A stretch of DNA of 64,000 nt. Source: Flavobacteriaceae bacterium 3519-10 (GTDB lineage: Bacteria > Bacteroidota > Bacteroidia > Flavobacteriales > Weeksellaceae). The stretch lies in the NCBI GenBank assembly GCA_000023725.1, contig CP001673.1:1994342-2058341 (forward strand). Direction: 5' to 3'. Under the pieces are notes generated by a model, which did no database searches, was not told the DNA's origin, and worked only from the letters and a program-made list of their open reading frames with translations. The translations under genes and the position numbers were made by a program. This document shows, piece after piece, positions 1 to 64,000 of this stretch (the stretch's first letter is position 1; each line of letters begins with the position of its first letter).

Positions 1-568
1 GATACGGAACCGCAAACAGATCGGAGCTGCCTGCCACTTCGTCTGTTTTCCCCCAAACTACAAGACCGTCGTACAAGCTTCTGCCCGCACTACCACTGCC
101 AAGGCGTGCGAGAAAACTTGCTTTCTTTAACTTAAAATCGCAGCCGTGCGGTGCCGAAAACTGCTCATCAAGGTCCATCAGACATTTTGCAATGGCGCCA
201 AAACCTGAGGCAGAGCTCGCAATACCGGAACTGTGCGGGAAAGTGTTTTGGGTAGTGATGATGTATTTGCCCTGAAGAATCCACGGCAGATACTGTTCAA
301 TAGTGTGGAAAAATTTTTCGATTTTCTCGGCGAATTTAGCTTCTTCGTTTCCCGACAGAAATGTCTGAACCGAGAACTTTTCATTCGCTATAAATTCAAT
401 TGAAGTATTTGTCTTACAGTTGTTTAGTGTATAACTGATGCTCGGATTGGCAGGAATCTGACCGGCATATTTGCCCCAATATTTAATTAAAGCAATATTC
501 GACGGGCAGGATTGCGTTACCTTTGAATCTGATATTTTATATGAATCCGTACTGAAAAATTCTTTCAT
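1..568 (-). CDS. mvaD: Diphosphomevalonate decarboxylase, 3' end missing at window edge
   Basis: The reading frame opens with ATG at 568-566 and runs without a stop to the window edge, giving the first 189 residues. IALIKYWGK (about residues 25-33), the GHMP-kinase-like phosphate loop PHSSGIASSASG (111-122) and SGSAGRS (158-164) are hallmarks of mevalonate diphosphate decarboxylase, which makes isopentenyl diphosphate by ATP-dependent decarboxylation. Bacteroidota use the mevalonate pathway, so the gene is expected. The catalytic Asp in the C-terminal half lies outside the window. The usual SGSACRS motif reads SGSAGRS here. The next gene, an acyl-CoA ligase, is upstream on the same strand with 75 bases between them. 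Confidence 0.93.
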   Translation of the reverse strand, partial: MKEFFSTDSYKISDSKVTQSCPSNIALIKYWGKYAGQIPANPSISYTLNNCKTNTSIEFIANEKFSVQTFLSGNEEAKFAEKIEKFFHTIEQYLPWILQGKYIITTQNTFPHSSGIASSASGFGAIAKCLMDLDEQFSAPHGCDFKLKKASFLARLGSGSAGRSLYDGLVVWGKTDEVAGSSDLFAVPY

Positions 569-643
569 TTGAATACTATTTTTTGCGTGAGGCAAGGCCA
601 GCTTCCTGAACCAAATTAATAAGCGGTTTTGCTGATGATGATC

Positions 644-2407
644 TTAATGTTCGTACATCTTATCGATGAGCTGCGCATATTTCTGCATCACGACATTGCG
701 TTTTACTTTTAAGGTGGGCGTGATCTCACCCAGATTGATCTCGAACTCCGAAGGCATCAGCACAAATTTCTTTACTTTCTCGAAACCTGAAAGCCCCTTC
801 TGCACCTCCTCGAGTTTTTCGCGGTAAAATTCCTTTATTTTATCGGAATTTACCAGTTCCTGCCAACTAGTAAACGGAAGATTCATACGCGTAAGCTGCT
901 CCTTTAATGCTTCGAAATTCGGAATGATTAACGCGGTGACAAAGGGTTTTCCTTCGGCTACAATCATCGCCTGGGCAATGTAAGTATTGTTCGACAGCAG
1001 GTTTTCTATCGGCTGCGGTGTCACATATTTTCCGTTGGAGGTCTTCATCAGGTCTTTTATCCGGTCGGTGATGAAAAGGTTTCCATTAATGTCGAATCTG
1101 CCCGCGTCGCCGGTTCGGAACCAGCCGTCGTCGGTAAAAACAGCCGACGTTTCGTCGGGAAGATTGTAGTAGCCATTCATGATGCCGCTGCCTTTGGCCA
1201 GAATTTCATCATTCTCGCCAATTTTAAGCTGTGTGTCGCCGAGCGGTATTCCGGCGCTGCCATGTTCATAATGTTTGAACGGGAATGCGGTAAGTGTGGC
1301 GGTAGTTTCGGTAAGGCCATAACCAACCGTCATGTGTACGCCCAGTGCATCGAAAAATCGCGTAACCTCCGGCGAGACAGATGCGCCACCGCAGGGCATA
1401 AACCAAAGCCTGCCGCCCATTTTCTTCTTGATTTTGTTGAAAACCAACAAATCCGCCACGTTATTTTTTAATTTTAAAACCAGTGGAATCTGCTGATCAA
1501 GCCGCTTGTGTTCCCCGGTTTCAGTACCAACTTCAACTGCCCAGTTAAATATTTTTTTCTTGGTCGCAGAGCCGTTTTCCACCATTTCCTGTACGCCGGC
1601 ATAAATTTTCTGGTAAAACCTCGGTACAGCGCACATCATCGTAGGTTTCACTTCGGTGAGAGCATGCGCGATGAGTTTGGTATTTTCGAGGAAATATACT
1701 TTCGCACCACCAAAAAGCGAGAGCAAGGTCCAGCTTCTTTCGAAGACGTGGGTAAGCGGTAGAAATGCGAGCGAAGTTTCGTTTTCGAAATTTTTAAATT
1801 TAAAAAAATCGAAATGCGCAGTGATACACTGGTGGAAATTGCCGTGCGTAAGCATCACGCCTTTCGGTATGCCCGTGGTTCCGGAGGTATAGATAATCGT
1901 GGCAAGATCATCATTCTCACGTTTCACAATCTCGAATGTTTCATCGCCGTCTTTAATAAAATCCTGAAAATAATGGCTGCGGTCTTTCTTGATCCAAATC
2001 GCCTTTTTTGCCGCCACAATTTGCTGCAAAGAGCCGTTTTTCTCCAGAATTTCATACGCCGCATCATATTGCTCCTGATTACCCACCAGAATGAGCTTTG
2101 CCTCAGAATCATTGATGATGTATTCGGCCTGCTCGCCGTTGTTCGTTGAATAGATTGGAACCGTAACTGCGCCCAACGACATAATCGCGAGATCGAACAC
2201 GATCCATTCCGCGGAATTGTCCGCGTAAATCGCCACTTTATCATGACCTGAAATACCTGCATCGCGCAATGCATTGGCCGTTTTAAAGATCATCCTTCGG
2301 AAATCAAACCAGTTAATCTCTTTCCAGTCTTCTTTTTTCTTAAAGCCAATGGCGGGTTTTGTAGGGAATCTTTCGGAATTTGTATTTAAAAATGCTGCGA
2401 AATTCAT
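644..2407 (-). CDS. Long-chain fatty-acid--CoA ligase (AMP-binding)
   Basis: A 587-residue adenylate-forming enzyme that would activate long-chain fatty acids to acyl-CoA on the cytoplasmic side of the membrane. The AMP-binding signature YTSGTTGIPKG is at about 173-183, followed by the A5-type motif GYGLTET and the A7/A8 segment FRTGDAG. The C-terminal catalytic Lys region follows a KTSNGKYVTPQPIE segment. Length and motifs fit the FadD15/ACSL type of long-chain ligase, not the short-chain acetyl-CoA synthetases. There is no signal peptide. Only 7 bases separate it from the upstream epimerase gene on the same strand, so the two are probably co-transcribed. The chain-length preference cannot be read from the sequence. 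Confidence 0.9.
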   Translation of the reverse strand: MNFAAFLNTNSERFPTKPAIGFKKKEDWKEINWFDFRRMIFKTANALRDAGISGHDKVAIYADNSAEWIVFDLAIMSLGAVTVPIYSTNNGEQAEYIINDSEAKLILVGNQEQYDAAYEILEKNGSLQQIVAAKKAIWIKKDRSHYFQDFIKDGDETFEIVKRENDDLATIIYTSGTTGIPKGVMLTHGNFHQCITAHFDFFKFKNFENETSLAFLPLTHVFERSWTLLSLFGGAKVYFLENTKLIAHALTEVKPTMMCAVPRFYQKIYAGVQEMVENGSATKKKIFNWAVEVGTETGEHKRLDQQIPLVLKLKNNVADLLVFNKIKKKMGGRLWFMPCGGASVSPEVTRFFDALGVHMTVGYGLTETTATLTAFPFKHYEHGSAGIPLGDTQLKIGENDEILAKGSGIMNGYYNLPDETSAVFTDDGWFRTGDAGRFDINGNLFITDRIKDLMKTSNGKYVTPQPIENLLSNNTYIAQAMIVAEGKPFVTALIIPNFEALKEQLTRMNLPFTSWQELVNSDKIKEFYREKLEEVQKGLSGFEKVKKFVLMPSEFEINLGEITPTLKVKRNVVMQKYAQLIDKMYEH

Positions 2408-2414
2408 GTAATGT

Positions 2415-3419
2415 CTATTTTTTTAGTTCTGAAAGATAATTGGTGAGATGAAAATCTATACTTTCTTCAATGGGAATAAACTTAAAATCAAGTTTTTCTG
2501 TTATTTTTCTGTTAGAAATTTTCTGGAACGAATTGATTGTCTCTGTGTTTACCCTGTTGATCATTTTTAATGGCCGAAGTAGCCACCCTAAAAAAAAATT
2601 GAGGATTCTGCCGAACGTGATCAGGCCTTTCGGAATTATCCGCGGTGCCGGTTTTCCTAATTTTTTTCTAACCATTGTTGCTAGTTCAACAAAACGACGA
2701 TTTTCTGAAGCTAGAACAAACCTTTCACCAAAAACATGCTTCTCCATTAATTCAATTGAAACTTTTGCCACATCGCGCACATCAATGTACGAGGTTCCGC
2801 CCGAAAAGGTAAATCCGCGCGAAAAATTTTTAAAGATCTGGCCGCTGCTTTCATGCCAGTTGCCGCTGCCAATGATGATTCCCGGATTTACAATTACGGT
2901 GTTGAGGCCTTCGGCAGAAGCGCGCCACACTTCCATCTCAGATAAATGCTTTGAAATTGCGTAGGCAGAATGATCGGTTTTAAGATTATAATCAGAATCT
3001 TCATCGAGTTCTCCTTGGTCGTTCAGACCGTCTAAAACAGCGGTGGAACTGATGAAGCAGAATTTTTTCACGCTAGAACCCTCGCAGGCGATCAGTAAAT
3101 TTTTCGTTCCATCGATATTGGTGCGGAACATCGTATTCTGCATTTCGGGATTAAAACTGACAGTCGCTGCGCAGTGATAGACTTCGGTTATGTCTTGAAG
3201 CGCGGTTTCGAGTGAAAAAAGATCGTTGAAATCAACGTGAATCCATTCAATTTTATCAAAATATTCCGACGCATTTTCGGTGTAAAAACGGTAGGAATCT
3301 TTCACTTCAAGAATATTGCTGGATTTGCGTTTCGTAGCGCGCACGGTTTGGCCACGCTTCAGCAACTCCAAAACGATCACCCTTCCGAGGATTCCGGTGG
3401 CGCCTGTAACTAAAACCAT
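2415..3419 (-). CDS. NAD-dependent epimerase/dehydratase (extended SDR)
   Basis: A 334-residue extended short-chain dehydrogenase/reductase. The N-terminal Rossmann dinucleotide motif is VTGATGILG (residues 4-12), and the catalytic YAISK (YxxxK) comes about 20 residues after an SSTAVLDG segment that supplies the Ser. The C-terminal half is variable, as usual for NAD(P)-dependent sugar or 3-beta-hydroxysteroid-type epimerases. No N-terminal signal or membrane anchor is seen. It lies head to tail between an alpha/beta hydrolase (36 bases upstream) and the acyl-CoA ligase, which hints at a lipid or isoprenoid-derived substrate, but that is inference. Family assignment is firm and the substrate is unknown. 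Confidence 0.82.
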   Translation of the reverse strand: MVLVTGATGILGRVIVLELLKRGQTVRATKRKSSNILEVKDSYRFYTENASEYFDKIEWIHVDFNDLFSLETALQDITEVYHCAATVSFNPEMQNTMFRTNIDGTKNLLIACEGSSVKKFCFISSTAVLDGLNDQGELDEDSDYNLKTDHSAYAISKHLSEMEVWRASAEGLNTVIVNPGIIIGSGNWHESSGQIFKNFSRGFTFSGGTSYIDVRDVAKVSIELMEKHVFGERFVLASENRRFVELATMVRKKLGKPAPRIIPKGLITFGRILNFFLGWLLRPLKMINRVNTETINSFQKISNRKITEKLDFKFIPIEESIDFHLTNYLSELKK

Positions 3420-3455
3420 AGCGGTCTTTTGCTGTTCAACGGTTTCTGCAATTTC

Positions 3456-4241
3456 TTATATTTTAACTTCAAGAATAAAATCTTTTACCACTTCGGCAAA
3501 ATCCTTTGGGTTTTCTGCCTGCACCCAGTGGCCAGCATTTTCGATTTTAACAACCGATGCGTTTGGAAACTGCTGTTTAATCTGAAATTCGTCCTGCGGC
3601 AAAATATAATTCGACTTTGCGCCACTTATAAACAGCGTTTCGCCGGTGAATACGCCAAATTTAATCGCATTTGAAACAAATTCGCTGTATTTTTCGGATA
3701 GCGTTCTGAGATTAAAACGCCAGTTCAGTTTTTTATCATCGGTCCAGTACAGGTTTTTAGCCAGAAACTGAATCACACTTTTTTCGGGGATGTATTGCTG
3801 CAAAGCCTCCTCCACTTCCTGCCGGGTAGCGAGGGTATCGAAATTTACACTTTCCAGGGCTTTTAATATGCCCTGATGGTGCGGTGGATATGCTTTTGGC
3901 GAAATATCAACAACGATAAGTTTCTGCACTTTTACCGGATAGGTAATCGCAAACTGCATCACAGCTTTTCCGCCTAACGAATGCCCTAACAAATTGACTT
4001 TTTGCAGGTTATGAAATTCCATGTAATGCAAAATATCATTGGCGAGCACCTCGTGCGACATTTCTTCGGAATGGAAACTTTTCCCATGATTTCTTAAATC
4101 AATCAAATGAACCGGGAAAAACTCGCCCATCTCTTTGCCGAAACTGCCCCAGTTATCGAGCATGCCGAAAAGACCGTGGAAAACGAGCAGTGGCGTTCCC
4201 TGTCTGTCTTCGCCGTAAATTTTAGAATGTAGAATTTGCAT
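3456..4241 (-). CDS. Alpha/beta-fold hydrolase (YbfF-like esterase)
   Basis: A 261-residue cytoplasmic alpha/beta hydrolase. The oxyanion-hole segment FHGLFG (about 22-27) is followed by the nucleophile elbow GHSLGG near residue 96. The catalytic Asp would be in the SGAKSNYI region or just after it, and the His lies in ENAGHWVQAENP near the C terminus. HGLFG plus GHSLGG plus DLRNHGKS is typical of the YbfF acyl-CoA/ester hydrolase group. The neighbours on the same strand are the epimerase and ligase genes, with pdxJ upstream. The substrate is not evident. Confidence 0.85.
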   Translation of the reverse strand: MQILHSKIYGEDRQGTPLLVFHGLFGMLDNWGSFGKEMGEFFPVHLIDLRNHGKSFHSEEMSHEVLANDILHYMEFHNLQKVNLLGHSLGGKAVMQFAITYPVKVQKLIVVDISPKAYPPHHQGILKALESVNFDTLATRQEVEEALQQYIPEKSVIQFLAKNLYWTDDKKLNWRFNLRTLSEKYSEFVSNAIKFGVFTGETLFISGAKSNYILPQDEFQIKQQFPNASVVKIENAGHWVQAENPKDFAEVVKDFILEVKI

Positions 4242-4303
4242 GATATACTATTAATTCAAAAATGAATAAATCAAAGACCGTATTTCCTGTTTTCAGTTGG
4301 AAT

Positions 4304-5023
4304 TTACCACTTCGCAAGCCGCTTCAGGTAACTCTGAACAGTATTTTCGAGACCCATATAAAGTGCTTCTGAAATCAGTGCGTGGCCAATTGAGACTTCG
4401 AGTAAGTTCGGGATGTTGTCCGCAAAATATTTCAGGTTTTCCAAACTAAGGTCGTGCCCTGCATTTACACCAAGACCGTGTCGTTCTGCTTCCAGTGCGG
4501 TCTCCACGTAACTGCGGATGGCTGCCTCCTTATCTTCGGAATAGTTTCGGGCATAGGCTTCGGTGTATAATTCAATCCTGTCTGTGCCGGTTTCTTTCGC
4601 GAACTTTACCATCCCAGGGTTTGGATCAAGAAAAATAGAGGTTCTGATGCCTGCGTTTTTAAATTGTGCAATCACATTTTTGAGAAAATCCATATGAACC
4701 TCACAATCCCAGCCTGCATTTGAAGTAATTGCATCTTCAGCATCCGGAACCAAAGTTACCTGCTCAGGTTTTACGTCCAACACCAGATCGATGAAAGGCT
4801 GATGCGGGTTGCCTTCGATATTAAACTCTGTGTGGACGTGCGGTTTCAAGTCGTACACATCCTTGCGCGTGATATGTCTTTCGTCGGGCCTCGGGTGAAT
4901 GGTGATGCCGTATGCGCCAAATTCCTGAAGCTTTACAGCAGCTTCGGTAACACTTGGCAACTCTCCGCCACGGGCGTTTCGTAAGGTTGCAATTTTATTG
5001 ATATTTACACTGAGTTTTACCAT
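4304..5023 (-). CDS. pdxJ: Pyridoxine 5'-phosphate synthase
   Basis: Condenses 3-amino-2-oxopropyl phosphate with 1-deoxy-D-xylulose 5-phosphate to pyridoxine 5'-phosphate, the last ring-forming step of DXP-dependent vitamin B6 synthesis. The 239-residue TIM barrel begins MVKLSVNINKIATLRNARGG, and HPRPDERHI, FNIEGNP, NAGHDL and IGHALI are recognisable PdxJ signatures. I chose the ATG at 5023-5021 because the conserved N terminus begins there. An in-frame extension to 5200 would only add residues encoded opposite the end of the mscS-type gene. Four bases separate it from that upstream gene on the same strand, so the two are probably co-transcribed. Confidence 0.96.
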   Translation of the reverse strand: MVKLSVNINKIATLRNARGGELPSVTEAAVKLQEFGAYGITIHPRPDERHITRKDVYDLKPHVHTEFNIEGNPHQPFIDLVLDVKPEQVTLVPDAEDAITSNAGWDCEVHMDFLKNVIAQFKNAGIRTSIFLDPNPGMVKFAKETGTDRIELYTEAYARNYSEDKEAAIRSYVETALEAERHGLGVNAGHDLSLENLKYFADNIPNLLEVSIGHALISEALYMGLENTVQSYLKRLAKW

Positions 5024-5027
5024 TTTA

Positions 5028-6287
5028 TTATTGAATTTTTGGAATCTGAACCACTTCGAGGTCGAATTCCTGTGAAGCAACCAACAGATGGTCGAAGATG
5101 TCAGCCAGGATATCTTCATAAGTCGCCCACTCCGAATCGTTCGTGAAACAGTAGATTTCAAGCGGCATACCGTGCGGCGTATTTTCGAGTTGGCGTACAA
5201 TCACAGTTCCCTCCTGATCGATATGCGGACTGTTTTTAAGATAATTCTGAACATATTCGCGGAAAACGCCAATATTGGTAAGTTGCCGGCCGTTGATCAG
5301 GCGTTCTGCGTTCCGCATAGTGCCGCGCTGTTCGTTTATTTCAGCCTTTTTCTGTTCAAGATAATCGGCAATAAGGTTGATGCCTGCAAGTCTGTCGGCA
5401 GTTTCAGCATCCAGAAACTTGAATGATTTTATATTAAATATGATCGACCGTTTGATGCGCCGCGTGTTACTTTCCGTCATCACCTGAATATTTTTTATTT
5501 CAGTGGTGAGGAAATCGTAGGTCGGGACGGTAGAAATTGTTTTGTCGAAGTTCTGAATTTTGGTCGTCAGAAGATTGATATCCATGATGTTGCCTTCCAG
5601 ATTATACTTCGGGATCCCGATCCAGTCGCCAACTTTGAGGTTTTTCGAGGTCGCGACATGAATGCCGGTAACAAAACCTAAAATAGTATCGCGGAAAACC
5701 AGCACCAGGACGGCTGTAATGGCTCCGAGGCTGCCAACAATCGCCGATCCGCTGATCCCGAATATTACACAGATTGCAACCACGGACGCTACAAATATTC
5801 CGAAAATTTGTACGGTTTGCGAAACTGCATTCAGCGCAATGATCTTATAAAAATCCTGCTTGATCACGAAGTAATGCCGGAACGCGCTGAGCCCACGGTA
5901 TAACATGCCTGCCACAACGATCACAATCGCCAGCGCAACCATACGTTCGAGGAAGGTGAAACTTTTCGGATGCCTGTAAAAAATTGAAAAAAGCGCGAAA
6001 CTGCCAATTAGCAGAGCAATAAGGTTCGCAAGAGAATTGGTAATTTTCGAAAGGTAAACCGATTTCAGTACCGGATGTTTATCTGTGTTGAAATACGCTT
6101 TGAAAATGCCGTTCATCAGCAGACTCAGCGCGAGATAAGCCAAAACGATGATGCCGACGAGGAATGAAAATTTCAGCACAATCTGTATCAGCAACACCCA
6201 ACTGTCCGGCACGGTATCCTTCACAAAATAATGAAGACTGTCACTCATTGCCTGCAAAAAGTCTTTGGTATTGTTGAATTCATTCAT
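5028..6287 (-). CDS. Mechanosensitive channel, MscS family (YbdG-like)
   Basis: A 419-residue inner-membrane protein. The first half contains about five hydrophobic segments (roughly residues 30-50, 80-105, 115-135 and 155-215). The pore-lining helix with the Gly/Ala-rich MscS pattern lies around GSLGAITAVLVLVFRDTILG, followed by a cytoplasmic beta domain with VGDWIGIPKYNLEGNI and a long mixed C-terminal region. Length and the extra N-terminal helices match the YbdG/miniconductance type more than classical MscS (about 286 residues). It would protect against hypo-osmotic shock. It is divergent from the DUF456 gene with a 67-base shared upstream region. Confidence 0.88.
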   Translation of the reverse strand: MNEFNNTKDFLQAMSDSLHYFVKDTVPDSWVLLIQIVLKFSFLVGIIVLAYLALSLLMNGIFKAYFNTDKHPVLKSVYLSKITNSLANLIALLIGSFALFSIFYRHPKSFTFLERMVALAIVIVVAGMLYRGLSAFRHYFVIKQDFYKIIALNAVSQTVQIFGIFVASVVAICVIFGISGSAIVGSLGAITAVLVLVFRDTILGFVTGIHVATSKNLKVGDWIGIPKYNLEGNIMDINLLTTKIQNFDKTISTVPTYDFLTTEIKNIQVMTESNTRRIKRSIIFNIKSFKFLDAETADRLAGINLIADYLEQKKAEINEQRGTMRNAERLINGRQLTNIGVFREYVQNYLKNSPHIDQEGTVIVRQLENTPHGMPLEIYCFTNDSEWATYEDILADIFDHLLVASQEFDLEVVQIPKIQ

Positions 6288-6342
6288 CCCCGCAAAAATA
6301 TGAAATCTGTTTGTGTTTATGGGATTAATGCCTACTTTTAAC

Positions 6343-6350
6343 TAAATTTA
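6343..6350 (+). promoter_or_regulatory. Near-consensus -7 box TAAATTTA at the DUF456 gene
   Basis: TAAATTTA matches the Bacteroidota TAnnTTTG element in 7 of 8 positions. It ends only 4 bases before the ATG at 6355, so transcription would start at or next to the start codon. Confidence 0.35.
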
Positions 6351-6354
6351 TCAA

Positions 6355-6840
6355 ATGGACCACACGCTCATTAACCTCCTCAGCATCGTACTGCTGATCG
6401 TGGGTATTCTCGGAACTTTCCTGCCGGTTCTGCCCGGATTACTGCTCAGCCTTTGCGGTTTGCTCATCTATAAATTCGGCACAGACGCAGACTTATCGAT
6501 GGTTTACATCTGGATTTTCGTTGTGCTTACTCTAATTTCGATCATTCTGAATTACGTTATTCCCGCAAAAACTACCCGCAAATATGGCGGAACACGCTGG
6601 GGAAGCATCGGATCTGTGGTCGGCACTATTGCCGGAATGTTCTTTATACCGGTTCCGTTTGGCTTTTTAATCGGGATGTTTGCGGGTGTATTTTTCGGCG
6701 AACTTCTGCACGATGCAAGCGACAAAAAGAAAGCGTGGAATTCCACCAAAGGCGCTCTTGTTGGTTTTCTTTACGGCACAGGATTTAATTTCATCGTAGG
6801 GTTGGCAATGTTTTTGGTAGTTGTGTTTGATATGATTTAA
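6355..6840 (+). CDS. DUF456 family membrane protein
   Basis: A 161-residue integral membrane protein with three or four hydrophobic segments (about 8-40, 48-66, 85-118 and 140-160). The arrangement GILGTFLPVLPG at the N terminus, KTTRKYGGTRWG in the middle, and a Gly-rich hairpin GTIAGMFFIPVPFGFLIGMFAG split over two helices is the DUF456 pattern. The family has no established function. The gene is divergent from the MscS-type channel and precedes a lipoprotein gene by 12 bases, so those two may be co-transcribed. Confidence 0.85.
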   Translation: MDHTLINLLSIVLLIVGILGTFLPVLPGLLLSLCGLLIYKFGTDADLSMVYIWIFVVLTLISIILNYVIPAKTTRKYGGTRWGSIGSVVGTIAGMFFIPVPFGFLIGMFAGVFFGELLHDASDKKKAWNSTKGALVGFLYGTGFNFIVGLAMFLVVVFDMI

Positions 6841-6852
6841 AAACCTAATCCA

Positions 6853-7467
6853 ATGATTTACAAATTATTACTGAGTACCTTCAGCATTCTTACCTTAGCT
6901 ACCTGCCAAAACCAGACTATGACTGAAAAAAACCTCACCACATCCGCAGATACGGAAAATACGACACATGCGACGCCCACACCACCAAAAACCGCGGAAC
7001 CCGAAATGTCAGTGGGTTTACCGCCGGATTCCGCTGCTGTGGAGCTTTCTAAACAGGAGCAGGCCAACGCTGCTAAGAATACTGCAGGCGTAATTTATCT
7101 GAAAGAGGGTGAAAACAAATTCCTAAAAGAGTATGAAATGAATGTAACCTTCAAAAAAATGACGGAAGACAGCCGTTGTCCTGAGGGTGTAAATTGTGTT
7201 TGGGAAGGTGTCGCAGTGGCCGAAGTGGAACTGATGGGACTTGCCACAAGACCCGTAACAGTGAGACTGAGCACAATGAACGACGCAAAAAAAGGCCATA
7301 CAAAAACCCAGGATTTCAACGGGCATAGTGTGTCACTGGTAGAAGTAACCCCGAATACAACTTCCTCTAAAGGCTTTAAGTCCATTGCAGGCAATTACCG
7401 AATTGGTATTAAAATCACAAAAGGAATGTCCGGCAACACATCAGATCAGCGCACTACCAAGAAATAA
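6853..7467 (+). CDS. Putative lipoprotein with DSRCPEGVNCVW motif
   Basis: A 204-residue predicted lipoprotein. A hydrophobic signal of about 17 residues ends in a lipobox-like LATC (Cys at residue 18). It is followed by a Thr/Pro-rich low-complexity linker (about 20-60), then a beta-rich domain (about 80-190). That domain contains DSRCPEGVNCVWEG, a two-Cys motif that recurs in small secreted Bacteroidota proteins of unknown role. The 3' end overlaps the convergent ung gene by 14 bases. I do not recognise a function. The Cys pair could form a disulfide in the periplasm. Confidence 0.7.
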   Translation: MIYKLLLSTFSILTLATCQNQTMTEKNLTTSADTENTTHATPTPPKTAEPEMSVGLPPDSAAVELSKQEQANAAKNTAGVIYLKEGENKFLKEYEMNVTFKKMTEDSRCPEGVNCVWEGVAVAEVELMGLATRPVTVRLSTMNDAKKGHTKTQDFNGHSVSLVEVTPNTTSSKGFKSIAGNYRIGIKITKGMSGNTSDQRTTKK

Positions 7468-8095
7468 TCTCCTGTCCGCTTGCTGCAAGATAATCGTTGA
7501 TTTGCGAAAACGGTTTACTGCCATAAAACCCGCGGTAAACTGATAACGGCGACGGGTGCACAGATTTAATCACCAAATGTTTAGCTCCGTCAATCAGCGG
7601 GGCTTTTTTGTGAGCGAATGCACCCCAAAGCACGAAAACCACGTTTTCTTTTCGGTCTGAAACTTCTTTTATAATAAAATCGGTGAACTGTTCCCATCCC
7701 AGATTTTTATGGGAATTCGGAGCGTGCGCCTTTACGGTAAGTGTTGCGTTTAATAATAAAACGCCCTGTTCCGCCCAGTCGTCGAGTTCTTTTTTAGTGC
7801 GATCTATTCCTAAATCATTTTTAAGTTCTGTAAATATATTTTTGAGTGAAGGCGGCGCGGCAACCTTTTCGGACACCGAAAAACACAATCCATTTGCCTG
7901 AAAATCATTATGATATGGATCCTGACCAAGAATTACAACTTTCACATTTTCGAACGGAGTAAGTTCAAGCGCGCGGAAAATCTGGTTCTGCGGTGGAAAA
8001 CACTCCGACGACGCATATTCGTTTTTCACCTTGCGCCAAAGTGCTTCAAAATAGGCGGTGTTCTTTATTGGTGCGAGAATTTCAGTCCAACTCAT
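7454..8095 (-). CDS. ung: Uracil-DNA glycosylase, family 1
   Basis: Removes uracil from DNA as the first step of base-excision repair. The 213-residue protein carries the water-activating motif GQDPYHN (about 56-62, catalytic Asp), the uracil-specificity segment GLCFSV, LLLNATLTV, and the DNA-intercalating loop HPSPLSVYRGF with the catalytic His near residue 180. Length is normal for family 1 UDG. It is convergent with the upstream lipoprotein gene (14-base overlap of 3' ends) and divergent from mutS2, another DNA-maintenance gene. Confidence 0.96.
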   Translation of the reverse strand: MSWTEILAPIKNTAYFEALWRKVKNEYASSECFPPQNQIFRALELTPFENVKVVILGQDPYHNDFQANGLCFSVSEKVAAPPSLKNIFTELKNDLGIDRTKKELDDWAEQGVLLLNATLTVKAHAPNSHKNLGWEQFTDFIIKEVSDRKENVVFVLWGAFAHKKAPLIDGAKHLVIKSVHPSPLSVYRGFYGSKPFSQINDYLAASGQEIISW

Positions 8096-8222
8096 GGATA
8101 TTATATTTTAAATTCTGAATTTTAGATTGTCAGGTCAAGGTTCTGTTTTCCGGTCCCGGCTTTTGCCACTACAACTTCAAATATAAATAATTATCACATT
8201 CACACGTTCCCAAAAATCTCAT

Positions 8223-8230
8223 TAAATTTG
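8223..8230 (+). promoter_or_regulatory. -7 box TAAATTTG at mutS2
   Basis: A perfect TAnnTTTG element separated from the GTG start codon (8235) by only the four bases TTCC. The expected initiation point falls at or beside the start codon, suggesting a leaderless transcript and supporting the GTG start. Confidence 0.5.
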
Positions 8231-8234
8231 TTCC

Positions 8235-10385
8235 GTGCATATAACCAAAGACCAGTTAGAAGAACTAGAATTTCCTGAATTGCTTGCGGAGATTTCGCCG
8301 TTCGCCTATTCGCCAAAAACCGCGCAGAAAATCGCCGGACTGCGGCCGTTTCAAATTGATGAAGCCGAAATTTCATTGAAAAAAGTATCGGAATTCGTGT
8401 CCAGTTTCGAAAGCGACAACGCCATACCATTTGACGAATACGAAGATATTGAGGAAGAACTCAAAATGATGATTATCGAAAATTTCAGACTCGATAACGT
8501 TTCATTCATCAAAATTAAAAGCATCACCGAGCAGATCGGAAAACTCCAGCGCTTCCTGCCCGTGTCTGGCGACCTGTTTCTGCACCTGAATAACGACATC
8601 AAAGATTTAGAATATAAAAAAGAAATCATCGACAAGATCGACAAGGTTTTCAACCGTTTTGGTGACGTGAAAAGCGAAGCCTCGCCGATCCTTAAAACCC
8701 TGCGTACCGAAATTTCATACGCGCGCAAGACCATTCAGGAGAATTTCAACCGCAGCCTCACGGCTTTATCATCAACGGATTTCCTAGACGACATCCGCGA
8801 AAGCATCATGGACGATCAGCGTGTTCTGGCAGTAAAATCAGGCTACAAGAAAAGAGTGCCGGGCAGGGTTCTCGGCGTTTCAAAAACAGGTTCAATTACC
8901 TATATTCAGCCCGAATCTGTGGTGAAACATCATTTCAAACTGCGTGAAGATCTTGAAGAAGAGAAAAAAGAAGTCGATAAAATCCTGCGTAAACTTACAG
9001 CCGAAATCGCCGAATTCCAACCACAGCTATCTGACTATCAAGCTTATATATTTGATCTTGACTTAACGCGTGCTAAAGCTAAATTCGCGGAGAAAATCGG
9101 GGGAATTCTGCCAAAAATCAACCGTCACAAAACGCTTCGCTTGGTTAATGCCTATCATCCGCTTCTGCTGCTGAGAAACCGCGCTGAAAAAAAAGACATT
9201 TACCCGCAAAGTTTCACACTCACCGAACATAACCGGATATTGTGTATCTCGGGTCCAAACGCTGGTGGAAAGTCAATTACTTTGAAGACAGCGGGATTGC
9301 TTCAGCTGATGATCCAAAGTGGGATTTTAGTGCCGGTTCATCCTAAATCTGAAATGTTTTTCTTCAGCCGGATTATGACCGATATTGGCGATAACCAATC
9401 AATCGAAAATCATCTTTCCACGTATTCATCAAGGCTTAAAAAGATGGCCGGAATCATTCGCGAAGCCGATGAGAGCACACTTCTACTTATCGACGAGTTC
9501 GGTACCGGTTCAGATCCTGAGCTTGGCGGCGCGCTGGCGGAAAGTTTTCTTGAATTTTTCTACAATAAGAAAAGCTTCGCGATCATCACGACGCATTATA
9601 CCAACATCAAACTCGTGGTGGAGCAACTTCCGAACGCCCAGAACGCGGCGATGCTTTTCGACGAACATTCGCTTGAGCCGCTGTATAAACTCGAGGTGGG
9701 CCAGGCGGGAAGTTCATTTACATTTGAAGTAGCCCAAAAGAATAAAATTCCGGCTTACATCATCGATTCTGCCAAGAAAAAAGTGGAACACGATATTGTG
9801 AACCTGGATAAAACCATTGTAAAACTGCAGCAGGAAAAATTTGAAGTCGAAAAACTCAAAACAAACCTTACGGAGCAGAAAGAGTCAACTCAAAACAAGA
9901 AAGATAACCTCGAAAAACTGAACGAACAGCTTCAGCAAAAACTTTTCAACTTTCAGAAACTCTACGAAGAAGAACACCGCAAATTGCAGTTCGGCAACAA
10001 GATCGAAGGTTTTATCGATTCATACATTAAAGGTAAATCCAGAAAAGACGTGGTGACGGAATTCGTGAAAATCCTTGAGCAGGAAAAATTCCGCAAACTC
10101 GGATCGGATAAAGACGAGACCAAAAAGATGCAGGTTGTAAAACGCAAGATCACGCAGCAGCTCAAGAAGGAAACCATTCAGGAAAAAATTGCTGAAACGC
10201 ACGAAAAACTCGAAGATAAAAGAGTGAAAGATCGCGCGGTGTGGCTTAAAATCGGGCAGCGGGTACGGATTTCGGGTAGCACGAGCGTCGGCACCATCGA
10301 AAAAATCGACAAAAACCAAAAGGTAACCGTGAATTACGGCATGTTCAAAACCCAGATTTCCGCTGATGAACTTGAAAGGATTTAA
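8235..10385 (+). CDS. mutS2: MutS2 family DNA-binding ATPase lacking Smr domain
   Basis: A 716-residue MutS2 homologue, a branched-DNA or collided-ribosome associated ATPase and not the mismatch-repair MutS1. Walker A GPNAGGKS is at about 340-347 and Walker B DEFGTGSDPE at about 418-427. A long charged coiled coil spans about 515-640, and a short KOW-like beta segment ends the protein (KIGQRVRIS to ELERI). The C-terminal Smr nuclease domain of Bacillus-type MutS2 (about 780 residues) is absent. The start is GTG, fixed by the -7 box just upstream. It is divergent from ung. Confidence 0.92.
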   Translation: MHITKDQLEELEFPELLAEISPFAYSPKTAQKIAGLRPFQIDEAEISLKKVSEFVSSFESDNAIPFDEYEDIEEELKMMIIENFRLDNVSFIKIKSITEQIGKLQRFLPVSGDLFLHLNNDIKDLEYKKEIIDKIDKVFNRFGDVKSEASPILKTLRTEISYARKTIQENFNRSLTALSSTDFLDDIRESIMDDQRVLAVKSGYKKRVPGRVLGVSKTGSITYIQPESVVKHHFKLREDLEEEKKEVDKILRKLTAEIAEFQPQLSDYQAYIFDLDLTRAKAKFAEKIGGILPKINRHKTLRLVNAYHPLLLLRNRAEKKDIYPQSFTLTEHNRILCISGPNAGGKSITLKTAGLLQLMIQSGILVPVHPKSEMFFFSRIMTDIGDNQSIENHLSTYSSRLKKMAGIIREADESTLLLIDEFGTGSDPELGGALAESFLEFFYNKKSFAIITTHYTNIKLVVEQLPNAQNAAMLFDEHSLEPLYKLEVGQAGSSFTFEVAQKNKIPAYIIDSAKKKVEHDIVNLDKTIVKLQQEKFEVEKLKTNLTEQKESTQNKKDNLEKLNEQLQQKLFNFQKLYEEEHRKLQFGNKIEGFIDSYIKGKSRKDVVTEFVKILEQEKFRKLGSDKDETKKMQVVKRKITQQLKKETIQEKIAETHEKLEDKRVKDRAVWLKIGQRVRISGSTSVGTIEKIDKNQKVTVNYGMFKTQISADELERI

Positions 10386-10406
10386 TAAAATTCAGGTACA
10401 AATACT

Positions 10407-11156
10407 TTATTTCAGATATTTAGCCAAAGGATGATTCTGTCGCTTGAGTTCTGCAGCAAAAATTTTGGAGATTTCGTTGGCGCCAAGCACTGAAAGGTGC
10501 GTGTTGTCATCAATACCATCCGGGAAAAATTCGTTTTCACCTTTTGCAAAATGAAGATGCAGCTTTTTGGATTCTTCAACGCCATAAGCCATCTCGAGGT
10601 TTTCGGTAAGGTACTGCATATCGAAAAACGGTACTTTCATTTCTGAAGCTACCAATCTGGCGACCAGCGTGTAATTGCCGTGCGCATCAAGCAAAACCCC
10701 CTCTTTGTTGAATTTCCGTCTTGCAATCGAGGAAAAAAGAATCGGAACTGCGCCTTTAGAACGCGCTTCCTCGATATACTGGATCAGGTTATAGCGATAG
10801 GAAGTCTGCGGATTGGTGTAGCGTTCGGGATCAGTGTCTTTACCGTCGTTATGCCCGAATTGGATGAACACATAATCGCCTGGTTTTAGGGCTTCAAGAA
10901 CGGGTTTCCAGTGGCCGCGGTCGCGGAAGCTTTTGGTGCTGCGTCCGTTTACAGCGTAGTTTTTTATCTCTACATTTTCATTGAAATATTGGTCTAAAAC
11001 CTGCACCCACCCTCGTTCAGGATTCTTTTCGGGATTGGGTTTGTTAGCCATTGTAGAATCGCCAATTGTGTGGATTGTTACTTTTTTATAATTGTTGTTC
11101 GCTTTGCATGCGACCAATAAAACTGCCGCCAACAGCAATAATTTATAGATTTTCAT
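10407..11156 (-). CDS. SGNH esterase, rhamnogalacturonan acetylesterase-like (CE12)
   Basis: A 249-residue secreted hydrolase, probably a lipoprotein (LLVAC lipobox-like, Cys about 17). The four SGNH blocks are visible: GDSTMA with the nucleophile Ser, the Gly in GRSTKSF, FGHNDGK with the Asn, and DDNTHLS supplying Asp and His near the C terminus. GDST and the spacing match CE12 rhamnogalacturonan acetylesterases, which strip acetyl groups from pectin backbones so that lyases and hydrolases can act. It is the last gene of the 16220-10407 operon and overlaps the PL10-CE8 gene by 14 bases, suggesting translational coupling. Confidence 0.86.
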   Translation of the reverse strand: MKIYKLLLLAAVLLVACKANNNYKKVTIHTIGDSTMANKPNPEKNPERGWVQVLDQYFNENVEIKNYAVNGRSTKSFRDRGHWKPVLEALKPGDYVFIQFGHNDGKDTDPERYTNPQTSYRYNLIQYIEEARSKGAVPILFSSIARRKFNKEGVLLDAHGNYTLVARLVASEMKVPFFDMQYLTENLEMAYGVEESKKLHLHFAKGENEFFPDGIDDNTHLSVLGANEISKIFAAELKRQNHPLAKYLK

Positions 11157-13110
11157 ACCAGTTTGTGTTGATATCGGTTTTTAAAACGTTCTGTTTGGTG
11201 TACTTTTTCGCCTGTCTTTTTGAAAGCTGATTCGACCATTTAACACGGAAATCAGGTCTGAAGCCTTCACCGAAATTTTGGAACTCGGCAAATAAAACAT
11301 GCTTTTCTGCACTGGAATTATTCCAGTTGTGCCAGCCTTCAGGAGCAATAGCAGAACTTAAATTAGTATTTAAAAATACTGCTTTTGCATAAGTTCGCCA
11401 CGGTCTTCCGAGGTAAACTTTCGTCACATTTTCCGCAGCCGTAAGTCTGCACTTATTAAAAACAAAACCGAACTCGCTGCCTTCTGGTGTTGAAGGTGCC
11501 GTGATATATGAATCTTTCTTGCTGTGGAGTTCGCAGTTTTCAAAATAGGCTGTTGCACCGCCGAAAATATAATCGGTTGTACCTTCAATGTAGGAATCTT
11601 TAATGTAAATTTTGCCCTCATTGCCAACATAAAGCGTATCCTGATTTCCGCGGAGTTTACAGTTAAAGACGGCAACCCGGTCTGAAGTTATACTTAATGC
11701 AACTGCCTGACCTGTTTCACGCGCCGTATTTTTTACAGTAAGATTTTCAAGTATAATGTCATTTGCCTCAATGCTTAAGGTTGGCGTGTAGAACGTACTG
11801 TTTCGGCCTTTGTCAATGTCAGCGAAAGAATCGTTAAATGTAATGATGGTTTTTTCGCGGTCTTCGCCGATGATCTTTATATTGGTATTCCATTGGTGAA
11901 TTTTAACCTTTTCCTCATACTTTCCGTTTTTTATGAAAAGTGTAATCCGCTGATCGGGAAAAGATTTAAGCTGATCAACAGCGTCCTGAATACTCTCGAA
12001 ATCCGCAGAACCGTCTTTGGAAACCGTGTACTGCGCTTTATCGGGAATAATTTTTACATGTTTTTTCTTCCAGGCCTCATATTTCTTCAGCACTTTTGCT
12101 GGCTCGTACGTGTACCACGCATATCCGTTCCTCCGTTCAGCCTCAATTTCGTCGTACGATTTTTTCTTCTCACCATCACGTCCGGAAACAAAAATCTGAT
12201 TGTTTTCAAGATCATAAAATCTTCCCCACATCGGCGGCGCAGCCGCATCTGCAATCAATTTTTTATCACCAGAAATTTCAATTTCTTTATATCCTTTAAG
12301 CTGATTTTGCTCAAACCATTTCACTGCCTTTTCTACAGAAGAAATTACGTCTTTCGAAGGTTTTTCCAGCGACATCAGCAGCAGAACGAGGGTCGCAGAT
12401 TCTTTGGCTGTTAGCGAGGGCAGCTCATAAGCGCGGGCTTTGGTTGGTAACAGATTATATTCGTCATGTTGGGCGCCCCAAACCGTGAGTTTCCCATTTT
12501 GTCTGTACTGGGTTTTGAGAATAATATCGATTCCTTTTTGGAACGAAGTGTTAATCTCCGCCAGGGTTTGCGCAGGAATTTCTACAGGAAACGCTGGACC
12601 TTCATCAATAATTCTCTTAAAAAAGATAAGTACCCGTGCTATCGCATCATCGTTAAAAGTAATGTGCGAACTGTAATTATTCTGAACCGGATAAAACTGC
12701 GGCCAGCCACCGTTTTCGTACTGTGCTTCGAGTAAAAAGCCAAGACCTCGCAAAAAAGCATCGCGGTACTCGTCTTTCTTGTGGAAGCGGTAAACATTGG
12801 CCAAAAATGTAAGTTCCTGTACAGTCGCCTTATTATCGATCGTGGTGACTTTCAGATCTCCTTTTGCAGCTTCAATTTTCTTTTTCTCATCAGCTGAAAG
12901 CTGTTTTTGTACCGCTACGTTTTTTCCCCATCCGCCATTACTTTTTTGGTAAAGCAGGATGTTTTCTGCGATTCTCTCTGCATCTGCAGACTTCAGCAGG
13001 TTCTCATCTTTAGTGAAAGCGATTTTACTCCAATCCTTTTCAGGCGTTTGGGCCGCTAAATTTTGCAGGCTGAAGAACAGTACGATGAAAAGTAAAAAAC
13101 AGTTTTTCAT
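11143..13110 (-). CDS. Fusion of PL10 pectate lyase and CE8 pectinesterase
   Basis: A 655-residue exported two-enzyme fusion. After a signal peptide ending NLAAQ comes a PL10-type (alpha/alpha)3 lyase domain at about 25-325 with SNGGWGKN, ENGGWPQFYP and HITFNDDAIARVL, the last being the family's catalytic neighbourhood. A right-handed beta-helix CE8 domain follows at about 353-625 with QDTLY, TDYIFGG and LGRPW, giving the two catalytic Asp and the Arg/Trp. CE8 demethylates homogalacturonan and PL10 cleaves the resulting polygalacturonate. I chose the ATG at 13110, because a TTG two codons earlier adds nothing. There is no T9SS tail, so it probably acts in the periplasm. It lies between GH105 and CE12 genes in an operon. 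Confidence 0.92.
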   Translation of the reverse strand: MKNCFLLFIVLFFSLQNLAAQTPEKDWSKIAFTKDENLLKSADAERIAENILLYQKSNGGWGKNVAVQKQLSADEKKKIEAAKGDLKVTTIDNKATVQELTFLANVYRFHKKDEYRDAFLRGLGFLLEAQYENGGWPQFYPVQNNYSSHITFNDDAIARVLIFFKRIIDEGPAFPVEIPAQTLAEINTSFQKGIDIILKTQYRQNGKLTVWGAQHDEYNLLPTKARAYELPSLTAKESATLVLLLMSLEKPSKDVISSVEKAVKWFEQNQLKGYKEIEISGDKKLIADAAAPPMWGRFYDLENNQIFVSGRDGEKKKSYDEIEAERRNGYAWYTYEPAKVLKKYEAWKKKHVKIIPDKAQYTVSKDGSADFESIQDAVDQLKSFPDQRITLFIKNGKYEEKVKIHQWNTNIKIIGEDREKTIITFNDSFADIDKGRNSTFYTPTLSIEANDIILENLTVKNTARETGQAVALSITSDRVAVFNCKLRGNQDTLYVGNEGKIYIKDSYIEGTTDYIFGGATAYFENCELHSKKDSYITAPSTPEGSEFGFVFNKCRLTAAENVTKVYLGRPWRTYAKAVFLNTNLSSAIAPEGWHNWNNSSAEKHVLFAEFQNFGEGFRPDFRVKWSNQLSKRQAKKYTKQNVLKTDINTNWYENL

Positions 13111-13116
13111 TTGCAA

Positions 13117-14319
13117 TTATCTGTTAAGTTGAAGGGCTGCGAGGATGAAGGGTCCGGTTCCTTTCGGGTCGTTGTCTTTCTTTCTTTCATTCACGTAATA
13201 TTCAAAAGAACCATCGCGGTATGGTTTTCCACCCAAGCCGGCGACAGCGCAAACCTGGGTGAGTGTAACGTAACCTTCGGGCGAAACGGTGATAAGATTT
13301 TTAACCAAACCATCGAACGCTTTGTTCGCAACTGTTTTATATTCGTTCGGCAGGTAGCCTTTATTGGCGCCTTTGGCGAAAGCATACGCAAACATTGACG
13401 AACCTGAGGCTTCAAGATAGTTGCCGCCACGGTTTCCCTGATCCGTCACCTGATACCAAAGCCCGGACGCATCCTGATAGTTAGTCACCGCTTTTGCAAG
13501 GCTGTTCAAATAAGAAATAAGCTGTGGTCTTTTCGGATGATCCTTCGGGAAATAATCGAGAACATCTACCAAAGCCATGGCGTACCAGCCAAGAGATCTC
13601 GACCAGAAATTAGGTGAATTTCCGGTGGTTTTATCTGCCCATGGCATTGCGCGGCTTTCGTCCCAACCGTGATAAAGCAAACCTGTTTTTGGATCGACCA
13701 TGTTTTTCTGAACCAGTTCAAACTGAAGAGCTACATCATTTAATTTGTCGCCATTTTCAAATGTCGTATTGTAGCGTGCGTAATATGGCGAACCCATGAA
13801 AAGCCCGTCGAGCCACATCTGATTCGGATAAATTTTCTTGTGCCAGAAACCGCCTTCAGAAGTTCTGGGCTGAGCATCGAGTTGAGAACGCAGGGTTTTC
13901 ATCGCCGTAAGATACCGTGCATCTTTAGTTTTATCGTATAAATCGAACAGATGATGACCAGCTACCACCATATCGATGTTGTAATTCTCGAATTTGTAGC
14001 TCGGAATTTTTCCGTTCGCATCGATGGTTGCGTCTGCGTAACCTTTAAGATAATCGTAATACTGCTGATTGTTGGTTTTCTGGTAAAGTTCTTCAAAACC
14101 CATCATCACGAGGCCATGCACATAATCCCATTTTGGAGCTGTTTTGTCATCGAGCATATAGGCTTCGGGATACTTTTTCATTAAAGTAAGCGCCATCCTT
14201 TCGGACCACTTTTTATTTGAAGGTACTTCCATATTCGCTGTGGAGGCGGTTTTGCAGCCAGCGAGAACAAGACTTCCGAAGATTGCTACAGCGAGTGTTT
14301 TTATTTTAATGGATATCAT
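13117..14319 (-). CDS. GH105 unsaturated rhamnogalacturonyl/galacturonyl hydrolase
   Basis: A 400-residue lipoprotein (LVLAGC lipobox, Cys about 22) with the (alpha/alpha)6 barrel of GH105. Recognisable landmarks are PKWDYVHGLVMMG, NIDMVVAGHHLFDLY, MWLDGLFMGSPYYARY, FWSRSLGWYAMALVDVLDYFP and NYLEASGSSMFAYA. The enzyme removes the 4,5-unsaturated uronic acid left at the non-reducing end by pectate or rhamnogalacturonan lyases, releasing the product that KdgF and KduI then process. It sits 4 bases after the DUF4861 gene and 6 bases before the PL10-CE8 gene. Whether the partner sugar is rhamnose or galacturonate cannot be settled here. Confidence 0.9.
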   Translation of the reverse strand: MISIKIKTLAVAIFGSLVLAGCKTASTANMEVPSNKKWSERMALTLMKKYPEAYMLDDKTAPKWDYVHGLVMMGFEELYQKTNNQQYYDYLKGYADATIDANGKIPSYKFENYNIDMVVAGHHLFDLYDKTKDARYLTAMKTLRSQLDAQPRTSEGGFWHKKIYPNQMWLDGLFMGSPYYARYNTTFENGDKLNDVALQFELVQKNMVDPKTGLLYHGWDESRAMPWADKTTGNSPNFWSRSLGWYAMALVDVLDYFPKDHPKRPQLISYLNSLAKAVTNYQDASGLWYQVTDQGNRGGNYLEASGSSMFAYAFAKGANKGYLPNEYKTVANKAFDGLVKNLITVSPEGYVTLTQVCAVAGLGGKPYRDGSFEYYVNERKKDNDPKGTGPFILAALQLNR

Positions 14320-14323
14320 CAGC

Positions 14324-15298
14324 TTAATTTAATTGGTTGGTTTTGTTTAATTTATCCAGGTTTTCATCGAGATATTTCAGGAATTCTGCTTCAGTTTTAA
14401 TTCCGTTAATTTCTTTTTCCCAGGCACCGAGAAAATAGAACGTAATTTTCTTCGTAGTGGGTCTAAACTGAACCAGATGATCGGTGGCTCCTTCAAAAAT
14501 CTTCTCAGCATCCTCTGTTCTGTAGAAAACTGCCATGCCAAGATTGTCATCAAACAGCGTTTGCTTTCCGTAAGACGCCACATACGCCCACTTCTGGTTC
14601 GCACTTGTTTTTTTAATCGCAGGCAATTTATAAAGATTTACAATTCCTGTCACGATACCGTTTAATGCATTGCTGCTTTGAATTGTGTGTCTCGTGTATC
14701 GCTGATCGGGGAAAATAGTAAGTTCTGAACTCAGGTCCGTGGATTCGCCGTTCGTTTCCCAACCTTTGTAGTTTACAAAAACTTTTGAGTTTGAATTTGA
14801 ATTTTCAACTCGTGCCGAAGTATTTTCCACCTTATTGAAATGCAGCAATTCGTTGTTAACAACCCGCCCGATGGAACCGATGCCGAGGCCTTTTCCAACT
14901 TTAAGAATATCCGCGCCCCAATCGCTCATGTTGTGATACGAATCGAAACCGTCCTGTCCCACCTCCTGCAGCACCATATCTTCGGTAAGTTTCCCGAAAA
15001 TATCAATCGCGTTTCGCCAATCGAGGTACAATCTGTAGCCCACTTTGTTGCTTTCCCAGCCCGGACCTTCGTAGCGGATGTAGTAAGAATGATCTGTATG
15101 CGTTGATGGAAGTGTGAGGTCTTGCACGTTTTTGAAAGTGCCGCCCTCGTATTTCTTTCCGTTCCACTGTCCGCCTTCTTTGATTGAAATTTCAGCGTAG
15201 GTTTTCGCGTTTTGTGCAGTAGATGCATTATTGACGGTTGTGCAGTTTGCAAGTAATGCCAGTGCTGGAAGCACTAAAATGCCAGGTATGAATTTCAT
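14324..15298 (-). CDS. DUF4861 family lipoprotein
   Basis: A 324-residue lipoprotein (LLANC lipobox, Cys about 19). The segments IRYEGPGWESNKVGYRLYLDWRN (split here by family convention), GQDGFDSYHNMSDWGADILKVG and LGIGSIG are what I know from DUF4861, a family that recurs in pectin and rhamnogalacturonan utilisation loci. The predicted all-beta fold and conserved Trp/Asp/His residues would suit a carbohydrate-active or carbohydrate-binding role, but no activity is established to my knowledge. It is the second gene of the operon, directly upstream of GH105, so a role in processing unsaturated oligogalacturonides is plausible inference only. Confidence 0.8.
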   Translation of the reverse strand: MKFIPGILVLPALALLANCTTVNNASTAQNAKTYAEISIKEGGQWNGKKYEGGTFKNVQDLTLPSTHTDHSYYIRYEGPGWESNKVGYRLYLDWRNAIDIFGKLTEDMVLQEVGQDGFDSYHNMSDWGADILKVGKGLGIGSIGRVVNNELLHFNKVENTSARVENSNSNSKVFVNYKGWETNGESTDLSSELTIFPDQRYTRHTIQSSNALNGIVTGIVNLYKLPAIKKTSANQKWAYVASYGKQTLFDDNLGMAVFYRTEDAEKIFEGATDHLVQFRPTTKKITFYFLGAWEKEINGIKTEAEFLKYLDENLDKLNKTNQLN

Positions 15299-15305
15299 AT
15301 TATTT

Positions 15306-16220
15306 TTATTTTGAATGAATAATTTGCTGAGGACTGAACTGCTTATTAAGAAAACCCGTAATATAACCTAATACCGGATCAAACCACTGTTCAAACATCC
15401 AGAAAGTATGTGGTGAATTTTCTATTAATTGTGTATGTGAATAAACTGAGTGATTATTCAACAGTTTTATCATGTCTTCCCTTCCTGCCTGAAAACGTGT
15501 GTACTGACTCCCGATAAACAGAACCGGCGCAGATTTGCTGCTCACGTGCGTTAAAGGTGAGGCATCCTTCCAAATTTCGGGTTTTTCGTCGAAAGTTCCG
15601 CCAAGCCAAGCCGCTGCTGCAGCACCTTCTTCGGAATCGGGATGATGAAAAGCGAGAATTCCATCGATGTTGATCACTGCCGCCACTTTATCAGGATATT
15701 TCGTACCGATTAACGAAGCCATCTGTCCGCCGGAAGATGTTCCTAAAACGACAATCTTGGCCGAATCTATATTGAATTCCTCGGCATGGGCTTTCACATA
15801 ATGTATCGCACTGATCACATCATCAATTCCTGCGGGATACTGCGCTTCTCCTGAAAGCCTGTATTCAATTGCAAAAGAGTGATATCCATACTCAGCCAAC
15901 GCAGTAGCGAGGGGCTTCATCATCCGCCTGTCCCCGGATTTCCATCCGCCACCATGAATAAGGATCACGGGTGGTTTTTTGTCAACTGATTTATGCAGAT
16001 ACGCATCTAACTTAAGTTCGCGTTTACCGACAACTGTAAAAACTCGGTTTTCAATTACGGCAACAGAGTTGGCGGCCACAGGTGAAACCAATTTAGCTTC
16101 AGGGAATTTCTTCCGTACTTTCAGTTGTTCAGAATAATCTGTAAAGGAACTGTCTCTGGGAATCTGCGCACAGACCAGAGAAAAACACATCAGAAAAGCC
16201 ACTGTGGAAAAACGCTCCAT
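15306..16220 (-). CDS. Secreted alpha/beta hydrolase, carbohydrate esterase-like
   Basis: A 304-residue exported protein with a signal peptide (about 1-18, ending VCAQ). The oxyanion motif HGGGWKSGD is at about 90-98, the nucleophile elbow GTSSGG near 160-165, and a C-terminal SPHTFW supplies the catalytic His. HGGGW plus GTSSGG is typical of the BD-FAE/lipase-like esterases found in polysaccharide loci. It probably removes acetyl or feruloyl groups from pectin side chains, but the ester type is unknown. It is the first gene of a five-gene operon, and its promoter carries the locus operator at 16271-16292. Confidence 0.82.
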   Translation of the reverse strand: MERFSTVAFLMCFSLVCAQIPRDSSFTDYSEQLKVRKKFPEAKLVSPVAANSVAVIENRVFTVVGKRELKLDAYLHKSVDKKPPVILIHGGGWKSGDRRMMKPLATALAEYGYHSFAIEYRLSGEAQYPAGIDDVISAIHYVKAHAEEFNIDSAKIVVLGTSSGGQMASLIGTKYPDKVAAVINIDGILAFHHPDSEEGAAAAAWLGGTFDEKPEIWKDASPLTHVSSKSAPVLFIGSQYTRFQAGREDMIKLLNNHSVYSHTQLIENSPHTFWMFEQWFDPVLGYITGFLNKQFSPQQIIHSK

Positions 16221-16270
16221 AAAACGGTGAATATCTGTTTATTTTATCACGTAAAAAGCTTTGAAAAACA

Positions 16271-16292
16271 AGCAATCGATTACACAAATATA
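16271..16292 (-). promoter_or_regulatory. Operator and -7 box for the esterase-CE12 operon
   Basis: Read on the minus strand, a perfect -7 box TATATTTG (16292-16285) is followed at once by the 14-base operator TGTAATCGATTGCT (16284-16271). It lies 51 bases upstream of the esterase ATG. The operator matches the locus consensus TGTAATCGATTACA in 12 of 14 positions and would cover the transcription start. A second AATCGATT core occurs at 16300-16307. Confidence 0.75.
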
Positions 16293-16481
16293 TAACAATA
16301 ATCGATTTTAACTACCCGGGTAAGACGATAATTGACGATTTTCGTGGTTAAAAAATTGTTAATTATATGAATTTCCAGACATATTTGTTTTGCAGTTTCA
16401 ACCTTAACACGCTCTGCTGCTTGTATTTTATTGGTAAATACAAATATTCTTAAATCTTCTTGCGTGTTTAGATAATTAAAA

Positions 16482-16503
16482 TAACTTTGTGTAATCCATT
16501 ACA
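16482..16503 (+). promoter_or_regulatory. Operator and -7 box for the secreted PL1 lyase
   Basis: A -7 box TAACTTTG (16482-16489) abuts the operator TGTAATCCATTACA (16490-16503), which differs from the perfect palindrome only at one central base. A TTG at 16460-16462 lies 19 bases upstream of the box, as expected for the -33 element. The ATG follows at 16535. Confidence 0.75.
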
Positions 16504-16534
16504 TAAATTTAAATTCAATCAAATCTACTGAATT

Positions 16535-19027
16535 ATGAACAGATTTCTATTCATTTTAAGTTGGCTTCTCAGCATTACGCTGATTAATGCGCAGGCTGCC
16601 AACATCACCCAACAAAGCGGCTCGCTGGAAAGCGCCTACGTAAAATGGGATCCCGTAACCGGCGCCGACAGTTATAACGTATATTATTCCGGCGCTGGAA
16701 TTACCGACAGAAAAATTGACACCCAACTGATCCGCAGCTACGGCACCTATTTCCGTGCAGATGTGTTAGGTCTTGCCGCAGGTAGCTATACAATTAAAGT
16801 TGTACCGGTGACAGAAGGTGTAGAAGGAAGCCCCGCGGTTTCAAATCCAATAGAAGTAGTTGCTCATGACCGGAACGGCTTCGCACATCAGGGAAGCAGA
16901 GTGCCCGGCGCCTATAACCTCGATGGTACACTTAAAAGCAATGCAGTTGTAATATATATCACGCAGAATACTAAGAATACGGTTACACTTAACGTTACCG
17001 GCGCTACTGCAAATCCATGTGTAGGTCTTCAGACCATCCTCGACGGTTTTAAAAAAGGCAAAGACAGCAGACCGCTCGCCGTAAGACTCATTGGCAACAT
17101 CACCGACCCGAGCTATCTGCTTAGCGGTGACCTCGTGATTGAAAATAACAACCTTGCAACTGCATCGATGACCCTCGAAGGTGTTGGCGATGATGCCTAC
17201 GCAAACGGTTGGGGAGTACGGATTAAAAACGCTTCAAATGTAGAAGTCCGCAATTTGGGACTTATGCTTACGGATGCGTCCGAAGGCGACAACATTGGTC
17301 TGCAGCAGGGCAATGATCATATCTGGGTGCACAACAATGACCTGTTCTACGGAAAATCCGGTGGTGATGCAGACCAGGCGAAAGGCGACGGCGCAATGGA
17401 CGTAAAAAAATCGACTTATGTAACCCTTTCATACAACCATTTCTGGGACAGCGGAAAAGCGAATCTTTTAGGTTTAAGTGAAGGTACGGCGGCCGGACTT
17501 TATGCCACCTATCATCATAACTGGTATGACCACTCAGATTCTCGTCATCCAAGAGTGCGTTATTACTCAGCACACGTTTATAATAACTATTTCGACGGCA
17601 ATTCAAAATACGGCGCCGGATCTACGATGGGTTCTTCGCTTTTTCTTGAAGGGAACTTTTTCAGAAACAGTAAATATCCAATGCTGACTTCTATGCAGGG
17701 ATCCGATATTTTTTCAGGTCCAGGTACGTTCTCCAGTGAAAACGGGGGTGTGATTAAAGCATTTAACAACACCATGAGCGGACAAAACAGATTTGTTGCT
17801 TACGACGCGGTGAATTATCCTGTAGAATTCGATGCCTATGTTGCCACAAGCAGAGGCGAAGTGCTGAGTTCAGCTATTAAAGCAAAAAAAGGCGGAGCAA
17901 CCTACAATAACTTTGATACCGACGCGGCTCATTATATTAAAAACCTCATCGTTGATGAGCCCGAAGTTGCGAAAGCAAAAGTAATTCAGTACGCAGGCAG
18001 AGTTGATGGCGGCGATATGAAATGGACATTCACCTCGGCTGATGACACTTCATACGATGTGAATACAGGTCTTAGAGACATGCTGATCAACTATAACAGC
18101 AGCATGGTTTATGTTCAGGGAGAAACACCGGTGGTGGTAAGCACGCAGACGTTGCTGATCCCGGAAAATAACGACCAGACCGTGCCGGCAGGAACACCAA
18201 TCCAGAACATGGTATTTACATGGGGCGGAACCGCAAACGATGTTACAGTTGACGGCTTACCAGCATCAGGCTTGACCTTCACGAAGAACATTACCGCTAA
18301 AACCGTAACCATCACTGGTACACCAACTGCCGACATTTCCTTCACAGTAACCACTTCAGGCACTGCAGGTACACCGGTTTCAGGTACTGGAATTGTTACC
18401 ATTGGCGAAGCTTCAACGGAAAGCACCTTCATCCATAACTTCACGACCGATGGCAAAATCAGTTCCTACTACGCTATTTCCGGGAACATGAATTCTACCG
18501 ACGGATCAAACACGTATGACGGTAACATACTAACAAAAAGGCTTAAGATTGAAAGTGCTACCACAATCAACTACACTACAGCTAAGAAATCTACACTTAC
18601 GCTAGTATTCGATCCTACTTTCGCAGGTAAAATTAAACTCAACGGAACCAACTACACAGTTCCTGCAGGCGCCGGCGGAGTGATAACCATCCCTAATGTA
18701 CCGGCGGGTGCCACCCAGATTCTTAAAGGTGATACTGCGAATCTGTTCTACATCAAAACAGTATATGACGACGTGGTTTTAGGAACCGGCGTACAGAACA
18801 CCAGAGCAGAACTCAGTGTATATCCGAATCCGGTTACAGAAACTGTATTCATCAGAACGGATGAAAACGTGAGGAATGTAAGCATCTTCAGCGCCAACGG
18901 AAGTCTGGTAAAATCAGCGGATGGAAACGTGAAATCAATCGATGTACGTGGATTAACAACCGGCATGTATATCGTAAAGATCGTCACACAGTCCGGAACA
19001 GTAACCAGAAAGATCATCAAAAAGTAA
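16535..19027 (+). CDS. T9SS-secreted multidomain pectate lyase (PL1)
   Basis: An 830-residue extracellular lyase. A signal peptide (ends INAQA) is followed by a fibronectin III-like domain (about 22-110). The PL1 beta-helix (about 115-460) carries [28 protein letters not shown] and SDSRHPRVR, the last with the catalytic Arg and the others with calcium-ligand Asp positions. An Ig-like domain (about 540-620) precedes a C-terminal beta-sandwich (about 630-735) ending FYIKTVY. The T9SS type A sorting domain begins [10 protein letters not shown] at about 757 and ends with TRKIIKK. It would cleave demethylated homogalacturonan outside the cell. It is monocistronic, with its own operator upstream and a terminator downstream, and divergent from the esterase operon. 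Confidence 0.93.
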
Positions 19028-19052
19028 GTTTTTAGGATTAATTTATTTTTTA

Positions 19053-19082
19053 GCCTTCCTCTTCTTAGGGGAAGGTTTTTTT
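19053..19082 (+). terminator. Intrinsic terminator after the PL1 gene
   Basis: Stem CCTTCC (19054-19059) / GGAAGG (19070-19075) followed by seven T residues, 26 bases after the stop codon. Confidence 0.75.
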
Positions 19083-19369
19083 GTTGATGATATTTACTCT
19101 TACTTACCAAATAAGACTTAATCAAAGTGTTTTTTTTCGCTCCGGCAGCGTGCGCTACTTCCGCTTCGGAGCACCATGGCGCAACTTAAATCGGGCTAAG
19201 CTGCGGACTTTACTACATAGGTCTATGACGATTGGTTAAAGTTGAAAATATGCTGCTGTCTTGCATAACTAAATAAGCAAATGTAACGTGTGAAAGCAGC
19301 TTAGGAGTACAGTTGCCGTGAACTATATGCAAATTTTTCCTACCTGACTTCTGATGAAAACCTTGCGCA
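19083..19369 (+). other. Gene-free spacer between two convergent terminators
   Basis: No plausible gene is seen on either strand. The stretch holds a run of eight T residues next to a patch of higher GC with a 6-bp inverted repeat GCTCCG (19139-19144) / CGGAGC (19167-19172). It carries no operator-type palindrome. It separates the PL1 terminator from the terminator of the minus-strand small T9SS gene. It could be decayed sequence, but I cannot identify a source. Confidence 0.5.
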
Positions 19370-19401
19370 CAAAAAAAGCAGCATTTCCTTAAAATGCTGC
19401 T
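19370..19401 (-). terminator. Intrinsic terminator of the 272-residue T9SS protein gene
   Basis: Minus-strand stem AGCAGCATTT / AAATGCTGCT (19401-19392 with 19386-19377, 10 bp) is followed by seven T residues (19376-19370). It is 25 bases beyond the stop codon. Confidence 0.85.
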
Positions 19402-19425
19402 TCATGAAAAAGTTTAAAATGTGTG

Positions 19426-20244
19426 TTATTTCACTAAAACCTTCTGAGATTTAACACCCTTGTCTGACTGTAGATTTACGATGTAAACCCCTGTTTTCAA
19501 GGCAAAGTTAACGTCAGATTTTGTGTTTAACGCTTTTACAAGCTGACCGTTGGCAGTAAATACATTTACTTTCGTGTCGCCGGAAACGTTAGATACGTAA
19601 ACATTGCCCCCGTCTGCAAATGCGTTGGCAGATACTTTGGTTGCTGCATTACCGGAAGTTGAAAGCGTATTCGAACTTAAAGTCGTTACCACGCTTGCAC
19701 CCGTTACCTCAATTTTGTAGAAATTGATGGCGGCGTCTGTGTAAATGTAAAAAGTTCCTGCAGTTGGGATATTAGCTGTAAGAATCGCAGTATCCGCAGG
19801 AGATGCCGCTGGACTCGTCGCAGCAGAACCGTAAAGAACACTGTTTCCATCACTTACATAAGCAGAACGAACAGCGCCGCCGCTTCCGCTTTTGTACCAT
19901 AATTTCACCGTTGCTGCACCACTTACCTGCACAAAGAAATAACGTTGCTTAGGTTTGTAAGTTCCCTCATCGGCGGAACCTCCACCGTTAGTTTGAAGAC
20001 GGTTTCCTGTAGCCACGTAGCCATCAGAAAAGCTTACCTGCGAAGAGTTTGTAATGGCTCCAAAATTTGTGTTTGTTGCGATTGGATACATTCCTAAGCC
20101 CTGTTTTACGATCGGATTGTTGCCGATACCCGAATTAAGAGGCCAGTTAGTTGAGTCGTTACTGAAGTCCCAGGTTGTAGTCTGCGCATTTGCTGTGAAC
20201 ATAGCCAAAACAGCTGTAAATGCAATTAGTAATTTTTTTTTCAT
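19426..20244 (-). CDS. Small T9SS-secreted beta-sandwich protein, function unknown (paralogue A)
   Basis: A 272-residue secreted protein. A signal peptide (ends TANAQ) is followed by one beta-sandwich module (about 22-180) with TTTWDFSNDSTNWPL at the start, a GNRLQTNGGG loop, KQRYFFVQVSG, TVKLWYKSGSGG and FYKIEVTG. A T9SS sorting domain (about 200-272) ends VKSQKVLVK. It has no catalytic signature I know. The next gene is a close paralogue, and the same kind of module stands at the N terminus of the 1072-residue pectinesterase. A carbohydrate-binding or surface pectin-capturing role is inferred. It has its own operator (20287-20308) and terminator. Confidence 0.85.
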   Translation of the reverse strand: MKKKLLIAFTAVLAMFTANAQTTTWDFSNDSTNWPLNSGIGNNPIVKQGLGMYPIATNTNFGAITNSSQVSFSDGYVATGNRLQTNGGGSADEGTYKPKQRYFFVQVSGAATVKLWYKSGSGGAVRSAYVSDGNSVLYGSAATSPAASPADTAILTANIPTAGTFYIYTDAAINFYKIEVTGASVVTTLSSNTLSTSGNAATKVSANAFADGGNVYVSNVSGDTKVNVFTANGQLVKALNTKSDVNFALKTGVYIVNLQSDKGVKSQKVLVK

Positions 20245-20286
20245 GATCCGAAAATTTAATACGTTGTTTTTGTTGTTTTAATTTAA

Positions 20287-20308
20287 TACAATCGATTACA
20301 CAAATATA
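20287..20308 (-). promoter_or_regulatory. Operator and -7 box for paralogue A
   Basis: On the minus strand, TATATTTG (20308-20301) directly precedes TGTAATCGATTGTA (20300-20287), 12 of 14 to the locus operator. It lies 43 bases upstream of the ATG at 20244. Confidence 0.75.
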
Positions 20309-20392
20309 ATAACAATTTTAATACCGAACGGATTTGAGATAGATATTTATGTAATTATTTGAATTACAGCTTGAAAGACCTCTATTTAACTT

Positions 20393-20425
20393 AAAAAAGA
20401 CAGCATCATTTGATGCTGTCTTTTT
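20393..20425 (-). terminator. Terminator of paralogue B (bidirectional hairpin)
   Basis: A perfect inverted repeat AAAGACAGCATCA / TGATGCTGTCTTT (centre 20409-20410) flanked by A and T runs lies 32 bases past the stop of the gene ending at 20457. Its symmetry would let it work in either direction. Confidence 0.85.
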
Positions 20426-20456
20426 ACTCTAAATTCATATTTTAGGGTATGCGTGA

Positions 20457-21254
20457 TTACTTCACACTCACTTTTTGAGATTTAACACCTTTAGCAGATT
20501 TCGTATTTACAATATAAACACCTGTCTTTAAAGTAAACGCAACATCGGTGTTAGCCTGTAAAGATTTTACCAGTCCGCCTGTGATGCTGTATACCGAAAT
20601 GTCGGTAGCTGTTGTGATATTCGAAACACGAACTTCGCTTCCGTTCGCAAAGACCTTTGTTCCAGCGTTGTTAATGTCGCCAGTCGCCATTGTGGCGCCG
20701 GTAACGGTTATCTTATATATATTGCAAGACGCGTCTGCAAAGACATATAGCCTTTCGTTACCTGATGAGGTTTTGTTGGCAGTGAAGATTACACCTGTAC
20801 CGGCGGTATCTGTAGCAGCCTGACCTAAAACCGTTGAACCGTTAGTTACAAAAACCGTTCGCGAGGAACTGTTACTGCCAGACCGGAACCAAACAGTTAC
20901 GGTCGCTGTGCCGGTTACATCAAAATACATATAACGCTGGGTTGGCAAAGGCACGAAACCGGTACTTGATGTATAACCCGCCCCGTTAAGCTGAAGGCGG
21001 TTTGCACCGGTATAACCATCGCTGAACGTGTAGGAGGTCGCAGTAATAGCAGCAAAATTGGTAATTGACCCGTCTGACTTACTGAAAAGACCTAACTGAT
21101 CTACCGTTTTTTCCGGAACGCCTGTACCCGCACTTAGCGGCCAATTGGCCGTGTCATTAGCAAAATCCCATGTTTTCGGCATTGAAATCTGGGCGTTGGC
21201 AGTTGAGGTGATACTTATGAGACCCATCAACATAAAAAGTAAAGTTTTTTTCAT
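20457..21254 (-). CDS. Small T9SS-secreted beta-sandwich protein, function unknown (paralogue B)
   Basis: A 265-residue paralogue of the protein at 19426-20244. The signal peptide (ends TANAQ) is followed by PKTWDFANDTANWPL, the loop ANRLQLNGAGY, PTQRYMYFDVTG, TVTVWFRSGSNSS and IYKITVTG in the same order as paralogue A. A T9SS sorting domain ends VKSQKVSVK. The two proteins align over their full length with conserved Trp, Arg and aromatic positions but differ in the loops, so they may bind different pectin structures (inference). It is monocistronic, with its own operator at 21300-21321 and terminator at 20393-20425. Confidence 0.85.
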   Translation of the reverse strand: MKKTLLFMLMGLISITSTANAQISMPKTWDFANDTANWPLSAGTGVPEKTVDQLGLFSKSDGSITNFAAITATSYTFSDGYTGANRLQLNGAGYTSSTGFVPLPTQRYMYFDVTGTATVTVWFRSGSNSSSRTVFVTNGSTVLGQAATDTAGTGVIFTANKTSSGNERLYVFADASCNIYKITVTGATMATGDINNAGTKVFANGSEVRVSNITTATDISVYSITGGLVKSLQANTDVAFTLKTGVYIVNTKSAKGVKSQKVSVK

Positions 21255-21299
21255 AATAAATAATTTTTTAAGTGGTTGATTTTTTGACGATTATAATAA

Positions 21300-21321
21300 T
21301 TCAATCGATTGCACAAATATA
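21300..21321 (-). promoter_or_regulatory. Operator and -7 box for paralogue B
   Basis: On the minus strand, TATATTTG (21321-21314) is followed by TGCAATCGATTGAA (21313-21300), with the invariant AATCGATT core and TG start. It lies 46 bases upstream of the ATG at 21254. Confidence 0.7.
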
Positions 21322-21373
21322 TATTATTTTTATAGTATGTTTTGAACTTTATGCGTTTTAATTTTATTTGGAT

Positions 21374-21408
21374 AAAAAAAAGAGCGTACCCAAAATTGAG
21401 GATACGCT
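21374..21408 (-). terminator. Terminator at the end of the GH28-susCD-CE8-PL1 operon
   Basis: Minus-strand stem AGCGTA / TACGCT (21408-21403 with 21388-21383), extended weakly by further pairs, followed by a C and a T run (21380-21374). It lies 25 bases after the PL1 stop. Confidence 0.7.
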
Positions 21409-21432
21409 TAGTAGGACTCATATAAATTCCGT

Positions 21433-22770
21433 TTATTCTTTTATAAAATTCAAAGGAAATGACCTGTCGCCATGTTGCAGCCTTCCATAGTAGGCGCCTT
21501 TTGGCAGATGACCAATATCGATGTTCAATCTGTTACCCGCCATTTTTGGCGCTGATGACGTGAAAACCTTCTTTCCGTCAACGGCGTAAATCTCTACAAG
21601 CATCGAACTGCTTTTTACACCGGGAACTTCAATGTTAAGAATATCCTTCACAGGAACCGGGTAAAGTTTCACAGCTGCCTTACTGATGTTTGCTGTCCCC
21701 ATATTGGAGCACTGTCCTGGCGTTATAACGCCGGCAGTACTTACCTGAAGTGTGGCTCCTGCTCCACAGGTCGCGTCTGCGACATACTTTGCCACATCAG
21801 CAACCGGCATCACCGTGTATGCATAATTCGGCGGACTTACAGTTCCGATATTCATCGATCCGGGGACAGGTGAAGTTCCCGTAAGACTGTTCACAAAGTT
21901 GATCGCGATAGAACCGCCATCGCTGGAAACATAATTTTTAAAGTACGATGAAATTTTGGCAAAGTGTGTATTCTCAACAAATACAGTCGAATTGCTTACG
22001 CCGCCGCCCAAACCGATTCCTACAGCACCCGGTACACTCGTGTAGTAATAAGAATTCAGGATATGAAGTTGCGCATTGCGCGCACGTGGCATTCTTTCGC
22101 GGGTTCCTTCGCCCCAGTAATTGCTTTGGTACGTAATACTGTAGTGGCCATCAGCGGGTTTGTCCGTCGCGCTCGATCCAACGAGGTTCGAAAAACGGTG
22201 GTCATTACTCCCGCCCGAACCGCCCGGTACCGGAGGTTTCAGATAAGTGAACTTATTCCAGGAAATGGTGATGTTGTCCGACTGTCCTACATTATCGAGG
22301 TTTCCATCCTGCCCATCCTGAAATTCGCAATGATCGATCCATACATTTGTCCCGCCTTGGTTCGTGAGATTATCCTGACCGTTGTTGTCATATGCTCCCG
22401 GACCTACGAAAATCAGGTTTCTGATGATGATATTGTTGGATCCGTTTTTTAAATTAAGAATTCCGGACCCTGACAGGTTTTCGTTCACGAGTTTAGCGCC
22501 GGGCAATCCGATCAGCGATTTATTAGAAATAACCGCGCTGATCTGCTGATTGGCAGGAATATTAATTACGCCTGAAACCAAAATTACGCGAGGCCCTGCA
22601 GCTGTTAAATTTGTACGTAATGAGGCGAAATCGGAGACAATTACCGGCGCCGCAGTTCCACCTCCCGTTGCTGCTGCGCCGTAACCTTCTGGCACTGCCT
22701 GGTACGGAACCTGCGCATGTGCAGTGGATACCGCCAGGAAGCATGCAGCAATAAAAAATATTTTCTTCAT
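21433..22770 (-). CDS. T9SS-secreted pectate lyase (PL1)
   Basis: A 445-residue extracellular lyase with a signal peptide (ends STAHAQ). The PL1 beta-helix (about 30-330) carries NVWIDHCEF, DGNLDNVGQSDNITISWNKF and GTRERMPRARNAQLHILNSYYY with the catalytic Arg region. A T9SS-type tail begins VKLYPVPVKDILNIE at about 366. It is much shorter than the PL1 at 16535 and lacks its fibronectin and Ig modules, so the two may differ in attack pattern. It is the last gene of the GH28-susCD operon, 70 bases after the pectinesterase gene with a hairpin between. It has no operator of its own. Confidence 0.92.
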   Translation of the reverse strand: MKKIFFIAACFLAVSTAHAQVPYQAVPEGYGAAATGGGTAAPVIVSDFASLRTNLTAAGPRVILVSGVINIPANQQISAVISNKSLIGLPGAKLVNENLSGSGILNLKNGSNNIIIRNLIFVGPGAYDNNGQDNLTNQGGTNVWIDHCEFQDGQDGNLDNVGQSDNITISWNKFTYLKPPVPGGSGGSNDHRFSNLVGSSATDKPADGHYSITYQSNYWGEGTRERMPRARNAQLHILNSYYYTSVPGAVGIGLGGGVSNSTVFVENTHFAKISSYFKNYVSSDGGSIAINFVNSLTGTSPVPGSMNIGTVSPPNYAYTVMPVADVAKYVADATCGAGATLQVSTAGVITPGQCSNMGTANISKAAVKLYPVPVKDILNIEVPGVKSSSMLVEIYAVDGKKVFTSSAPKMAGNRLNIDIGHLPKGAYYGRLQHGDRSFPLNFIKE

Positions 22771-22791
22771 ATGATTTATTTAGGAAAAATA

Positions 22792-22823
22792 TTCCACGGA
22801 ATAGCATATAAAATCCCGTGGAA
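22792..22823 (-). repeat. Intercistronic hairpin between CE8 and PL1 genes
   Basis: Inverted repeat TTCCACGG (22792-22799) / CCGTGGAA (22816-22823), 8 bp with a 16-base loop and no T run. It could protect or process the polycistronic mRNA rather than end it (inference). Confidence 0.55.
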
Positions 22824-22840
22824 GCATCTTTCGTTAATTA

Positions 22841-25800
22841 TTAATTGGTTCTTAACTTTACACTTTTCGTGCCTTTGTTATTCTGTACTGTTACCAGCCA
22901 AATACCTGCAGGCAGTGTGAAGTTTGTGTCTTTCGACGTGTTTAATGTTTTGTAAAGCAGACCGCTCATCGTATAAACTTTTACAGCCGTTTCACTTTTT
23001 ACCGCCTTTACAAATACTTCATTCTTCACCGCATAAACAGCCGTACCGTTATCAGTTTTTACAACTCCTGTGGACAATGTAATGTCGTTAAACGGATCCC
23101 AGCCATCATTTCCTTTGGTGAAATTCAAAGTGGTGATCGAAGTTCCGTCCGTAAGTACAGGTTGGGAAAGTGATGTTGCCCAGGTCGCGCGGCTTCCGGA
23201 ATTATTTACACCCGAAAGTTCCGTCGTGCCGTATTCGTACATGCCCGGAGAAGTTCCGCCGAGTGAATTCTGCCAACCGAGCGGCAATACAAGAGACTGA
23301 CCTACAAATCCAGGGAAATCACTTGTTTCAATTGTGGTATTGTAAAACACAGCTTCACTTGTATTCGCGGACCATGGACGGCCAAAATAACCCGGTTTCG
23401 AACGGTACGCAGAAGCAGTTTGCGTAATAGGCTGCGCTGAAGTGATGGTTGTGTTATACATTAAGAATCCTCGTCCGCTGGTCTGCTGCGGCGCAACGAT
23501 GTATGAAAGATCACTGCTCTGGTCGCTCGTGTTCATTACGAGTTTCGTTTCGTAAAACACGGCAGTCATTCCACCAAAGATGAAATCTACTGCACCCATT
23601 ACGTCGCCTCTGTAAACAGCCACACGTGCGCCCTGTGCGCCGTAGAATGTATCCTGACGGCCAATAATTCGGCAGTTTTTAAGAAAAGCACGGTCCCCAC
23701 TTGCGGTGATAGCTAACGCTGCAGCTCTTTCAACAAGCGTTTTGTTCTGAACTGATGTATTATTTAAATTCGAAGGCCTGGCACCCGGACTTCCTGAAGC
23801 CCATGGAACCACAACATCCTGGGTTTCTTTTGTTGAAATATATTGGTTGAATGAATTTTCGAAGATGATATTCTCGGCTTCAAAGCCTTTGGCATTCAGC
23901 ACCACGGTAGCATTCCAGAACGATCCGTTTGTTGTGCCTGCGCCGGTGTTTGTGTACGAATAAGCTCCGTTTTCTTTGTTTACATTCAACACTTCTTCAT
24001 TCCATTTCTGGTTTGCACCCATGGAATAGTAATTATAGCCGTGGCCATAGTACGAAGTGATGCGCACGGCGTTTGGCGATATTTCGGTTCCCTGATTAAG
24101 GATATCGGTACCTGGAGCTGAGGATGCATTTTTTAATGTCACATTCGGCTGGCTGATCACAAGCATTTCCTCGTAGTTGCCCGGATCGATCGAGATCGTC
24201 ACGCGTTGTCCTTCCGTTCTTGTCATGTTCGACACCGCAGTCAATGCTGCGTTAACTGAAGCGTACTGTTTGCCGGGACCAACAGTTAACTCGGCGGCGT
24301 ACGGCACATTAGGAATGGTTCGGATTTCAGTGAAATAAGATGTTGAACCCGCTGCACCACCCATTGCTACAGTTACATTTCCCGCGGAAGCCCCAGTGTA
24401 GGCATATTCCATTGTTTCTGTAATAGAAGTGGAATTAGAAGCTGTAGAAAATGTAGCGCCGCCTTCAACCGAAAAATTAGCTGAATAATAATAAGACACC
24501 ACCACTTTTTCACCCGGATTTACAGGCACCAAAAGCGTTGCTCCCGGTTTAGCCGTTAAATGCCCTGATGCCGGAACTGTAGTAACCTGACCATTAAGCT
24601 GCATGCCTTTGTAATACGCTGATGTAGAAGTGTTAATCTGCTGATCATCAAATGACCAAACGGTTACAGGTTTAAATGAAATCGACTTATTCACCGCAGC
24701 GCCGTTAACCGTTAGGTTTGAGGTCAGTGACATTTCCACAGGGAAATTATCGAGTCCGGAAACCGATATTTTGTATACTCCATTTCTCAGCGTAATATTC
24801 TGAAGATCTGAAAAACTGTACACGTAGCCAGGTTCGTTCAGGTTTGTCAATGTAACGTTTAATGCGGCCTGTTGCGCTGTACTTAGCCCGCTAACATCCA
24901 GATTAACCGCATATTTTGGTTTTTCCGCAAAGTTGAGGTTATAAGTTGTGTCGCCGGTTATTGTTAACGTATTATTTGTGATTTCATAATCGTTTACTCC
25001 AGATGCTGAAACCGCGTACTGAATATTCGGAGCCAGCTGTACTGAATAGGTTGACGCAGCTGAATTCACCACAGGGCTCGGTACATAAATACTCTCACTT
25101 GCAGGATCTGGCGTAAATGTGAGTGTTAAGTTAGAAATCTGACTGGCAAGTCCTGTGATATTGCCTGTAACCGTATAAAGACTTACTGAAGCAACAGAAA
25201 TATTGTGGGTTAGTATATTTGAAGCGCCAACAGTGCTGAAATTTTCGCCTGAAGTAACGATAAATCCGCTCGCATCCGCCAAACTTACACTATAATCAAA
25301 TCCCACTGGTAAGTTCACCTGATAAGCATTTGTACTTACAGGCACACTCCAGCTCTTCCCCGCAGCGTTTGTGAAAACGAGTGAATATCCAGCCGGAATG
25401 CCTGCAGCCTGCGAAACATCGACGGTTCCCGATACGGAGGTGTACACTGCGGCTTTGCGGTAAATGCGGTAAAAACTTCCTTTAGCCACCGCATCATAAA
25501 TAAAGTAAGTACCGGTTTGTTTTGCAACAAATGTAGCTTCTGTAACAGCTCCCGAGGTAGTGGTAGTGGGGAATTTATCATTCTGAACAGCCGCATCGGA
25601 CGCAAAACTGAAAGTAAGGTTTCCAGCGGTATCGCCTCTCGAAATTACTTTTACCTCATCGTCCGCGTTAAGAGTCATTCGGAAATACCTCGCGTTGGGC
25701 AGACCCGCGGTGACGGTAGGAATCGCATTGCAGTACAATCTGCCGGTGTACGACGTAACGGACGCAATGTTTTCGTCATAACGCGTCAATGCAGGGTTCG

Positions 25801-26059
25801 TGGTCCGCAACCTGTCGTTGTTACCACCCGTCCACGAAAGTTCGCCTGCAGTAAAGGTGGAAGGAAAAACATTAGATGTACTTGCAGTTCCCGGCGTAAT
25901 AGCAGGGTTATACCACGAATTGATCACTGAAACGGTGAGTTTGTTATTGTACTGCGCAGGATCCAGCTGCTGCGCTCCGAAATCCCATACATCGGTGAGC
26001 TGCCCAAAAAGCGACATCACCGGAATCAGGAGATAAATTAAGAGTAAATTTTTTTTCAT
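22841..26059 (-). CDS. Large modular T9SS-secreted pectinesterase (CE8)
   Basis: A 1072-residue extracellular enzyme. A signal peptide (ends SLFGQ) is followed by a beta-sandwich (about 20-200, starting TDVWDFGAQQLDP) resembling the two small T9SS proteins nearby. Next come carboxypeptidase-regulatory/CNA-like beta repeats (about 205-460) and a second beta-sandwich (about 470-585). The CE8 beta-helix (about 586-980) carries GRQDTFYG, VDFIFGG and FGRPW, with the catalytic Asp pair and Arg. A T9SS tail ends KSVKLRTN. It demethylates pectin outside the cell, exposing polygalacturonate for the PL1 lyases. It follows susD, with a strong terminator between them. Confidence 0.92.
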   Translation of the reverse strand: MKKNLLLIYLLIPVMSLFGQLTDVWDFGAQQLDPAQYNNKLTVSVINSWYNPAITPGTASTSNVFPSTFTAGELSWTGGNNDRLRTTNPALTRYDENIASVTSYTGRLYCNAIPTVTAGLPNARYFRMTLNADDEVKVISRGDTAGNLTFSFASDAAVQNDKFPTTTTSGAVTEATFVAKQTGTYFIYDAVAKGSFYRIYRKAAVYTSVSGTVDVSQAAGIPAGYSLVFTNAAGKSWSVPVSTNAYQVNLPVGFDYSVSLADASGFIVTSGENFSTVGASNILTHNISVASVSLYTVTGNITGLASQISNLTLTFTPDPASESIYVPSPVVNSAASTYSVQLAPNIQYAVSASGVNDYEITNNTLTITGDTTYNLNFAEKPKYAVNLDVSGLSTAQQAALNVTLTNLNEPGYVYSFSDLQNITLRNGVYKISVSGLDNFPVEMSLTSNLTVNGAAVNKSISFKPVTVWSFDDQQINTSTSAYYKGMQLNGQVTTVPASGHLTAKPGATLLVPVNPGEKVVVSYYYSANFSVEGGATFSTASNSTSITETMEYAYTGASAGNVTVAMGGAAGSTSYFTEIRTIPNVPYAAELTVGPGKQYASVNAALTAVSNMTRTEGQRVTISIDPGNYEEMLVISQPNVTLKNASSAPGTDILNQGTEISPNAVRITSYYGHGYNYYSMGANQKWNEEVLNVNKENGAYSYTNTGAGTTNGSFWNATVVLNAKGFEAENIIFENSFNQYISTKETQDVVVPWASGSPGARPSNLNNTSVQNKTLVERAAALAITASGDRAFLKNCRIIGRQDTFYGAQGARVAVYRGDVMGAVDFIFGGMTAVFYETKLVMNTSDQSSDLSYIVAPQQTSGRGFLMYNTTITSAQPITQTASAYRSKPGYFGRPWSANTSEAVFYNTTIETSDFPGFVGQSLVLPLGWQNSLGGTSPGMYEYGTTELSGVNNSGSRATWATSLSQPVLTDGTSITTLNFTKGNDGWDPFNDITLSTGVVKTDNGTAVYAVKNEVFVKAVKSETAVKVYTMSGLLYKTLNTSKDTNFTLPAGIWLVTVQNNKGTKSVKLRTN

Positions 26060-26083
26060 GACTTAAATGTTTGTTGTTGGTTT

Positions 26084-26132
26084 AAAAAAAAATTGCTGTT
26101 TAATCCTTTAGATAAAAGATTAAACAGCAATT
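26084..26132 (-). terminator. Strong intrinsic terminator between susD and the CE8 gene
   Basis: A perfect 15-bp inverted repeat (26091-26105 with 26118-26132, 12-base loop) is followed on the minus strand by nine T residues (26092-26084). It begins 24 bases after the susD stop and ends 25 bases before the CE8 ATG, leaving no room for a separate promoter between it and CE8. It probably sets the ratio of susCD to downstream enzyme mRNA by partial read-through. Confidence 0.85.
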
Positions 26133-26155
26133 ATTAATTGATTTATATGCTAGAA

Positions 26156-27943
26156 CTAGTAGCCATAATCATTAGCCAAAGTTCCGTTGCTTGAGTCTAT
26201 GAATACCTGCCAGATCGGCCAGAACTGTTTAGTATCCGGATTGTTTCTGTACAGTGACGCAATTTTAGAATCTGAAAGCGAAGTCCAGTCCACTGCAGTC
26301 CAACCGGTGCCTGGGTTTGTAAATTCCCCACGGTTCAGGCCGTAAATAATTAGCGTCTCATTATCAGTGGCATATTTATAATACAGCGTTGAAGGCACAT
26401 CTTCATATCTTCCGGTTCGGTTTTTCAGTTCGGTAAGTCTTGCTTTAGCATCGGCCATTCTTGTCCCGAGCAAATTCCATCTGATCAGTGCGAGTTTACG
26501 CTCCATTTCGCCGGTAAATTCATACTTATGTTCCTCCACGATCGCGTTGAACATTGCAGATTTTGAAGTAAGTGCGTTCACATAGTTCTCCACTTTTACA
26601 GGTCGGTCGGCAGGCGCAAATGCTCTGTTTCTGATCTGTTTGAGGTAAGGTGCTGCCGCGGCAGGTCCTTCAATTTCGTTCGCTGCTTCGGCTGCCATCA
26701 GAAGAATCTCAGCGTATCTCATGTAGATTTTGTTTACCCCATCGTCATTGGTTGAAGTTACAAGCCTGTTCATCCACTCGAATCGGTATTTACCGAAATA
26801 CCATCTGTTGAATGCACCAACTTCCTGTTTTGCTTTGCCGGCTACTGCGCTGCCCCATTTGTAAGGCACGCAGGTTACGTTCCGTCTTTGGTCAGTTTGG
26901 TCGTAATCATAAAATACGTTCGGTAACGGACCTCCCTGTCCACCTCTGTTGTTACCCATTTGCTGGTATTGGTTATTATTCGTGTGGTTTACAGCGAATG
27001 TAAACAGTACACGACCTCTACCTGATGAGAATGGTATTTCCCACAGTGATTCGTTTCCTGCAGCAAGAACTTCCTGATTGTACTTTTTCCAAAGACCTTC
27101 AAACGTAGGTTCGAGGTGTGCAGAACCACTATTGATGACATCGCGGCAGAGCTGCAGCGCCAGCGGATATAATGTAGCCACGGATAATTCAGGATCATTG
27201 CTTCTTCTGATTCCGTCGGGATATTGCGAATAACCAGAAGCTGCCATTGCAACTCTGGCTCTGAGGCCTTTCACGAAAGCCTTGTTTATTCTTTCCACAG
27301 ATGCAGTTGCCGCATTTCCGTTAGGCCATGGAACCAAAGTTTCTGCCTCTGCAAGATCGGCTAACAGCTGCTTGTAAATTACGTCGCGGCTGGATTTAGG
27401 CATATAAACTGTTTCGGTGGTAATCGGCTCGAATCTGGCCGGAACATCACCCCAACCTTTTACAAGATCTGAATAATAAACCGCTCTTAAAGTAAGCGCT
27501 TCACCCAAAAGATAACCGAGTTCAGAACCCGGAGTTGGGTTTCCGTAAGTGCGCAATCCTCTGATACACAGGTTTGCTCTTTCAATACCGGAATACATCA
27601 TCGCCCATACGTTATTGGCCGTGTTCATCTGGCTGTTGTTCGGTTTTGGATCATATACTACCAGATCGGCGTTGTCATTAGAAGTAGATTCTGACGAGTT
27701 CAGCCATTCTGTATCGGTGTTCATACCATAGAAGGGAATCCATCTGCCTCTGTAGGAGTTGGTTTCAGCCATCGGAACCTTTATCCCGTCCACCGCGCCT
27801 TTCGCAAGGTCAGGGTTTGAGAATATAACTGCTTCGGAGGACGACGAAGGCGCATCCACAGTAAGCAGGTCGTCGCCTAACTGCTTGCAGGAGAGTACTG
27901 CGAGCGACATCAGCAAGACCGAAAGTTTTATTGATATTTTCAT
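26156..27943 (-). CDS. SusD-like glycan-binding outer-membrane lipoprotein
   Basis: A 595-residue RagB/SusD-family surface lipoprotein (lipobox VLSC, Cys about 19). It would form the lid that captures oligogalacturonides for the SusC transporter. SusD-type features include a tetratricopeptide-like helical region, YLLGEALTLRAVYYSDLVKGWGDVP near 145-170, and the C-terminal segment NKIYMRYAEILLMAAEAANE, which is characteristic of the family, followed by RNRAF. It lies 39 bases after susC and is followed by a strong terminator. The pectin enzymes around it make homogalacturonan fragments the likely ligand. Confidence 0.95.
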   Translation of the reverse strand: MKISIKLSVLLMSLAVLSCKQLGDDLLTVDAPSSSSEAVIFSNPDLAKGAVDGIKVPMAETNSYRGRWIPFYGMNTDTEWLNSSESTSNDNADLVVYDPKPNNSQMNTANNVWAMMYSGIERANLCIRGLRTYGNPTPGSELGYLLGEALTLRAVYYSDLVKGWGDVPARFEPITTETVYMPKSSRDVIYKQLLADLAEAETLVPWPNGNAATASVERINKAFVKGLRARVAMAASGYSQYPDGIRRSNDPELSVATLYPLALQLCRDVINSGSAHLEPTFEGLWKKYNQEVLAAGNESLWEIPFSSGRGRVLFTFAVNHTNNNQYQQMGNNRGGQGGPLPNVFYDYDQTDQRRNVTCVPYKWGSAVAGKAKQEVGAFNRWYFGKYRFEWMNRLVTSTNDDGVNKIYMRYAEILLMAAEAANEIEGPAAAAPYLKQIRNRAFAPADRPVKVENYVNALTSKSAMFNAIVEEHKYEFTGEMERKLALIRWNLLGTRMADAKARLTELKNRTGRYEDVPSTLYYKYATDNETLIIYGLNRGEFTNPGTGWTAVDWTSLSDSKIASLYRNNPDTKQFWPIWQVFIDSSNGTLANDYGY

Positions 27944-27981
27944 TATTTAAATATTTATAGGATGATAAACTGTTTGCTATA

Positions 27982-30969
27982 TTAGAAATTTAGGTTTGCA
28001 CCGAATACAACCTGTCTGCTTCGTGGAAAGCCCGAATAATCAACACCCGGCGTCATTGGCGTCTGTCTTCGTGTGGAAACCTCAGGATCCATTCCTGAAT
28101 AATTGGTAATTACAAATACGTTATACGCGGAAGCATACAGTCTGAATTTTGTAAGCTTGATGCTTCTCACAAAACTGTCTGGCAGTGAATAGCCTAATGT
28201 CAGGGTGTTTAATCTCAGGAAAGAACCGTCTTCAACCGCCCAGTCGCTGAATACGTATCTTGGCATGTAAGGTGACCACATTGTGGTTCCTGCATTAAGT
28301 GCGGCCAGCTGATCCGGATCTGTAACGAGGTTTCCTGCAGAATCCATATTGGTCCAACGGATACCGTCTGCCATTTCTGTGCTTAAGTTTCTGAACTGTC
28401 CGTCAGGTGATGATATGGTTGTTGTACTGAATTCGATTTTGTTCGCATTATAAACATCATTCCCTACACTCCAGTTAAAGCCTGCGGAAAAATCAAAATT
28501 CTTAGCGGTAGCATTAAGTGTAAATCCACCAGTATGTTTCGGTGTAGCGTTACCGATAATGGTTCTGTCATCTGCATTGACGATGCCGTCGCCGTTAATA
28601 TCTCTAAGTTTCATCGAGCCCGGTTTCACAGCACCCACGATTGCCGATGCATTGGCGATACCAGTTCTTAGCACAGGTGACCCCGTGGTATAATCGAAAT
28701 CTGCTACCTCATACCGGCCGTCATTCTGGTATCCGTACATCACACCGAGTGGCAAACCTACACGGACAAGATAATCAACCCCTACAGCCGACGCGAAGTT
28801 CGATGACTGTAACAACTCCTCCATGCCGCTGCCAAGTTCATTGATGTTATTTTTATTGAATGAAACGTTAAAACCAAGACTCAGGGAATAATCCTCTTTT
28901 TTGATGGCCTCGATATTTAACGACGTTTCTACACCCTTGTTTTGGGTTTCACCCATATTTCTCCATTGCCCGTCGTAACCTGTGCCCGGCGTCGGAAAAG
29001 GAATAAGCAGGTCTTTGGTGATGTTTTTATAAACCTCCACAGTACCGCTAATTCTACCATTAAATAATTCATAGTCTAAACCCGCATTCTGCGAAACTGT
29101 GGTTTCCCATTGCAAATCCGGATTTGCCAAAATTTTTGCGGCTGCCCAATAGCTGCTCACGTCGTTGATCCAAGTAGTTTGAGTAGACTGAAATGTCTGA
29201 ACACTCACGCCCGTTGGGATTCCGTTATTACCCGCCTCACCGTAGCTCGCGCGAAGTTTCAATAATCTTATCCAGGAAACATCGTTAAGGAAATTTTCTT
29301 CATTTACTTTCCAACCCACAGCTACAGACGGGAAATATGCCCATTTATTATTGGCAGCGAATTTACTTGATCCATCAGCCCTTAGCGTTGCAGTAAGTAA
29401 ATATTTGTTAAGGAAATCATAGTTCAACCTTCCGAAAAAGGAAAGCAACCTGTCGTCTGGTGCATATTCATTGCTTATACTGAAATCCTGTGCCTCTGAA
29501 GTCAGATTAACGGTATCATCAAAAGAAAACAGTCTTGGGAACCCAAAATTAAGCGTAGAAAGGACATTTGACTTTAAGTTATTATATTCCTGCCCCACCA
29601 TCAGTCTCAACGAGTGATTATCGCTTAGGATGCTTTTAAAGTCATAATTCAGGGTATTCGCAATCCTGAAACCTTCCCGTTCGGTATTTGTGAATGCCAT
29701 CGCCGGCAAGCCCTGAAGTGTAGAAGGCGCATTGTTTTTTGCGTAATAAGTAGATCTACCGTAATACCGGTAATCCTGAAGTCTCGAAAATTCCATTCCA
29801 ACATTAGACTGGAACTTAAGATTTTTGATAATTGTCCAGCCTAAACCTCCCTGTACGGTATAATTTTTTCGGTTCTGTCTGCGGTCGTTATCGCGTACCG
29901 CAACATATGGGTTTACGAGGTAACCTGCTTCTGCCTCATCGGTATCATCCGTCGTAAGTGCCGGAATGTCAATTGGCGAATAGCCTACACTGTGGCGAAG
30001 CCTGGCGTCGGTGTTAGAAAATTCACGCTGCTCGTTAGCGCCACCGCCTTTGATGTCTGTATTTGAGTATCTGAACGTTACTGATAAATCAACATTGTCT
30101 TTCGGTTTGTTTTTGAGGTTTACCGTAATATTATCTCGGTTGTACCCTGAACCCAGCATAATACCATCGTCCTTGAAGTTGGCAAGGTTGATGTTGAAGC
30201 TTGTTTTTTCGTTTCCGCCTCTTACACCGAAGTCGTTGCTGTGCACAACGCCGGTATTGCCATAAATTCTGTCCTGCCAGTCTAATGCTTCATAAGATCT
30301 GTACTGATCGATCTGGTTGAACGGAAGGAAATAATTATTGTAAGATGGAACATCGTTCAAAAGCAACGCATTTTCGAACTGCCACTTTGCATAATCGTAT
30401 GGCGTTAAAACATTAATTTTCTTTGCGAGCCATTTGTATCCCGTAAAAGAATTAAATGCACCTGTTACTTTACCGCTTTTCGCACCTTTTGTTGTAATGA
30501 GCACAACCCCGTAAGCACCACGCGAACCGTAGATTGCGGTGGAGGATGCATCTTTAAGAACTGTTATCGTCTCAATATCCGACGGTGTTACCTCACTCAT
30601 TGAGCCAACGGGAAAACCATCAACAATGATGAGCGGTGAACTGTCCTGCGTAATAGAACCGCCACCACGCACTCTCAGACTGATTTCTGCATCAGGCGCA
30701 CCTTCAGTTGATATTATCTGTACACCCGCAACCTTACCGGTCAACGCTTCCGCAACATTCGAAACGGGAATCTGCTTCAGTGCATCGCCACTTACAGTTG
30801 CAACAGAGCCGGTAAGATCGCTTTTACGCACAGATCCGTAACCGATCATTACTACCTCCTCGATCTTGTTTTCTTTAAGAACGGTATCCTGTACGCTTTG
30901 TGCGTGCGCGCTGATTCCAAGAAAAAACACGGCTGCAATGCAGGTTACTGTTATTGTATTTCTCTTCAT
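27982..30969 (-). CDS. SusC-like TonB-dependent transporter, without N-terminal extension
   Basis: A 995-residue outer-membrane transporter. The signal peptide (ends SAHAQ) is followed within about 15 residues by the TonB box/plug start KIEEVVMIGYGSVRKSDLTG, then the plug with LTGKVAGVQI, DGFPVG and AIYGSRGAYGVVLITTK. A long beta-barrel ends in an aromatic F. Most SusC proteins carry a carboxypeptidase-regulatory-like domain of about 80-100 residues before the TonB box, which is missing here. I prefer the ATG at 30969. An in-frame ATG at 30993 would overlap the GH28 gene. It imports oligogalacturonides with its SusD partner, powered by TonB. Confidence 0.95.
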   Translation of the reverse strand: MKRNTITVTCIAAVFFLGISAHAQSVQDTVLKENKIEEVVMIGYGSVRKSDLTGSVATVSGDALKQIPVSNVAEALTGKVAGVQIISTEGAPDAEISLRVRGGGSITQDSSPLIIVDGFPVGSMSEVTPSDIETITVLKDASSTAIYGSRGAYGVVLITTKGAKSGKVTGAFNSFTGYKWLAKKINVLTPYDYAKWQFENALLLNDVPSYNNYFLPFNQIDQYRSYEALDWQDRIYGNTGVVHSNDFGVRGGNEKTSFNINLANFKDDGIMLGSGYNRDNITVNLKNKPKDNVDLSVTFRYSNTDIKGGGANEQREFSNTDARLRHSVGYSPIDIPALTTDDTDEAEAGYLVNPYVAVRDNDRRQNRKNYTVQGGLGWTIIKNLKFQSNVGMEFSRLQDYRYYGRSTYYAKNNAPSTLQGLPAMAFTNTEREGFRIANTLNYDFKSILSDNHSLRLMVGQEYNNLKSNVLSTLNFGFPRLFSFDDTVNLTSEAQDFSISNEYAPDDRLLSFFGRLNYDFLNKYLLTATLRADGSSKFAANNKWAYFPSVAVGWKVNEENFLNDVSWIRLLKLRASYGEAGNNGIPTGVSVQTFQSTQTTWINDVSSYWAAAKILANPDLQWETTVSQNAGLDYELFNGRISGTVEVYKNITKDLLIPFPTPGTGYDGQWRNMGETQNKGVETSLNIEAIKKEDYSLSLGFNVSFNKNNINELGSGMEELLQSSNFASAVGVDYLVRVGLPLGVMYGYQNDGRYEVADFDYTTGSPVLRTGIANASAIVGAVKPGSMKLRDINGDGIVNADDRTIIGNATPKHTGGFTLNATAKNFDFSAGFNWSVGNDVYNANKIEFSTTTISSPDGQFRNLSTEMADGIRWTNMDSAGNLVTDPDQLAALNAGTTMWSPYMPRYVFSDWAVEDGSFLRLNTLTLGYSLPDSFVRSIKLTKFRLYASAYNVFVITNYSGMDPEVSTRRQTPMTPGVDYSGFPRSRQVVFGANLNF

Positions 30970-30979
30970 ATAGTTATTT

Positions 30980-32455
30980 TTAGTTCGGAGCATATTCGGT
31001 TTGTGCTCCGTTTATTTTAGTATTGATAAGCTTCAGGTTTTCAACAAATTTCACGTTGAAATTGGCTTTCACCTTATCAATCGTAACATTTTTGAAAGTA
31101 ATGTTCTGAATTTTTGAGTTTTCAAGACCGTCCGCGAAGATTGCGTATTTACCGCCATTCTTCACCTTCACATCTTCAAGCAGAATATTTCTGATCTGTG
31201 GAGTGAAGTTTCCGGTTCTGTTTTTATAGTCCTTATAATTCATGGTGATATGCAGCACAGCTTCCTTCACCTCGCCAACGGTAAGATTCTTTACATAAAC
31301 GCCGTCCACAACGCCGCCTCTCACATTATTGGTTTTAAGGCGGATCGCTCTGTCGAGTTCGGGTGAATCCATGTGGTTGTTGTACACAAATACATTTCTT
31401 ACGCCTGCCGACATCTCGCTGCCAATTACGACACCGCCGTGACCGTCAATCATTTTACAATCTCTCACGATGATGTTTTCAGTCATAATTCCAACTCTTC
31501 TACCCTCTTCATCCCTACCTGCTTTAATTGCGATACAGTCGTCGCCGGTATTGAAAATAGAATTTTTAATCAAAACATTTTGAGAATATTCGGGGTCAAG
31601 GCCGTCATTGTTAGGTCCATGGCTACGGATATTCACGCCGTCTACGATTATATTTTTGCTTTTTATAGGATGCAAGATCCAGAACGGTGCGTTGATAATT
31701 GTTATTCCCTGAATTAATACATTCTCACACTCAAATGGCTCTATAAAATTCGGGCGCAGGTAACGGCCGTTTCCGAAAGTTCTGTTCGAAACCGGAACGT
31801 TTGTATCAGCCATCTCCATCAGCTTGGGGAGATTATTGGGATCCAGCTGGCTCGGCATTCCGGGTTTAAAACCATAGGCCGAACTTCCTTTCCAGGTCCA
31901 CCAGTTATCATTGCTGGCCTGTCCGTTGAGGATTCCTTTTCCGGTTACCGCAATATTTTTCTTGTTTTTTGCATAGATAAGCGGCGAATAGTTCATCAGC
32001 TCCATTCCTTCAAAGGATGTATGAACCAAAGGATAAAAATCATCCGGATTGGTGCTGAATAGAATTTCAGCGCCCTCCATAAGATGAAGATTCACATTAT
32101 TCTCCAGATGAATAGGGCCACTCAGGAATTTTCCTGAAGGAACTATAACCTTTCCTCCGCCGTCTTTAGAGCACGCAAGAATCGCTTTTCTGATGCTTTC
32201 GGTGGCCATCGTCTTTCCGTCTGCCACGGCACCATAACTCACAATGTTATAGTTGGCATCCCTGAATTTGGGTTCTTTAATGGATTTTTCAAGTTCCAGC
32301 ATGCGCTCCATGGGGAAACTGTCTGTAGAACCAATGGCTATTGCATTATTACTCGCCGCTGAACATGCATACAGGAAAACAAGCGCTGAAAAGGCCATTA
32401 AGACCATTGGAAAAACAAATCTGGCGGAAATAAAACGTTGAACTCGGTAATTCAT
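30980..32455 (-). CDS. GH28 polygalacturonase (probable exo-type, lipoprotein)
   Basis: A 491-residue GH28 right-handed beta-helix, apparently a lipoprotein (LYACS, Cys about 31 after a long hydrophobic signal). The catalytic motifs run in order: NNDGLDPE, GDDCIAIKAG, GHGGVVIGSE and IRLKT, giving the three catalytic Asp, the His and the RIK-equivalent RLK. It hydrolyses polygalacturonate to galacturonate. The lack of a T9SS tail and the length suit a periplasmic or surface exo-acting enzyme (inference). It is the first gene of the susCD operon, 11 bases downstream of the operator, so the operator-covered start site gives a very short leader. Confidence 0.92.
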   Translation of the reverse strand: MNYRVQRFISARFVFPMVLMAFSALVFLYACSAASNNAIAIGSTDSFPMERMLELEKSIKEPKFRDANYNIVSYGAVADGKTMATESIRKAILACSKDGGGKVIVPSGKFLSGPIHLENNVNLHLMEGAEILFSTNPDDFYPLVHTSFEGMELMNYSPLIYAKNKKNIAVTGKGILNGQASNDNWWTWKGSSAYGFKPGMPSQLDPNNLPKLMEMADTNVPVSNRTFGNGRYLRPNFIEPFECENVLIQGITIINAPFWILHPIKSKNIIVDGVNIRSHGPNNDGLDPEYSQNVLIKNSIFNTGDDCIAIKAGRDEEGRRVGIMTENIIVRDCKMIDGHGGVVIGSEMSAGVRNVFVYNNHMDSPELDRAIRLKTNNVRGGVVDGVYVKNLTVGEVKEAVLHITMNYKDYKNRTGNFTPQIRNILLEDVKVKNGGKYAIFADGLENSKIQNITFKNVTIDKVKANFNVKFVENLKLINTKINGAQTEYAPN

Positions 32456-32465
32456 AATTAATTAA

Positions 32466-32485
32466 TGTAATCGATTACAAATATA
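32466..32485 (-). promoter_or_regulatory. Perfect operator and -7 box for the GH28-susCD operon
   Basis: A perfect palindrome TGTAATCGATTACA (32466-32479) overlaps by two bases the minus-strand -7 box TATATTTG (32485-32478). A TTG (32510-32508) lies 22 bases upstream of the box as a -33 element. The ATG of GH28 is only 11 bases from the operator. The site also lies 148 bases upstream of the divergent LacI-family gene, so it could serve autoregulation. Confidence 0.8.
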
Positions 32486-32529
32486 TATAAAAATATTAAT
32501 ACATTTACAAATAAAATTTCTTTTTTAGC

Positions 32530-32537
32530 TACATTTG
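32530..32537 (+). promoter_or_regulatory. -7 box TACATTTG of the LacI-family gene
   Basis: A perfect TAnnTTTG element on the plus strand, about 90 bases before the regulator's ATG at 32627. I see no TTG at consensus spacing and no operator palindrome immediately downstream, unlike the pectin promoters. Confidence 0.4.
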
Positions 32538-32626
32538 TGCCCATCGAAGCAGCAGGCTGACACGCAACAAATGCGTCATTTCACTATTCCTCTTAATGAT
32601 CCTTACCGTCTTAAACTTAAACCCAC

Positions 32627-33649
32627 ATGAACAACAAAGTCACGATTTACGACATCGCTAAAGAACTCAATATCACCGCAGCTACGGTATCGAGGGCGTT
32701 AAACGGAAATCCGAATATCAGTGAAAAAACAAGAGACAAGGTGATCAGCATGGCAAGTTCTATGAACTATAAACAGAACAAGCTGGCGCTCGCGCTGAAG
32801 AGCGGAAAGAGTAATTACATCGGCGTGATTGTGCCGCGCATTAACACCAATTTTTTTGGGTCGGTCATCCGAGGTCTGGAAGAAGAATTAAACGCGAAGG
32901 GTTACAACATCATCATCTGCCAAAGCCATAACGACGAGGAACAGGAATCTAAAAACATCGAAACCCTTATCGACTCCCATGTAGACGCCATTTTCATCTC
33001 ATCATCAAGTAAAAACACAACGTCACTCGAAAAAATCCTGAAAGGAAACATCCCTTTAATTTTCTTTGACCGAAAAAAGATTATGGATAACGTAAGTTCG
33101 GTGACAATTGATGATTTTGCAGGCGGCTATATGGCCACTAAACATCTTATAGACACGGGCTGCCGCAGGATTGCACACATTGCCTCGGGTCCGCTGGAAA
33201 TAGAAATCTTCCGCGAAAGACACAGAGGTTACCAGCAGGCACTCGCAGATCATAATATCGATTACAGAAAAGAATATTGCCTGCAGACAAACAGTAGCAT
33301 TGAAGACGGTAAAAAAGCAGTTGAAATCCTTTTCAGCCTTGATGAAAAGCCGGACGCGATCTTTTCTGCCAGTGATTTTGTTGCGCTTGGAGCCATCCAG
33401 GAGTTACAGGCACGAAACATAAAAGTACCGGATGATGTATCGGTGATCGGGTTTGCAAATGAACCGTTTACGGATTTTCTTGAACTGTCCATCTCGACGG
33501 TTGACCAGTTCCCAATTGAGATGGGCAGAAGCGCAGCCAAAGTATACCTTTCGCAGGAAACTGAAAACAAAGAGGAAGGGAAAGTTCAGAAAAAAGTCGT
33601 GCTTGAACCTAAACTTATTCTGCGGAAATCAACACGAAGTAAAAATTAA
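32627..33649 (+). CDS. LacI-family transcriptional regulator of the pectin locus
   Basis: A 340-residue LacI/GalR repressor. The N-terminal helix-turn-helix VTIYDIAKELNITAATVSRALNG (residues 4-26, shown in family order) and hinge helix KQNKLALALKSGKS precede a periplasmic-binding-like sensor domain from IGVIVPRINTNFFG onward. It is the only regulator in the 33-kb pectin locus and is the natural candidate to bind the TGTAATCGATTACA palindrome found at six promoters. That palindrome has the TG-N10-CA form with a central CG usual for LacI-family operators. The inducer is probably a uronate intermediate such as 2-keto-3-deoxygluconate or a precursor (inference). Confidence 0.93.
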   Translation: MNNKVTIYDIAKELNITAATVSRALNGNPNISEKTRDKVISMASSMNYKQNKLALALKSGKSNYIGVIVPRINTNFFGSVIRGLEEELNAKGYNIIICQSHNDEEQESKNIETLIDSHVDAIFISSSSKNTTSLEKILKGNIPLIFFDRKKIMDNVSSVTIDDFAGGYMATKHLIDTGCRRIAHIASGPLEIEIFRERHRGYQQALADHNIDYRKEYCLQTNSSIEDGKKAVEILFSLDEKPDAIFSASDFVALGAIQELQARNIKVPDDVSVIGFANEPFTDFLELSISTVDQFPIEMGRSAAKVYLSQETENKEEGKVQKKVVLEPKLILRKSTRSKN

Positions 33650-33682
33650 AAAGGATCAGTTAATCAACTGATCCTTTTTTTT
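33649..33682. terminator. Bidirectional terminator between the regulator and uxaA
   Basis: Perfect stem AAAGGATCAGTT / AACTGATCCTTT (33650-33661 with 33666-33677) flanked by A on the left and T on the right. It serves the plus-strand regulator gene and the minus-strand kduI-uxaA operon, whose last stop is at 33699. Confidence 0.9.
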
Positions 33683-33698
33683 GTGAAAAACTGAATTA

Positions 33699-35312
33699 TT
33701 ATAATGAAACTCCCCGCTTCCACGGGATAAAGACATCCTGTTTAAGCTGATCTGCCTTCGTTTCAACGTTTCCGCTGGCCAGATCGATGATGTATTCTAC
33801 AATTTCTTCGCCTACTTCCTGAATTGTTTTTTCTCCTGTAATCACAGTACCCGCATTGATATCGATGATGTCCGACATTTTTTCAACCACGGCACTATTT
33901 GATGCGATTTTCACCACCGGTGCAATCGGATTCCCCATCGGGTTCCCAAGTCCGGTTGTGAACAAAACCACCGTAGCGCCCGCGCCTACGAGGCCTGTTG
34001 TACATTCAGCGTCGTTTCCGGGTGTGTTCAGAAGGTTTAGTCCGGGCTTCGAAATATACTCGCCGTAATCGAGTACATCGACAATGGGCGCGGTACCGCC
34101 TTTCTTGGCAGCGCCGGCAGACTTCATCGCATCGGTAATCAAACCGTCTTTGATGTTTCCCGGTGAAGGATTCATATCAAAACCTGAACCCGCGTCTACC
34201 ACGGACTTTTCAAAAGCTTTCATTAATCCCAGAAATTTATCGGCCTTTTCAGAATCAACACATCTGTTCATCAGTTCCTGCTCTACTCCACAAAGTTCGG
34301 GGAATTCAGCTAAGATTGTTTTTCCGCCTAATGCTGCGAAAATATCTGAAACGACGCCGAGGGCTGGATTTGCTGAGATTCCTGAAAAACCATCGGAGCC
34401 GCCACATTCAAGGCCAATACTTAATTTAGCCAACGGAGCTGGTTGTCGCGGAATTTTATTCGCCCTCTTAATGGCTTCAAATGAATCTTTAATCACCATC
34501 TGGAACATTTTATCGGTGGTTCCGATCTGCTGCTGCTCATAAATCAACACTTCCTTCTGGCTGTTCGGACTCATTTCCTGCAATGCATTTTTGAAAATAT
34601 CAATCTGCAAATTCTGGCAACCTAAACTTAAAACGGTTGCACCTGCAACGTTGGGATTGTTCACATAACCCGCGAGCAGCTTCGCCAACAGTTCGGAGTC
34701 CTGTCTGATGCCGCCACAACCGCCCTGATGGTTGATAAATTTAACTTCAATATTATCGAGAAGGTTTGGATCCGGTTGCTTTTCAGCCACTTCTTCCACG
34801 CTTTTTTCTTCAATCAAAGAGCGCAAAAAGAGCTTATAAGAGACCTCTTTTTTAGGAAGAAGTTCATTCTCGAAAATCTCTTTGAGTTTTTCGATATTTT
34901 TATTTTCACAGAAAACGAGCGGAAAAAACAGCCACACATTTTTGGTACCCACCTGCCCATCAGCGCGGTGATAACCCATAAAGGTGCGGTCTTTCCAGCG
35001 GTCAACATTTGGCACAATCCACGGAAGCGTTCCGGTTTTACCGTGAACTTCTTCACTTTGGTGCTTCACGTTTTCAGTAGTAATTACTTCGCCACGAAGG
35101 ACCGGCAGACAAGCTTTCCCAACCAGAACGCCATACATTATGATGCTGTCGCCCGGCATAAAGTCGGTTTCTGCCATTTTATGTTTGGCTTTCACGTTGG
35201 TTTGCGCGGTAAATTCTACACCGTTGAACAGTACAGTATCTCCGGCAAAGATATCGGCCAGCGCAACCAGAACATTATCGTTCGGATTTACTTTTATGAG
35301 CTTATTTTCCAT
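33699..35312 (-). CDS. uxaA: Altronate dehydratase
   Basis: Dehydrates D-altronate to 2-keto-3-deoxygluconate in galacturonate catabolism. The 537-residue protein has an N-terminal SAF-type domain (about 1-95, ending VITTENVKH) and the large UxaA/GarD domain with MGYHRADGQVGTKN, HQGGCGGIRQD, SLGCQNLQ, LECGGSDGFSGI and ECTTGLVGAGA. The conserved Cys residues would ligate the Fe(II) or Fe-S centre. It is somewhat longer than the E. coli enzyme (about 495). It is the last gene of the ten-gene kduI-uxaA operon, 11 bases after uxaB. Confidence 0.95.
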   Translation of the reverse strand: MENKLIKVNPNDNVLVALADIFAGDTVLFNGVEFTAQTNVKAKHKMAETDFMPGDSIIMYGVLVGKACLPVLRGEVITTENVKHQSEEVHGKTGTLPWIVPNVDRWKDRTFMGYHRADGQVGTKNVWLFFPLVFCENKNIEKLKEIFENELLPKKEVSYKLFLRSLIEEKSVEEVAEKQPDPNLLDNIEVKFINHQGGCGGIRQDSELLAKLLAGYVNNPNVAGATVLSLGCQNLQIDIFKNALQEMSPNSQKEVLIYEQQQIGTTDKMFQMVIKDSFEAIKRANKIPRQPAPLAKLSIGLECGGSDGFSGISANPALGVVSDIFAALGGKTILAEFPELCGVEQELMNRCVDSEKADKFLGLMKAFEKSVVDAGSGFDMNPSPGNIKDGLITDAMKSAGAAKKGGTAPIVDVLDYGEYISKPGLNLLNTPGNDAECTTGLVGAGATVVLFTTGLGNPMGNPIAPVVKIASNSAVVEKMSDIIDINAGTVITGEKTIQEVGEEIVEYIIDLASGNVETKADQLKQDVFIPWKRGVSL

Positions 35313-35323
35313 GATTCAAATAT

Positions 35324-36793
35324 TTAAGAAAAATGACTGATGAAGTTTTGGTATCCTATTTCGATTCCATGTTCTTCAGCATTTTCTATGGCATATACAA
35401 TTGCAGCGCTGAGCCCGGAAATTTGGTTTAAATCTTCACCCCAGAACTCAGTATTTTCAAGAATTTCTGAAACCGTTCCTTCTAAACTTGTGTTAATCCA
35501 GGCAGCATCGAATGCGGCAATAATTTCAGGAGAATCTTTCACCGGCAAGATTTTTCCGTTCCAGCTTCCTTTGTAAAAGCGGATTAAGCACGCGAAACCA
35601 AAAACAAGATTCACAGGTAGCTTTTGATATTTTCCAAAATATTCAACAATAGTTGGCAGCACTCTCACTTTAAACTTTGAGATTGAATTAAGGGCAATGT
35701 CGGAGAGCTGATGGCGGATAAATGGATTTCTGAAACGGTCGAGCACTTCTTCGGTAAACTTATTAAGTTCGTCCTTATCCATATTCAAGGTTGGCAGAAT
35801 TTCGTTGAATGCGATTTCAGAAACATACTTCATCGTAAACGGATCGCCGACTGTTTCCTGAACTGTTTCATTTCCGTACATCACGGAAAAAGGCACCATC
35901 GCGGTATGAATTCCGTTTAGAATCCGCACTTTACGGTCTCTGTAAGGCTGCATGTCTGCGACGATTTTAACATCCAGATTTGTCTTATCAAAAGGAAGTT
36001 TTTCTTTAAGTTTCTCATCGCCTTCAATCACCCAAAGGAAAAACGGTTCCGCAGTAACCATGAATTTATCGTGATATTCGAGTTTATTCTGAAATTCGGC
36101 TTCCTCATCCTTCGGATAACCCGGCACAATCCTGTCGACCAATGTATTATGGAAAGTACAGGCTTCGTTAATCCACGCCGCGAAATCGTCTTCGAGTTTC
36201 CAAAGTTCATGGTACTGCAACAAAACAGTTTTTAGCGTGTCCGCATTATAATTGATGAGTTCGCACGGAATTATGGTTAAACCTTTGGAGCGGTCTCCTT
36301 TAAAATGCGTGTATCTTTCATACAGAACCGCGGCTACTTTTGCGGGGAAAGATTTGGGACTTTCATCAGATAAAACATCGGTATCCACAAATTCTATTCC
36401 TGCTTCTGTGGTGTTGGAAATAATAAACTCCAGACTTTCTTCTCTGGCTACATCTAAAAGTGCCTGAAAATCTGTGTACGGATTGATACACTGTACGATA
36501 TTATCAATCAGATGAACTTCCTGTATTTTTTTGCCGTTTTTTATGCCATTGAGAAAAACCGTGTATATACCGTCCTGCTCTTCAAGCATACCCACCATAC
36601 CGCCCGGAAGCGGCTGAACTACCGCAACTCCGGCATTGAAGCCCAACTCGTTATTGAGGGCTTGGAAAGCGTAATCAACAAATGCTCTGAGGAAATTACC
36701 TTCACCGAACTGAAGAATCTTTACAGGTAGCTTATTTCCTGCTGAATATGCTTCGCGGTTTAAGCGTGGTTTTGTATTTATATCTGTCGTCAT
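35324..36793 (-). CDS. uxaB: Tagaturonate reductase (altronate oxidoreductase)
   Basis: NADH-dependent reduction of D-tagaturonate to D-altronate, second step of galacturonate breakdown. The 489-residue protein belongs to the polyol-specific long-chain dehydrogenase family, with ILQFGEGNFLRAF as the nucleotide-binding start (about 25-37), KVRILNGIHTAMV (the family Lys/Asn/His catalytic region, about 290) and a helical C-terminal domain. Tagaturonate reductase is preferred over fructuronate reductase because it is adjacent to uxaA and no mannonate dehydratase gene is present. It lies 2 bases downstream of exuT and 11 bases upstream of uxaA. Confidence 0.92.
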   Translation of the reverse strand: MTTDINTKPRLNREAYSAGNKLPVKILQFGEGNFLRAFVDYAFQALNNELGFNAGVAVVQPLPGGMVGMLEEQDGIYTVFLNGIKNGKKIQEVHLIDNIVQCINPYTDFQALLDVAREESLEFIISNTTEAGIEFVDTDVLSDESPKSFPAKVAAVLYERYTHFKGDRSKGLTIIPCELINYNADTLKTVLLQYHELWKLEDDFAAWINEACTFHNTLVDRIVPGYPKDEEAEFQNKLEYHDKFMVTAEPFFLWVIEGDEKLKEKLPFDKTNLDVKIVADMQPYRDRKVRILNGIHTAMVPFSVMYGNETVQETVGDPFTMKYVSEIAFNEILPTLNMDKDELNKFTEEVLDRFRNPFIRHQLSDIALNSISKFKVRVLPTIVEYFGKYQKLPVNLVFGFACLIRFYKGSWNGKILPVKDSPEIIAAFDAAWINTSLEGTVSEILENTEFWGEDLNQISGLSAAIVYAIENAEEHGIEIGYQNFISHFS

Positions 36794-36795
36794 TA

Positions 36796-38334
36796 TTAAT
36801 CTTTTATTACTTTATAGGTTGGAACTAAGGCTTTCATTACGACCCATGCGATAAGGTAAGCCACCGCGCATACTGAAAATATAATCATATAGCCGGTGTT
36901 GATTCCGTCTGAAATTACCGCACCTGACGCTTTAAGCTGATTGAAAAACTCGTCCGGAATTCTTTCGGTATTGAATTTTGGGTATTTTTCGAGTAAAGGC
37001 ACCGCATCTACCGTCGTCCAGTTCTTATGTGAAAAATCGAAAAGTGCACCTGAGCTTTTATTTATTAAAAAAGATCCGATTCCGCCTGCCATACCACCGA
37101 TTCCGGTAACGGTTGCGATTGCTTTCTTAGGAAACATGTCGCCTACCGTAGAAAAAATATTGGCTGACCAAGCCTGGTGTGCTGCGCCAGCGATACCAAT
37201 GATGATCACCGGGATCCAGTAACTGTAGTTTCCGCCGGGTTGCGCAAGCAGGGCTAATAGCGGAAAGAATGCGAATATCAGCATCGCGCGCATTCGGCCG
37301 GCATAAGGATTTAAACCTAATTTGTCGACAAAATACTTCGGTAGCCAGCCGCCGATAATCGCGAGTAGCGTAATAATGTAGAGCACAAACAGCGGCAGGG
37401 CACTTTCGGTACTGTCCATACCGTAAACTGAACTGAGGTACGCGGGTGTCCAGAACAGGTAAAACCACCAAACGCCGTCGGTCATAAATTTTCCGAATGC
37501 AAATGCCCAGGTCTGACGGTATTTGAAACATTCCTTCAACGTGAATTTCTTGCCGATGTCTTCGCCAGCAGCATTTAACCTGATTGGTTCCCCGTCGATA
37601 TCCTGTTGGATGTACGCAAGTTCGCTTGCATTTACTTTTTTGTGAAGGTGTGGCTTCTTATAATAAAATATCCAGAAACCCATCCACACAAAACCCAACG
37701 CTCCGATAATGATAAATGCCATTTCCCAGCCCAGCGCCTTTGCAATAAACGGAATACTCACTGGTGCAGCCAACGCACCAACCGTTGCACCTGCATTGAA
37801 GATACTTGTGGCAAACGCGCGGTCTTTTTTAGGGAAATACTCGGCGGTAGTTTTTATGGCCGCCGGAAAGTTACCGGCTTCACCAATCGCAAGCACCAAC
37901 CGCGCGAAAATGAAGAGCGTTACACTGGTACTGATGACCAACGAAACATTATTTACAGTAGCAATGGCTTCCTTAGCTTCCGCAAAACCTACGAACCACC
38001 GTCCGGTAAGAAGTCCGGAGGTCGCGATACCGCAGAATGCGTGAAGAATTGCACCAATGGACCAGATGAAGATTGCCCAAAGGAAACCTTTTTTGGTATC
38101 CATCCAGTCGATAAACTTACCTGCCATAAGCATACTTCCGGCATAAAAAATAGAAAATAAAGCTGTAATGTTACCATAATCGTTATTATCCCAATGGAAC
38201 TCGGGCTGCAGATAATCTTTCCAGGTTAAGGACAAGACCTGCCGGTCCAGATAATTAATTGTTGTAGCAAAAAACAGCAAAACGCAGATTGACCATCTGA
38301 AATTTGTTGCTTTAGTTTCGGTATTTTGTGCCAT
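36796..38334 (-). CDS. exuT: MFS hexuronate transporter (ExuT-like)
   Basis: A 512-residue inner-membrane importer of the anion:cation symporter branch of the major facilitator superfamily. The N-terminal TM1 segment NYLDRQVLSLTW, the ARLVLAIGEAGNFPAAIK region and the MFPKKAIATVTGIGGMAGGIGSF motif near TM10-11 identify the ACS/hexuronate subfamily. It would carry galacturonate and possibly unsaturated uronates from periplasm to cytoplasm. It is about 70-80 residues longer than E. coli ExuT. The extra length is an insert before the ARLVLAIGE segment (about 105-140) and an extended loop before the last helix (about 430-475). It lies between kdgA and uxaB in the operon. Confidence 0.9.
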   Translation of the reverse strand: MAQNTETKATNFRWSICVLLFFATTINYLDRQVLSLTWKDYLQPEFHWDNNDYGNITALFSIFYAGSMLMAGKFIDWMDTKKGFLWAIFIWSIGAILHAFCGIATSGLLTGRWFVGFAEAKEAIATVNNVSLVISTSVTLFIFARLVLAIGEAGNFPAAIKTTAEYFPKKDRAFATSIFNAGATVGALAAPVSIPFIAKALGWEMAFIIIGALGFVWMGFWIFYYKKPHLHKKVNASELAYIQQDIDGEPIRLNAAGEDIGKKFTLKECFKYRQTWAFAFGKFMTDGVWWFYLFWTPAYLSSVYGMDSTESALPLFVLYIITLLAIIGGWLPKYFVDKLGLNPYAGRMRAMLIFAFFPLLALLAQPGGNYSYWIPVIIIGIAGAAHQAWSANIFSTVGDMFPKKAIATVTGIGGMAGGIGSFLINKSSGALFDFSHKNWTTVDAVPLLEKYPKFNTERIPDEFFNQLKASGAVISDGINTGYMIIFSVCAVAYLIAWVVMKALVPTYKVIKD

Positions 38335-38352
38335 AGTGGTAAGTTATTTCGT

Positions 38353-39018
38353 TTAAGAATTTTTAACTGAAGAGACTATTTCTAAAACTTTTCTGGTTTC
38401 GTCTTCCATCTGATCGTAAGCTTTATCGGCCATCAGTTTTTTGCTGATGAGCTTGCTGCCCATACCAACTGCAGAAACGCCGGCTTTAAACCAACCTTCA
38501 ATATTTTGGCGGGTTGTATCTACACCACCAGTTGGCATAAACAGAAGGTTCGGAAAGATGTCTTTAATTCCGCTCAGGAAATCAGGGCCTAACATATTTC
38601 CTGGGAACAGTTTAATAAACTTCACACCTGCATTTTCAGCCGCGATAATTTCAGTTGGCGTCATGCAACCCGGGCTGTAGAATTTATCCTGCGAAATAAG
38701 GAAATCTGCAACTTCGGGTACGAAACCCGGACTGATGAAGAAATCTGCGCCAGCATCAACAAAATCTCTTGCCTGCTGAAGATTCTTGATCGTACCGATG
38801 CCTAAAAGCAAATCAGTCATTTCAGCGTCTCTGGTTTCTACCATTTTTCTGAAATTGTTCAAAGCTGCTTCACCGCGGTTTGTGTATTCTACGGCACGGA
38901 TCCCGGCGCGATAAATTGCGCGGAGGGTTTCTATTGTAATAGTTTCGTCAGCATTAAAGTACAGGGGTAAAATTCCCTGCTTAACGATTGCATCTGAAAC
39001 TTTCTGAATATTGCTCAT
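38353..39018 (-). CDS. kdgA: 2-keto-3-deoxy-6-phosphogluconate aldolase
   Basis: Splits KDPG into pyruvate and glyceraldehyde-3-phosphate, ending the uronate pathway. The 221-residue class I aldolase has VEYTNRGEAALNNF (catalytic Glu position), DAGADFFISPGFVPEV, KLFPGNMLGPDFL with the Schiff-base Lys (about residue 136), and MPTGGVDT. Length is normal for Eda/KdgA. It is 11 bases after the YhcH-family gene and 19 bases before exuT. The name eda would be equivalent. Confidence 0.95.
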   Translation of the reverse strand: MSNIQKVSDAIVKQGILPLYFNADETITIETLRAIYRAGIRAVEYTNRGEAALNNFRKMVETRDAEMTDLLLGIGTIKNLQQARDFVDAGADFFISPGFVPEVADFLISQDKFYSPGCMTPTEIIAAENAGVKFIKLFPGNMLGPDFLSGIKDIFPNLLFMPTGGVDTTRQNIEGWFKAGVSAVGMGSKLISKKLMADKAYDQMEDETRKVLEIVSSVKNS

Positions 39019-39028
39019 TGTACTTTTA

Positions 39029-39478
39029 TTAAATCTTTACTTTAAATACTAATTTTCTGATCACGTCTTCGCCAATCATCGGCGCGTGCACATCGCCTGG
39101 ATAGAAAATCACAAACTGACTGTCCTTCAAATTAAAAAACATATCAGGTTCGTCTGCGAAAAAGAGAACGTCTTTAACCGGATCATACTCCCCTTTTGGC
39201 TGTGAACAGTTCTCGCGCGGTTTCCAGCCAATGGTCTCCGCACCTTTTACACAAATCTGAATATCAATGCTTGCATTGTGACATTCGAATTTCTGTAAAC
39301 TTTCTTCAGGCGTCTTTCCATTTTTCTGGCTTACAATTACTTTCAGGCCGTCTTCGATCTGAATAGTACCCTCTGGCAAATTCATCAGATTATTTTCATT
39401 CACAAACTCAAATGCCTTAGAAAATAATGGATGCAGGTCGTGATAGGTAGCAGCGTTATGCAGAGAATCTATAATCAT
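39029..39478 (-). CDS. YhcH/YjgK/YiaL family protein
   Basis: A 149-residue cupin-like single-domain protein of the DUF386 (YhcH/YjgK/YiaL/EbgC) family. Landmarks are DIQICVKGAETIGWKP (about 80-95), a metal-binding-like acidic/His set including FFADEPDMFFNLKDSQFVIFYPGDVHAP, and a C-terminal RKLVFKVKI. Family members sit in uronate, sialic acid and arabinose operons and are suspected sugar epimerases, mutarotases or isomerases acting on open-chain or anomeric forms, but activity here is unproven. It is embedded between kdgK and kdgA, so a role with a galacturonate-pathway sugar acid is likely. Confidence 0.85.
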   Translation of the reverse strand: MIIDSLHNAATYHDLHPLFSKAFEFVNENNLMNLPEGTIQIEDGLKVIVSQKNGKTPEESLQKFECHNASIDIQICVKGAETIGWKPRENCSQPKGEYDPVKDVLFFADEPDMFFNLKDSQFVIFYPGDVHAPMIGEDVIRKLVFKVKI

Positions 39479-39486
39479 GGCTCAGT

Positions 39487-40527
39487 TTATCTTGCGACAC
39501 GGCCAGATGCATCACCGCCCATCAGTTTCATCACTTCATCTACCGTCACCAGATTTGCGTCACCTTTGATGGTATGTTTAAGGCATGAAGCTGCCACCGC
39601 AAAATCGAGTGCATTCTGGTCGTCATCAGGATAAGTAAGTAATCCGTAAATCAGTCCGCCCATGAACGAATCTCCGCCACCAACGCGGTCTACGATATCG
39701 GTGATCTGATACTGACGTGTCTGTAACATTTCCTTACCATCGTATAAAACGCCGGCCCAGGTATTGTGCGAAGCTGAGATCGAACCTCTCAACGTTGTGA
39801 TTACTTTTTTGGCTTTCGGGAATTTTTCCATCATCTGCTGGCAAACCGAAAGAAACGCTTCTGCTTTCACATCGTGACCGTGTGTCTGAACCGCCGCGCC
39901 CTCGGGCTTGATGCCGAAATGCATCTCAGCGTCTTCTTCATTACCAAGAATGATGTCGCAGTATGAAGTAAGTTCAGTCATAATTTTTTCTCTGTCGCCA
40001 CCGTATTTCCACAGTTTAGCCCTGTAATTGAGGTCTGTAGAGATGGTAAGTCCGAGTTTGCTCGCCGCTTTCACTGCTTCAAGACATACATCCGCAGAGC
40101 TTTGGGAGATTGCAGGTGTAATTCCGGTCCAGTGGAACCATTCAGCACCCTCAAAAACTTCTTCCCAGTTAACCATTCCGGACTGAATCTCGGCCATGGC
40201 TGAATGCGCGCGGTCGTAAACCACTTTGCTTCCACGGGAAACTGCGCCTGTTTCAAGGAAATAAATCCCAAGACGGTCTCCGCCCCAAACGATTTTATCT
40301 ACGCCAACGCCTCTTTTGCGCATTTCCATCATCGCGCACTGTCCAATATCGTTCTTTGGTAAACGCGTTACAAAATCTACCGGAATACCATAATTTGCAA
40401 GGGAAACCGCTACATTGGATTCGCCACCGCCATACACGACATCAAAATTATCGGCCTGCGAAAATCTTAAATAACCCTGTGGTGCAAGCCTAAGCATTAT
40501 TTCACCGAAAGTAACTACTCTACTCAT
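39487..40527 (-). CDS. kdgK: 2-keto-3-deoxygluconate kinase
   Basis: Phosphorylates 2-keto-3-deoxygluconate to KDPG with ATP. The 346-residue PfkB/ribokinase-fold protein has the N-terminal GGGESNVAVSLANYG (about 32-46) and the C-terminal PfkB signature DRVGGGDSFMGGLIYG with the catalytic Asp in GGGDS. The specificity is inferred from its position between the KdgF-like and kdgA genes, where both pathway branches (UxaA and KduD) deliver the same substrate. It is 9 bases upstream of the YhcH-family gene. Confidence 0.94.
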   Translation of the reverse strand: MSRVVTFGEIMLRLAPQGYLRFSQADNFDVVYGGGESNVAVSLANYGIPVDFVTRLPKNDIGQCAMMEMRKRGVGVDKIVWGGDRLGIYFLETGAVSRGSKVVYDRAHSAMAEIQSGMVNWEEVFEGAEWFHWTGITPAISQSSADVCLEAVKAASKLGLTISTDLNYRAKLWKYGGDREKIMTELTSYCDIILGNEEDAEMHFGIKPEGAAVQTHGHDVKAEAFLSVCQQMMEKFPKAKKVITTLRGSISASHNTWAGVLYDGKEMLQTRQYQITDIVDRVGGGDSFMGGLIYGLLTYPDDDQNALDFAVAASCLKHTIKGDANLVTVDEVMKLMGGDASGRVAR

Positions 40528-40549
40528 CTGTCTATTTTTTGTATAATTA

Positions 40550-40876
40550 TTATGTGTTTAAAAAATCTTCTCTTGCCGGACTGAACGAATCAATTAAAAC
40601 TCCGTCTTCCAGACAAACCACGCCGTGGATCTTATTGGTTGTGATGAAAAAAGAATCGCCTTTTCCCAGAATCACGGTTTCATTTTCAACGGTTACCTCG
40701 AATTTTCCTTCAGCGATATAGGTCGCCTGCGAATGAAAATGCTGATGCAAAGCGCCAACTGATCCTTTCTTAAACCGCACAACCACGATCATCAGCGTAT
40801 CATCATGTCCGACAATCTGTCTTTCGATGCCGTCTCCGACTTTTTCCCATGCATTTTCTGCGGTCTTAAAAAACAT
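40550..40876 (-). CDS. kdgF: Small cupin, KdgF-like (unsaturated uronate linearisation)
   Basis: A 108-residue single-domain cupin. The metal site is HQHFHSQATYIAEGKFEV (about 45-62: two or three His plus Glu), followed by the second cupin motif with GDSFFITTNKIHG. Size, motifs and position next to kduI/kduD fit KdgF, which speeds the opening of 4,5-unsaturated galacturonate to 5-keto-4-deoxyuronate, the KduI substrate. Other small cupins look similar, so the assignment leans on context. It lies between uxaC and kdgK. Confidence 0.85.
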   Translation of the reverse strand: MFFKTAENAWEKVGDGIERQIVGHDDTLMIVVVRFKKGSVGALHQHFHSQATYIAEGKFEVTVENETVILGKGDSFFITTNKIHGVVCLEDGVLIDSFSPAREDFLNT

Positions 40877-40885
40877 CGTTCGTAT

Positions 40886-42286
40886 TTATAAATTAAAATA
40901 TTCTTTAGCGTTGTTGTAAGAGATGTCTGAAACTATTTTTCCGATCCACTCCATATCATCCGGAAGTTCACCGCGTTTAATTTCGTCACCCAAAAGATTA
41001 CAGAGTACGCGACGGAAATACTCATGCCGTGGGAAGGATAAAAAGCTTCGGGAATCTGTGAGCATCCCTACAAAACAGCTCAGCAGTCCCATATTTGAAA
41101 GTGCGTTCAGTTGCTTTGTCATACCGTCCTTCTGATCCAGGAACCACCAGCCGGAACCAAGCTGAACTTTACCTTTCACACTTCCGTCATTGAAGTTTCC
41201 GATCATCGTGGCGAAAACCTCATTATCAGCCGGATTAAGGTTGTAAATTATTGTTTTCGTAAGCTTATCGCTTGAATCTAAACGGTTTAAAAAAGCTGAA
41301 AGTTGCTGCGCCTGCGGAAGGTCACCGATAGAATCCCAACCCGTATCCGGACCTAAAATGCGGTGCATTCTCGCGTTATTATTTCTCAAAGCACCCAAAT
41401 GGAATTGCTGTACCCAACCAACGGCATGATAAGATTCGGCTAGAAAAACAAGAACTGAACTTTGGAATTTCAGGGCTTCCTCAGTTGTAATCTGGCTGCC
41501 TTCTCTGCGTTTTTTGAATATAGCTGAAACCTCATTTTCAGTAAATGAAACAGAATAAATCTGGTCCAGACCATGATCTGAAAGCCTGCAACCGTTTTCA
41601 TGGAAATAGGTAATTCTTTTGGTTAAGGCGTCGCAAAGATCGGTGTACGAATTAATTTGGGTCTCGGAAACTTCGGCCAGCGTATTCAGGTACGCGTTAT
41701 AGCCTTCATTTTCGATGAGAATTGCTTTATCCGGTCTAAAGGCGGTGCTTACTTTAACTTTAAAATCGCCCGCAGCTAATTTCTGATGATGCGCCAAATT
41801 ATCCGTAGGATCTTCTGTGGTGCACACCAATTCAGCGTTCATCTTTGTTAAAAGATTCTGTGTACTGTATTCAGGTGTTGAAATTTTTGCAGAAACTTCT
41901 TCATAAATCTTCTGCGCGGAATTCTCATTCAACAGTTCATAGATATCGAAATATCTCGCGAGTTCAAGGTGAGTCCAGTGAAAAAGCGGATTTCGAACTG
42001 TGTACGGTACCGTTTTGCCCCACTGCAGAAATTTGTCTTTCGCAGATGCATCTCCGGTAATGAATTTTTCGTTCACACCTAAAGTACGCATCGCGCGCCA
42101 TTTGTAATGATCGCCGTTGATCCAGGCTTCAGTAATGTTTCCGAAAACATGGTTGTCAGCGATAAGGGCAGGCGAAAGGTGATTGTGATAATCGATGATC
42201 GGCTGATTCTTAGAAAAGTTATGGTATAACTCTTCGGCGTATTTATTTTCTAATAGAAAGTTGTCGTGAATAAAATTTGTACTCAT
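40886..42286 (-). CDS. uxaC: Glucuronate/galacturonate isomerase
   Basis: Converts D-galacturonate to D-tagaturonate (and D-glucuronate to D-fructuronate), first step inside the cell. The 466-residue amidohydrolase-fold protein has IDYHNHLSP (metal-binding HxH, about 31-39), CTTEDPTDNL, and AFRPDKA. The C-terminal LTDSRSFLSFPRHEYFRR and a final GWWFLDQKDG-containing region are typical. Length matches E. coli UxaC (470). It is 9 bases before the KdgF-like gene and 12 bases after kduD. Confidence 0.96.
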   Translation of the reverse strand: MSTNFIHDNFLLENKYAEELYHNFSKNQPIIDYHNHLSPALIADNHVFGNITEAWINGDHYKWRAMRTLGVNEKFITGDASAKDKFLQWGKTVPYTVRNPLFHWTHLELARYFDIYELLNENSAQKIYEEVSAKISTPEYSTQNLLTKMNAELVCTTEDPTDNLAHHQKLAAGDFKVKVSTAFRPDKAILIENEGYNAYLNTLAEVSETQINSYTDLCDALTKRITYFHENGCRLSDHGLDQIYSVSFTENEVSAIFKKRREGSQITTEEALKFQSSVLVFLAESYHAVGWVQQFHLGALRNNNARMHRILGPDTGWDSIGDLPQAQQLSAFLNRLDSSDKLTKTIIYNLNPADNEVFATMIGNFNDGSVKGKVQLGSGWWFLDQKDGMTKQLNALSNMGLLSCFVGMLTDSRSFLSFPRHEYFRRVLCNLLGDEIKRGELPDDMEWIGKIVSDISYNNAKEYFNL

Positions 42287-42298
42287 TTTCAGTAGTGA

Positions 42299-43084
42299 TT
42301 ATTCTTCGTTCGAAGGTTTTCCGATGGTGGCCAGGATGCCGCCGTCAACATAGATGATTTGCCCGTTTACAAAATCACTGGCTTTAGAGGCTAAAAAAAC
42401 CGCTGCGCCTGCCAAATCTTCGGGGTTTCCCCATCTGCCGGCCGGCGTTCTGCTAATGATAAATTCGTTAAATGGATTTCCGTCAACGCGGATAGGTTCG
42501 GTTTGTGAAGTTGCAAAATACCCGGGACCGATTCCGTTTACCTGAATGTTGTGTTTTGCCCACTCTGTGGCGAGGTTACGTGTGAGCATTTTCAAGCCTC
42601 CTTTTGCGGCTGCATACGCTGAAACACTGTTTCTTCCTAATTCACTCATCATCGAACAGATGTTAATAATCTTGCCTTCATTACGTTCAATCATCTGTTT
42701 AACAACAAGTTGAGACATAATAAAAGGCCCAACCAAATCTACATCGATCACCTTCCTGAAATCGGAAACCGGCATCGTAAGTGCGGATTCGCGTTTAATG
42801 ATTCCGGCGTTATTCACCAGAATATGTATACCTCCAACTTCAACAGTAATTTGGTCAACCTGTTTAGCGGCCTCCACTTCGTCTGTAACATCGAAAATAT
42901 ACCCCCGGGCATTGTAACCTTTGGAATGATAGTAAGCTAACGCATCTTCCATCTTTTGAGGCGTTGTTCCGGTGATGAGCAGGTTTGCTCCGGCAATTGC
43001 CAATGCTTCTGCCATTGCCATTCCGAGACCGTGGGTTCCGCCCGTAACGAGGGCATTTTTATTTTTTAAACTGAATATTTCCAT
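42299..43084 (-). CDS. kduD: 2-keto-3-deoxygluconate oxidoreductase / KduD
   Basis: An NAD(H)-dependent classical SDR (261 residues) reducing 2,5-diketo-3-deoxygluconate to 2-keto-3-deoxygluconate. The Rossmann motif TGGTHGLG is at about 14-21, NNAG near 90, a Ser in ICSMMSELG, and catalytic YAAAK near 157-161. The C-terminal PAGRWGNPEDLAGAAVFLAS is family-typical. Direct coupling to kduI (2-base gap) makes KduD the best call among the similar gluconate-5-dehydrogenases. Confidence 0.93.
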   Translation of the reverse strand: MEIFSLKNKNALVTGGTHGLGMAMAEALAIAGANLLITGTTPQKMEDALAYYHSKGYNARGYIFDVTDEVEAAKQVDQITVEVGGIHILVNNAGIIKRESALTMPVSDFRKVIDVDLVGPFIMSQLVVKQMIERNEGKIINICSMMSELGRNSVSAYAAAKGGLKMLTRNLATEWAKHNIQVNGIGPGYFATSQTEPIRVDGNPFNEFIISRTPAGRWGNPEDLAGAAVFLASKASDFVNGQIIYVDGGILATIGKPSNEE

Positions 43085-43086
43085 GT

Positions 43087-43929
43087 TTATCTTAATTCGT
43101 TTGGTGCACAGATATCCATATCACCATAATCTAAATTTTCACCAGCCATTCCCCAGATAAATGAGTAATTAGAGGTTCCGGCACCGCTGTGGATGGACCA
43201 TTCCGGCGAAAGGACAGCATCATAATTCTGCATGAAAATATGGCGCGTCTGCTGAGGCTCGCCCATAAAATGTGAAATAGTCTGCCCTTGTTCAAGGTCG
43301 AAGTAGAAGTAAGCTTCCATCCTTCTGGAATGCGTATGTGCCGGCATTGTGTTCCAGATATTTCCGGGAAGCAGTTCGGTAAGCCCCATCTGCAGCTGAT
43401 TGGTTTGTACAATACTGTTGACGATCAGCTTGTTTAGAACCCTGCGATTCGCCTGTTTCTCGTCGCCCAGCTGAATCACTTCGGCATTTTCCTTTCCCAC
43501 TTTTTTGGTGGGGAATTTTTCGTGTGCGGGGGCTGAATTGATATAAAAAAGTGCAGGATTTACACTGTCTTTACTTACAAAAAGCACTTCTGCCACACCC
43601 TTTCCGATGTAAAGCGCTTCTTTTTTATCCAGTTCGAATATTTCGCCATCAACATGAATTTCGCCTTTTCCACCTACGTTAATAATCCCGATTTCACGAC
43701 GGTCCAGAAAGTTTTCAGACTTTAGATAGGGAATCGTTTCAAGCGTAAGCTTTTCGTTTAAGGGCATTGCTCCACCAACAATAAGCCTGTCGTACATTGA
43801 GTACACGAGGTTCACGCTGTTTTCGGTAAAAAGATTCTGGATTAAAAACTCACTGCGGAGTTTTTCGGTATCGTAAGATTTTACGTCGGCAGGATTAGCT
43901 GCGTACCTGAAACTAAAATTTGTCTTCAT
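43087..43929 (-). CDS. kduI: 5-keto-4-deoxyuronate isomerase
   Basis: Isomerises 5-keto-4-deoxyuronate, the opened product of pectate lyase action, to 2,5-diketo-3-deoxygluconate. The 280-residue cupin-like protein has the zinc site HTHSRRMEAYFYFDL (about 197-211: two His and Glu) and a third His in SPEWSIHSGAGTSNYSFIWGMAGEN. Length is the same as known KduI (about 278). It is the first gene of the ten-gene minus-strand operon, with the operator and -7 box immediately upstream (43941-43962). Confidence 0.96.
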   Translation of the reverse strand: MKTNFSFRYAANPADVKSYDTEKLRSEFLIQNLFTENSVNLVYSMYDRLIVGGAMPLNEKLTLETIPYLKSENFLDRREIGIINVGGKGEIHVDGEIFELDKKEALYIGKGVAEVLFVSKDSVNPALFYINSAPAHEKFPTKKVGKENAEVIQLGDEKQANRRVLNKLIVNSIVQTNQLQMGLTELLPGNIWNTMPAHTHSRRMEAYFYFDLEQGQTISHFMGEPQQTRHIFMQNYDAVLSPEWSIHSGAGTSNYSFIWGMAGENLDYGDMDICAPNELR

Positions 43930-43940
43930 AATATACTATC

Positions 43941-43962
43941 TGTAATCGATTACACAAAGATA
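43941..43962 (-). promoter_or_regulatory. Perfect operator and -7 box for the kduI-uxaA operon
   Basis: A perfect palindrome TGTAATCGATTACA (43941-43954) directly follows the minus-strand -7 box TATCTTTG (43962-43955), 11 bases upstream of the kduI ATG. No TTG at normal -33 spacing is seen. Confidence 0.8.
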
Positions 43963-44425
43963 TATATTTTTTTAATATGGCATATTAAAATGCTTAAAAA
44001 AAGCAATAGGATCATTCAACAATTCTTTAAAAATAAGAGCTAATACATCGAAGGGATTTAAGCGGGAATAAATTTGCTACAGTGGAAATAAGTAATATTC
44101 TATCGAAATTCGGTCCTTTTAAAATAAATATAATTTGTCCGAAATAAAAGGTTCGCACGTTTGAAAAGGAATGGCCTAGTTCCATCAATCGCTGGATTTG
44201 GAATACAATCGATTAACTCCTTAACTTCGGAATGCCGCAGTGGAAGTTTATCAAGAACAAAATGCACTGCTGCCGAAAAGTACTTCTTAAGAAGAATGCT
44301 TTCTATGTCACCTGCTTAAGCCCGGGATATGGACATTGTGGCAATCGATGAAAACCGTCAATGGGCGGCGTGATGACGAATGGTATGGAGGCTTTTGAAT
44401 AAAGCCGGATCACTGACAAGCCCAC
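43963..44425. other. Gene-free 460-base spacer with possible decayed coding sequence
   Basis: No convincing gene on either strand. The left part is AT-rich. From about 44100 the composition becomes coding-like, but every frame is broken by stops, for example a short open stretch around 44330-44370. An isolated operator-like TACAATCGATTAAC lies at 44204-44217 without a -7 box beside it. I cannot identify a parent gene. Confidence 0.45.
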
Positions 44426-44462
44426 AAAAAAAAATCACCTACAATTATGTAAGTGATTTTTT
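44426..44462 (-). terminator. Terminator downstream of tRNA-Phe
   Basis: Minus-strand stem TCACTTACA / TGTAGGTGA (one G-T pair) flanked by A on the 5' side and nine T residues on the 3' side (44434-44426), directly after the tRNA 3' end. Confidence 0.85.
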
Positions 44463-44464
44463 AG

Positions 44465-44537
44465 TGGTCTCTCCAGGAATCGAACCAGGGACACATGGAT
44501 TTTCAATCCATTGCTCTACCAACTGAGCTAAGAGACC
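44465..44537 (-). tRNA. tRNA-Phe (GAA)
   Basis: A complete 73-base cloverleaf on the minus strand. The acceptor is GGTCTCT / AGAGACC with discriminator A, the D arm GCTCAGTTGGTAGAGC, the anticodon arm ATGGA-TTGAAAA-TCCAT with anticodon GAA, a 5-base variable loop, and the T loop TTCGATT. The T stem CCTGG/CCTGG has a central T-T mismatch. The 3' CCA is not encoded, as usual in this phylum. Confidence 0.93.
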
Positions 44538-44629
44538 TCCTACTTTTCCGTAGTAAAGTGGTGCAAAAGTATAGATTTTCGGTATAGCCTCCAAATAAAT
44601 TAGCGGGTTTTTTACCTAAATCTGAAAAC

Positions 44630-46468
44630 CTACTGATTCTCAGCGCCATTGTTTTCTTCATTGCCAATCTGCTCGCTCATCTCCTCCAGAACCGGCTTAA
44701 TGGTGCTCTCCGGAAGATCGCTGATGCGGATATACATAAGCCCGTCAATCGCGTCGTTGAAGCCAGGATCTACATTGAAGGAAACTACCTTCGCGTTCTG
44801 CTTGATGTATTTCTTAATCAGCACCGGAAGACGCATTTCGGGTTCAAGGTCGTCAATTATTTTATCGAGTTTGTTAAGGTCTGATTCTACCTCATCGAAA
44901 AACAGATGTTTATCGCGATCCTTAAGTTTTACTTTAAACTCCTTCTTTGGATGAATATACTGCGCCACTGCAGAATCGTAATAATGTGAACGCATAAACT
45001 CAATCATCAGCGATTTCGAAAACTCCGAGAACTTATCGGAAATACTTACGCCGCCCATCAGAAATTTATGTTCGGGGTTACGGAGACAAACGTGTACAAT
45101 GCCGCGCCACAAAAGGAACAGCGGCAACGGTTTCTGCTGATAATCGGACGAGATGTAAGCGCGCCCCATTTCGATTACTTTACGGAAAAACGGACGCAGT
45201 TCCTGGTCAAATTCAAACAGTGAACTGGTATAGAATCCTTCAATACCGTGATTTTTCATCACCTCACTTCCGAGTGCCATCCGGTAAGCGCCCACGAGCT
45301 TCTTTGGGCCCGCATCCCATAGGAAAAGATGATGATAGTGCTCGTCGTAACGGTCGAGATCAAACGGCAGGTTGCTGCCCTCGCCTATCTTTCTGAATGT
45401 AAGCTCGCGCTGACGACCGATTTCACGCATAATCGACGGAATTTCCGAATAGGTACAGAAATAAACCTCATAATTACCGTTGCGGAAAAGCATCTTGTCT
45501 TTCTTGCGAAGGCCCGAAATTTCGGTCTCGATATCTTCGGGAGGAGTTTCATCGATGATGTTCTGCACCACATTTTCCTCCTTCATCAGTGGAAAATTAA
45601 GTTTAAGATTGGGAAGTTTTAGCTGTTCCGCAATCGATTTCCTGCGTTCGTAATACGATTTCAGCATGTAGATTTTGTTCTGCAGAAATTCACCCATTTC
45701 CTCAATTGAATCATGGTCTTCCAGAACTCTCACCGCCACCTGTTTGCCAATGCGGATGCGGATGGGCTTTTCACGTTTATGCATCATTTCGGCCGGCAGA
45801 ATCAATGTCTGCAGTTCCGGATGAAGTTTCGCAAGCTGATAGAAAAGGCGGCTGTTTTTAGCATGAAAATACATTGGCAGAACTGGCACTTTTGCCATTT
45901 TGATGAGTTTCAACGCTGGTTTTTCCCATGCCCGGTCGTGAATTTCGTTGAACGTATTATTTTTATTGGAGACCTCACCGGCTGGAAAAATACCGACGCA
46001 ACCTCCATTTTGGAGATGTTTTAAGGTTTCGCGCATTCCCGTGCTGCTTTTTCTGAGTTCCTTCCGGTTTTCAAACGGATTCACCGGGATGACGTACGGC
46101 TTCATCGGCTCTATTTTTTCGAGCAGGAAATTACCCATAATCTTAAAATCGGGGCGGATTTCCGTGAGGATTTTAGTCATCAGGATACCGTCGATCGCAC
46201 CCAGCGGATGGTTAGAAACAAGAATAAACGGCCCCGTTTTAGGAACTTTAGCGAGGTCTTCTTCGAAGACGATATATTTCAAACCACGCTCACGCACGAA
46301 AGAATCGAAAAAATCTTTGCCTTTTTTGTCCTTTAAAACATCGTAAAGTCTGTTGACCGCCGATATTTTCGTGAGGCGCATAATGGCGGATGCTACGGGA
46401 CTTTTCAGTAGCCCCAGCTTGTGTAGACCCGACGCGCTGATCAGATCGTGTTTGGAAATAAGACTCAT
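44630..46468 (-). CDS. Bifunctional acyltransferase, OlsF-like (ornithine lipid synthesis)
   Basis: A 612-residue fusion of two acyltransferases. The N-terminal PlsC/OlsA-like O-acyltransferase domain (about 60-300) has the catalytic NHPLGAID (86-93, His-X4-Asp) and FPAGEVS (161-167). The C-terminal GNAT/OlsB-like N-acyltransferase domain (about 325-520) has FRKIGEGSNLPFDLDRYD and FFRKVIEMGRAYIS. This is the layout of OlsF, which makes ornithine or other amino-acid lipids in Flavobacteria, first acylating the amine and then the hydroxyl. The amino-acid substrate is inferred. Same strand as aspartate kinase, 6 bases apart. Confidence 0.85.
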   Translation of the reverse strand: MSLISKHDLISASGLHKLGLLKSPVASAIMRLTKISAVNRLYDVLKDKKGKDFFDSFVRERGLKYIVFEEDLAKVPKTGPFILVSNHPLGAIDGILMTKILTEIRPDFKIMGNFLLEKIEPMKPYVIPVNPFENRKELRKSSTGMRETLKHLQNGGCVGIFPAGEVSNKNNTFNEIHDRAWEKPALKLIKMAKVPVLPMYFHAKNSRLFYQLAKLHPELQTLILPAEMMHKREKPIRIRIGKQVAVRVLEDHDSIEEMGEFLQNKIYMLKSYYERRKSIAEQLKLPNLKLNFPLMKEENVVQNIIDETPPEDIETEISGLRKKDKMLFRNGNYEVYFCTYSEIPSIMREIGRQRELTFRKIGEGSNLPFDLDRYDEHYHHLFLWDAGPKKLVGAYRMALGSEVMKNHGIEGFYTSSLFEFDQELRPFFRKVIEMGRAYISSDYQQKPLPLFLLWRGIVHVCLRNPEHKFLMGGVSISDKFSEFSKSLMIEFMRSHYYDSAVAQYIHPKKEFKVKLKDRDKHLFFDEVESDLNKLDKIIDDLEPEMRLPVLIKKYIKQNAKVVSFNVDPGFNDAIDGLMYIRISDLPESTIKPVLEEMSEQIGNEENNGAENQ

Positions 46469-46474
46469 TGGTTA

Positions 46475-47713
46475 TCAGTTGGTTACTACCTGAACAGTTT
46501 TTTTTGAAATTTGCTCTAAAAGAATATTTTTACCGGCATAAAAAGAATCCAGGTTCTGTAAATCTGCATTTCTTACGGTGAAAAGCGAAACACCTCTGAT
46601 AATTTCGGTGGTAAACATCTGCGAAAGCTCGCGGTTCAGTTCGTCGATCCTGCCGTATTTATCTTCAAGGCACAGTGCAAGGGATATCGCCGAATTCTGC
46701 ATCAGCGATATTTTAATTTTAAATTTTGCGAGTAAAGAAAAAATCTGGCTCATGTGATCTTCGGCAATAAAAGAAAAATCGCGCGTTGCAATCCTCATCA
46801 GCTGCTGGTTTTCTTTTAAAATATAGGTTTCTTCATAGCAATTGTTGTCTGCCGCTCCCACCTTGGTTCCGGACTTTTCAGGTTCCAGAAAAGATTTTAC
46901 ATAGAACGGAATATTCTTTTGCTGAAGTGGCTGCAGGGTTTTAGGATGAATCACCGAGGCTCCGTAATAAGCCATCTCTATCGCTTCTTCGTAAGAAATA
47001 TTCGTCAACAGCGATACATCCTCGAATTTGCGGGGATCACCGGTCATAACGCCCGGCACATCCTTCCAGATCGTCAGCATTTCTGCATTGAGGCAGTATG
47101 CAAATACCGCCGCCGAATAATCTGAACCTTCACGCCCCAGCGTGACGGTAAAATTATCACTTTCAGACCCGATAAAACCTTGCGTTACGTAGCTTTTCTC
47201 AATATCAAGGTCTGAAATATTCCGGTAGGTCTGTTCCCAGTCGATTACGCCTTCGCGGTACGTGCTGTCTGTTTTTATGTATTCGCGCGCGTCGAGAAAG
47301 GAGTTTTCAAACCCTTGCGTATTCAGGAAGGCACTAAGTATTTTGGAAGAAACCATTTCGCCGCTGCTTACAACCTGATCGTACACAAAACTGTAATTCG
47401 GCGACTTATTGCGCTGTAAAAAAGCCGAGACATCATCAAACAAAAGCGAAATTTCCCCGAAAACAGCATGATCTGTCTCGAATAAATCTTTAGCGATGCT
47501 AAGATGATTTTGTTTTATCTCATTGATTTCGTGCTGAAAATCAAGTTTAGCGAAATACTGCTGCACCACTTTCTCAAGGAAGTTAGTTGTTTTGCCCATG
47601 GCCGAAACCACAAGTACACAACGTTCAAAACCCTGAGATCCGAGCACGCGTGCTACATTTTTTATTCCGTCGGCATCTTTCACTGATGCACCTCCAAACT
47701 TGTAAACTTTCAT
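46475..47713 (-). CDS. lysC: Aspartate kinase (monofunctional)
   Basis: Phosphorylates aspartate, committing carbon to lysine, methionine and threonine. The 412-residue protein has the N-terminal YKFGGASVKDADG (residues 4-16), SSGEMVSSKILSAFL, TLGREGSDYSAAV (about 190-202) and PGVMTGDPR. A C-terminal ACT-domain region from about 300 contains ISLMQNSAISLALCLED. There is no homoserine dehydrogenase fusion. The gene symbol is the generic one, since other isozymes may exist in the genome. It is divergent from fbp. Confidence 0.93.
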   Translation of the reverse strand: MKVYKFGGASVKDADGIKNVARVLGSQGFERCVLVVSAMGKTTNFLEKVVQQYFAKLDFQHEINEIKQNHLSIAKDLFETDHAVFGEISLLFDDVSAFLQRNKSPNYSFVYDQVVSSGEMVSSKILSAFLNTQGFENSFLDAREYIKTDSTYREGVIDWEQTYRNISDLDIEKSYVTQGFIGSESDNFTVTLGREGSDYSAAVFAYCLNAEMLTIWKDVPGVMTGDPRKFEDVSLLTNISYEEAIEMAYYGASVIHPKTLQPLQQKNIPFYVKSFLEPEKSGTKVGAADNNCYEETYILKENQQLMRIATRDFSFIAEDHMSQIFSLLAKFKIKISLMQNSAISLALCLEDKYGRIDELNRELSQMFTTEIIRGVSLFTVRNADLQNLDSFYAGKNILLEQISKKTVQVVTN

Positions 47714-47924
47714 TTAAACCTTTAAAAATCAATAATTTAATCAGCCATATTCCACGCTTTGCGCTGCGCTAATAACCTTCAAAATTATTAATTTAAGACG
47801 AGATAAAAAAAATATGGGAAAAAGCGCAGCGTTCAAAAGAAGTCTGCGTGCAATTATCACCGTATTTAAATAGCAGAATTAAAAGAATTTTCGCAAATTT
47901 GGGACAATAAACAAACGAAAAAAA

Positions 47925-48941
47925 ATGCCGGAACAGAATTTTCAGACGCTCGGAGAATTTATCATTGATAAACAGGAAGATTTCCAATACTCAACAGGTG
48001 AATTTTCGCGCCTCCTGAGCGCAATTCGCCTCGCCTCCAAAGTGGTGAACCGCGAAGTTAACAAAGCAGGAATCGCAAATATCATCGGGCAGTCCGGCAA
48101 CGAAAACATTCAGGGCGAAGAACAGCAGAAACTTGATGTTTTGGCAAACGAAATATTCATTGAAGCCCTTTCACAGCGCGAAGTGGTGTGTGGAATCGCC
48201 TCTGAGGAAAGTGACGATTTCATCGATGTACGCGCGAGTTCAAATGCGCATTTAAGTAAATATGTTGTGCTTATCGATCCGCTGGACGGTTCATCAAATA
48301 TCGACGTAAACGTATCCGTTGGGACTATTTTTTCGATTTACCGAAGAGTTACCGAGCCCGGAACGCCAGTCGCTCTTGAAGATTTCCTTCAAAAAGGCGT
48401 TAACCAGGCGGCAGCAGGATACGTGGTTTACGGATCTTCTACCATGATCGTTTATACGACCGGCAACGGCGTGAACGGTTTTACCTTGGACCCGAGCCTC
48501 GGTACCTATTACCTTTCGCACCCATGCATGAAATTCCCGGAAACCGGAAAAATCTACTCAATCAACGAGGGGAACTATATCAAATTTCCGCAGGGCGTAA
48601 AAAATTACATTAAATATTGCCAGCGAGAAGAAGACGACCGACCTTACACATCACGTTACATCGGAAGTCTGGTGTCAGATTTTCACCGGAACATGATCAA
48701 AGGCGGAATCTATATTTATCCATCCACCTCACAATCACCAAACGGAAAACTTAGACTTTTGTACGAATGTAATCCGATGGCTTTCCTGGCAGAGCAGGCA
48801 GGCGGCAAATGCACCGACGGTTTCCAGAGAATTCTTGAGATCCAGCCCACAGAACTTCACCAAAGAGTGCCGTTTTTCTGCGGAAGTATAAAAATGGTCG
48901 AAAAAGCTGAGGAATTTATGCAGGCTGCTGCCGATAAATAA
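47925..48941 (+). CDS. fbp: Fructose-1,6-bisphosphatase, class I
   Basis: Gluconeogenic removal of the 1-phosphate of fructose 1,6-bisphosphate. The 338-residue protein shows EESDDF, the metal-binding/catalytic [13 protein letters not shown] (about 112-124), [16 protein letters not shown] (substrate site) and the active-site Lys in [23 protein letters not shown]. It is a cytoplasmic enzyme, plausibly important when cells grow on uronates that enter at triose phosphate and pyruvate. The stop codon overlaps the menC ATG by one base. Confidence 0.97.
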
Positions 48942-49948
48942 TGACCGCGCGTTTCTATCCTTATCTCCTTCAGTTCAAACGGCCCGGTGGTACGTCACGC
49001 GGCGTGCTTCATACCAAAGAAACATTTATTCTTGAGGTGTTCGACGGTGCTGAAAAAGGTGTGGGCGAATGTGGCCTTTTCCGTGGATTAAGCCATGATG
49101 ACGTGCCGGAATATGAAGCTAAATTACAGTGGCTTTGCGAAAATATTAATGCTGGATATGAAACTTTAAAGGCTGAGTTAAAACATTTTCCATCAATTTG
49201 GTTCGGCTACCAGCAGGCAGTTCTGAACCTCAAAAACGGTGAAAACCTCTATTTCCCAAGTGCTTTTGCAAGTGGTGAATCATTTATAAAGATAAACGGT
49301 TTAATCTGGATGGGCGAAGCTGGTTTTATGCAGACCCAAATTGAAGAGAAAATTTCAGAAGGTTTCACCTGCATCAAATTAAAAATCGGGACCGACTGGC
49401 CCACTGAAAAAAAAATCCTTCAGCAGCTTAGAAATGCTTTTCCACAAGACCAACTTGAGTTACGCGTCGATGCAAACGGCGCTTTTGATGCGGAAGAAGC
49501 TTTGAGTGTTTTAGATGATTTGGCAAAATTGAAAATCCATTCGATTGAGCAACCGATCAAAGCAGGAAACCACTCGCAGATGCAGCAACTGTGCATCAGT
49601 ACGCCAACGCCGATCGCGCTTGATGAAGAACTTATCGGAGTGGTGGAAACCGCTGATAAACGCGAACTTCTCGAGAAAATAAAACCGCAGTACATTATTC
49701 TCAAACCTTCATTGGCAGGCGGTTTTTCAGGCTCAGACGAATGGATTTCAATCGCTGAAGATATGGGAATTGGCTGGTGGATTACATCCGCGCTCGAAAG
49801 CAATATCGGTTTGAATGCGATTGCGCAATATACTTTTACAAAAAAATCAAAAATTCCGCAGGGTCTTGGCACAGGCGGCTTGTTCACCAATAATTTCGAG
49901 ACTGAACTTTATCTCCGCGGCGACCGTTTGTGGACAAAAAAAGCATAG
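48941..49948 (+). CDS. menC: o-Succinylbenzoate synthase (enolase superfamily)
   Basis: Dehydrates SHCHC to o-succinylbenzoate in menaquinone synthesis. The 335-residue enolase-superfamily barrel has IKLKIG (catalytic Lys pair region, about 147-152), RVDANGAF (metal Asp), IEQPI (metal Glu), ALDEEL (metal Asp) and IILKPSLAGG (second catalytic Lys). TSALESNIGLNAIAQ is characteristic of MenC. Dipeptide epimerases share the fold, but this C-terminal signature favours MenC. It is translationally coupled to fbp (ATG overlaps TAA). Confidence 0.88.
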   Translation: MTARFYPYLLQFKRPGGTSRGVLHTKETFILEVFDGAEKGVGECGLFRGLSHDDVPEYEAKLQWLCENINAGYETLKAELKHFPSIWFGYQQAVLNLKNGENLYFPSAFASGESFIKINGLIWMGEAGFMQTQIEEKISEGFTCIKLKIGTDWPTEKKILQQLRNAFPQDQLELRVDANGAFDAEEALSVLDDLAKLKIHSIEQPIKAGNHSQMQQLCISTPTPIALDEELIGVVETADKRELLEKIKPQYIILKPSLAGGFSGSDEWISIAEDMGIGWWITSALESNIGLNAIAQYTFTKKSKIPQGLGTGGLFTNNFETELYLRGDRLWTKKA

Positions 49949-49963
49949 CGAAAACGCTATGCT
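49936..49963 (-). terminator. Terminator of the beta-barrel gene, inside the end of menC
   Basis: Minus-strand stem AGCATAGCG / CGCTATGCT (9 bp, 4-base loop) followed by seven T residues. It overlaps the last codons of the convergent menC gene. Confidence 0.8.
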
Positions 49964-49986
49964 GATTTTATAAACGTGGCAAAACA

Positions 49987-50700
49987 CTAAAACCGGTAGC
50001 CTATCGAGAGTCCTGTTCTTAGGCCTGCCCACGGACCGTCGACGTTGATGTTGGCGCCATTCGGATCTGTTGTAACAGTATAATCTACATACGGAATGTC
50101 AAGATTTTCTATTTCGTCTCTCAGTTCCGCCTGCTCGTCTGCAGTGAGCGACCGCGGAGACTGCGCCCTGAAATCGCCTTTTCCGCCACCGTAGTGTGCG
50201 CCGGCAATCCACCAATCGAGTACCCAACTGTCGGTTTTACCCAAAAACCATTGCGCGCCAACCATAAGACCCGCGCTGTTTCCTTTCGCTTCGCCGGCAA
50301 TATTCATAGGCACTGTATCGCCCGAAAAATCTACGTCCAGCGTAATTTGTTCGGCATTAAAAGTGGTATGGCGGTAGTAGGGCGCAAAATAAAAGCCGCG
50401 GCCATAACCCTGACCAAGGTAAATACGGGGTTCAATAGTGAAATTGGTCTGTGAAACTTCAACATCCGAAAATTCAGTATCATCAATGAAGCTTTTGCTG
50501 AACGGAACACCGCCCTTCGCCACCGTTCCGAAACCTACAGCCACCGAAAACCGCTGGTTGATCACGCGTTCGTACGTTAGGTTTACATTACGGAAAACGT
50601 AACCCGTCACATTGGTCTTTACGATATTCATCTTTTGCACAGGTGCGGTTTGGGAGAACATCGCTGCAGGAAGCAGAAGTGTCAAAATTAAATTTCTCAT
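49987..50700 (-). CDS. Outer-membrane beta-barrel protein, unknown function
   Basis: A 237-residue secreted protein with a signal peptide (MRNLILTLLLPAAMFSQ). It is followed by alternating amphipathic strands with GYVFRNVNLTYERVINQRFSVAVGFG, FTIEPRIYLG, GFYFAPYYRHT and a C-terminal LRTGLSIGYRF ending in Phe, as expected for a barrel. I chose the ATG at 50700 because the signal peptide starts there. A GTG at 50781 would prepend 27 basic residues, though it lies nearer the -7 box at 50798-50805. It is convergent with menC and divergent from glnS. The function is not evident. Confidence 0.78.
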   Translation of the reverse strand: MRNLILTLLLPAAMFSQTAPVQKMNIVKTNVTGYVFRNVNLTYERVINQRFSVAVGFGTVAKGGVPFSKSFIDDTEFSDVEVSQTNFTIEPRIYLGQGYGRGFYFAPYYRHTTFNAEQITLDVDFSGDTVPMNIAGEAKGNSAGLMVGAQWFLGKTDSWVLDWWIAGAHYGGGKGDFRAQSPRSLTADEQAELRDEIENLDIPYVDYTVTTDPNGANINVDGPWAGLRTGLSIGYRF

Positions 50701-50797
50701 AGTTATTTGGTTTAAAAGTTTTTTTAATGATAATCGTGACCTCTTAATTAAAGCCCGTAAAGCAGCATTTATCGCATTCACGATCTTAAATAACTAT

Positions 50798-50805
50798 CAA
50801 ATATA
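50798..50805 (-). promoter_or_regulatory. -7 box TATATTTG upstream of the beta-barrel gene
   Basis: A perfect TAnnTTTG on the minus strand. It would give a leader of about 90 bases before the preferred ATG at 50700. There is no operator palindrome after it, unlike the pectin promoters with the same box. Confidence 0.4.
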
Positions 50806-50941
50806 TAACAAAGTTTATATTTATATGCAGATTACATAATTTTTTAATAGGTCGGAATTCAAAACTTTAAATAGAAACCGAAAGCATTTTTATACTCGTT
50901 AAATTCAGAACTTTAGAAATCTGTTTTTTCCTAATAAAGCT

Positions 50942-50949
50942 TAAATTTG
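50942..50949 (+). promoter_or_regulatory. -7 box TAAATTTG of glnS
   Basis: A perfect TAnnTTTG element ending 20 bases before the glnS ATG at 50970. Confidence 0.45.
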
Positions 50950-50969
50950 CCAGCTACAAGAAACTGATC

Positions 50970-52643
50970 ATGGAAGAAGAAAAAAAACCGCTCAATTTTA
51001 TCGAGCAGATCATCGAAGACGATTTAGCCAACGGATTTCCGCAAGAAAAACTGCGGTTCCGTTTTCCGCCCGAGCCTAATGGCTATCTGCACATCGGGCA
51101 TACCAAAGCAATCTGTATTAATTTTGGTCTCGGCGAGAAATACGGCGCGCCCGTGAATCTGCGTTTTGATGACACCAATCCCGAAAAAGAAGAGCAGGAA
51201 TTTGTTGATTCAATAAAAGCCGATATTGACTGGCTTGGATTTAAATATGATAAAGAATTATACGCGTCCGATTATTTCGGCCAGCTCTACCAGTGGGCGG
51301 TTGAAATGATCAGCGAAGGCAAAGCCTACGTTGATGAGCAGAGTTCGGAAGAAATCACCGCTCAGCGAAAAAATCCTTTTGAAGACGGCATCGATTCTCC
51401 GTTCCGCAACCGACCGGTTTCCGAAAGCCTTGAACTGTTCGAGAAAATGAAAAACGGCGAGTTTGAAGAAGGCTCAATGTCACTCCGTGCAAAAATCGAC
51501 ATGAAATCTCCGAACATGAACATGCGCGACCCTGTAATGTACCGCATCCTGAAAAGGCCGCACCACAGAACCGGTGAACAGTGGAAAATATACCCAATGT
51601 ACGACTGGGCGCACGGTGAATCGGATTATATCGAGCAGATTTCGCACTCTCTGTGTTCGCTTGAATTTGAAAATCACCGTCCGTTATACGATTGGTATCT
51701 TGATCAGGTTTACGATGAAAACCTCGTAAGAAACAAGCAGCGTGAATTTGCGCGGATGAATGTTTCTTATATGATTACTTCGAAAAGAAAACTTCAGCGG
51801 TTAGTTGCGGAAAAAGCAGTTACGGGCTGGGACGATCCACGGATGCCTACCATTTCGGGCATGCGCCGGTTAGGTTACACGCCAACCGCGATAAAAAACT
51901 TTATTGAAAGAGTGGGCGTTGCCAAAAGAGAGAATTTAATTGATATCCAGCTGCTAGAATTTTTTGTACGCGAAGATTTAAATAAAACCGCAACCCGCGT
52001 GATGGCGGTTGTAGATCCGGTGAAACTCATCATCACCAATTATCCTGAAGATGCAGAAGAATTTTTAGAAACCGAAAACAATCCTGAAGACGAGAACGCG
52101 GGAACGCGAGAAGTTCCGTTTTCAAGAGAACTTTATATCGAAAGAGAAGACTTTAAAGAAGAAGGAAATAAAAAGTTTTTCCGCCTGAAACTTGGTGGCG
52201 AAGTGCGGCTAAAATCGGCCTACATTATCAAGGCAGAACGTGTTGATAAAGATGAAAACGGCGAAATTACCACGATTTATGCTACCTATGATGAAAAAAG
52301 CAAATCTGGAAGTGGCACCGAAGAAACCGTAAGAAAAGTAAAAGGTACGCTGCACTGGGTTTCTGCAAAGCACGCACTGCCTATAGAAGTGCGTATTTAC
52401 GACAGACTTTTCACCACGCCGCAGCCGGATGCAGAAAAAGAAACCGATTTTATGGAGTTCATAAATCCGGAAAGTTTAAAAACTGTTGAAGGTTTCGCAG
52501 AGCCAAGTCTGGCAAGTGCTAAATTGGGGCTGAATTATCAGTTCCAGAGAATCGGATACTTTACAAAGGACCGTGATTCCACTCCGGAAACATTGGTTTT
52601 CAACAGAACGGTTACGCTGAAAGACGGTTACAAGCCGGAATAA
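50970..52643 (+). CDS. glnS: Glutaminyl-tRNA synthetase
   Basis: Charges tRNA-Gln directly. The 557-residue class I synthetase has the HIGH motif as HIGHTKAI (about 41-48), FDDTNPEKE, and the KMSKS-equivalent MITSKRKLQRLV near 270. The C-terminal double beta-barrel anticodon domain extends from about 340, with GTLHWVSAKHALPIEVRIYDRLF and NPESLKTVEGFAEPSL. Length is normal for bacterial GlnRS. It is a single gene with its own promoter and terminator. Confidence 0.97.
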   Translation: MEEEKKPLNFIEQIIEDDLANGFPQEKLRFRFPPEPNGYLHIGHTKAICINFGLGEKYGAPVNLRFDDTNPEKEEQEFVDSIKADIDWLGFKYDKELYASDYFGQLYQWAVEMISEGKAYVDEQSSEEITAQRKNPFEDGIDSPFRNRPVSESLELFEKMKNGEFEEGSMSLRAKIDMKSPNMNMRDPVMYRILKRPHHRTGEQWKIYPMYDWAHGESDYIEQISHSLCSLEFENHRPLYDWYLDQVYDENLVRNKQREFARMNVSYMITSKRKLQRLVAEKAVTGWDDPRMPTISGMRRLGYTPTAIKNFIERVGVAKRENLIDIQLLEFFVREDLNKTATRVMAVVDPVKLIITNYPEDAEEFLETENNPEDENAGTREVPFSRELYIEREDFKEEGNKKFFRLKLGGEVRLKSAYIIKAERVDKDENGEITTIYATYDEKSKSGSGTEETVRKVKGTLHWVSAKHALPIEVRIYDRLFTTPQPDAEKETDFMEFINPESLKTVEGFAEPSLASAKLGLNYQFQRIGYFTKDRDSTPETLVFNRTVTLKDGYKPE

Positions 52644-52660
52644 AACATCGGACAAGACTA

Positions 52661-52691
52661 AAATAACTTCGGACACATTCCGGAGTTATTT
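52661..52691 (+). terminator. Intrinsic terminator after glnS
   Basis: Stem AAATAACTTCGGA / TCCGGAGTTATTT (one T-G pair, 5-base loop) running into a T tract, 17 bases past the stop. Confidence 0.85.
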
Positions 52692-52780
52692 TTTTAGGAC
52701 GTAAGCCGGGACACTCGAAAGAATACGGTTTGACACTACGAGTTGGTCATAGATTGTAAGTAGCCTATTTTAATTATAAT

Positions 52781-52788
52781 TATCTTTG
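52781..52788 (+). promoter_or_regulatory. -7 box TATCTTTG before the thioredoxin-family gene
   Basis: A perfect TAnnTTTG with a TTG at 52754-52756 (24-base spacer). It ends 18 bases before the ATG at 52807 and rules out upstream start codons. Confidence 0.5.
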
Positions 52789-52806
52789 CAAAAATTTCAG
52801 GTATTC

Positions 52807-53979
52807 ATGAAAAAGATTCTTTTATTAATATTATTCAGTATTTCAACCCCATTTCTAGCTCAGCAAAGCATTAATTTCGAAACCGGAACTTTCCAGGAAA
52901 TCCTCGCTAAAGCAAAGTCTCAAAAAAAACTTGTTTTTATGGATGCTTTTGCGGTGTGGTGCGGTCCCTGCAAAATGATGGAGAAAAATATATTTCCGCT
53001 TCCTGCTGTGAGAGAATATTATAATGCGAACTTCATCAATGCCCGGATCGACATGGAAAAAGGCGAAGGAATCGGTATCGCACAACGTTACGGCATCCGC
53101 TCCTACCCTTCTTACCTTATCCTAAACGGAGATGGTGAGGTGGTGAAACAAACATATGGTTACATGGGCGAGGAGCCTTTCTTAGCCTTTGCAAAACAAG
53201 CGAACGATCCTAAATTTGCGACCTCATCCAACAAAGAACTGTTCGAAAAAGGAGAGTCGGCGCCCGAATTTTTGCTGAATATGATGCAGCTGTATTCGCA
53301 AACAGATTTCGATGTTGCGCAAAAAGCATCTGAGCGGTATTTTCAGGTGAAGAAAGACCAGGCTTTAACCAAAGACGAAGTGGGATTACTGCTTTATTTC
53401 ACCAAATCTCCCGTGGATGTTAATTACAAAACTTTTGTTTCAAGAAAACCGGAGATCATCACGTTGATGTCTGAAGATATTTATAATCAGTTTGATACAA
53501 ACATCAAAATATCGAGTATCCTTGAAAATGCAATGGATAAGAAGACCGGCAGAATCAATGACGGTCAGTATTATAAGGATGCTATTCCTTTGGTTGGCGC
53601 CGCAGAAGCAGAAATCGCACTCCACCGCACGAAAGTCATCGTGTATCCAAACGCGGGATTATTTGATGAATACGAAAAAGCAGCGCTGAGCTATTACAAA
53701 AACTCCGAAAACTTTTCCCAGGACGAACTGCTGAAGGCAGCCTGGATTTTCAGTGATCATGTTACCAATATCAGTTCGCTTAAAAAAGCGCAGGAATGGG
53801 CAGAAAAATCGGTGATGCAGGCCGAAACTCCGGAAAACACATACATTCTGGCCCGACTTTACGCGAAAACCGGACAGAAAGAGAACGCAAAAATGTATGC
53901 TGAAAGCTCGAAAAATCTTGCAGAACGGCTCGGGAAGGACGCTACAGCCGCCATCCAACTTCTCGGAACATTAAAATAA
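52807..53979 (+). CDS. Secreted thioredoxin-fold protein
   Basis: A 390-residue exported protein with a signal peptide (about 1-19, ending FLAQ). The thioredoxin domain (about 22-135) carries FAVWCGPCKMMEKNIF (active CGPC at 52-55) and the cis-Pro loop IRSYPSY. The long C-terminal helical part (about 140-390) resembles tetratricopeptide-type repeats, for example YILARLYAKTGQKENAKMYAES. It probably acts as a periplasmic thiol oxidoreductase with a protein-interaction tail, and its partners are unknown. The start is set at 52807, since the only upstream candidate falls inside the promoter box. Twelve bases separate it from the DUF3575 gene. Confidence 0.85.
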   Translation: MKKILLLILFSISTPFLAQQSINFETGTFQEILAKAKSQKKLVFMDAFAVWCGPCKMMEKNIFPLPAVREYYNANFINARIDMEKGEGIGIAQRYGIRSYPSYLILNGDGEVVKQTYGYMGEEPFLAFAKQANDPKFATSSNKELFEKGESAPEFLLNMMQLYSQTDFDVAQKASERYFQVKKDQALTKDEVGLLLYFTKSPVDVNYKTFVSRKPEIITLMSEDIYNQFDTNIKISSILENAMDKKTGRINDGQYYKDAIPLVGAAEAEIALHRTKVIVYPNAGLFDEYEKAALSYYKNSENFSQDELLKAAWIFSDHVTNISSLKKAQEWAEKSVMQAETPENTYILARLYAKTGQKENAKMYAESSKNLAERLGKDATAAIQLLGTLK

Positions 53980-53991
53980 ACCAAAGCCACA

Positions 53992-54621
53992 TTGAAAAAA
54001 ATACTATTTGCATTGGCCATCGCTGTCGGAAGCATGGCAAACGCGCAATTACAGGATTCTACCCATCAGAAACAACTCTACGTAAAAGCCAACACGCTTT
54101 TTCTCCCTGTAGGAGTTCTTAACGCAGGTCTCGAATACCAGGTAAGCAAAAAAATGACGGTGCAGGCAGACGTATTTATCTCGCCATGGAAATCTTTTAT
54201 GGGAAAATATGCGCAAATGTATATGTTGGGCTTTGACGGAAGATATTATTTTAATGAAGCATTTAAACATTTTTACGTAGGCGCAAATATCTCTGCTGCT
54301 CGCTATAAAATGCAGAAATATAATTACTGGAGTGACGGACCGTACCAATACCAAGAAAATTCGCCCATTTACGTCACCTCAGATCTCTACCAGGACGGAT
54401 ACGCTTTATTTCTTGGGGCGACGGTCGGTTATCAATGGCAACTCAGTGAAAACTGGAACCTCGATCTTTATGTAGGCGCCGGCACTGCGCAAAGCATGTA
54501 TAGAGGATACCACAAAACTCTGGGTGTAAGGTATGATACAGATCCCAACCGAGATTACAACCTAAGCGGCGAACTGGTACCTTACCGAGGCGGGCTCATG
54601 ATTTCCTATAAATTAAAGTAA
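53992..54621 (+). CDS. DUF3575 family outer-membrane protein
   Basis: A 209-residue secreted beta-barrel-like protein. The signal peptide (KKILFALAIAVGSMANAQ) begins at a TTG codon, with an in-frame stop five codons upstream, so TTG is the only reasonable start. The segment LYVKANTLFLPVGVLNAGLEY followed by aromatic strands (DGRYYF, HFYVGANIS, GATVGYQW, LYVGAGTAQS) and the final GGLMISYKLK match DUF3575, a Bacteroidota family of outer-membrane proteins of unknown role. It lies between the thioredoxin-fold gene and a small membrane protein gene, 1 base from the latter. Confidence 0.8.
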   Translation: MKKILFALAIAVGSMANAQLQDSTHQKQLYVKANTLFLPVGVLNAGLEYQVSKKMTVQADVFISPWKSFMGKYAQMYMLGFDGRYYFNEAFKHFYVGANISAARYKMQKYNYWSDGPYQYQENSPIYVTSDLYQDGYALFLGATVGYQWQLSENWNLDLYVGAGTAQSMYRGYHKTLGVRYDTDPNRDYNLSGELVPYRGGLMISYKLK

Positions 54622-54622
54622 A

Positions 54623-54826
54623 ATGAATATCAGAAGTACCAAATATTACATAGTGGCCGCCCTTACGTTCATTATTTTATTTTTGATGAATTACATCGGC
54701 AACGATCTTCCGGACCGGCTGGAGCGCGCACTGATGACGGCAGTTGCAGGAGTTATCGGTCTCACGATCGGTATGTGGTTTGTGTACCGCAACGCAAAAG
54801 ACGATACCCATCACGATTTCGACTGA
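54623..54826 (+). CDS. Small two-helix membrane protein
   Basis: A 67-residue protein with two hydrophobic segments (about 8-25 and 38-58) and a charged C-terminal tail KDDTHHDFD. The ATG follows the DUF3575 stop by one base, which supports it as a real, coupled gene. I do not recognise a family. Confidence 0.6.
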   Translation: MNIRSTKYYIVAALTFIILFLMNYIGNDLPDRLERALMTAVAGVIGLTIGMWFVYRNAKDDTHHDFD

Positions 54827-54850
54827 AAATTTACAAGTTGTTGGCCGGAC

Positions 54851-54889
54851 ATTTCGTCTCGCCTAGCGGACGAAACTGCAATCTTTTTT
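54851..54889 (+). terminator. Probable terminator of the thioredoxin-DUF3575 operon
   Basis: Stem TTTCGTC (54852-54858) / GACGAAA (54869-54875), then ctgcaatc and a run of six T residues. The T run is offset from the stem, so this is only a fair terminator. Confidence 0.5.
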
Positions 54890-54918
54890 GGTAGCTTCGA
54901 GAGCCTCAGCCACCAAAA
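54886..54918. repeat. REP-like imperfect palindrome
   Basis: Outer stem TTTTGGT (54886-54892) / ACCAAAA (54912-54918) with inner stems GCT/AGC and GAG/CTC. The core resembles the dispersed extragenic palindromes with a CTTCGAGAGCCTCAGCC-type core seen in many bacterial genomes. It is the only copy in the window. Confidence 0.5.
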
Positions 54919-55085
54919 CAGGATATACGCTGCGATCGCGGCCGCAATCCATCCAAAACAATTACGGCACTTTTACAAAGACAAAATCAAACTCCAAGAC
55001 AAATTATACTGTTACTTTTAGACTGCCGACTTCCAACTGCCTATTTTTTCCTCTTCTCCCGCAATTCCGTTAAACTCATAATCAA

Positions 55086-55093
55086 TATCTTTG
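55086..55093 (+). promoter_or_regulatory. -7 box TATCTTTG at the dihydrouridine synthase gene
   Basis: A perfect TAnnTTTG element only four bases (cacc) before the ATG at 55098, implying initiation at the start codon. Confidence 0.5.
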
Positions 55094-55097
55094 CACC

Positions 55098-56096
55098 ATG
55101 ATAAAAATCGGGAATATTGAACTTCCGGAATTTCCGCTTCTTCTCGCTCCCATGGAAGATGTTTCGGATCCACCCTTTCGCCGTCTGTGCAAAATGCACG
55201 GGGCAGACTTAATGTACTCAGAATTTATTTCATCCGAAGGCCTCATTCGCGACGCGATGAAAAGCCGCAAGAAACTCGATATATTCGATTACGAAAGACC
55301 AGTCGGCATTCAGATTTTCGGGGGTGACGAAGAAGCAATGGCACTTTCAGCAAAAATTGTGGAAGCCGTTGAACCGGATATTGTAGACATTAATTTTGGT
55401 TGCCCCGTAAAGAAAGTAGTCTGTAAAGGTGCGGGTGCGGGCGTTTTGAAAGACATTGATCTAATGATCCGCCTCACAAAAGCGGTGGTGAGTTCTACGC
55501 ATCTGCCCGTAACCGTGAAAACCCGTCTCGGCTGGGACACCGAAGGAATCAATATCATGGAAGTTGCGGAACGTTTGCAGGAAGTGGGCGTAAAAGCTTT
55601 AACGATTCACGCACGTACCCGCGCGCAGATGTACAAAGGTGAAGCGGACTGGAATTACATTCACGCCGTGAAAAACAATCCTAATATCGAGATTCCGATT
55701 TTTGGGAACGGTGATGTAGATTCGCCTGAAAAAGCACTGGAATACAAACAGAAATACGATTGCGACGGCATTATGATAGGTCGCGGCGCGATTGGTTACC
55801 CCTGGATATTCAATGAAGTGAAGCACTTTTTTGCAACCGGTGAAAAATTACCCGAACCAACGATCTCGCAAAGACTCGAAGCCGTTCGGCAACACGCGGA
55901 ATGGAGCATGGAATGGAAAGGCGAACGCTTAGGACTGATTGAAATGCGGCAGCATTACAGCAATTATTTCCGTGGGATCCCACATTTTAAAGATTTCAGA
56001 AGGAAATTTCTCGAAGTATTCACTTTGGACGAAATGGACGAAGTGATTGCGGAAGCTGATGATTTCTACAAAGAATTTCAGTTCCAAACGCAATAA
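55098..56096 (+). CDS. dusB: tRNA-dihydrouridine synthase (DusB-like)
   Basis: Reduces specific uridines in the tRNA D loop using FMN and NADPH. The 332-residue protein has LLAPMEDVSDPPFRRLC (FMN barrel start, about 14-30), DINFGCPVKKVVCKGAGAGVLKD with the catalytic Cys (about 100), TVKTRLGWD, IHARTRAQMYKGEADW and GNGDVDSPEKAL. The GCPVKKV pattern favours DusB. A very short spacing from the -7 box suggests a leaderless mRNA. It is followed 23 bases on by a glyoxalase-family gene. Confidence 0.93.
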   Translation: MIKIGNIELPEFPLLLAPMEDVSDPPFRRLCKMHGADLMYSEFISSEGLIRDAMKSRKKLDIFDYERPVGIQIFGGDEEAMALSAKIVEAVEPDIVDINFGCPVKKVVCKGAGAGVLKDIDLMIRLTKAVVSSTHLPVTVKTRLGWDTEGINIMEVAERLQEVGVKALTIHARTRAQMYKGEADWNYIHAVKNNPNIEIPIFGNGDVDSPEKALEYKQKYDCDGIMIGRGAIGYPWIFNEVKHFFATGEKLPEPTISQRLEAVRQHAEWSMEWKGERLGLIEMRQHYSNYFRGIPHFKDFRRKFLEVFTLDEMDEVIAEADDFYKEFQFQTQ

Positions 56097-56119
56097 AATG
56101 AAGCTTTAATTATTCACTT

Positions 56120-56476
56120 ATGCTGACCAACATTCATCCAAAACTTCCGATGCGCAGTAAAGAAGCTACAACAAAATATTATGTCGGTTTATTGGGATTT
56201 AAAGAGACGGACAATCAGGATTTTGATGGATATCTGATGCTAAAAAAAGACGGTATAGAAATTCATTTTTTTCAGTTTAAAGAACTGGTGCCTTCCGAAA
56301 ATTATGGGCAGGTTTATATCCGTACCGATGATATTGAAAGTCTGTATCAAACTTTTTTAGACCGCGGAGTCAGCATTCATCCGAACGGACCTTTGCAGAT
56401 TAAACCGTGGGGACAAAAAGAATTCTCGCTGCTCGATCCAGATAACAACCTGCTGACTTTCGGGCAAAGCTGCTGA
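56120..56476 (+). CDS. Glyoxalase/bleomycin-resistance family protein (VOC)
   Basis: A 118-residue vicinal-oxygen-chelate protein with the two beta-alpha-beta-beta-beta repeats. NIHPKLPMRSKEATTKYYVGLLGF forms the first (split here by motif) and EFSLLDPDNNLLTFGQ the C-terminal signature common to bleomycin-binding homologues. Metal ligands are incomplete, so it may bind rather than transform its ligand. The substrate is unknown. Confidence 0.82.
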   Translation: MLTNIHPKLPMRSKEATTKYYVGLLGFKETDNQDFDGYLMLKKDGIEIHFFQFKELVPSENYGQVYIRTDDIESLYQTFLDRGVSIHPNGPLQIKPWGQKEFSLLDPDNNLLTFGQSC

Positions 56477-56668
56477 AACTTAATTGGGGCTACCAAACTC
56501 CATTTTTCAGCATTCACCCTAGCCCTGATTGCAGCGGCATCCTTTTTTGACGAGGAACGAGGAGAAAAAGATACAGCGGAAAGCAGGTTCCCGGCTCCCA
56601 AACCAAATCATAAAGCATTCCGTAACTTTAAATGCAATTTGCAGACTTATACCTAAATCTATTTTTTG

Positions 56669-57577
56669 ATGCTTAAAGCAGAAAATGTTACCAAAACCTA
56701 CAATGCCGGCAAAAAACTGGCTCTCGAAAACTTCTCTATTGATGTTCCCGAAGCCAGCATTTATGGGCTTCTTGGCCCGAACGGAGCCGGGAAAACCACG
56801 TTCATAAGGATTATCAACCAGATTACGCAGGCCGATTCCGGAAATGTCTTCATCAATAACCAAAAACTCAATCCAGAACACATCCGGCAGATCGGTTATA
56901 TGCCGGAAGAGCGCGGACTTTACAAAAATATGTCGGTTGGCGACCAGCTGCTTTATTTTGGTGAGCTGAAAGGCATGAGCAAAAACGATGCGCTGAGCGA
57001 AGCAAAATACTGGTTCGAGCAACTGCAGATCGACCAGTGGTGGAAGAAGAAACTCAGCGAACTTTCGAAAGGTATGGCGCAGAAAATACAGTTTGTGGTC
57101 ACGGTACTTCACCGCCCGAAACTGCTGATACTCGATGAGCCCTTCTCGGGTTTCGATCCGGTGAATGCAAATCTGATTAAAGACCAGATCCTGAATTTAA
57201 AGAAAAACGGAACTACAATTATCCTGTCGACACATCGCATGGAAAGTGTTGAGGAAATGTGCGATTATGTTGCGCTGATCGATCATGCAAAGAAAGTTCT
57301 CGACGGAAAAGTGTTTGATGTGCGCGAGAAATTCAAGAAAAACATTTTTGGCGTCACGCTGTCTGATGTGGATTCTGAACAGTTTGAAAGTTTTAAAAAC
57401 CGCTTTGCGATCGAAAATTATTCAGGTGAAAATCAACTTATTTCATTCGACTTAAAAAACGACAGCGACCAGAATCTTATGCTTAACGAACTGATGAAAG
57501 TGGGGAAAATCCGCTCGTTTGACGAGAAAATCCCAAGCATGAATGAAGTGTTTATCAACGCGGTGGCGAAGTCATGA
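56669..57577 (+). CDS. ABC transporter ATP-binding protein (NatA-like)
   Basis: A 302-residue ABC ATPase with Walker A GPNGAGKT (about 38-45), a Q-loop near PEERGLYKNMSV, the signature ELSKGMAQK (variant of LSGGQ), Walker B LLILDEPFSGFD and the H-loop STHRME. A C-terminal DUF4162-like extension (about 220-302) is typical of NatA-type exporters. The ATG at 56669 is used. A TTG one codon earlier is not needed. It pairs with the permease 85 bases downstream. Confidence 0.93.
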   Translation: MLKAENVTKTYNAGKKLALENFSIDVPEASIYGLLGPNGAGKTTFIRIINQITQADSGNVFINNQKLNPEHIRQIGYMPEERGLYKNMSVGDQLLYFGELKGMSKNDALSEAKYWFEQLQIDQWWKKKLSELSKGMAQKIQFVVTVLHRPKLLILDEPFSGFDPVNANLIKDQILNLKKNGTTIILSTHRMESVEEMCDYVALIDHAKKVLDGKVFDVREKFKKNIFGVTLSDVDSEQFESFKNRFAIENYSGENQLISFDLKNDSDQNLMLNELMKVGKIRSFDEKIPSMNEVFINAVAKS

Positions 57578-57610
57578 GTAATGAGTGATGAGTAATTGGT
57601 GATGAGTAAT
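57574..57610 (+). repeat. Short degenerate tandem repeat between the ABC genes
   Basis: Units of the type TGATGAGTAAT recur three times from the stop codon of the ATPase gene onward. It is a simple repeat that stretches the spacer within an otherwise compact gene pair. Confidence 0.55.
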
Positions 57611-57662
57611 ACTTGTGCCGTTATATAGTCCGTTTTTTAACAATATGCAGCTTTAATTTAAT

Positions 57663-58979
57663 ATGAAAAATATATTTCTGATTACCAAACGCGAGTATCT
57701 CACGCAGGTAAAGAAAAAATCTTTTATTGTGCTTACGCTTCTCGCGCCCGTCCTGATGATAGGTTTCGGCGTGCTGATCGCGTTTATGTTCAAGGCGAAT
57801 GAAAGTTCAAGCACCTTCAACGTCATTGATAAAAGCGGAATTTTCGTTGGAAAACTCGAAAGTGATGAGTCGGTGAAATATGTTTTTGTGCCTCAGGAAA
57901 ACGAAAGAGCGCTGACCTCGACCCTTAAAGATATGTCGGGAATTGAAGGGCTTTTAATTATTCCTGAACTTAAAAACGGCAATTTCGCCGAACTTGAAAA
58001 GAATTCTAAGTTACTGATTAACAAAAAGATTGGTTTTGATACCAAGCAGAGCGTCGCCGAGGATCTCTCCAAAGTTATACGCCAGGAAAAAATAAAAACG
58101 CTCAACATTTCTGAAGATCAGATTATAAGTCTCGACAAAAATTTCTCGCTGAACACCCAGAATGTCGTGGACGACAAACAATCGGATTCTGACCTTGATT
58201 TTGGCGTAAAATCGGGTTTGAGTTTAGTGCTGATGTACGCGGTTTTCATGTTCATCATTATTTACGGCGTCCGCGTGATGCGCAGCGTTTTAGAGGAAAA
58301 AAACAACCGCGTGGTGGAAATTATCATCTCATCGGTTAAACCTTTCGAACTGATGATGGGCAAAATTCTGGGCGTGACGTTGGTGGCGCTCACGCAGTTC
58401 AGCGTTTGGATCACGATGTCGGTTGCGGGCGCGATCTTTCTGAATACAGGCTTTTCGGCGATGCAGGATCAGATTTCGGGCAGCGGAGAATCGGCAGAAA
58501 TGATTCAGAAATTTGATCTGAGAAATACGGCGTCCGAAATCTCAGGAATTCTTTTGGATATGAATTTCGCGCTCGTCATCTTCGTGTTTATCGTGTTCTT
58601 TTTACTCGGTTATATATTTTACAGCTCGATGTATGCGGCCATCGGTTCGGCGGTGGACAACGAGACCGAAACGCAGCAGTTTACGCTGTTTGCCATTATT
58701 CCGCTGATGATTGGCATGTACGGAAGTTTCACGATTATGAACAATCCGGAAGGGCCGCTGGGTTTCTGGCTATCGATGATTCCGTTTACGTCGCCGGTGG
58801 CGATGATTGCGCGGATTCCGTTTGGCGTTCCGGCTTGGCAGATTGCGCTTTCGATGTTTCTGCTGCTGATTTCTACCTTTTTAATGATTTATATCGCATC
58901 AAAAATTTATCGCGTAGGAATTCTGATGTACGGGAATAAAGCGAGCGCGAAGGAGATTTGGAAGTGGATGAGGAGTTAA
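57663..58979 (+). CDS. ABC-2 type permease (NatB-like)
   Basis: A 438-residue membrane subunit. TM1 (about 20-42) is followed by a large extracytoplasmic domain (about 45-180), then five or six helices (about 187-430). EEKNNRVVEIIISSVKPFELMMGKILG is the conserved coupling segment of the NatB/YhaP group of ABC-2 exporters. With the ATPase encoded upstream it would form an efflux system, possibly for Na+ or an antimicrobial or lipid substrate, but the substrate is not known. A bidirectional terminator follows. Confidence 0.9.
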   Translation: MKNIFLITKREYLTQVKKKSFIVLTLLAPVLMIGFGVLIAFMFKANESSSTFNVIDKSGIFVGKLESDESVKYVFVPQENERALTSTLKDMSGIEGLLIIPELKNGNFAELEKNSKLLINKKIGFDTKQSVAEDLSKVIRQEKIKTLNISEDQIISLDKNFSLNTQNVVDDKQSDSDLDFGVKSGLSLVLMYAVFMFIIIYGVRVMRSVLEEKNNRVVEIIISSVKPFELMMGKILGVTLVALTQFSVWITMSVAGAIFLNTGFSAMQDQISGSGESAEMIQKFDLRNTASEISGILLDMNFALVIFVFIVFFLLGYIFYSSMYAAIGSAVDNETETQQFTLFAIIPLMIGMYGSFTIMNNPEGPLGFWLSMIPFTSPVAMIARIPFGVPAWQIALSMFLLLISTFLMIYIASKIYRVGILMYGNKASAKEIWKWMRS

Positions 58980-59027
58980 AGAAGTTTGAGGACGACCTTA
59001 TTAAAGTTTGATAAAATATAAGCAATA

Positions 59028-59059
59028 AAAATCCCATCAATTTAATTTGATGGGATTTT
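59028..59059. terminator. Bidirectional terminator between ABC permease and beta-barrel gene
   Basis: Near-perfect stem AAAATCCCATCAA / TTGATGGGATTTT (13 bp, 6-base loop) between two convergent genes ending at 58979 and 59077. Confidence 0.9.
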
Positions 59060-59076
59060 GTATTTAGTTAAGTTCG

Positions 59077-59739
59077 TTATTGAAAAATATAACTCAGTCC
59101 AAGGCTGAAAACCTGTTCAGATTTTTTCTTGGCAATATTCGGATCGCTGCCGTCCTCGCTCATCAGACCTTTGTAGGTATTGCTTAAGCCGAGATCATAA
59201 CGTCCGGTGATTTCGAGCTGACGTTTGTACGAAAACCCAAGACCAAGACCTACCGCGAAATTAAATGAAGAGGCTTTGCCCTGAACGCCGGTTTCGGGAT
59301 CGCCTTCTTCGGTGTAGCGCAGCGGTGCGTTTTTAATGTTCTGACTCATCAGGAAATTAAATTTCGGGCCTGCCATTGCAAAAAATTCCGATTCTGATTC
59401 GGAGAAATATCCTTTGAAGTACACCGGAATGCTGATGTAGTTATTTGCATACACCGCATCGTAGCCTTCAAATTCTTTCGCTTCCTTATCCTTTCCCGAT
59501 TCGCCTGCGCCCAGATATTCAACACCGAGCTGCAGATAAAACTGGTCGTTGCTGTCTACGGGTATTAAAGCCAAAAAACCGCCAAACCCCGAATAAATGG
59601 GACCGGACGGATTATGGGCATTCGTAACGCGCGACATTGTAGCGCCGCCGGTAATACCGAACCGCGTACTGCTAAGGTCAATTTGCGCCGCCAACAAAGC
59701 CGCGGCGCAAAGTGCCGAACTGGTTAATAATTTTTTCAT
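59077..59739 (-). CDS. Outer-membrane beta-barrel protein (PorT/OmpA-barrel-like)
   Basis: A 220-residue secreted protein with a signal peptide (ends LLAAQ), then FGITGGATMSRV, FYLQLGVEYLG, ISIPVYFKGY, FFAMAGPKFNFLMS, FNFAVGLGLGFSY and a terminal FSLGLSYIFQ. This is the strand pattern of the small PorT-type barrels abundant in Flavobacteria. The function is unknown. It is convergent with the ABC permease and lies 19 bases downstream of sucD on the same strand. Confidence 0.85.
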   Translation of the reverse strand: MKKLLTSSALCAAALLAAQIDLSSTRFGITGGATMSRVTNAHNPSGPIYSGFGGFLALIPVDSNDQFYLQLGVEYLGAGESGKDKEAKEFEGYDAVYANNYISIPVYFKGYFSESESEFFAMAGPKFNFLMSQNIKNAPLRYTEEGDPETGVQGKASSFNFAVGLGLGFSYKRQLEITGRYDLGLSNTYKGLMSEDGSDPNIAKKKSEQVFSLGLSYIFQ

Positions 59740-59758
59740 ATTTGTGTTTGTGTGTTTT

Positions 59759-60631
59759 CTAGCCTAAAACTTTGGCAACGGTAGCGCCGATCTCCGCAGG
59801 TGAATCCACCACGTTGATACCGTTCTCGCTCATAATTGCCATTTTAGCCTGTGCTGTATCTTCATCGCCACCAACAATAGCGCCTGCGTGGCCCATTGTG
59901 CGCCCTTTTGGAGCAGTCTGTCCTGCGATGAAACCTACTACCGGTTTGGTAGAACCGCTTTCTTTGTACCATCTTGCTGCTTCAGCTTCGAGGTTACCGC
60001 CAATTTCACCAATCATAACAACCGCATCGGTTTCAGGATCGTTAATGAATAATTCTAACGCTTCTTTTGTTGTGGTTCCGATGATTGGGTCGCCACCGAT
60101 TCCGATTGCTGTAGAAACGCCGTAGCCTGCTTTCACAACCTGATCTGCAGCTTCATAGGTTAAAGTTCCGGATTTTGAAACGATACCAACTCTACCTTTT
60201 TTAAATACAAAACCTGGCATAATACCGATTTTGGCTTCATCAGAAGTAATGATTCCAGGGCAATTCGGCCCGATCAAACGGGTTTCTCTGTCAGCGATAT
60301 AGGCTTTTACTTTCACCATATCTTCAACCGGAATACCTTCAGTAATACAAACGATTACCTTGATTCCTGCATCGGCAGCTTCCATAATAGCGTCGGCAGC
60401 AAATGCGGGCGGAACGAAAATAATTGAAACATTGGCTCCGGCTTTTTCAACAGACTCCGAAACGGTATTGAAAACGGGCTTGCCTAAGTGCTCGGATCCA
60501 CCTTTACCCGGTGTTACACCTCCGATTACATTGGTTCCGTACTCGATCATCTGCTGTGCGTGGAAAGTTCCTTCGTTTCCTGTAAATCCCTGTACAACTA
60601 CTTTGGAATCTTTGTTTACTAATACTGACAT
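59759..60631 (-). CDS. sucD: Succinyl-CoA synthetase alpha subunit
   Basis: TCA-cycle enzyme converting succinyl-CoA to succinate with nucleotide triphosphate formation. The 290-residue protein has the CoA-binding [20 protein letters not shown] at the N terminus, [41 protein letters not shown] and the phosphohistidine region GHAGAIVGG with the active His near 247. The beta subunit gene is not adjacent in this window. It has its own -7 box at 60669-60676. Confidence 0.97.
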
Positions 60632-60668
60632 TTTATACTTTTTTATTTAATTGAATAACTTATATCTA

Positions 60669-60676
60669 CAAATTTA
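60669..60676 (-). promoter_or_regulatory. -7 box TAAATTTG of sucD
   Basis: A perfect TAnnTTTG on the minus strand, about 37 bases before the sucD ATG. No -33 TTG is seen at normal spacing. Confidence 0.45.
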
Positions 60677-60713
60677 ATGAATCTCCCGGGTTAAAAAAAA
60701 ATTACAATCCAGC

Positions 60714-61283
60714 CTATTCATTATATTTATTAAACATCTTCTGAAGACACGGGTTAGTGTTATTGAAAAAATTACAGTTGTCGATGACTTCAGCCAGCCC
60801 AGAATTATCAGAAGTGAGTTCCTTTAATTTTTTTTTGTAGTTGGTTAACATATTGAGAAATCCGTATTCGCCGTCATTTCTAATAAAGATATCGTACGAA
60901 CCCTGCGAATGATCGTAAGCATTTTCGGTAAAATCTCTGTACCATTTCATCTTTGGTCCATCCTGAACTAATTCAAATAATCCGAATTTCTCCAAAGGTC
61001 TCTGGAAAGTTCTGTTTTTACCTTTTAAATCAACAAACTCGATTTGCCTGAATTCATTAAAAAGGCGTTTTTCTCTTTTATTTATGCCGTTGATCAGCAC
61101 AATATGTTTTTGTGTAATACTATTCTCGTATAATTCGTCCTTATAAAAACTACTTTTTCTAAACAATATTTTAGATTCTGAAACGCTTCCGTCAGCAAAA
61201 ACTATTTTGGCAGGAATCCCAATTTTCTGTGACAAGGCTACAGCACAAAGAACTAATGCAAATAGTGAAAAGAATTTTTTCAT
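60714..61283 (-). CDS. Secreted protein of unknown function
   Basis: A 189-residue protein with a signal peptide (MKKFFSLFALVLCAVALSQ), then a basic beta-rich part (ILFRKSSFYKDELYENSI, GINKREKRLFNEF) and a C-terminal helical part with three Cys (NCNFFNNTNPCLQKMF). Its ATG shares one base with the stop of the lpxD-like gene upstream, so it is translationally coupled to a lipid A cluster. No family is recognised. Confidence 0.75.
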   Translation of the reverse strand: MKKFFSLFALVLCAVALSQKIGIPAKIVFADGSVSESKILFRKSSFYKDELYENSITQKHIVLINGINKREKRLFNEFRQIEFVDLKGKNRTFQRPLEKFGLFELVQDGPKMKWYRDFTENAYDHSQGSYDIFIRNDGEYGFLNMLTNYKKKLKELTSDNSGLAEVIDNCNFFNNTNPCLQKMFNKYNE

Positions 61284-62182
61284 TATAAATTTTTTAGTTT
61301 AATTTCTTTCCTTAAATACTGCTTGAATTCCTCGGCGATCGGCCCAAAATAGGTTCCTTTTTTAAGGTCTCTGTTGACGCCACATTTAGCCAAAAGCACC
61401 GTGCCGGTTTCTACCCGAACGCCTGATGCCATGCCGACCTGGCCCCAAATTGTTACTTCATCTTCAATAATACAGCATCCCGCTATGCCGGTTTGCGATG
61501 CGATAAGCACCTTTTTTCCGATAATCGTGTCGTGCCCGATCTGGATTTGATTGTCTAAAACGGAACCTTCACCAATAACCGTGGAATCTGTTACTCCGCG
61601 ATCAATTGTGCAGTTGTTACCGATTTCGACATTATTTTCAATTATGACGTTTCCAACTGATATTAATCTATCGAAGTTGCCGTTCAGTTTTCTGTAATAA
61701 AACGCATCGCCGCCCAAAACGGTTCCGCTTTGGATGATTACGTTATCGCCAATTACAGTGCGGTCACCAATTACCACATGTGGAAAAATCAGGCAGTTCT
61801 TACCGATTTTTATCTCATTACCGAGAACAGCGGACGGATGAATTGTGGTTCCTTCGCCTACTTCGATATCGTGCAGCACATCGCTGAAATTATAAATCCG
61901 TGTGAAATGCGTATTGATTTTATTGAAATCCCGAAAAGGATCATCCGAAACCAACAGCGCCTTCCCCGGCGGACAGGGCACTTCTTTATCGATTAAAATA
62001 ACAGTTGCCGCAGATTCCAATGCTTTATCATAATACTTCGGATGATTTACGAATACGATTTCGCCCGGTTTTACGCGGTGAATTTCGTTCGTTCCCAGGA
62101 CCGGAAAATCCCCGTCGCCAACCATTCTGGCACCGATTATTTCAGCGATCGTATGTAAAGTCTGCGGGTTGTTAAAAGTCAT
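61283..62182 (-). CDS. lpxD: LpxD-like hexapeptide acyltransferase (short form)
   Basis: A 299-residue left-handed beta-helix protein resembling UDP-3-O-acylglucosamine N-acyltransferase. An N-terminal uridine-binding-like domain (about 1-95, with EIVFVNHPKYYDKAL) precedes hexapeptide repeats (about 100-280) with catalytic-type GGDAFYYRK and QIQIGHDTIIG, where the His matches LpxD's general base. It is shorter than classical LpxD (about 340). The ATG at 62182 is chosen because family similarity begins there. It lies downstream of efp in a lpxA-efp-lpxD-like cluster. It may be the true LpxD or a paralogue acting on another UDP-sugar. Confidence 0.75.
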   Translation of the reverse strand: MTFNNPQTLHTIAEIIGARMVGDGDFPVLGTNEIHRVKPGEIVFVNHPKYYDKALESAATVILIDKEVPCPPGKALLVSDDPFRDFNKINTHFTRIYNFSDVLHDIEVGEGTTIHPSAVLGNEIKIGKNCLIFPHVVIGDRTVIGDNVIIQSGTVLGGDAFYYRKLNGNFDRLISVGNVIIENNVEIGNNCTIDRGVTDSTVIGEGSVLDNQIQIGHDTIIGKKVLIASQTGIAGCCIIEDEVTIWGQVGMASGVRVETGTVLLAKCGVNRDLKKGTYFGPIAEEFKQYLRKEIKLKNL

Positions 62183-62245
62183 ATTTTTGAAAAATGCAGG
62201 ATACGCGATGCGAAACTGAGTTCGCAACACCTAAACCGGATACAA

Positions 62246-62809
62246 TTATTTTACTCTCTCAAGATAGCTACCGTCTTCGGTGTTAACTTTAATTTTGTCG
62301 CCAGCCTCGATGAACAAAGGAACCATAACGCGAGCGCCGGTCTCAACAATCGCATTTTTCAACGCGTTGGTTGCTGTATTTCCTTTTACGCCCGGATCAG
62401 CCTCAATTACGTCCAGGTAAACCGTTGGCGGAATTTCTGCGGACAGCGGTGATTCATCAGCATCTTTCAGAATAATCGTTACTTCTTCGCCGGCTTTCAT
62501 AAACTGGGCGTTCTCGATCATCGTTTTGTTAAGATAGATCTGCGAAAAATCGTCGTTGTTCATGAAATGGAATCCGTTATCGTCTTCGTACAGATACTGG
62601 AATTTACGTGTAATCACTTTTACCTCATCGATTTTGTGGCCTGCGGAAAAAGTATTGTCTAATACTTTCCCGTTGGTCACCGATTTCATTTTGGTGCGAA
62701 CGAAAGCCGGCCCTTTACCCGGTTTTACGTGCATGAATTCAATAATTTTGAAAATATCGTTGCTGAATTCGATACACATTCCCTTTTTAATATCGTTGCT
62801 TGTTGCCAT
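62246..62809 (-). CDS. efp: Elongation factor P
   Basis: Relieves ribosome stalling at polyproline stretches. The 187-residue three-domain protein has the KOW-like N domain with the modification loop HVKPGKGPAFVRTK (modified Lys about 32), and the C-terminal GDKIKVNTEDGSYLERVK. Length is normal. It lies between lpxA and the lpxD-like gene. Confidence 0.97.
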   Translation of the reverse strand: MATSNDIKKGMCIEFSNDIFKIIEFMHVKPGKGPAFVRTKMKSVTNGKVLDNTFSAGHKIDEVKVITRKFQYLYEDDNGFHFMNNDDFSQIYLNKTMIENAQFMKAGEEVTIILKDADESPLSAEIPPTVYLDVIEADPGVKGNTATNALKNAIVETGARVMVPLFIEAGDKIKVNTEDGSYLERVK

Positions 62810-62857
62810 TTAGTATAGTTGGTTGTTTCTGTTGATGGTTATAGTTATAAATTCTTT

Positions 62858-63646
62858 TTATTCTTTCCCGGTTCCGTAGCCTTTAACGATTCCGCGCGGC
62901 GAATTTTTTATGAATTCGAGAATTTCGTCGCGTTCAACGGTCGGAAGCATTTCCTTTTCGATGAAACTGCTGGCTTGGGAGACGTTCATTTTCATTTGAA
63001 AAATTGCCCTGTATATTTTCTGGATCTCAAATATTTTCTCGTTGGTGAAACCTCTTCTGCGGAGACCCACTGAATTGATGCCGGCATAGGTCATCGGTTC
63101 GCGCGCTACCTTCACATAGGGTGGGATATCTTTTCTAACTAGGGTTCCGCCCGAAATCATCACATGTTTTCCGATCTTTCCGAACTGATGAATGGCTGAA
63201 AGGCCGCCCATTACCGTATAATCACCAATTTCAACATGTCCTGCAATGCCGCAGCCGTTAACGATGATCACGCCGTTACCGATAATACAGTCGTGCGCGA
63301 TATGCGAAGTCGCCATGATGAGGCAGTCGTTACCGAGTTTGGTATATCCGAGAGCTTTGGTTCCGCGGTTTACGGTGACGCACTCTCTGATGGTTGTATT
63401 ATCGCCGATAATCACCTGTGTATCTTCACCATCGAATTTTAAATCCTGCGGAATTGCGGAAATCACTGTTCCGGGGAAAATGCGGCAGTTTTTGCCGATT
63501 CTTGCGCCATCCATGATGGTTACGTTAGAACCGATCCAAGTTCCTTCACCAATTATTACATCGCCCGCAATCGTGGTAAACGGTTCTACGATGACATTTT
63601 TTTTAATTTGTGCACGCTTATCTACAGCGGCTAACTGATGTACCAT
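62858..63646 (-). CDS. lpxA: UDP-N-acetylglucosamine O-acyltransferase
   Basis: First step of lipid A synthesis, acyl transfer from acyl-ACP to UDP-GlcNAc. The 262-residue protein is a left-handed beta-helix of hexapeptide repeats (about 1-185) with the catalytic His in SHIAHDC (about 125), GGLSAIHQFGKIG (the His and Gly of the UDP/acyl site), and a C-terminal helical domain with INSVGLRRRGFTNEKI. It starts at ATG 63646, one base beyond the stop of the FabZ-type gene. Confidence 0.97.
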   Translation of the reverse strand: MVHQLAAVDKRAQIKKNVIVEPFTTIAGDVIIGEGTWIGSNVTIMDGARIGKNCRIFPGTVISAIPQDLKFDGEDTQVIIGDNTTIRECVTVNRGTKALGYTKLGNDCLIMATSHIAHDCIIGNGVIIVNGCGIAGHVEIGDYTVMGGLSAIHQFGKIGKHVMISGGTLVRKDIPPYVKVAREPMTYAGINSVGLRRRGFTNEKIFEIQKIYRAIFQMKMNVSQASSFIEKEMLPTVERDEILEFIKNSPRGIVKGYGTGKE

Positions 63647-64000
63647 TTAATCAGGTTTATTTTTTGCGACCTGCGCCATCAGTTCGGCTTCCACCACAAT
63701 GCTGTCGCCTACATATCCGTAACCCTGCATGTGCACGATGCCTCTGCGGATCGGCGAGATGAGTTCGATTTTGAAAACCATCGTATCTCCCGGCACTACC
63801 TTCTTCTTAAATTTCACCTTATCTATTTTGATGAAATAAGTGGAATAATTTTCAGGATCCGGAACGCTTGCCAATACAAGAATTCCGCCTGTCTGCGCCA
63901 ATGCTTCTACCTGAAGAACGCCCGGCATCACCGGTTCTTTAGGAAAATGTCCTACAAAGTAAGGCTCATTCATTGTTACATTCTTGAGGCCTACCACATG
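63647..64000 (-). CDS. fabZ: 3-hydroxyacyl-ACP dehydratase FabZ domain, probably the C-terminus of LpxC-FabZ; 5' end missing
   Basis: The frame is open to the window edge. It contains the FabZ hot-dog active site GHFPKEPVMPGVLQVEALAQ (catalytic His and Glu), FIKIDKVKFKKKVVPGD and a C-terminal AELMAQVAK. The frame continues upstream past the first GTG (63997), so the protein does not begin there. In Bacteroidota FabZ is commonly fused to the C terminus of LpxC, and the neighbouring lpxA supports that, but the fusion part is outside the window. Confidence 0.9.
   Translation of the reverse strand, partial: HVVGLKNVTMNEPYFVGHFPKEPVMPGVLQVEALAQTGGILVLASVPDPENYSTYFIKIDKVKFKKKVVPGDTMVFKIELISPIRRGIVHMQGYGYVGDSIVVEAELMAQVAKNKPD

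Follow-up and report, generated by a model that had tools for sequence, protein, structure and literature searches.

A probable LacI-type operator motif beside the -7 box at six promoters of a pectin locus in Flavobacteriaceae bacterium 3519-10

Results

Gene content of the pectin locus

The window, by which we mean the whole 64,000-nucleotide stretch of DNA that was analysed, contains a pectin locus with six catabolic units and a LacI-family gene. Unit 1 (10407..16220, minus strand) encodes an alpha/beta hydrolase, a DUF4861 protein, a GH88 enzyme, a pectate lyase/pectinesterase fusion, and a GDSL esterase, whose close gene spacing suggests a single transcript. Unit 2 (16535..19027, plus strand) is a PL1-CBM77 gene with a T9SS tail, unit 3 (19426..20244, minus strand) encodes a T9SS-tailed protein whose model is similar to a carbohydrate-binding domain from a putative pectate lyase, and unit 4 (20457..21254, minus strand) encodes a paralogue of the unit 3 protein with 44% identity. 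GH28, SusC, SusD, CE8, and PL1 genes make up unit 5 (21433..32455, minus strand), which gaps of at most 96 bp mark as a probable single transcript. Unit 6 (33699..43929, minus strand) also appears to be one transcript and encodes KduI, a KduD-like protein, UxaC, a cupin, a PfkB kinase, a YhcH-like protein, KDPG aldolase, an MFS protein, tagaturonate reductase, and a member of the altronate/galactarate dehydratase family. Its enzymes form two branches, one through KduI and the KduD-like protein from unsaturated uronates and the other through UxaC, tagaturonate reductase, and altronate dehydratase from galacturonate. An unregulated promoter in the 358-bp gap at 40528-40885 was considered and rejected, because this gap is occupied by the cupin ORF (108 aa; 40550..40876, minus strand), which we take to be KdgF-like; the stretch from 43929 to 33699 therefore reads as one operon.

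The regulator (340 aa; 32627..33649, plus strand) contains the helix TAATVSRALN and combines an N-terminal LacI helix-turn-helix (PF00356, 48.2 bits, cut-off 27) with a periplasmic-binding-protein-like domain (Peripla_BP, PF13377, 115 bits, cut-off 26.5), as expected for the LacI/GalR family. Its nearest relatives with solved structures are CcpA proteins. A preliminary description of this DNA had called it the sole regulator of the locus; across the 2.77-Mb genome, no other protein matches PF00356.

A shared 14-mer adjoins an exact -7 box at six promoters

Putative operators were read on the promoter strand, and mismatches were counted against the perfect 14-mer, TGTAATCGATTACA. The preliminary description had listed a shared 14-mer at six positions, two of them perfect palindromes, each adjoining or overlapping by two bases a TAnnTTTG box; all six were found, with an exact box at every one. 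The perfect copies are O5 (32466..32479, minus strand), before the GH28-SusC-SusD-CE8-PL1 unit, and O6 (43941..43954, minus strand), before the uronate catabolic operon. The O6 box (TATCTTTG, 43955..43962) directly adjoins its operator (offset 0), as at four other sites, whereas the O5 box (TATATTTG, 32478..32485) shares two bases with it (offset -2). The remaining four sites carry one to three mismatches: O1 (TGTAATCGATTGCT, 16271..16284, minus strand; two mismatches) at the unit 1 promoter, with its box TATATTTG at 16285..16292; O2 (TGTAATCCATTACA, 16490..16503, plus strand; one mismatch) before the PL1-CBM77 gene, with its box TAACTTTG at 16482..16489; O3 (TGTAATCGATTGTA, 20287..20300, minus strand; two mismatches) before the T9SS-tailed protein at 19426, with its box TATATTTG at 20301..20308; and O4 (TGCAATCGATTGAA, 21300..21313, minus strand; three mismatches, the weakest match of the six) before the T9SS-tailed protein at 20457, with its box TATATTTG at 21314..21321. 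Each box lies on the strand of its operator.

The even palindrome, with a central CG at five of the six sites (CC at O2), bears out the proposed LacI-type form under the family rule given in the available text of PMC4052901. The conserved core spans 14 bp, with no extra symmetric bases seen by eye in the genus alignment, compared to a LacI-family norm of 16-22 nt in the same text. The sole additional AATCGATT core at the six promoters, at 16300, is not common to aligned relatives. A site at 34064 (two mismatches) was not taken as an operator, as it lies inside a gene and has no box.

The earlier claim that every transcription unit of the locus has an operator held for the six catabolic units and failed for lacI, whose own -7 box (TACATTTG, 32530..32537, plus strand) lacks one. 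No operator was seen by eye in nine upstream regions of lacI in the genus either; regulator genes are autoregulated in 72% of local LacI-family cases according to the accessible part of PMC4052901.

The box and the operator together exceed chance expectation

Within the window, the 14-mer alone with up to three mismatches gave 10 matches compared to 3.75 expected, a mild enrichment that 0 of 100 shuffles reached. Across the genome, 16 places matched with up to two mismatches (control, 4), consisting of five promoters of the window, one place inside a uxaA-like gene, and 10 elsewhere, all with two mismatches. This chance background and these 10 places led us to reject the 14-mer alone as proof, and the site at 21300 is too weak to stand on it. 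Of 61 exact TAnnTTTG boxes in the window, six have a site (up to three mismatches) within two bases, whereas 100 Markov-1 simulations gave a mean of 0.02 such pairs per window and a maximum of 1. The preliminary description had held that the non-pectin boxes it named lack a site; of the 23 boxes classed as intergenic, 17 have none, including those before mutS2 and glnS. The combined motif TANNTTTGTGNAATCNATTNNA with at most one mismatch occurs five times in the genome, always within the pectin locus. At exactly two mismatches it has nine matches, seven of them elsewhere, and the other two are the sixth site, where box and operator overlap, and the reverse strand of 16490. The six boxed sites of this genome fall in one locus, and box and operator together make a strong case for them.

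Conservation within the genus

To describe conservation, we used ten genomes of the genus, including this one, with 53 sites at the six promoters. Mean column consensus was 0.91-1.00 for the operator, 0.90-0.96 for the box, and 0.53-0.72 for the flanks. The offset was 0 at 43 of the 53 sites and -2 at all 10 GH28-promoter sites, so in these ten genomes box and operator stand out from their surroundings as a conserved block whose spacing does not vary. In a raw comparison of counts, the box-proximal halves carry 3 mismatches in total and the far halves 57. Outside the 53 sites are O3 of G014, which was seen elsewhere in the analysis (TGCAATCGATTGTA) and filtered out, O4 of G012, for which the promoter comparison found no counterpart, O1 and O2 of G005, which lie on contig C8, and O3 of G031, G032, and G011, in which just one site of the O3/O4 pair was found.

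Individual promoters tend to keep their own version. O5 is perfect in 7 of 10 genomes and one letter off in three, and O6, at the kduI promoter, is perfect in 9 of 10. O1 was found in all nine genomes examined, with identical letters in eight and the far half GATTGCT in eight of the nine. O2 is identical in 9/9 genomes examined, with the far half CATTACA and the central CpG lost in all nine, and O3 is identical in 6/6 genomes examined, with the far half GATTGTA. O4 was found in 9/9 genomes examined, and its far half varies.

A LacI with at least 70% identity occurs in 10 of 36 genus genomes (the LacI proteins of G010 and G016 are 29% and 27% identical), and zero-mismatch TTTGTGYAATCNATTRNA occurs in exactly these 10. 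All 35 such matches lie in the pectin locus, except that one, on a separate G005 contig, is consistent with it; the genome scan proposed earlier as a search for the combined motif at unrelated genes thus returned none at zero mismatches across the 36 genomes. Outside the locus, one-mismatch matches came to 5 for the ten genomes with this LacI and to 16 for the remaining 26 (reversed control, 7). UxaC was found in the identical 10 genomes, so that the regulator is inseparable from the pathway within the genus.

Operator and LacI across the order

We therefore turn to 296 genomes of the order, species related to one another, of which 70 encode UxaC. Among these 70, the operator is present in 39 of the 47 genomes whose LacI reaches 50% identity and in 0 of the 23 with no such LacI (Fisher p 4e-12, kinship ignored). 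This set of related species supports the conclusion that operator presence follows LacI, not merely the pathway. Two of the eight misses, G099 and G224 (LacI 62-63%), keep the palindrome as a symmetric variant, CGTAATCGATTACG, beside lacI. The other six belong to genus g22 (LacI 53-54%), and five further members of that genus (L214-L218) showed no operator beside lacI and no shared changed operator. In G169 (LacI 53%; L261), sites before kduI and a SusC gene have no facing box within one mismatch.

The exact 14-mer also occurs in 8 of 247 genomes of the order without a LacI of at least 50% identity. One site per genome was examined (G238 has two): each of the eight overlies an open frame of 193 codons or more and lacks an exact box, and two have a one-mismatch box at offset -2, where the final two letters of the box already belong to the operator and boxes therefore arise more easily by chance. 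These eight look like chance occurrences. In each of 22 genomes with the LacI, one automatically selected locus was examined: the box is exact at 14 of these loci and has no more than one mismatch, at offset 0 or -2, at 21, and L222 lacks one. Because three of the 22 (L230, L232, and L248) likewise overlie open frames, 302-513 codons long, the two groups cannot be told apart by frame length alone. The box-operator arrangement is kept in dozens of related bacteria.

Twelve unlinked sites, chosen by hand and thus non-random, were taken from G182, G178, G312, G130, and G302; linked or same-region sites in L252, L258, L261, and L264-L266 were kept out of this count. Nine are accompanied by a box at offset 0 or -2 (no more than one mismatch). 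Of these, seven precede PL1-CBM77, SusC, GH28, GH88, Pel9-like, CE8, or PL1 genes, one precedes a GntR-type regulator, and one (L254) precedes a weak match to Sdh_cyt. Counting exact boxes only, 5 of 6 precede pectinase or SusC genes. The three boxless sites lie before SusC (L263) and GH10 (L262) or gave no result (L260).

Flavobacterium and other Flavobacteriaceae

In 61 named Flavobacterium/Flavobacteriaceae loci, searched with up to three (kduI) or two (lacI side) mismatches, the kduI-promoter operator reads TGCAATCGATTACA in 57 of the 57 located. The four kduI promoters outside this count are L102, L125, L128, and L143; at L102 and L128 an identical site appears in a separate comparison. 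The kduI flanks are themselves fairly conserved here (0.78), so constancy is weaker evidence in this set than in the genus alignment. A site lies upstream of lacI in 61/61 loci; at the divergent promoter beside lacI the operator is identical in 60 of the 60 located, and the lacI-proximal site reads GGTAATCGATAACA in 50/61. In 59/61, another conserved site is found 27-28 bp upstream of the lacI box. Sites in Zunongwangia and Mesonia, roughly 3 kb away from lacI, were set aside because they lie inside a protein frame.

Discussion

Given the observed sites, spacing, conservation, co-occurrence with the regulator, and regulon content, we consider it probable (about 0.87), on sequence grounds, that the six sites are operators of the 32627 protein, a LacI repressor for pectin and galacturonate use that would block polymerase at the start site. 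The preliminary description's link between the sites and LacI gains from the regulator being the only one of its family in the genome and from the operator following LacI among UxaC genomes. Its predicted placement on the transcription start is also supported: relative to start sites mapped in F. psychrophilum, the TAnnTTTG box occupies -12 to -5 (PMC9723704, available text), so the pectin operators would span about -4 to +10 or, at offset -2, -6 to +8. Without pectin, a dimeric repressor would sit on each operator, covering the start (about -4 to +10, or about -6 to +8 at the GH28-susCD promoter) and hindering use of the adjoining box by RNA polymerase. An intracellular uronate intermediate would then release it. 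The two branches of unit 6 meet at 2-keto-3-deoxygluconate, which is thus our best guess for the inducer. We infer binding, repression rather than activation, the inducer, and the start sites in this way, and one regulator would switch secretion, surface capture, import, and catabolism together. A finding that counts against this model comes from Gramella flava, where the presence of this LacI is not assumed: susC-susD of the pectin locus were not significantly pectin-induced although hexuronate genes were, according to the accessible text of PMC5306329.

The 32627 protein might instead bind these sites and activate some or all of them. CcpA, of the same family, activates or represses depending on position (PMC3463425, in part), and the second Flavobacterium site is placed where activation or looping would be feasible. 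At all six promoters of the pectin units, however, the operators cover the predicted start and abut or overlap the box, where a bound dimer should hinder polymerase, and we regard activation as unlikely. A different regulator could also bind the motif, as the assignment to 32627 draws on association and family fit. Against this stand the joint presence or absence of site and lacI across the 36 genus genomes, the tracking of LacI by the operator in UxaC-positive genomes, the single LacI protein of this genome, and an even palindrome with central CG like that of 1173 of 1303 LacI-family regulators in the available text of PMC4052901; this reading seems to us very unlikely. Finally, the greater constancy of the box-side half in the genus would suit a promoter element that adjoins the -7 box and is no operator at all. 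Most intergenic boxes of the window do without the block, however, O5 and O6 match exactly in their far halves too, the variant of G099 and G224 preserves the palindrome, and in Flavobacterium the kduI imperfection sits in the near half (57/57), making a promoter element the most improbable of these explanations.

If the sites are repressor operators, a single LacI-type protein is predicted to switch all of the pectin locus, secreted lyases and 2-keto-3-deoxygluconate catabolism included, through operators that, in two genera with good sampling, keep a fixed spacing to the unusual -7 box of Bacteroidota. Motif and box together are specific enough to nominate further regulon members in genomes that lack annotation. 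At several promoters, an imperfect operator particular to that promoter persists from species to species despite diverged flanks, and we raise, tentatively and with some doubt, the idea that this grading is purposeful. The secreted lyase and the binding proteins at the surface would then leak or open first and the importer and catabolism last, and the conserved imperfect operators make such ordered derepression directly testable.

The pectin system shares a fold, a palindrome, and start-site placement with LacI and the lac operator, but has one 14-bp operator per promoter. Its operator also fits the published CcpA cre consensus, TGWNANCGNTNWCA. In Bacillus subtilis, cre boxes that are near the start or more palindromic give stronger regulation, and CcpA is a global regulator with the partner HPr-Ser-P (PMC3463425, available text), whereas here the six boxed sites lie in one locus. 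We found no description of this regulon in the open-licence literature. In the available text of PMC3878776, discussion of how Bacteroidota polysaccharide utilisation loci are controlled centres mostly on activators, among them SusR and hybrid two-component systems, and HTCS regulators are predicted to control Bacteroides pectin loci with SusCD and lyases. This text also describes Bacteroides KdgR, UxaR, UxuR, and UxmR, likewise LacI-family proteins with motif-predicted regulons, for galacturonate, glucuronate, or mannuronate use, and places a few proteins of periplasmic or extracellular location in the KdgR regulon. Compared by these descriptions, one LacI here covers secreted enzymes, SusCD, transporter, and catabolism. 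A precedent for this scope is ManR of Bacteroides, a one-component GntR-family regulator predicted in the same text to act over extracellular enzymes, SusCD, and cytoplasmic catabolism, which differs in belonging to another protein family and in serving mannosides instead of pectin.

A predicted LacI-family operator adjoins the promoters of the pectin locus

The preliminary description placed 14-bp predicted operators at 16271, 16490, 20287, 21300, 32466, and 43941 (O1–O6, respectively), and all six coordinates were confirmed in the sequence. Two sites match the 14-mer perfectly, and the others carry one, two, two, and three mismatches. As had also been described, an exact TAnnTTTG −7 box adjoins the operator at 6 of 6 sites, each facing a pectin-locus gene whose start lies 11–51 bp past the operator. 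The broader claim that every transcription unit of the locus has an operator held for these six promoters but not for lacI, whose own box has none. By contrast, Flavobacterium/Flavobacteriaceae loci (L080–L138, L143, and L151) carry the conserved site GGTAATCGATAACA or a variant 27–28 bp upstream of the lacI −7 box in 59 of 61 cases, a geometry that differs from that of the pectin promoters.

Exact boxes number 61 in the window; 23 are intergenic by our gene list, a count that includes one at 4751 inside an ORF omitted from that list, and the operator is present at 6 of the 23 and absent at 17. A Markov-1 null predicts 0.02 box–operator pairs per window. Allowing one mismatch or none, the box–operator motif had five matches in the whole genome of Flavobacteriaceae bacterium 3519-10 (2.77 Mb, single contig), every one inside the pectin locus; at two mismatches there were nine matches, seven of them outside.

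The regulator (32627–33649, + strand) is a LacI-family protein and the sole PF00356 match in the genome, with named relatives at 85–97% identity in two Chryseobacterium sp. and Kaistella soli. The locus encodes pectate lyases, pectinesterases, GH28, GH88, SusC/SusD, and a uronate route; PL1, CE8, and other CAZy numbers are used as equivalents of the Pfam names. The uronate route comprises KduI, a KduD-like dehydrogenase, UxaC, a cupin, a KDG-kinase-like PfkB protein, and a YhcH-like protein, together with KDPG aldolase, an MFS transporter, tagaturonate reductase, and an altronate/galactarate dehydratase-family protein. The cupin ORF (108 aa; 40550–40876, − strand), which a 120-aa cut-off had left out, lies between the PfkB kinase gene and uxaC. 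Two paralogous T9SS-tailed proteins (19426–20244 and 20457–21254, both − strand; 44% identity) have their own operator each. The AlphaFold model of the 19426–20244 protein (mean pLDDT 77) resembles the carbohydrate-binding domain of a putative pectate lyase (8wc1 and 8x8h; target-based TM 0.80 and 0.84, query-based TM 0.47), and, judged from this model, the paralogues are perhaps free-standing surface pectin-binding proteins.

Operator sequence and spacing are conserved

Comparison of the same six promoters in ten genomes of the genus, our own included, gave 53 sites in which the operator and box columns are almost invariant and the flanks have a mean consensus of 0.53–0.72. Spacing is constant: the operator abuts the box (offset 0) at five promoters, 43 sites in total, and overlaps it by two bases (offset −2) at the GH28–susCD promoter in 10 of 10 genomes. 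Among 61 named Flavobacterium/Flavobacteriaceae loci, with LacI 57–60% identical to the 32627 protein, no variation was seen among the 57 kduI operators located or among the 60 divergent operators located; the nn letters of the box vary, and flank mean consensus is 0.57–0.79. The divergent promoter box in these loci is TAnnTTCG, one letter off TAnnTTTG.

Mismatches over the 53 sites fall 3 times in the half next to the box and 57 times in the far half. The same off-consensus far half recurs at O1 in 8 of 9, O2 in 9 of 9, and O3 in 6 of 6 aligned genomes, with diverged flanks; at O4, by contrast, the far half is variable, and the O3 of G014, outside the alignment, has an additional near-half change. 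The Flavobacterium kduI operator has its off-consensus letter in the near half, and thus the one-sided bias is not general. Promoter-specific constancy of imperfect operators was seen again in Flavobacterium. By sequence, the imperfect O1–O3 do not look like products of decay. CcpA cre boxes include strong and weak ones (PMC3463425), and by analogy the conserved imperfect operators suggest that affinity may be graded.

The operator co-occurs with LacI

Of 36 genomes of the genus, 10 have a LacI of at least 70% identity, and exactly these 10 also have UxaC and the zero-mismatch motif. Outside the locus, the ten LacI genomes had 5 one-mismatch matches and the remaining 26 had 16; the reversed control gave 7. 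Because UxaC always accompanies LacI and the motif within the genus, we sampled 296 genomes of the order: 49 with LacI at 50% identity or above, 70 with UxaC, and 48 with exact TGYAATCGATTRCA. Among UxaC-positive genomes, the operator was present in 39 of 47 with LacI and 0 of 23 without it. Two of the eight misses have CGTAATCGATTACG adjoining lacI, with both arms changed and the palindrome kept; the other six belong to one genus (g22), with LacI at 53–54% identity. Five other g22 members have the LacI helix SVATVSR or similar, V replacing A of the TAATVSR/SAATVSR of operator-bearing proteins, and no operator was found next to lacI in those five. Exact 14-mers at two further g22 sites, L247 and L248, come with a one-mismatch box. 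For the eight genomes of the order with the 14-mer but without such a LacI, the sites examined lay over long open frames and had no exact box.

Operator sites are also dispersed in other genera. Twelve unlinked sites, chosen from five genomes, were examined for box and downstream gene; nine have a box with no more than one mismatch, followed by a pectinase or SusC gene (seven), a GntR-type regulator (one), or a weak Sdh_cyt match (one). The GntR-family gene lies downstream of the boxed operator at L255:2474 (G178), an arrangement that suggests, from sequence, a regulatory cascade there. Sites preceding kduI and SusC in G169 had no box with one mismatch or fewer. A pectate lyase gene in G130 is preceded by two operators, 17 bp start to start (L259:2510–2540). 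Two genomes of the genus have a long extra gene beside kduI with its own box and operator (L265:3866, G031; L266:5142, G011); that of G031 is a Pectinesterase match.

Proposed mode of action and comparison with known systems

At mapped F. psychrophilum starts, TAnnTTTG spans −12 to −5 (PMC9723704). If this spacing applies, the operators span −4 to +10 or −6 to +8, and a LacI dimer bound there should obstruct the promoter. The closest solved relative is CcpA, and most of its high-affinity cre boxes sit at 0 to +7 or near −27, −14, and +44 (PMC3463425). We favor 2-keto-3-deoxygluconate as the candidate inducer because both operon branches lead to it.

Our literature search of open-licence papers found no prior account of this regulon. 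The system is of a known kind, a LacI-family regulator with a predicted local regulon. The nearest described examples, likened by description, are the predicted Bacteroides regulators KdgR, UxaR, UxuR, and UxmR (PMC3878776), and Bacteroides ManR, from a different family, is a predicted precedent for one regulator acting over both a secreted/outer-membrane part and catabolism (PMC3878776).
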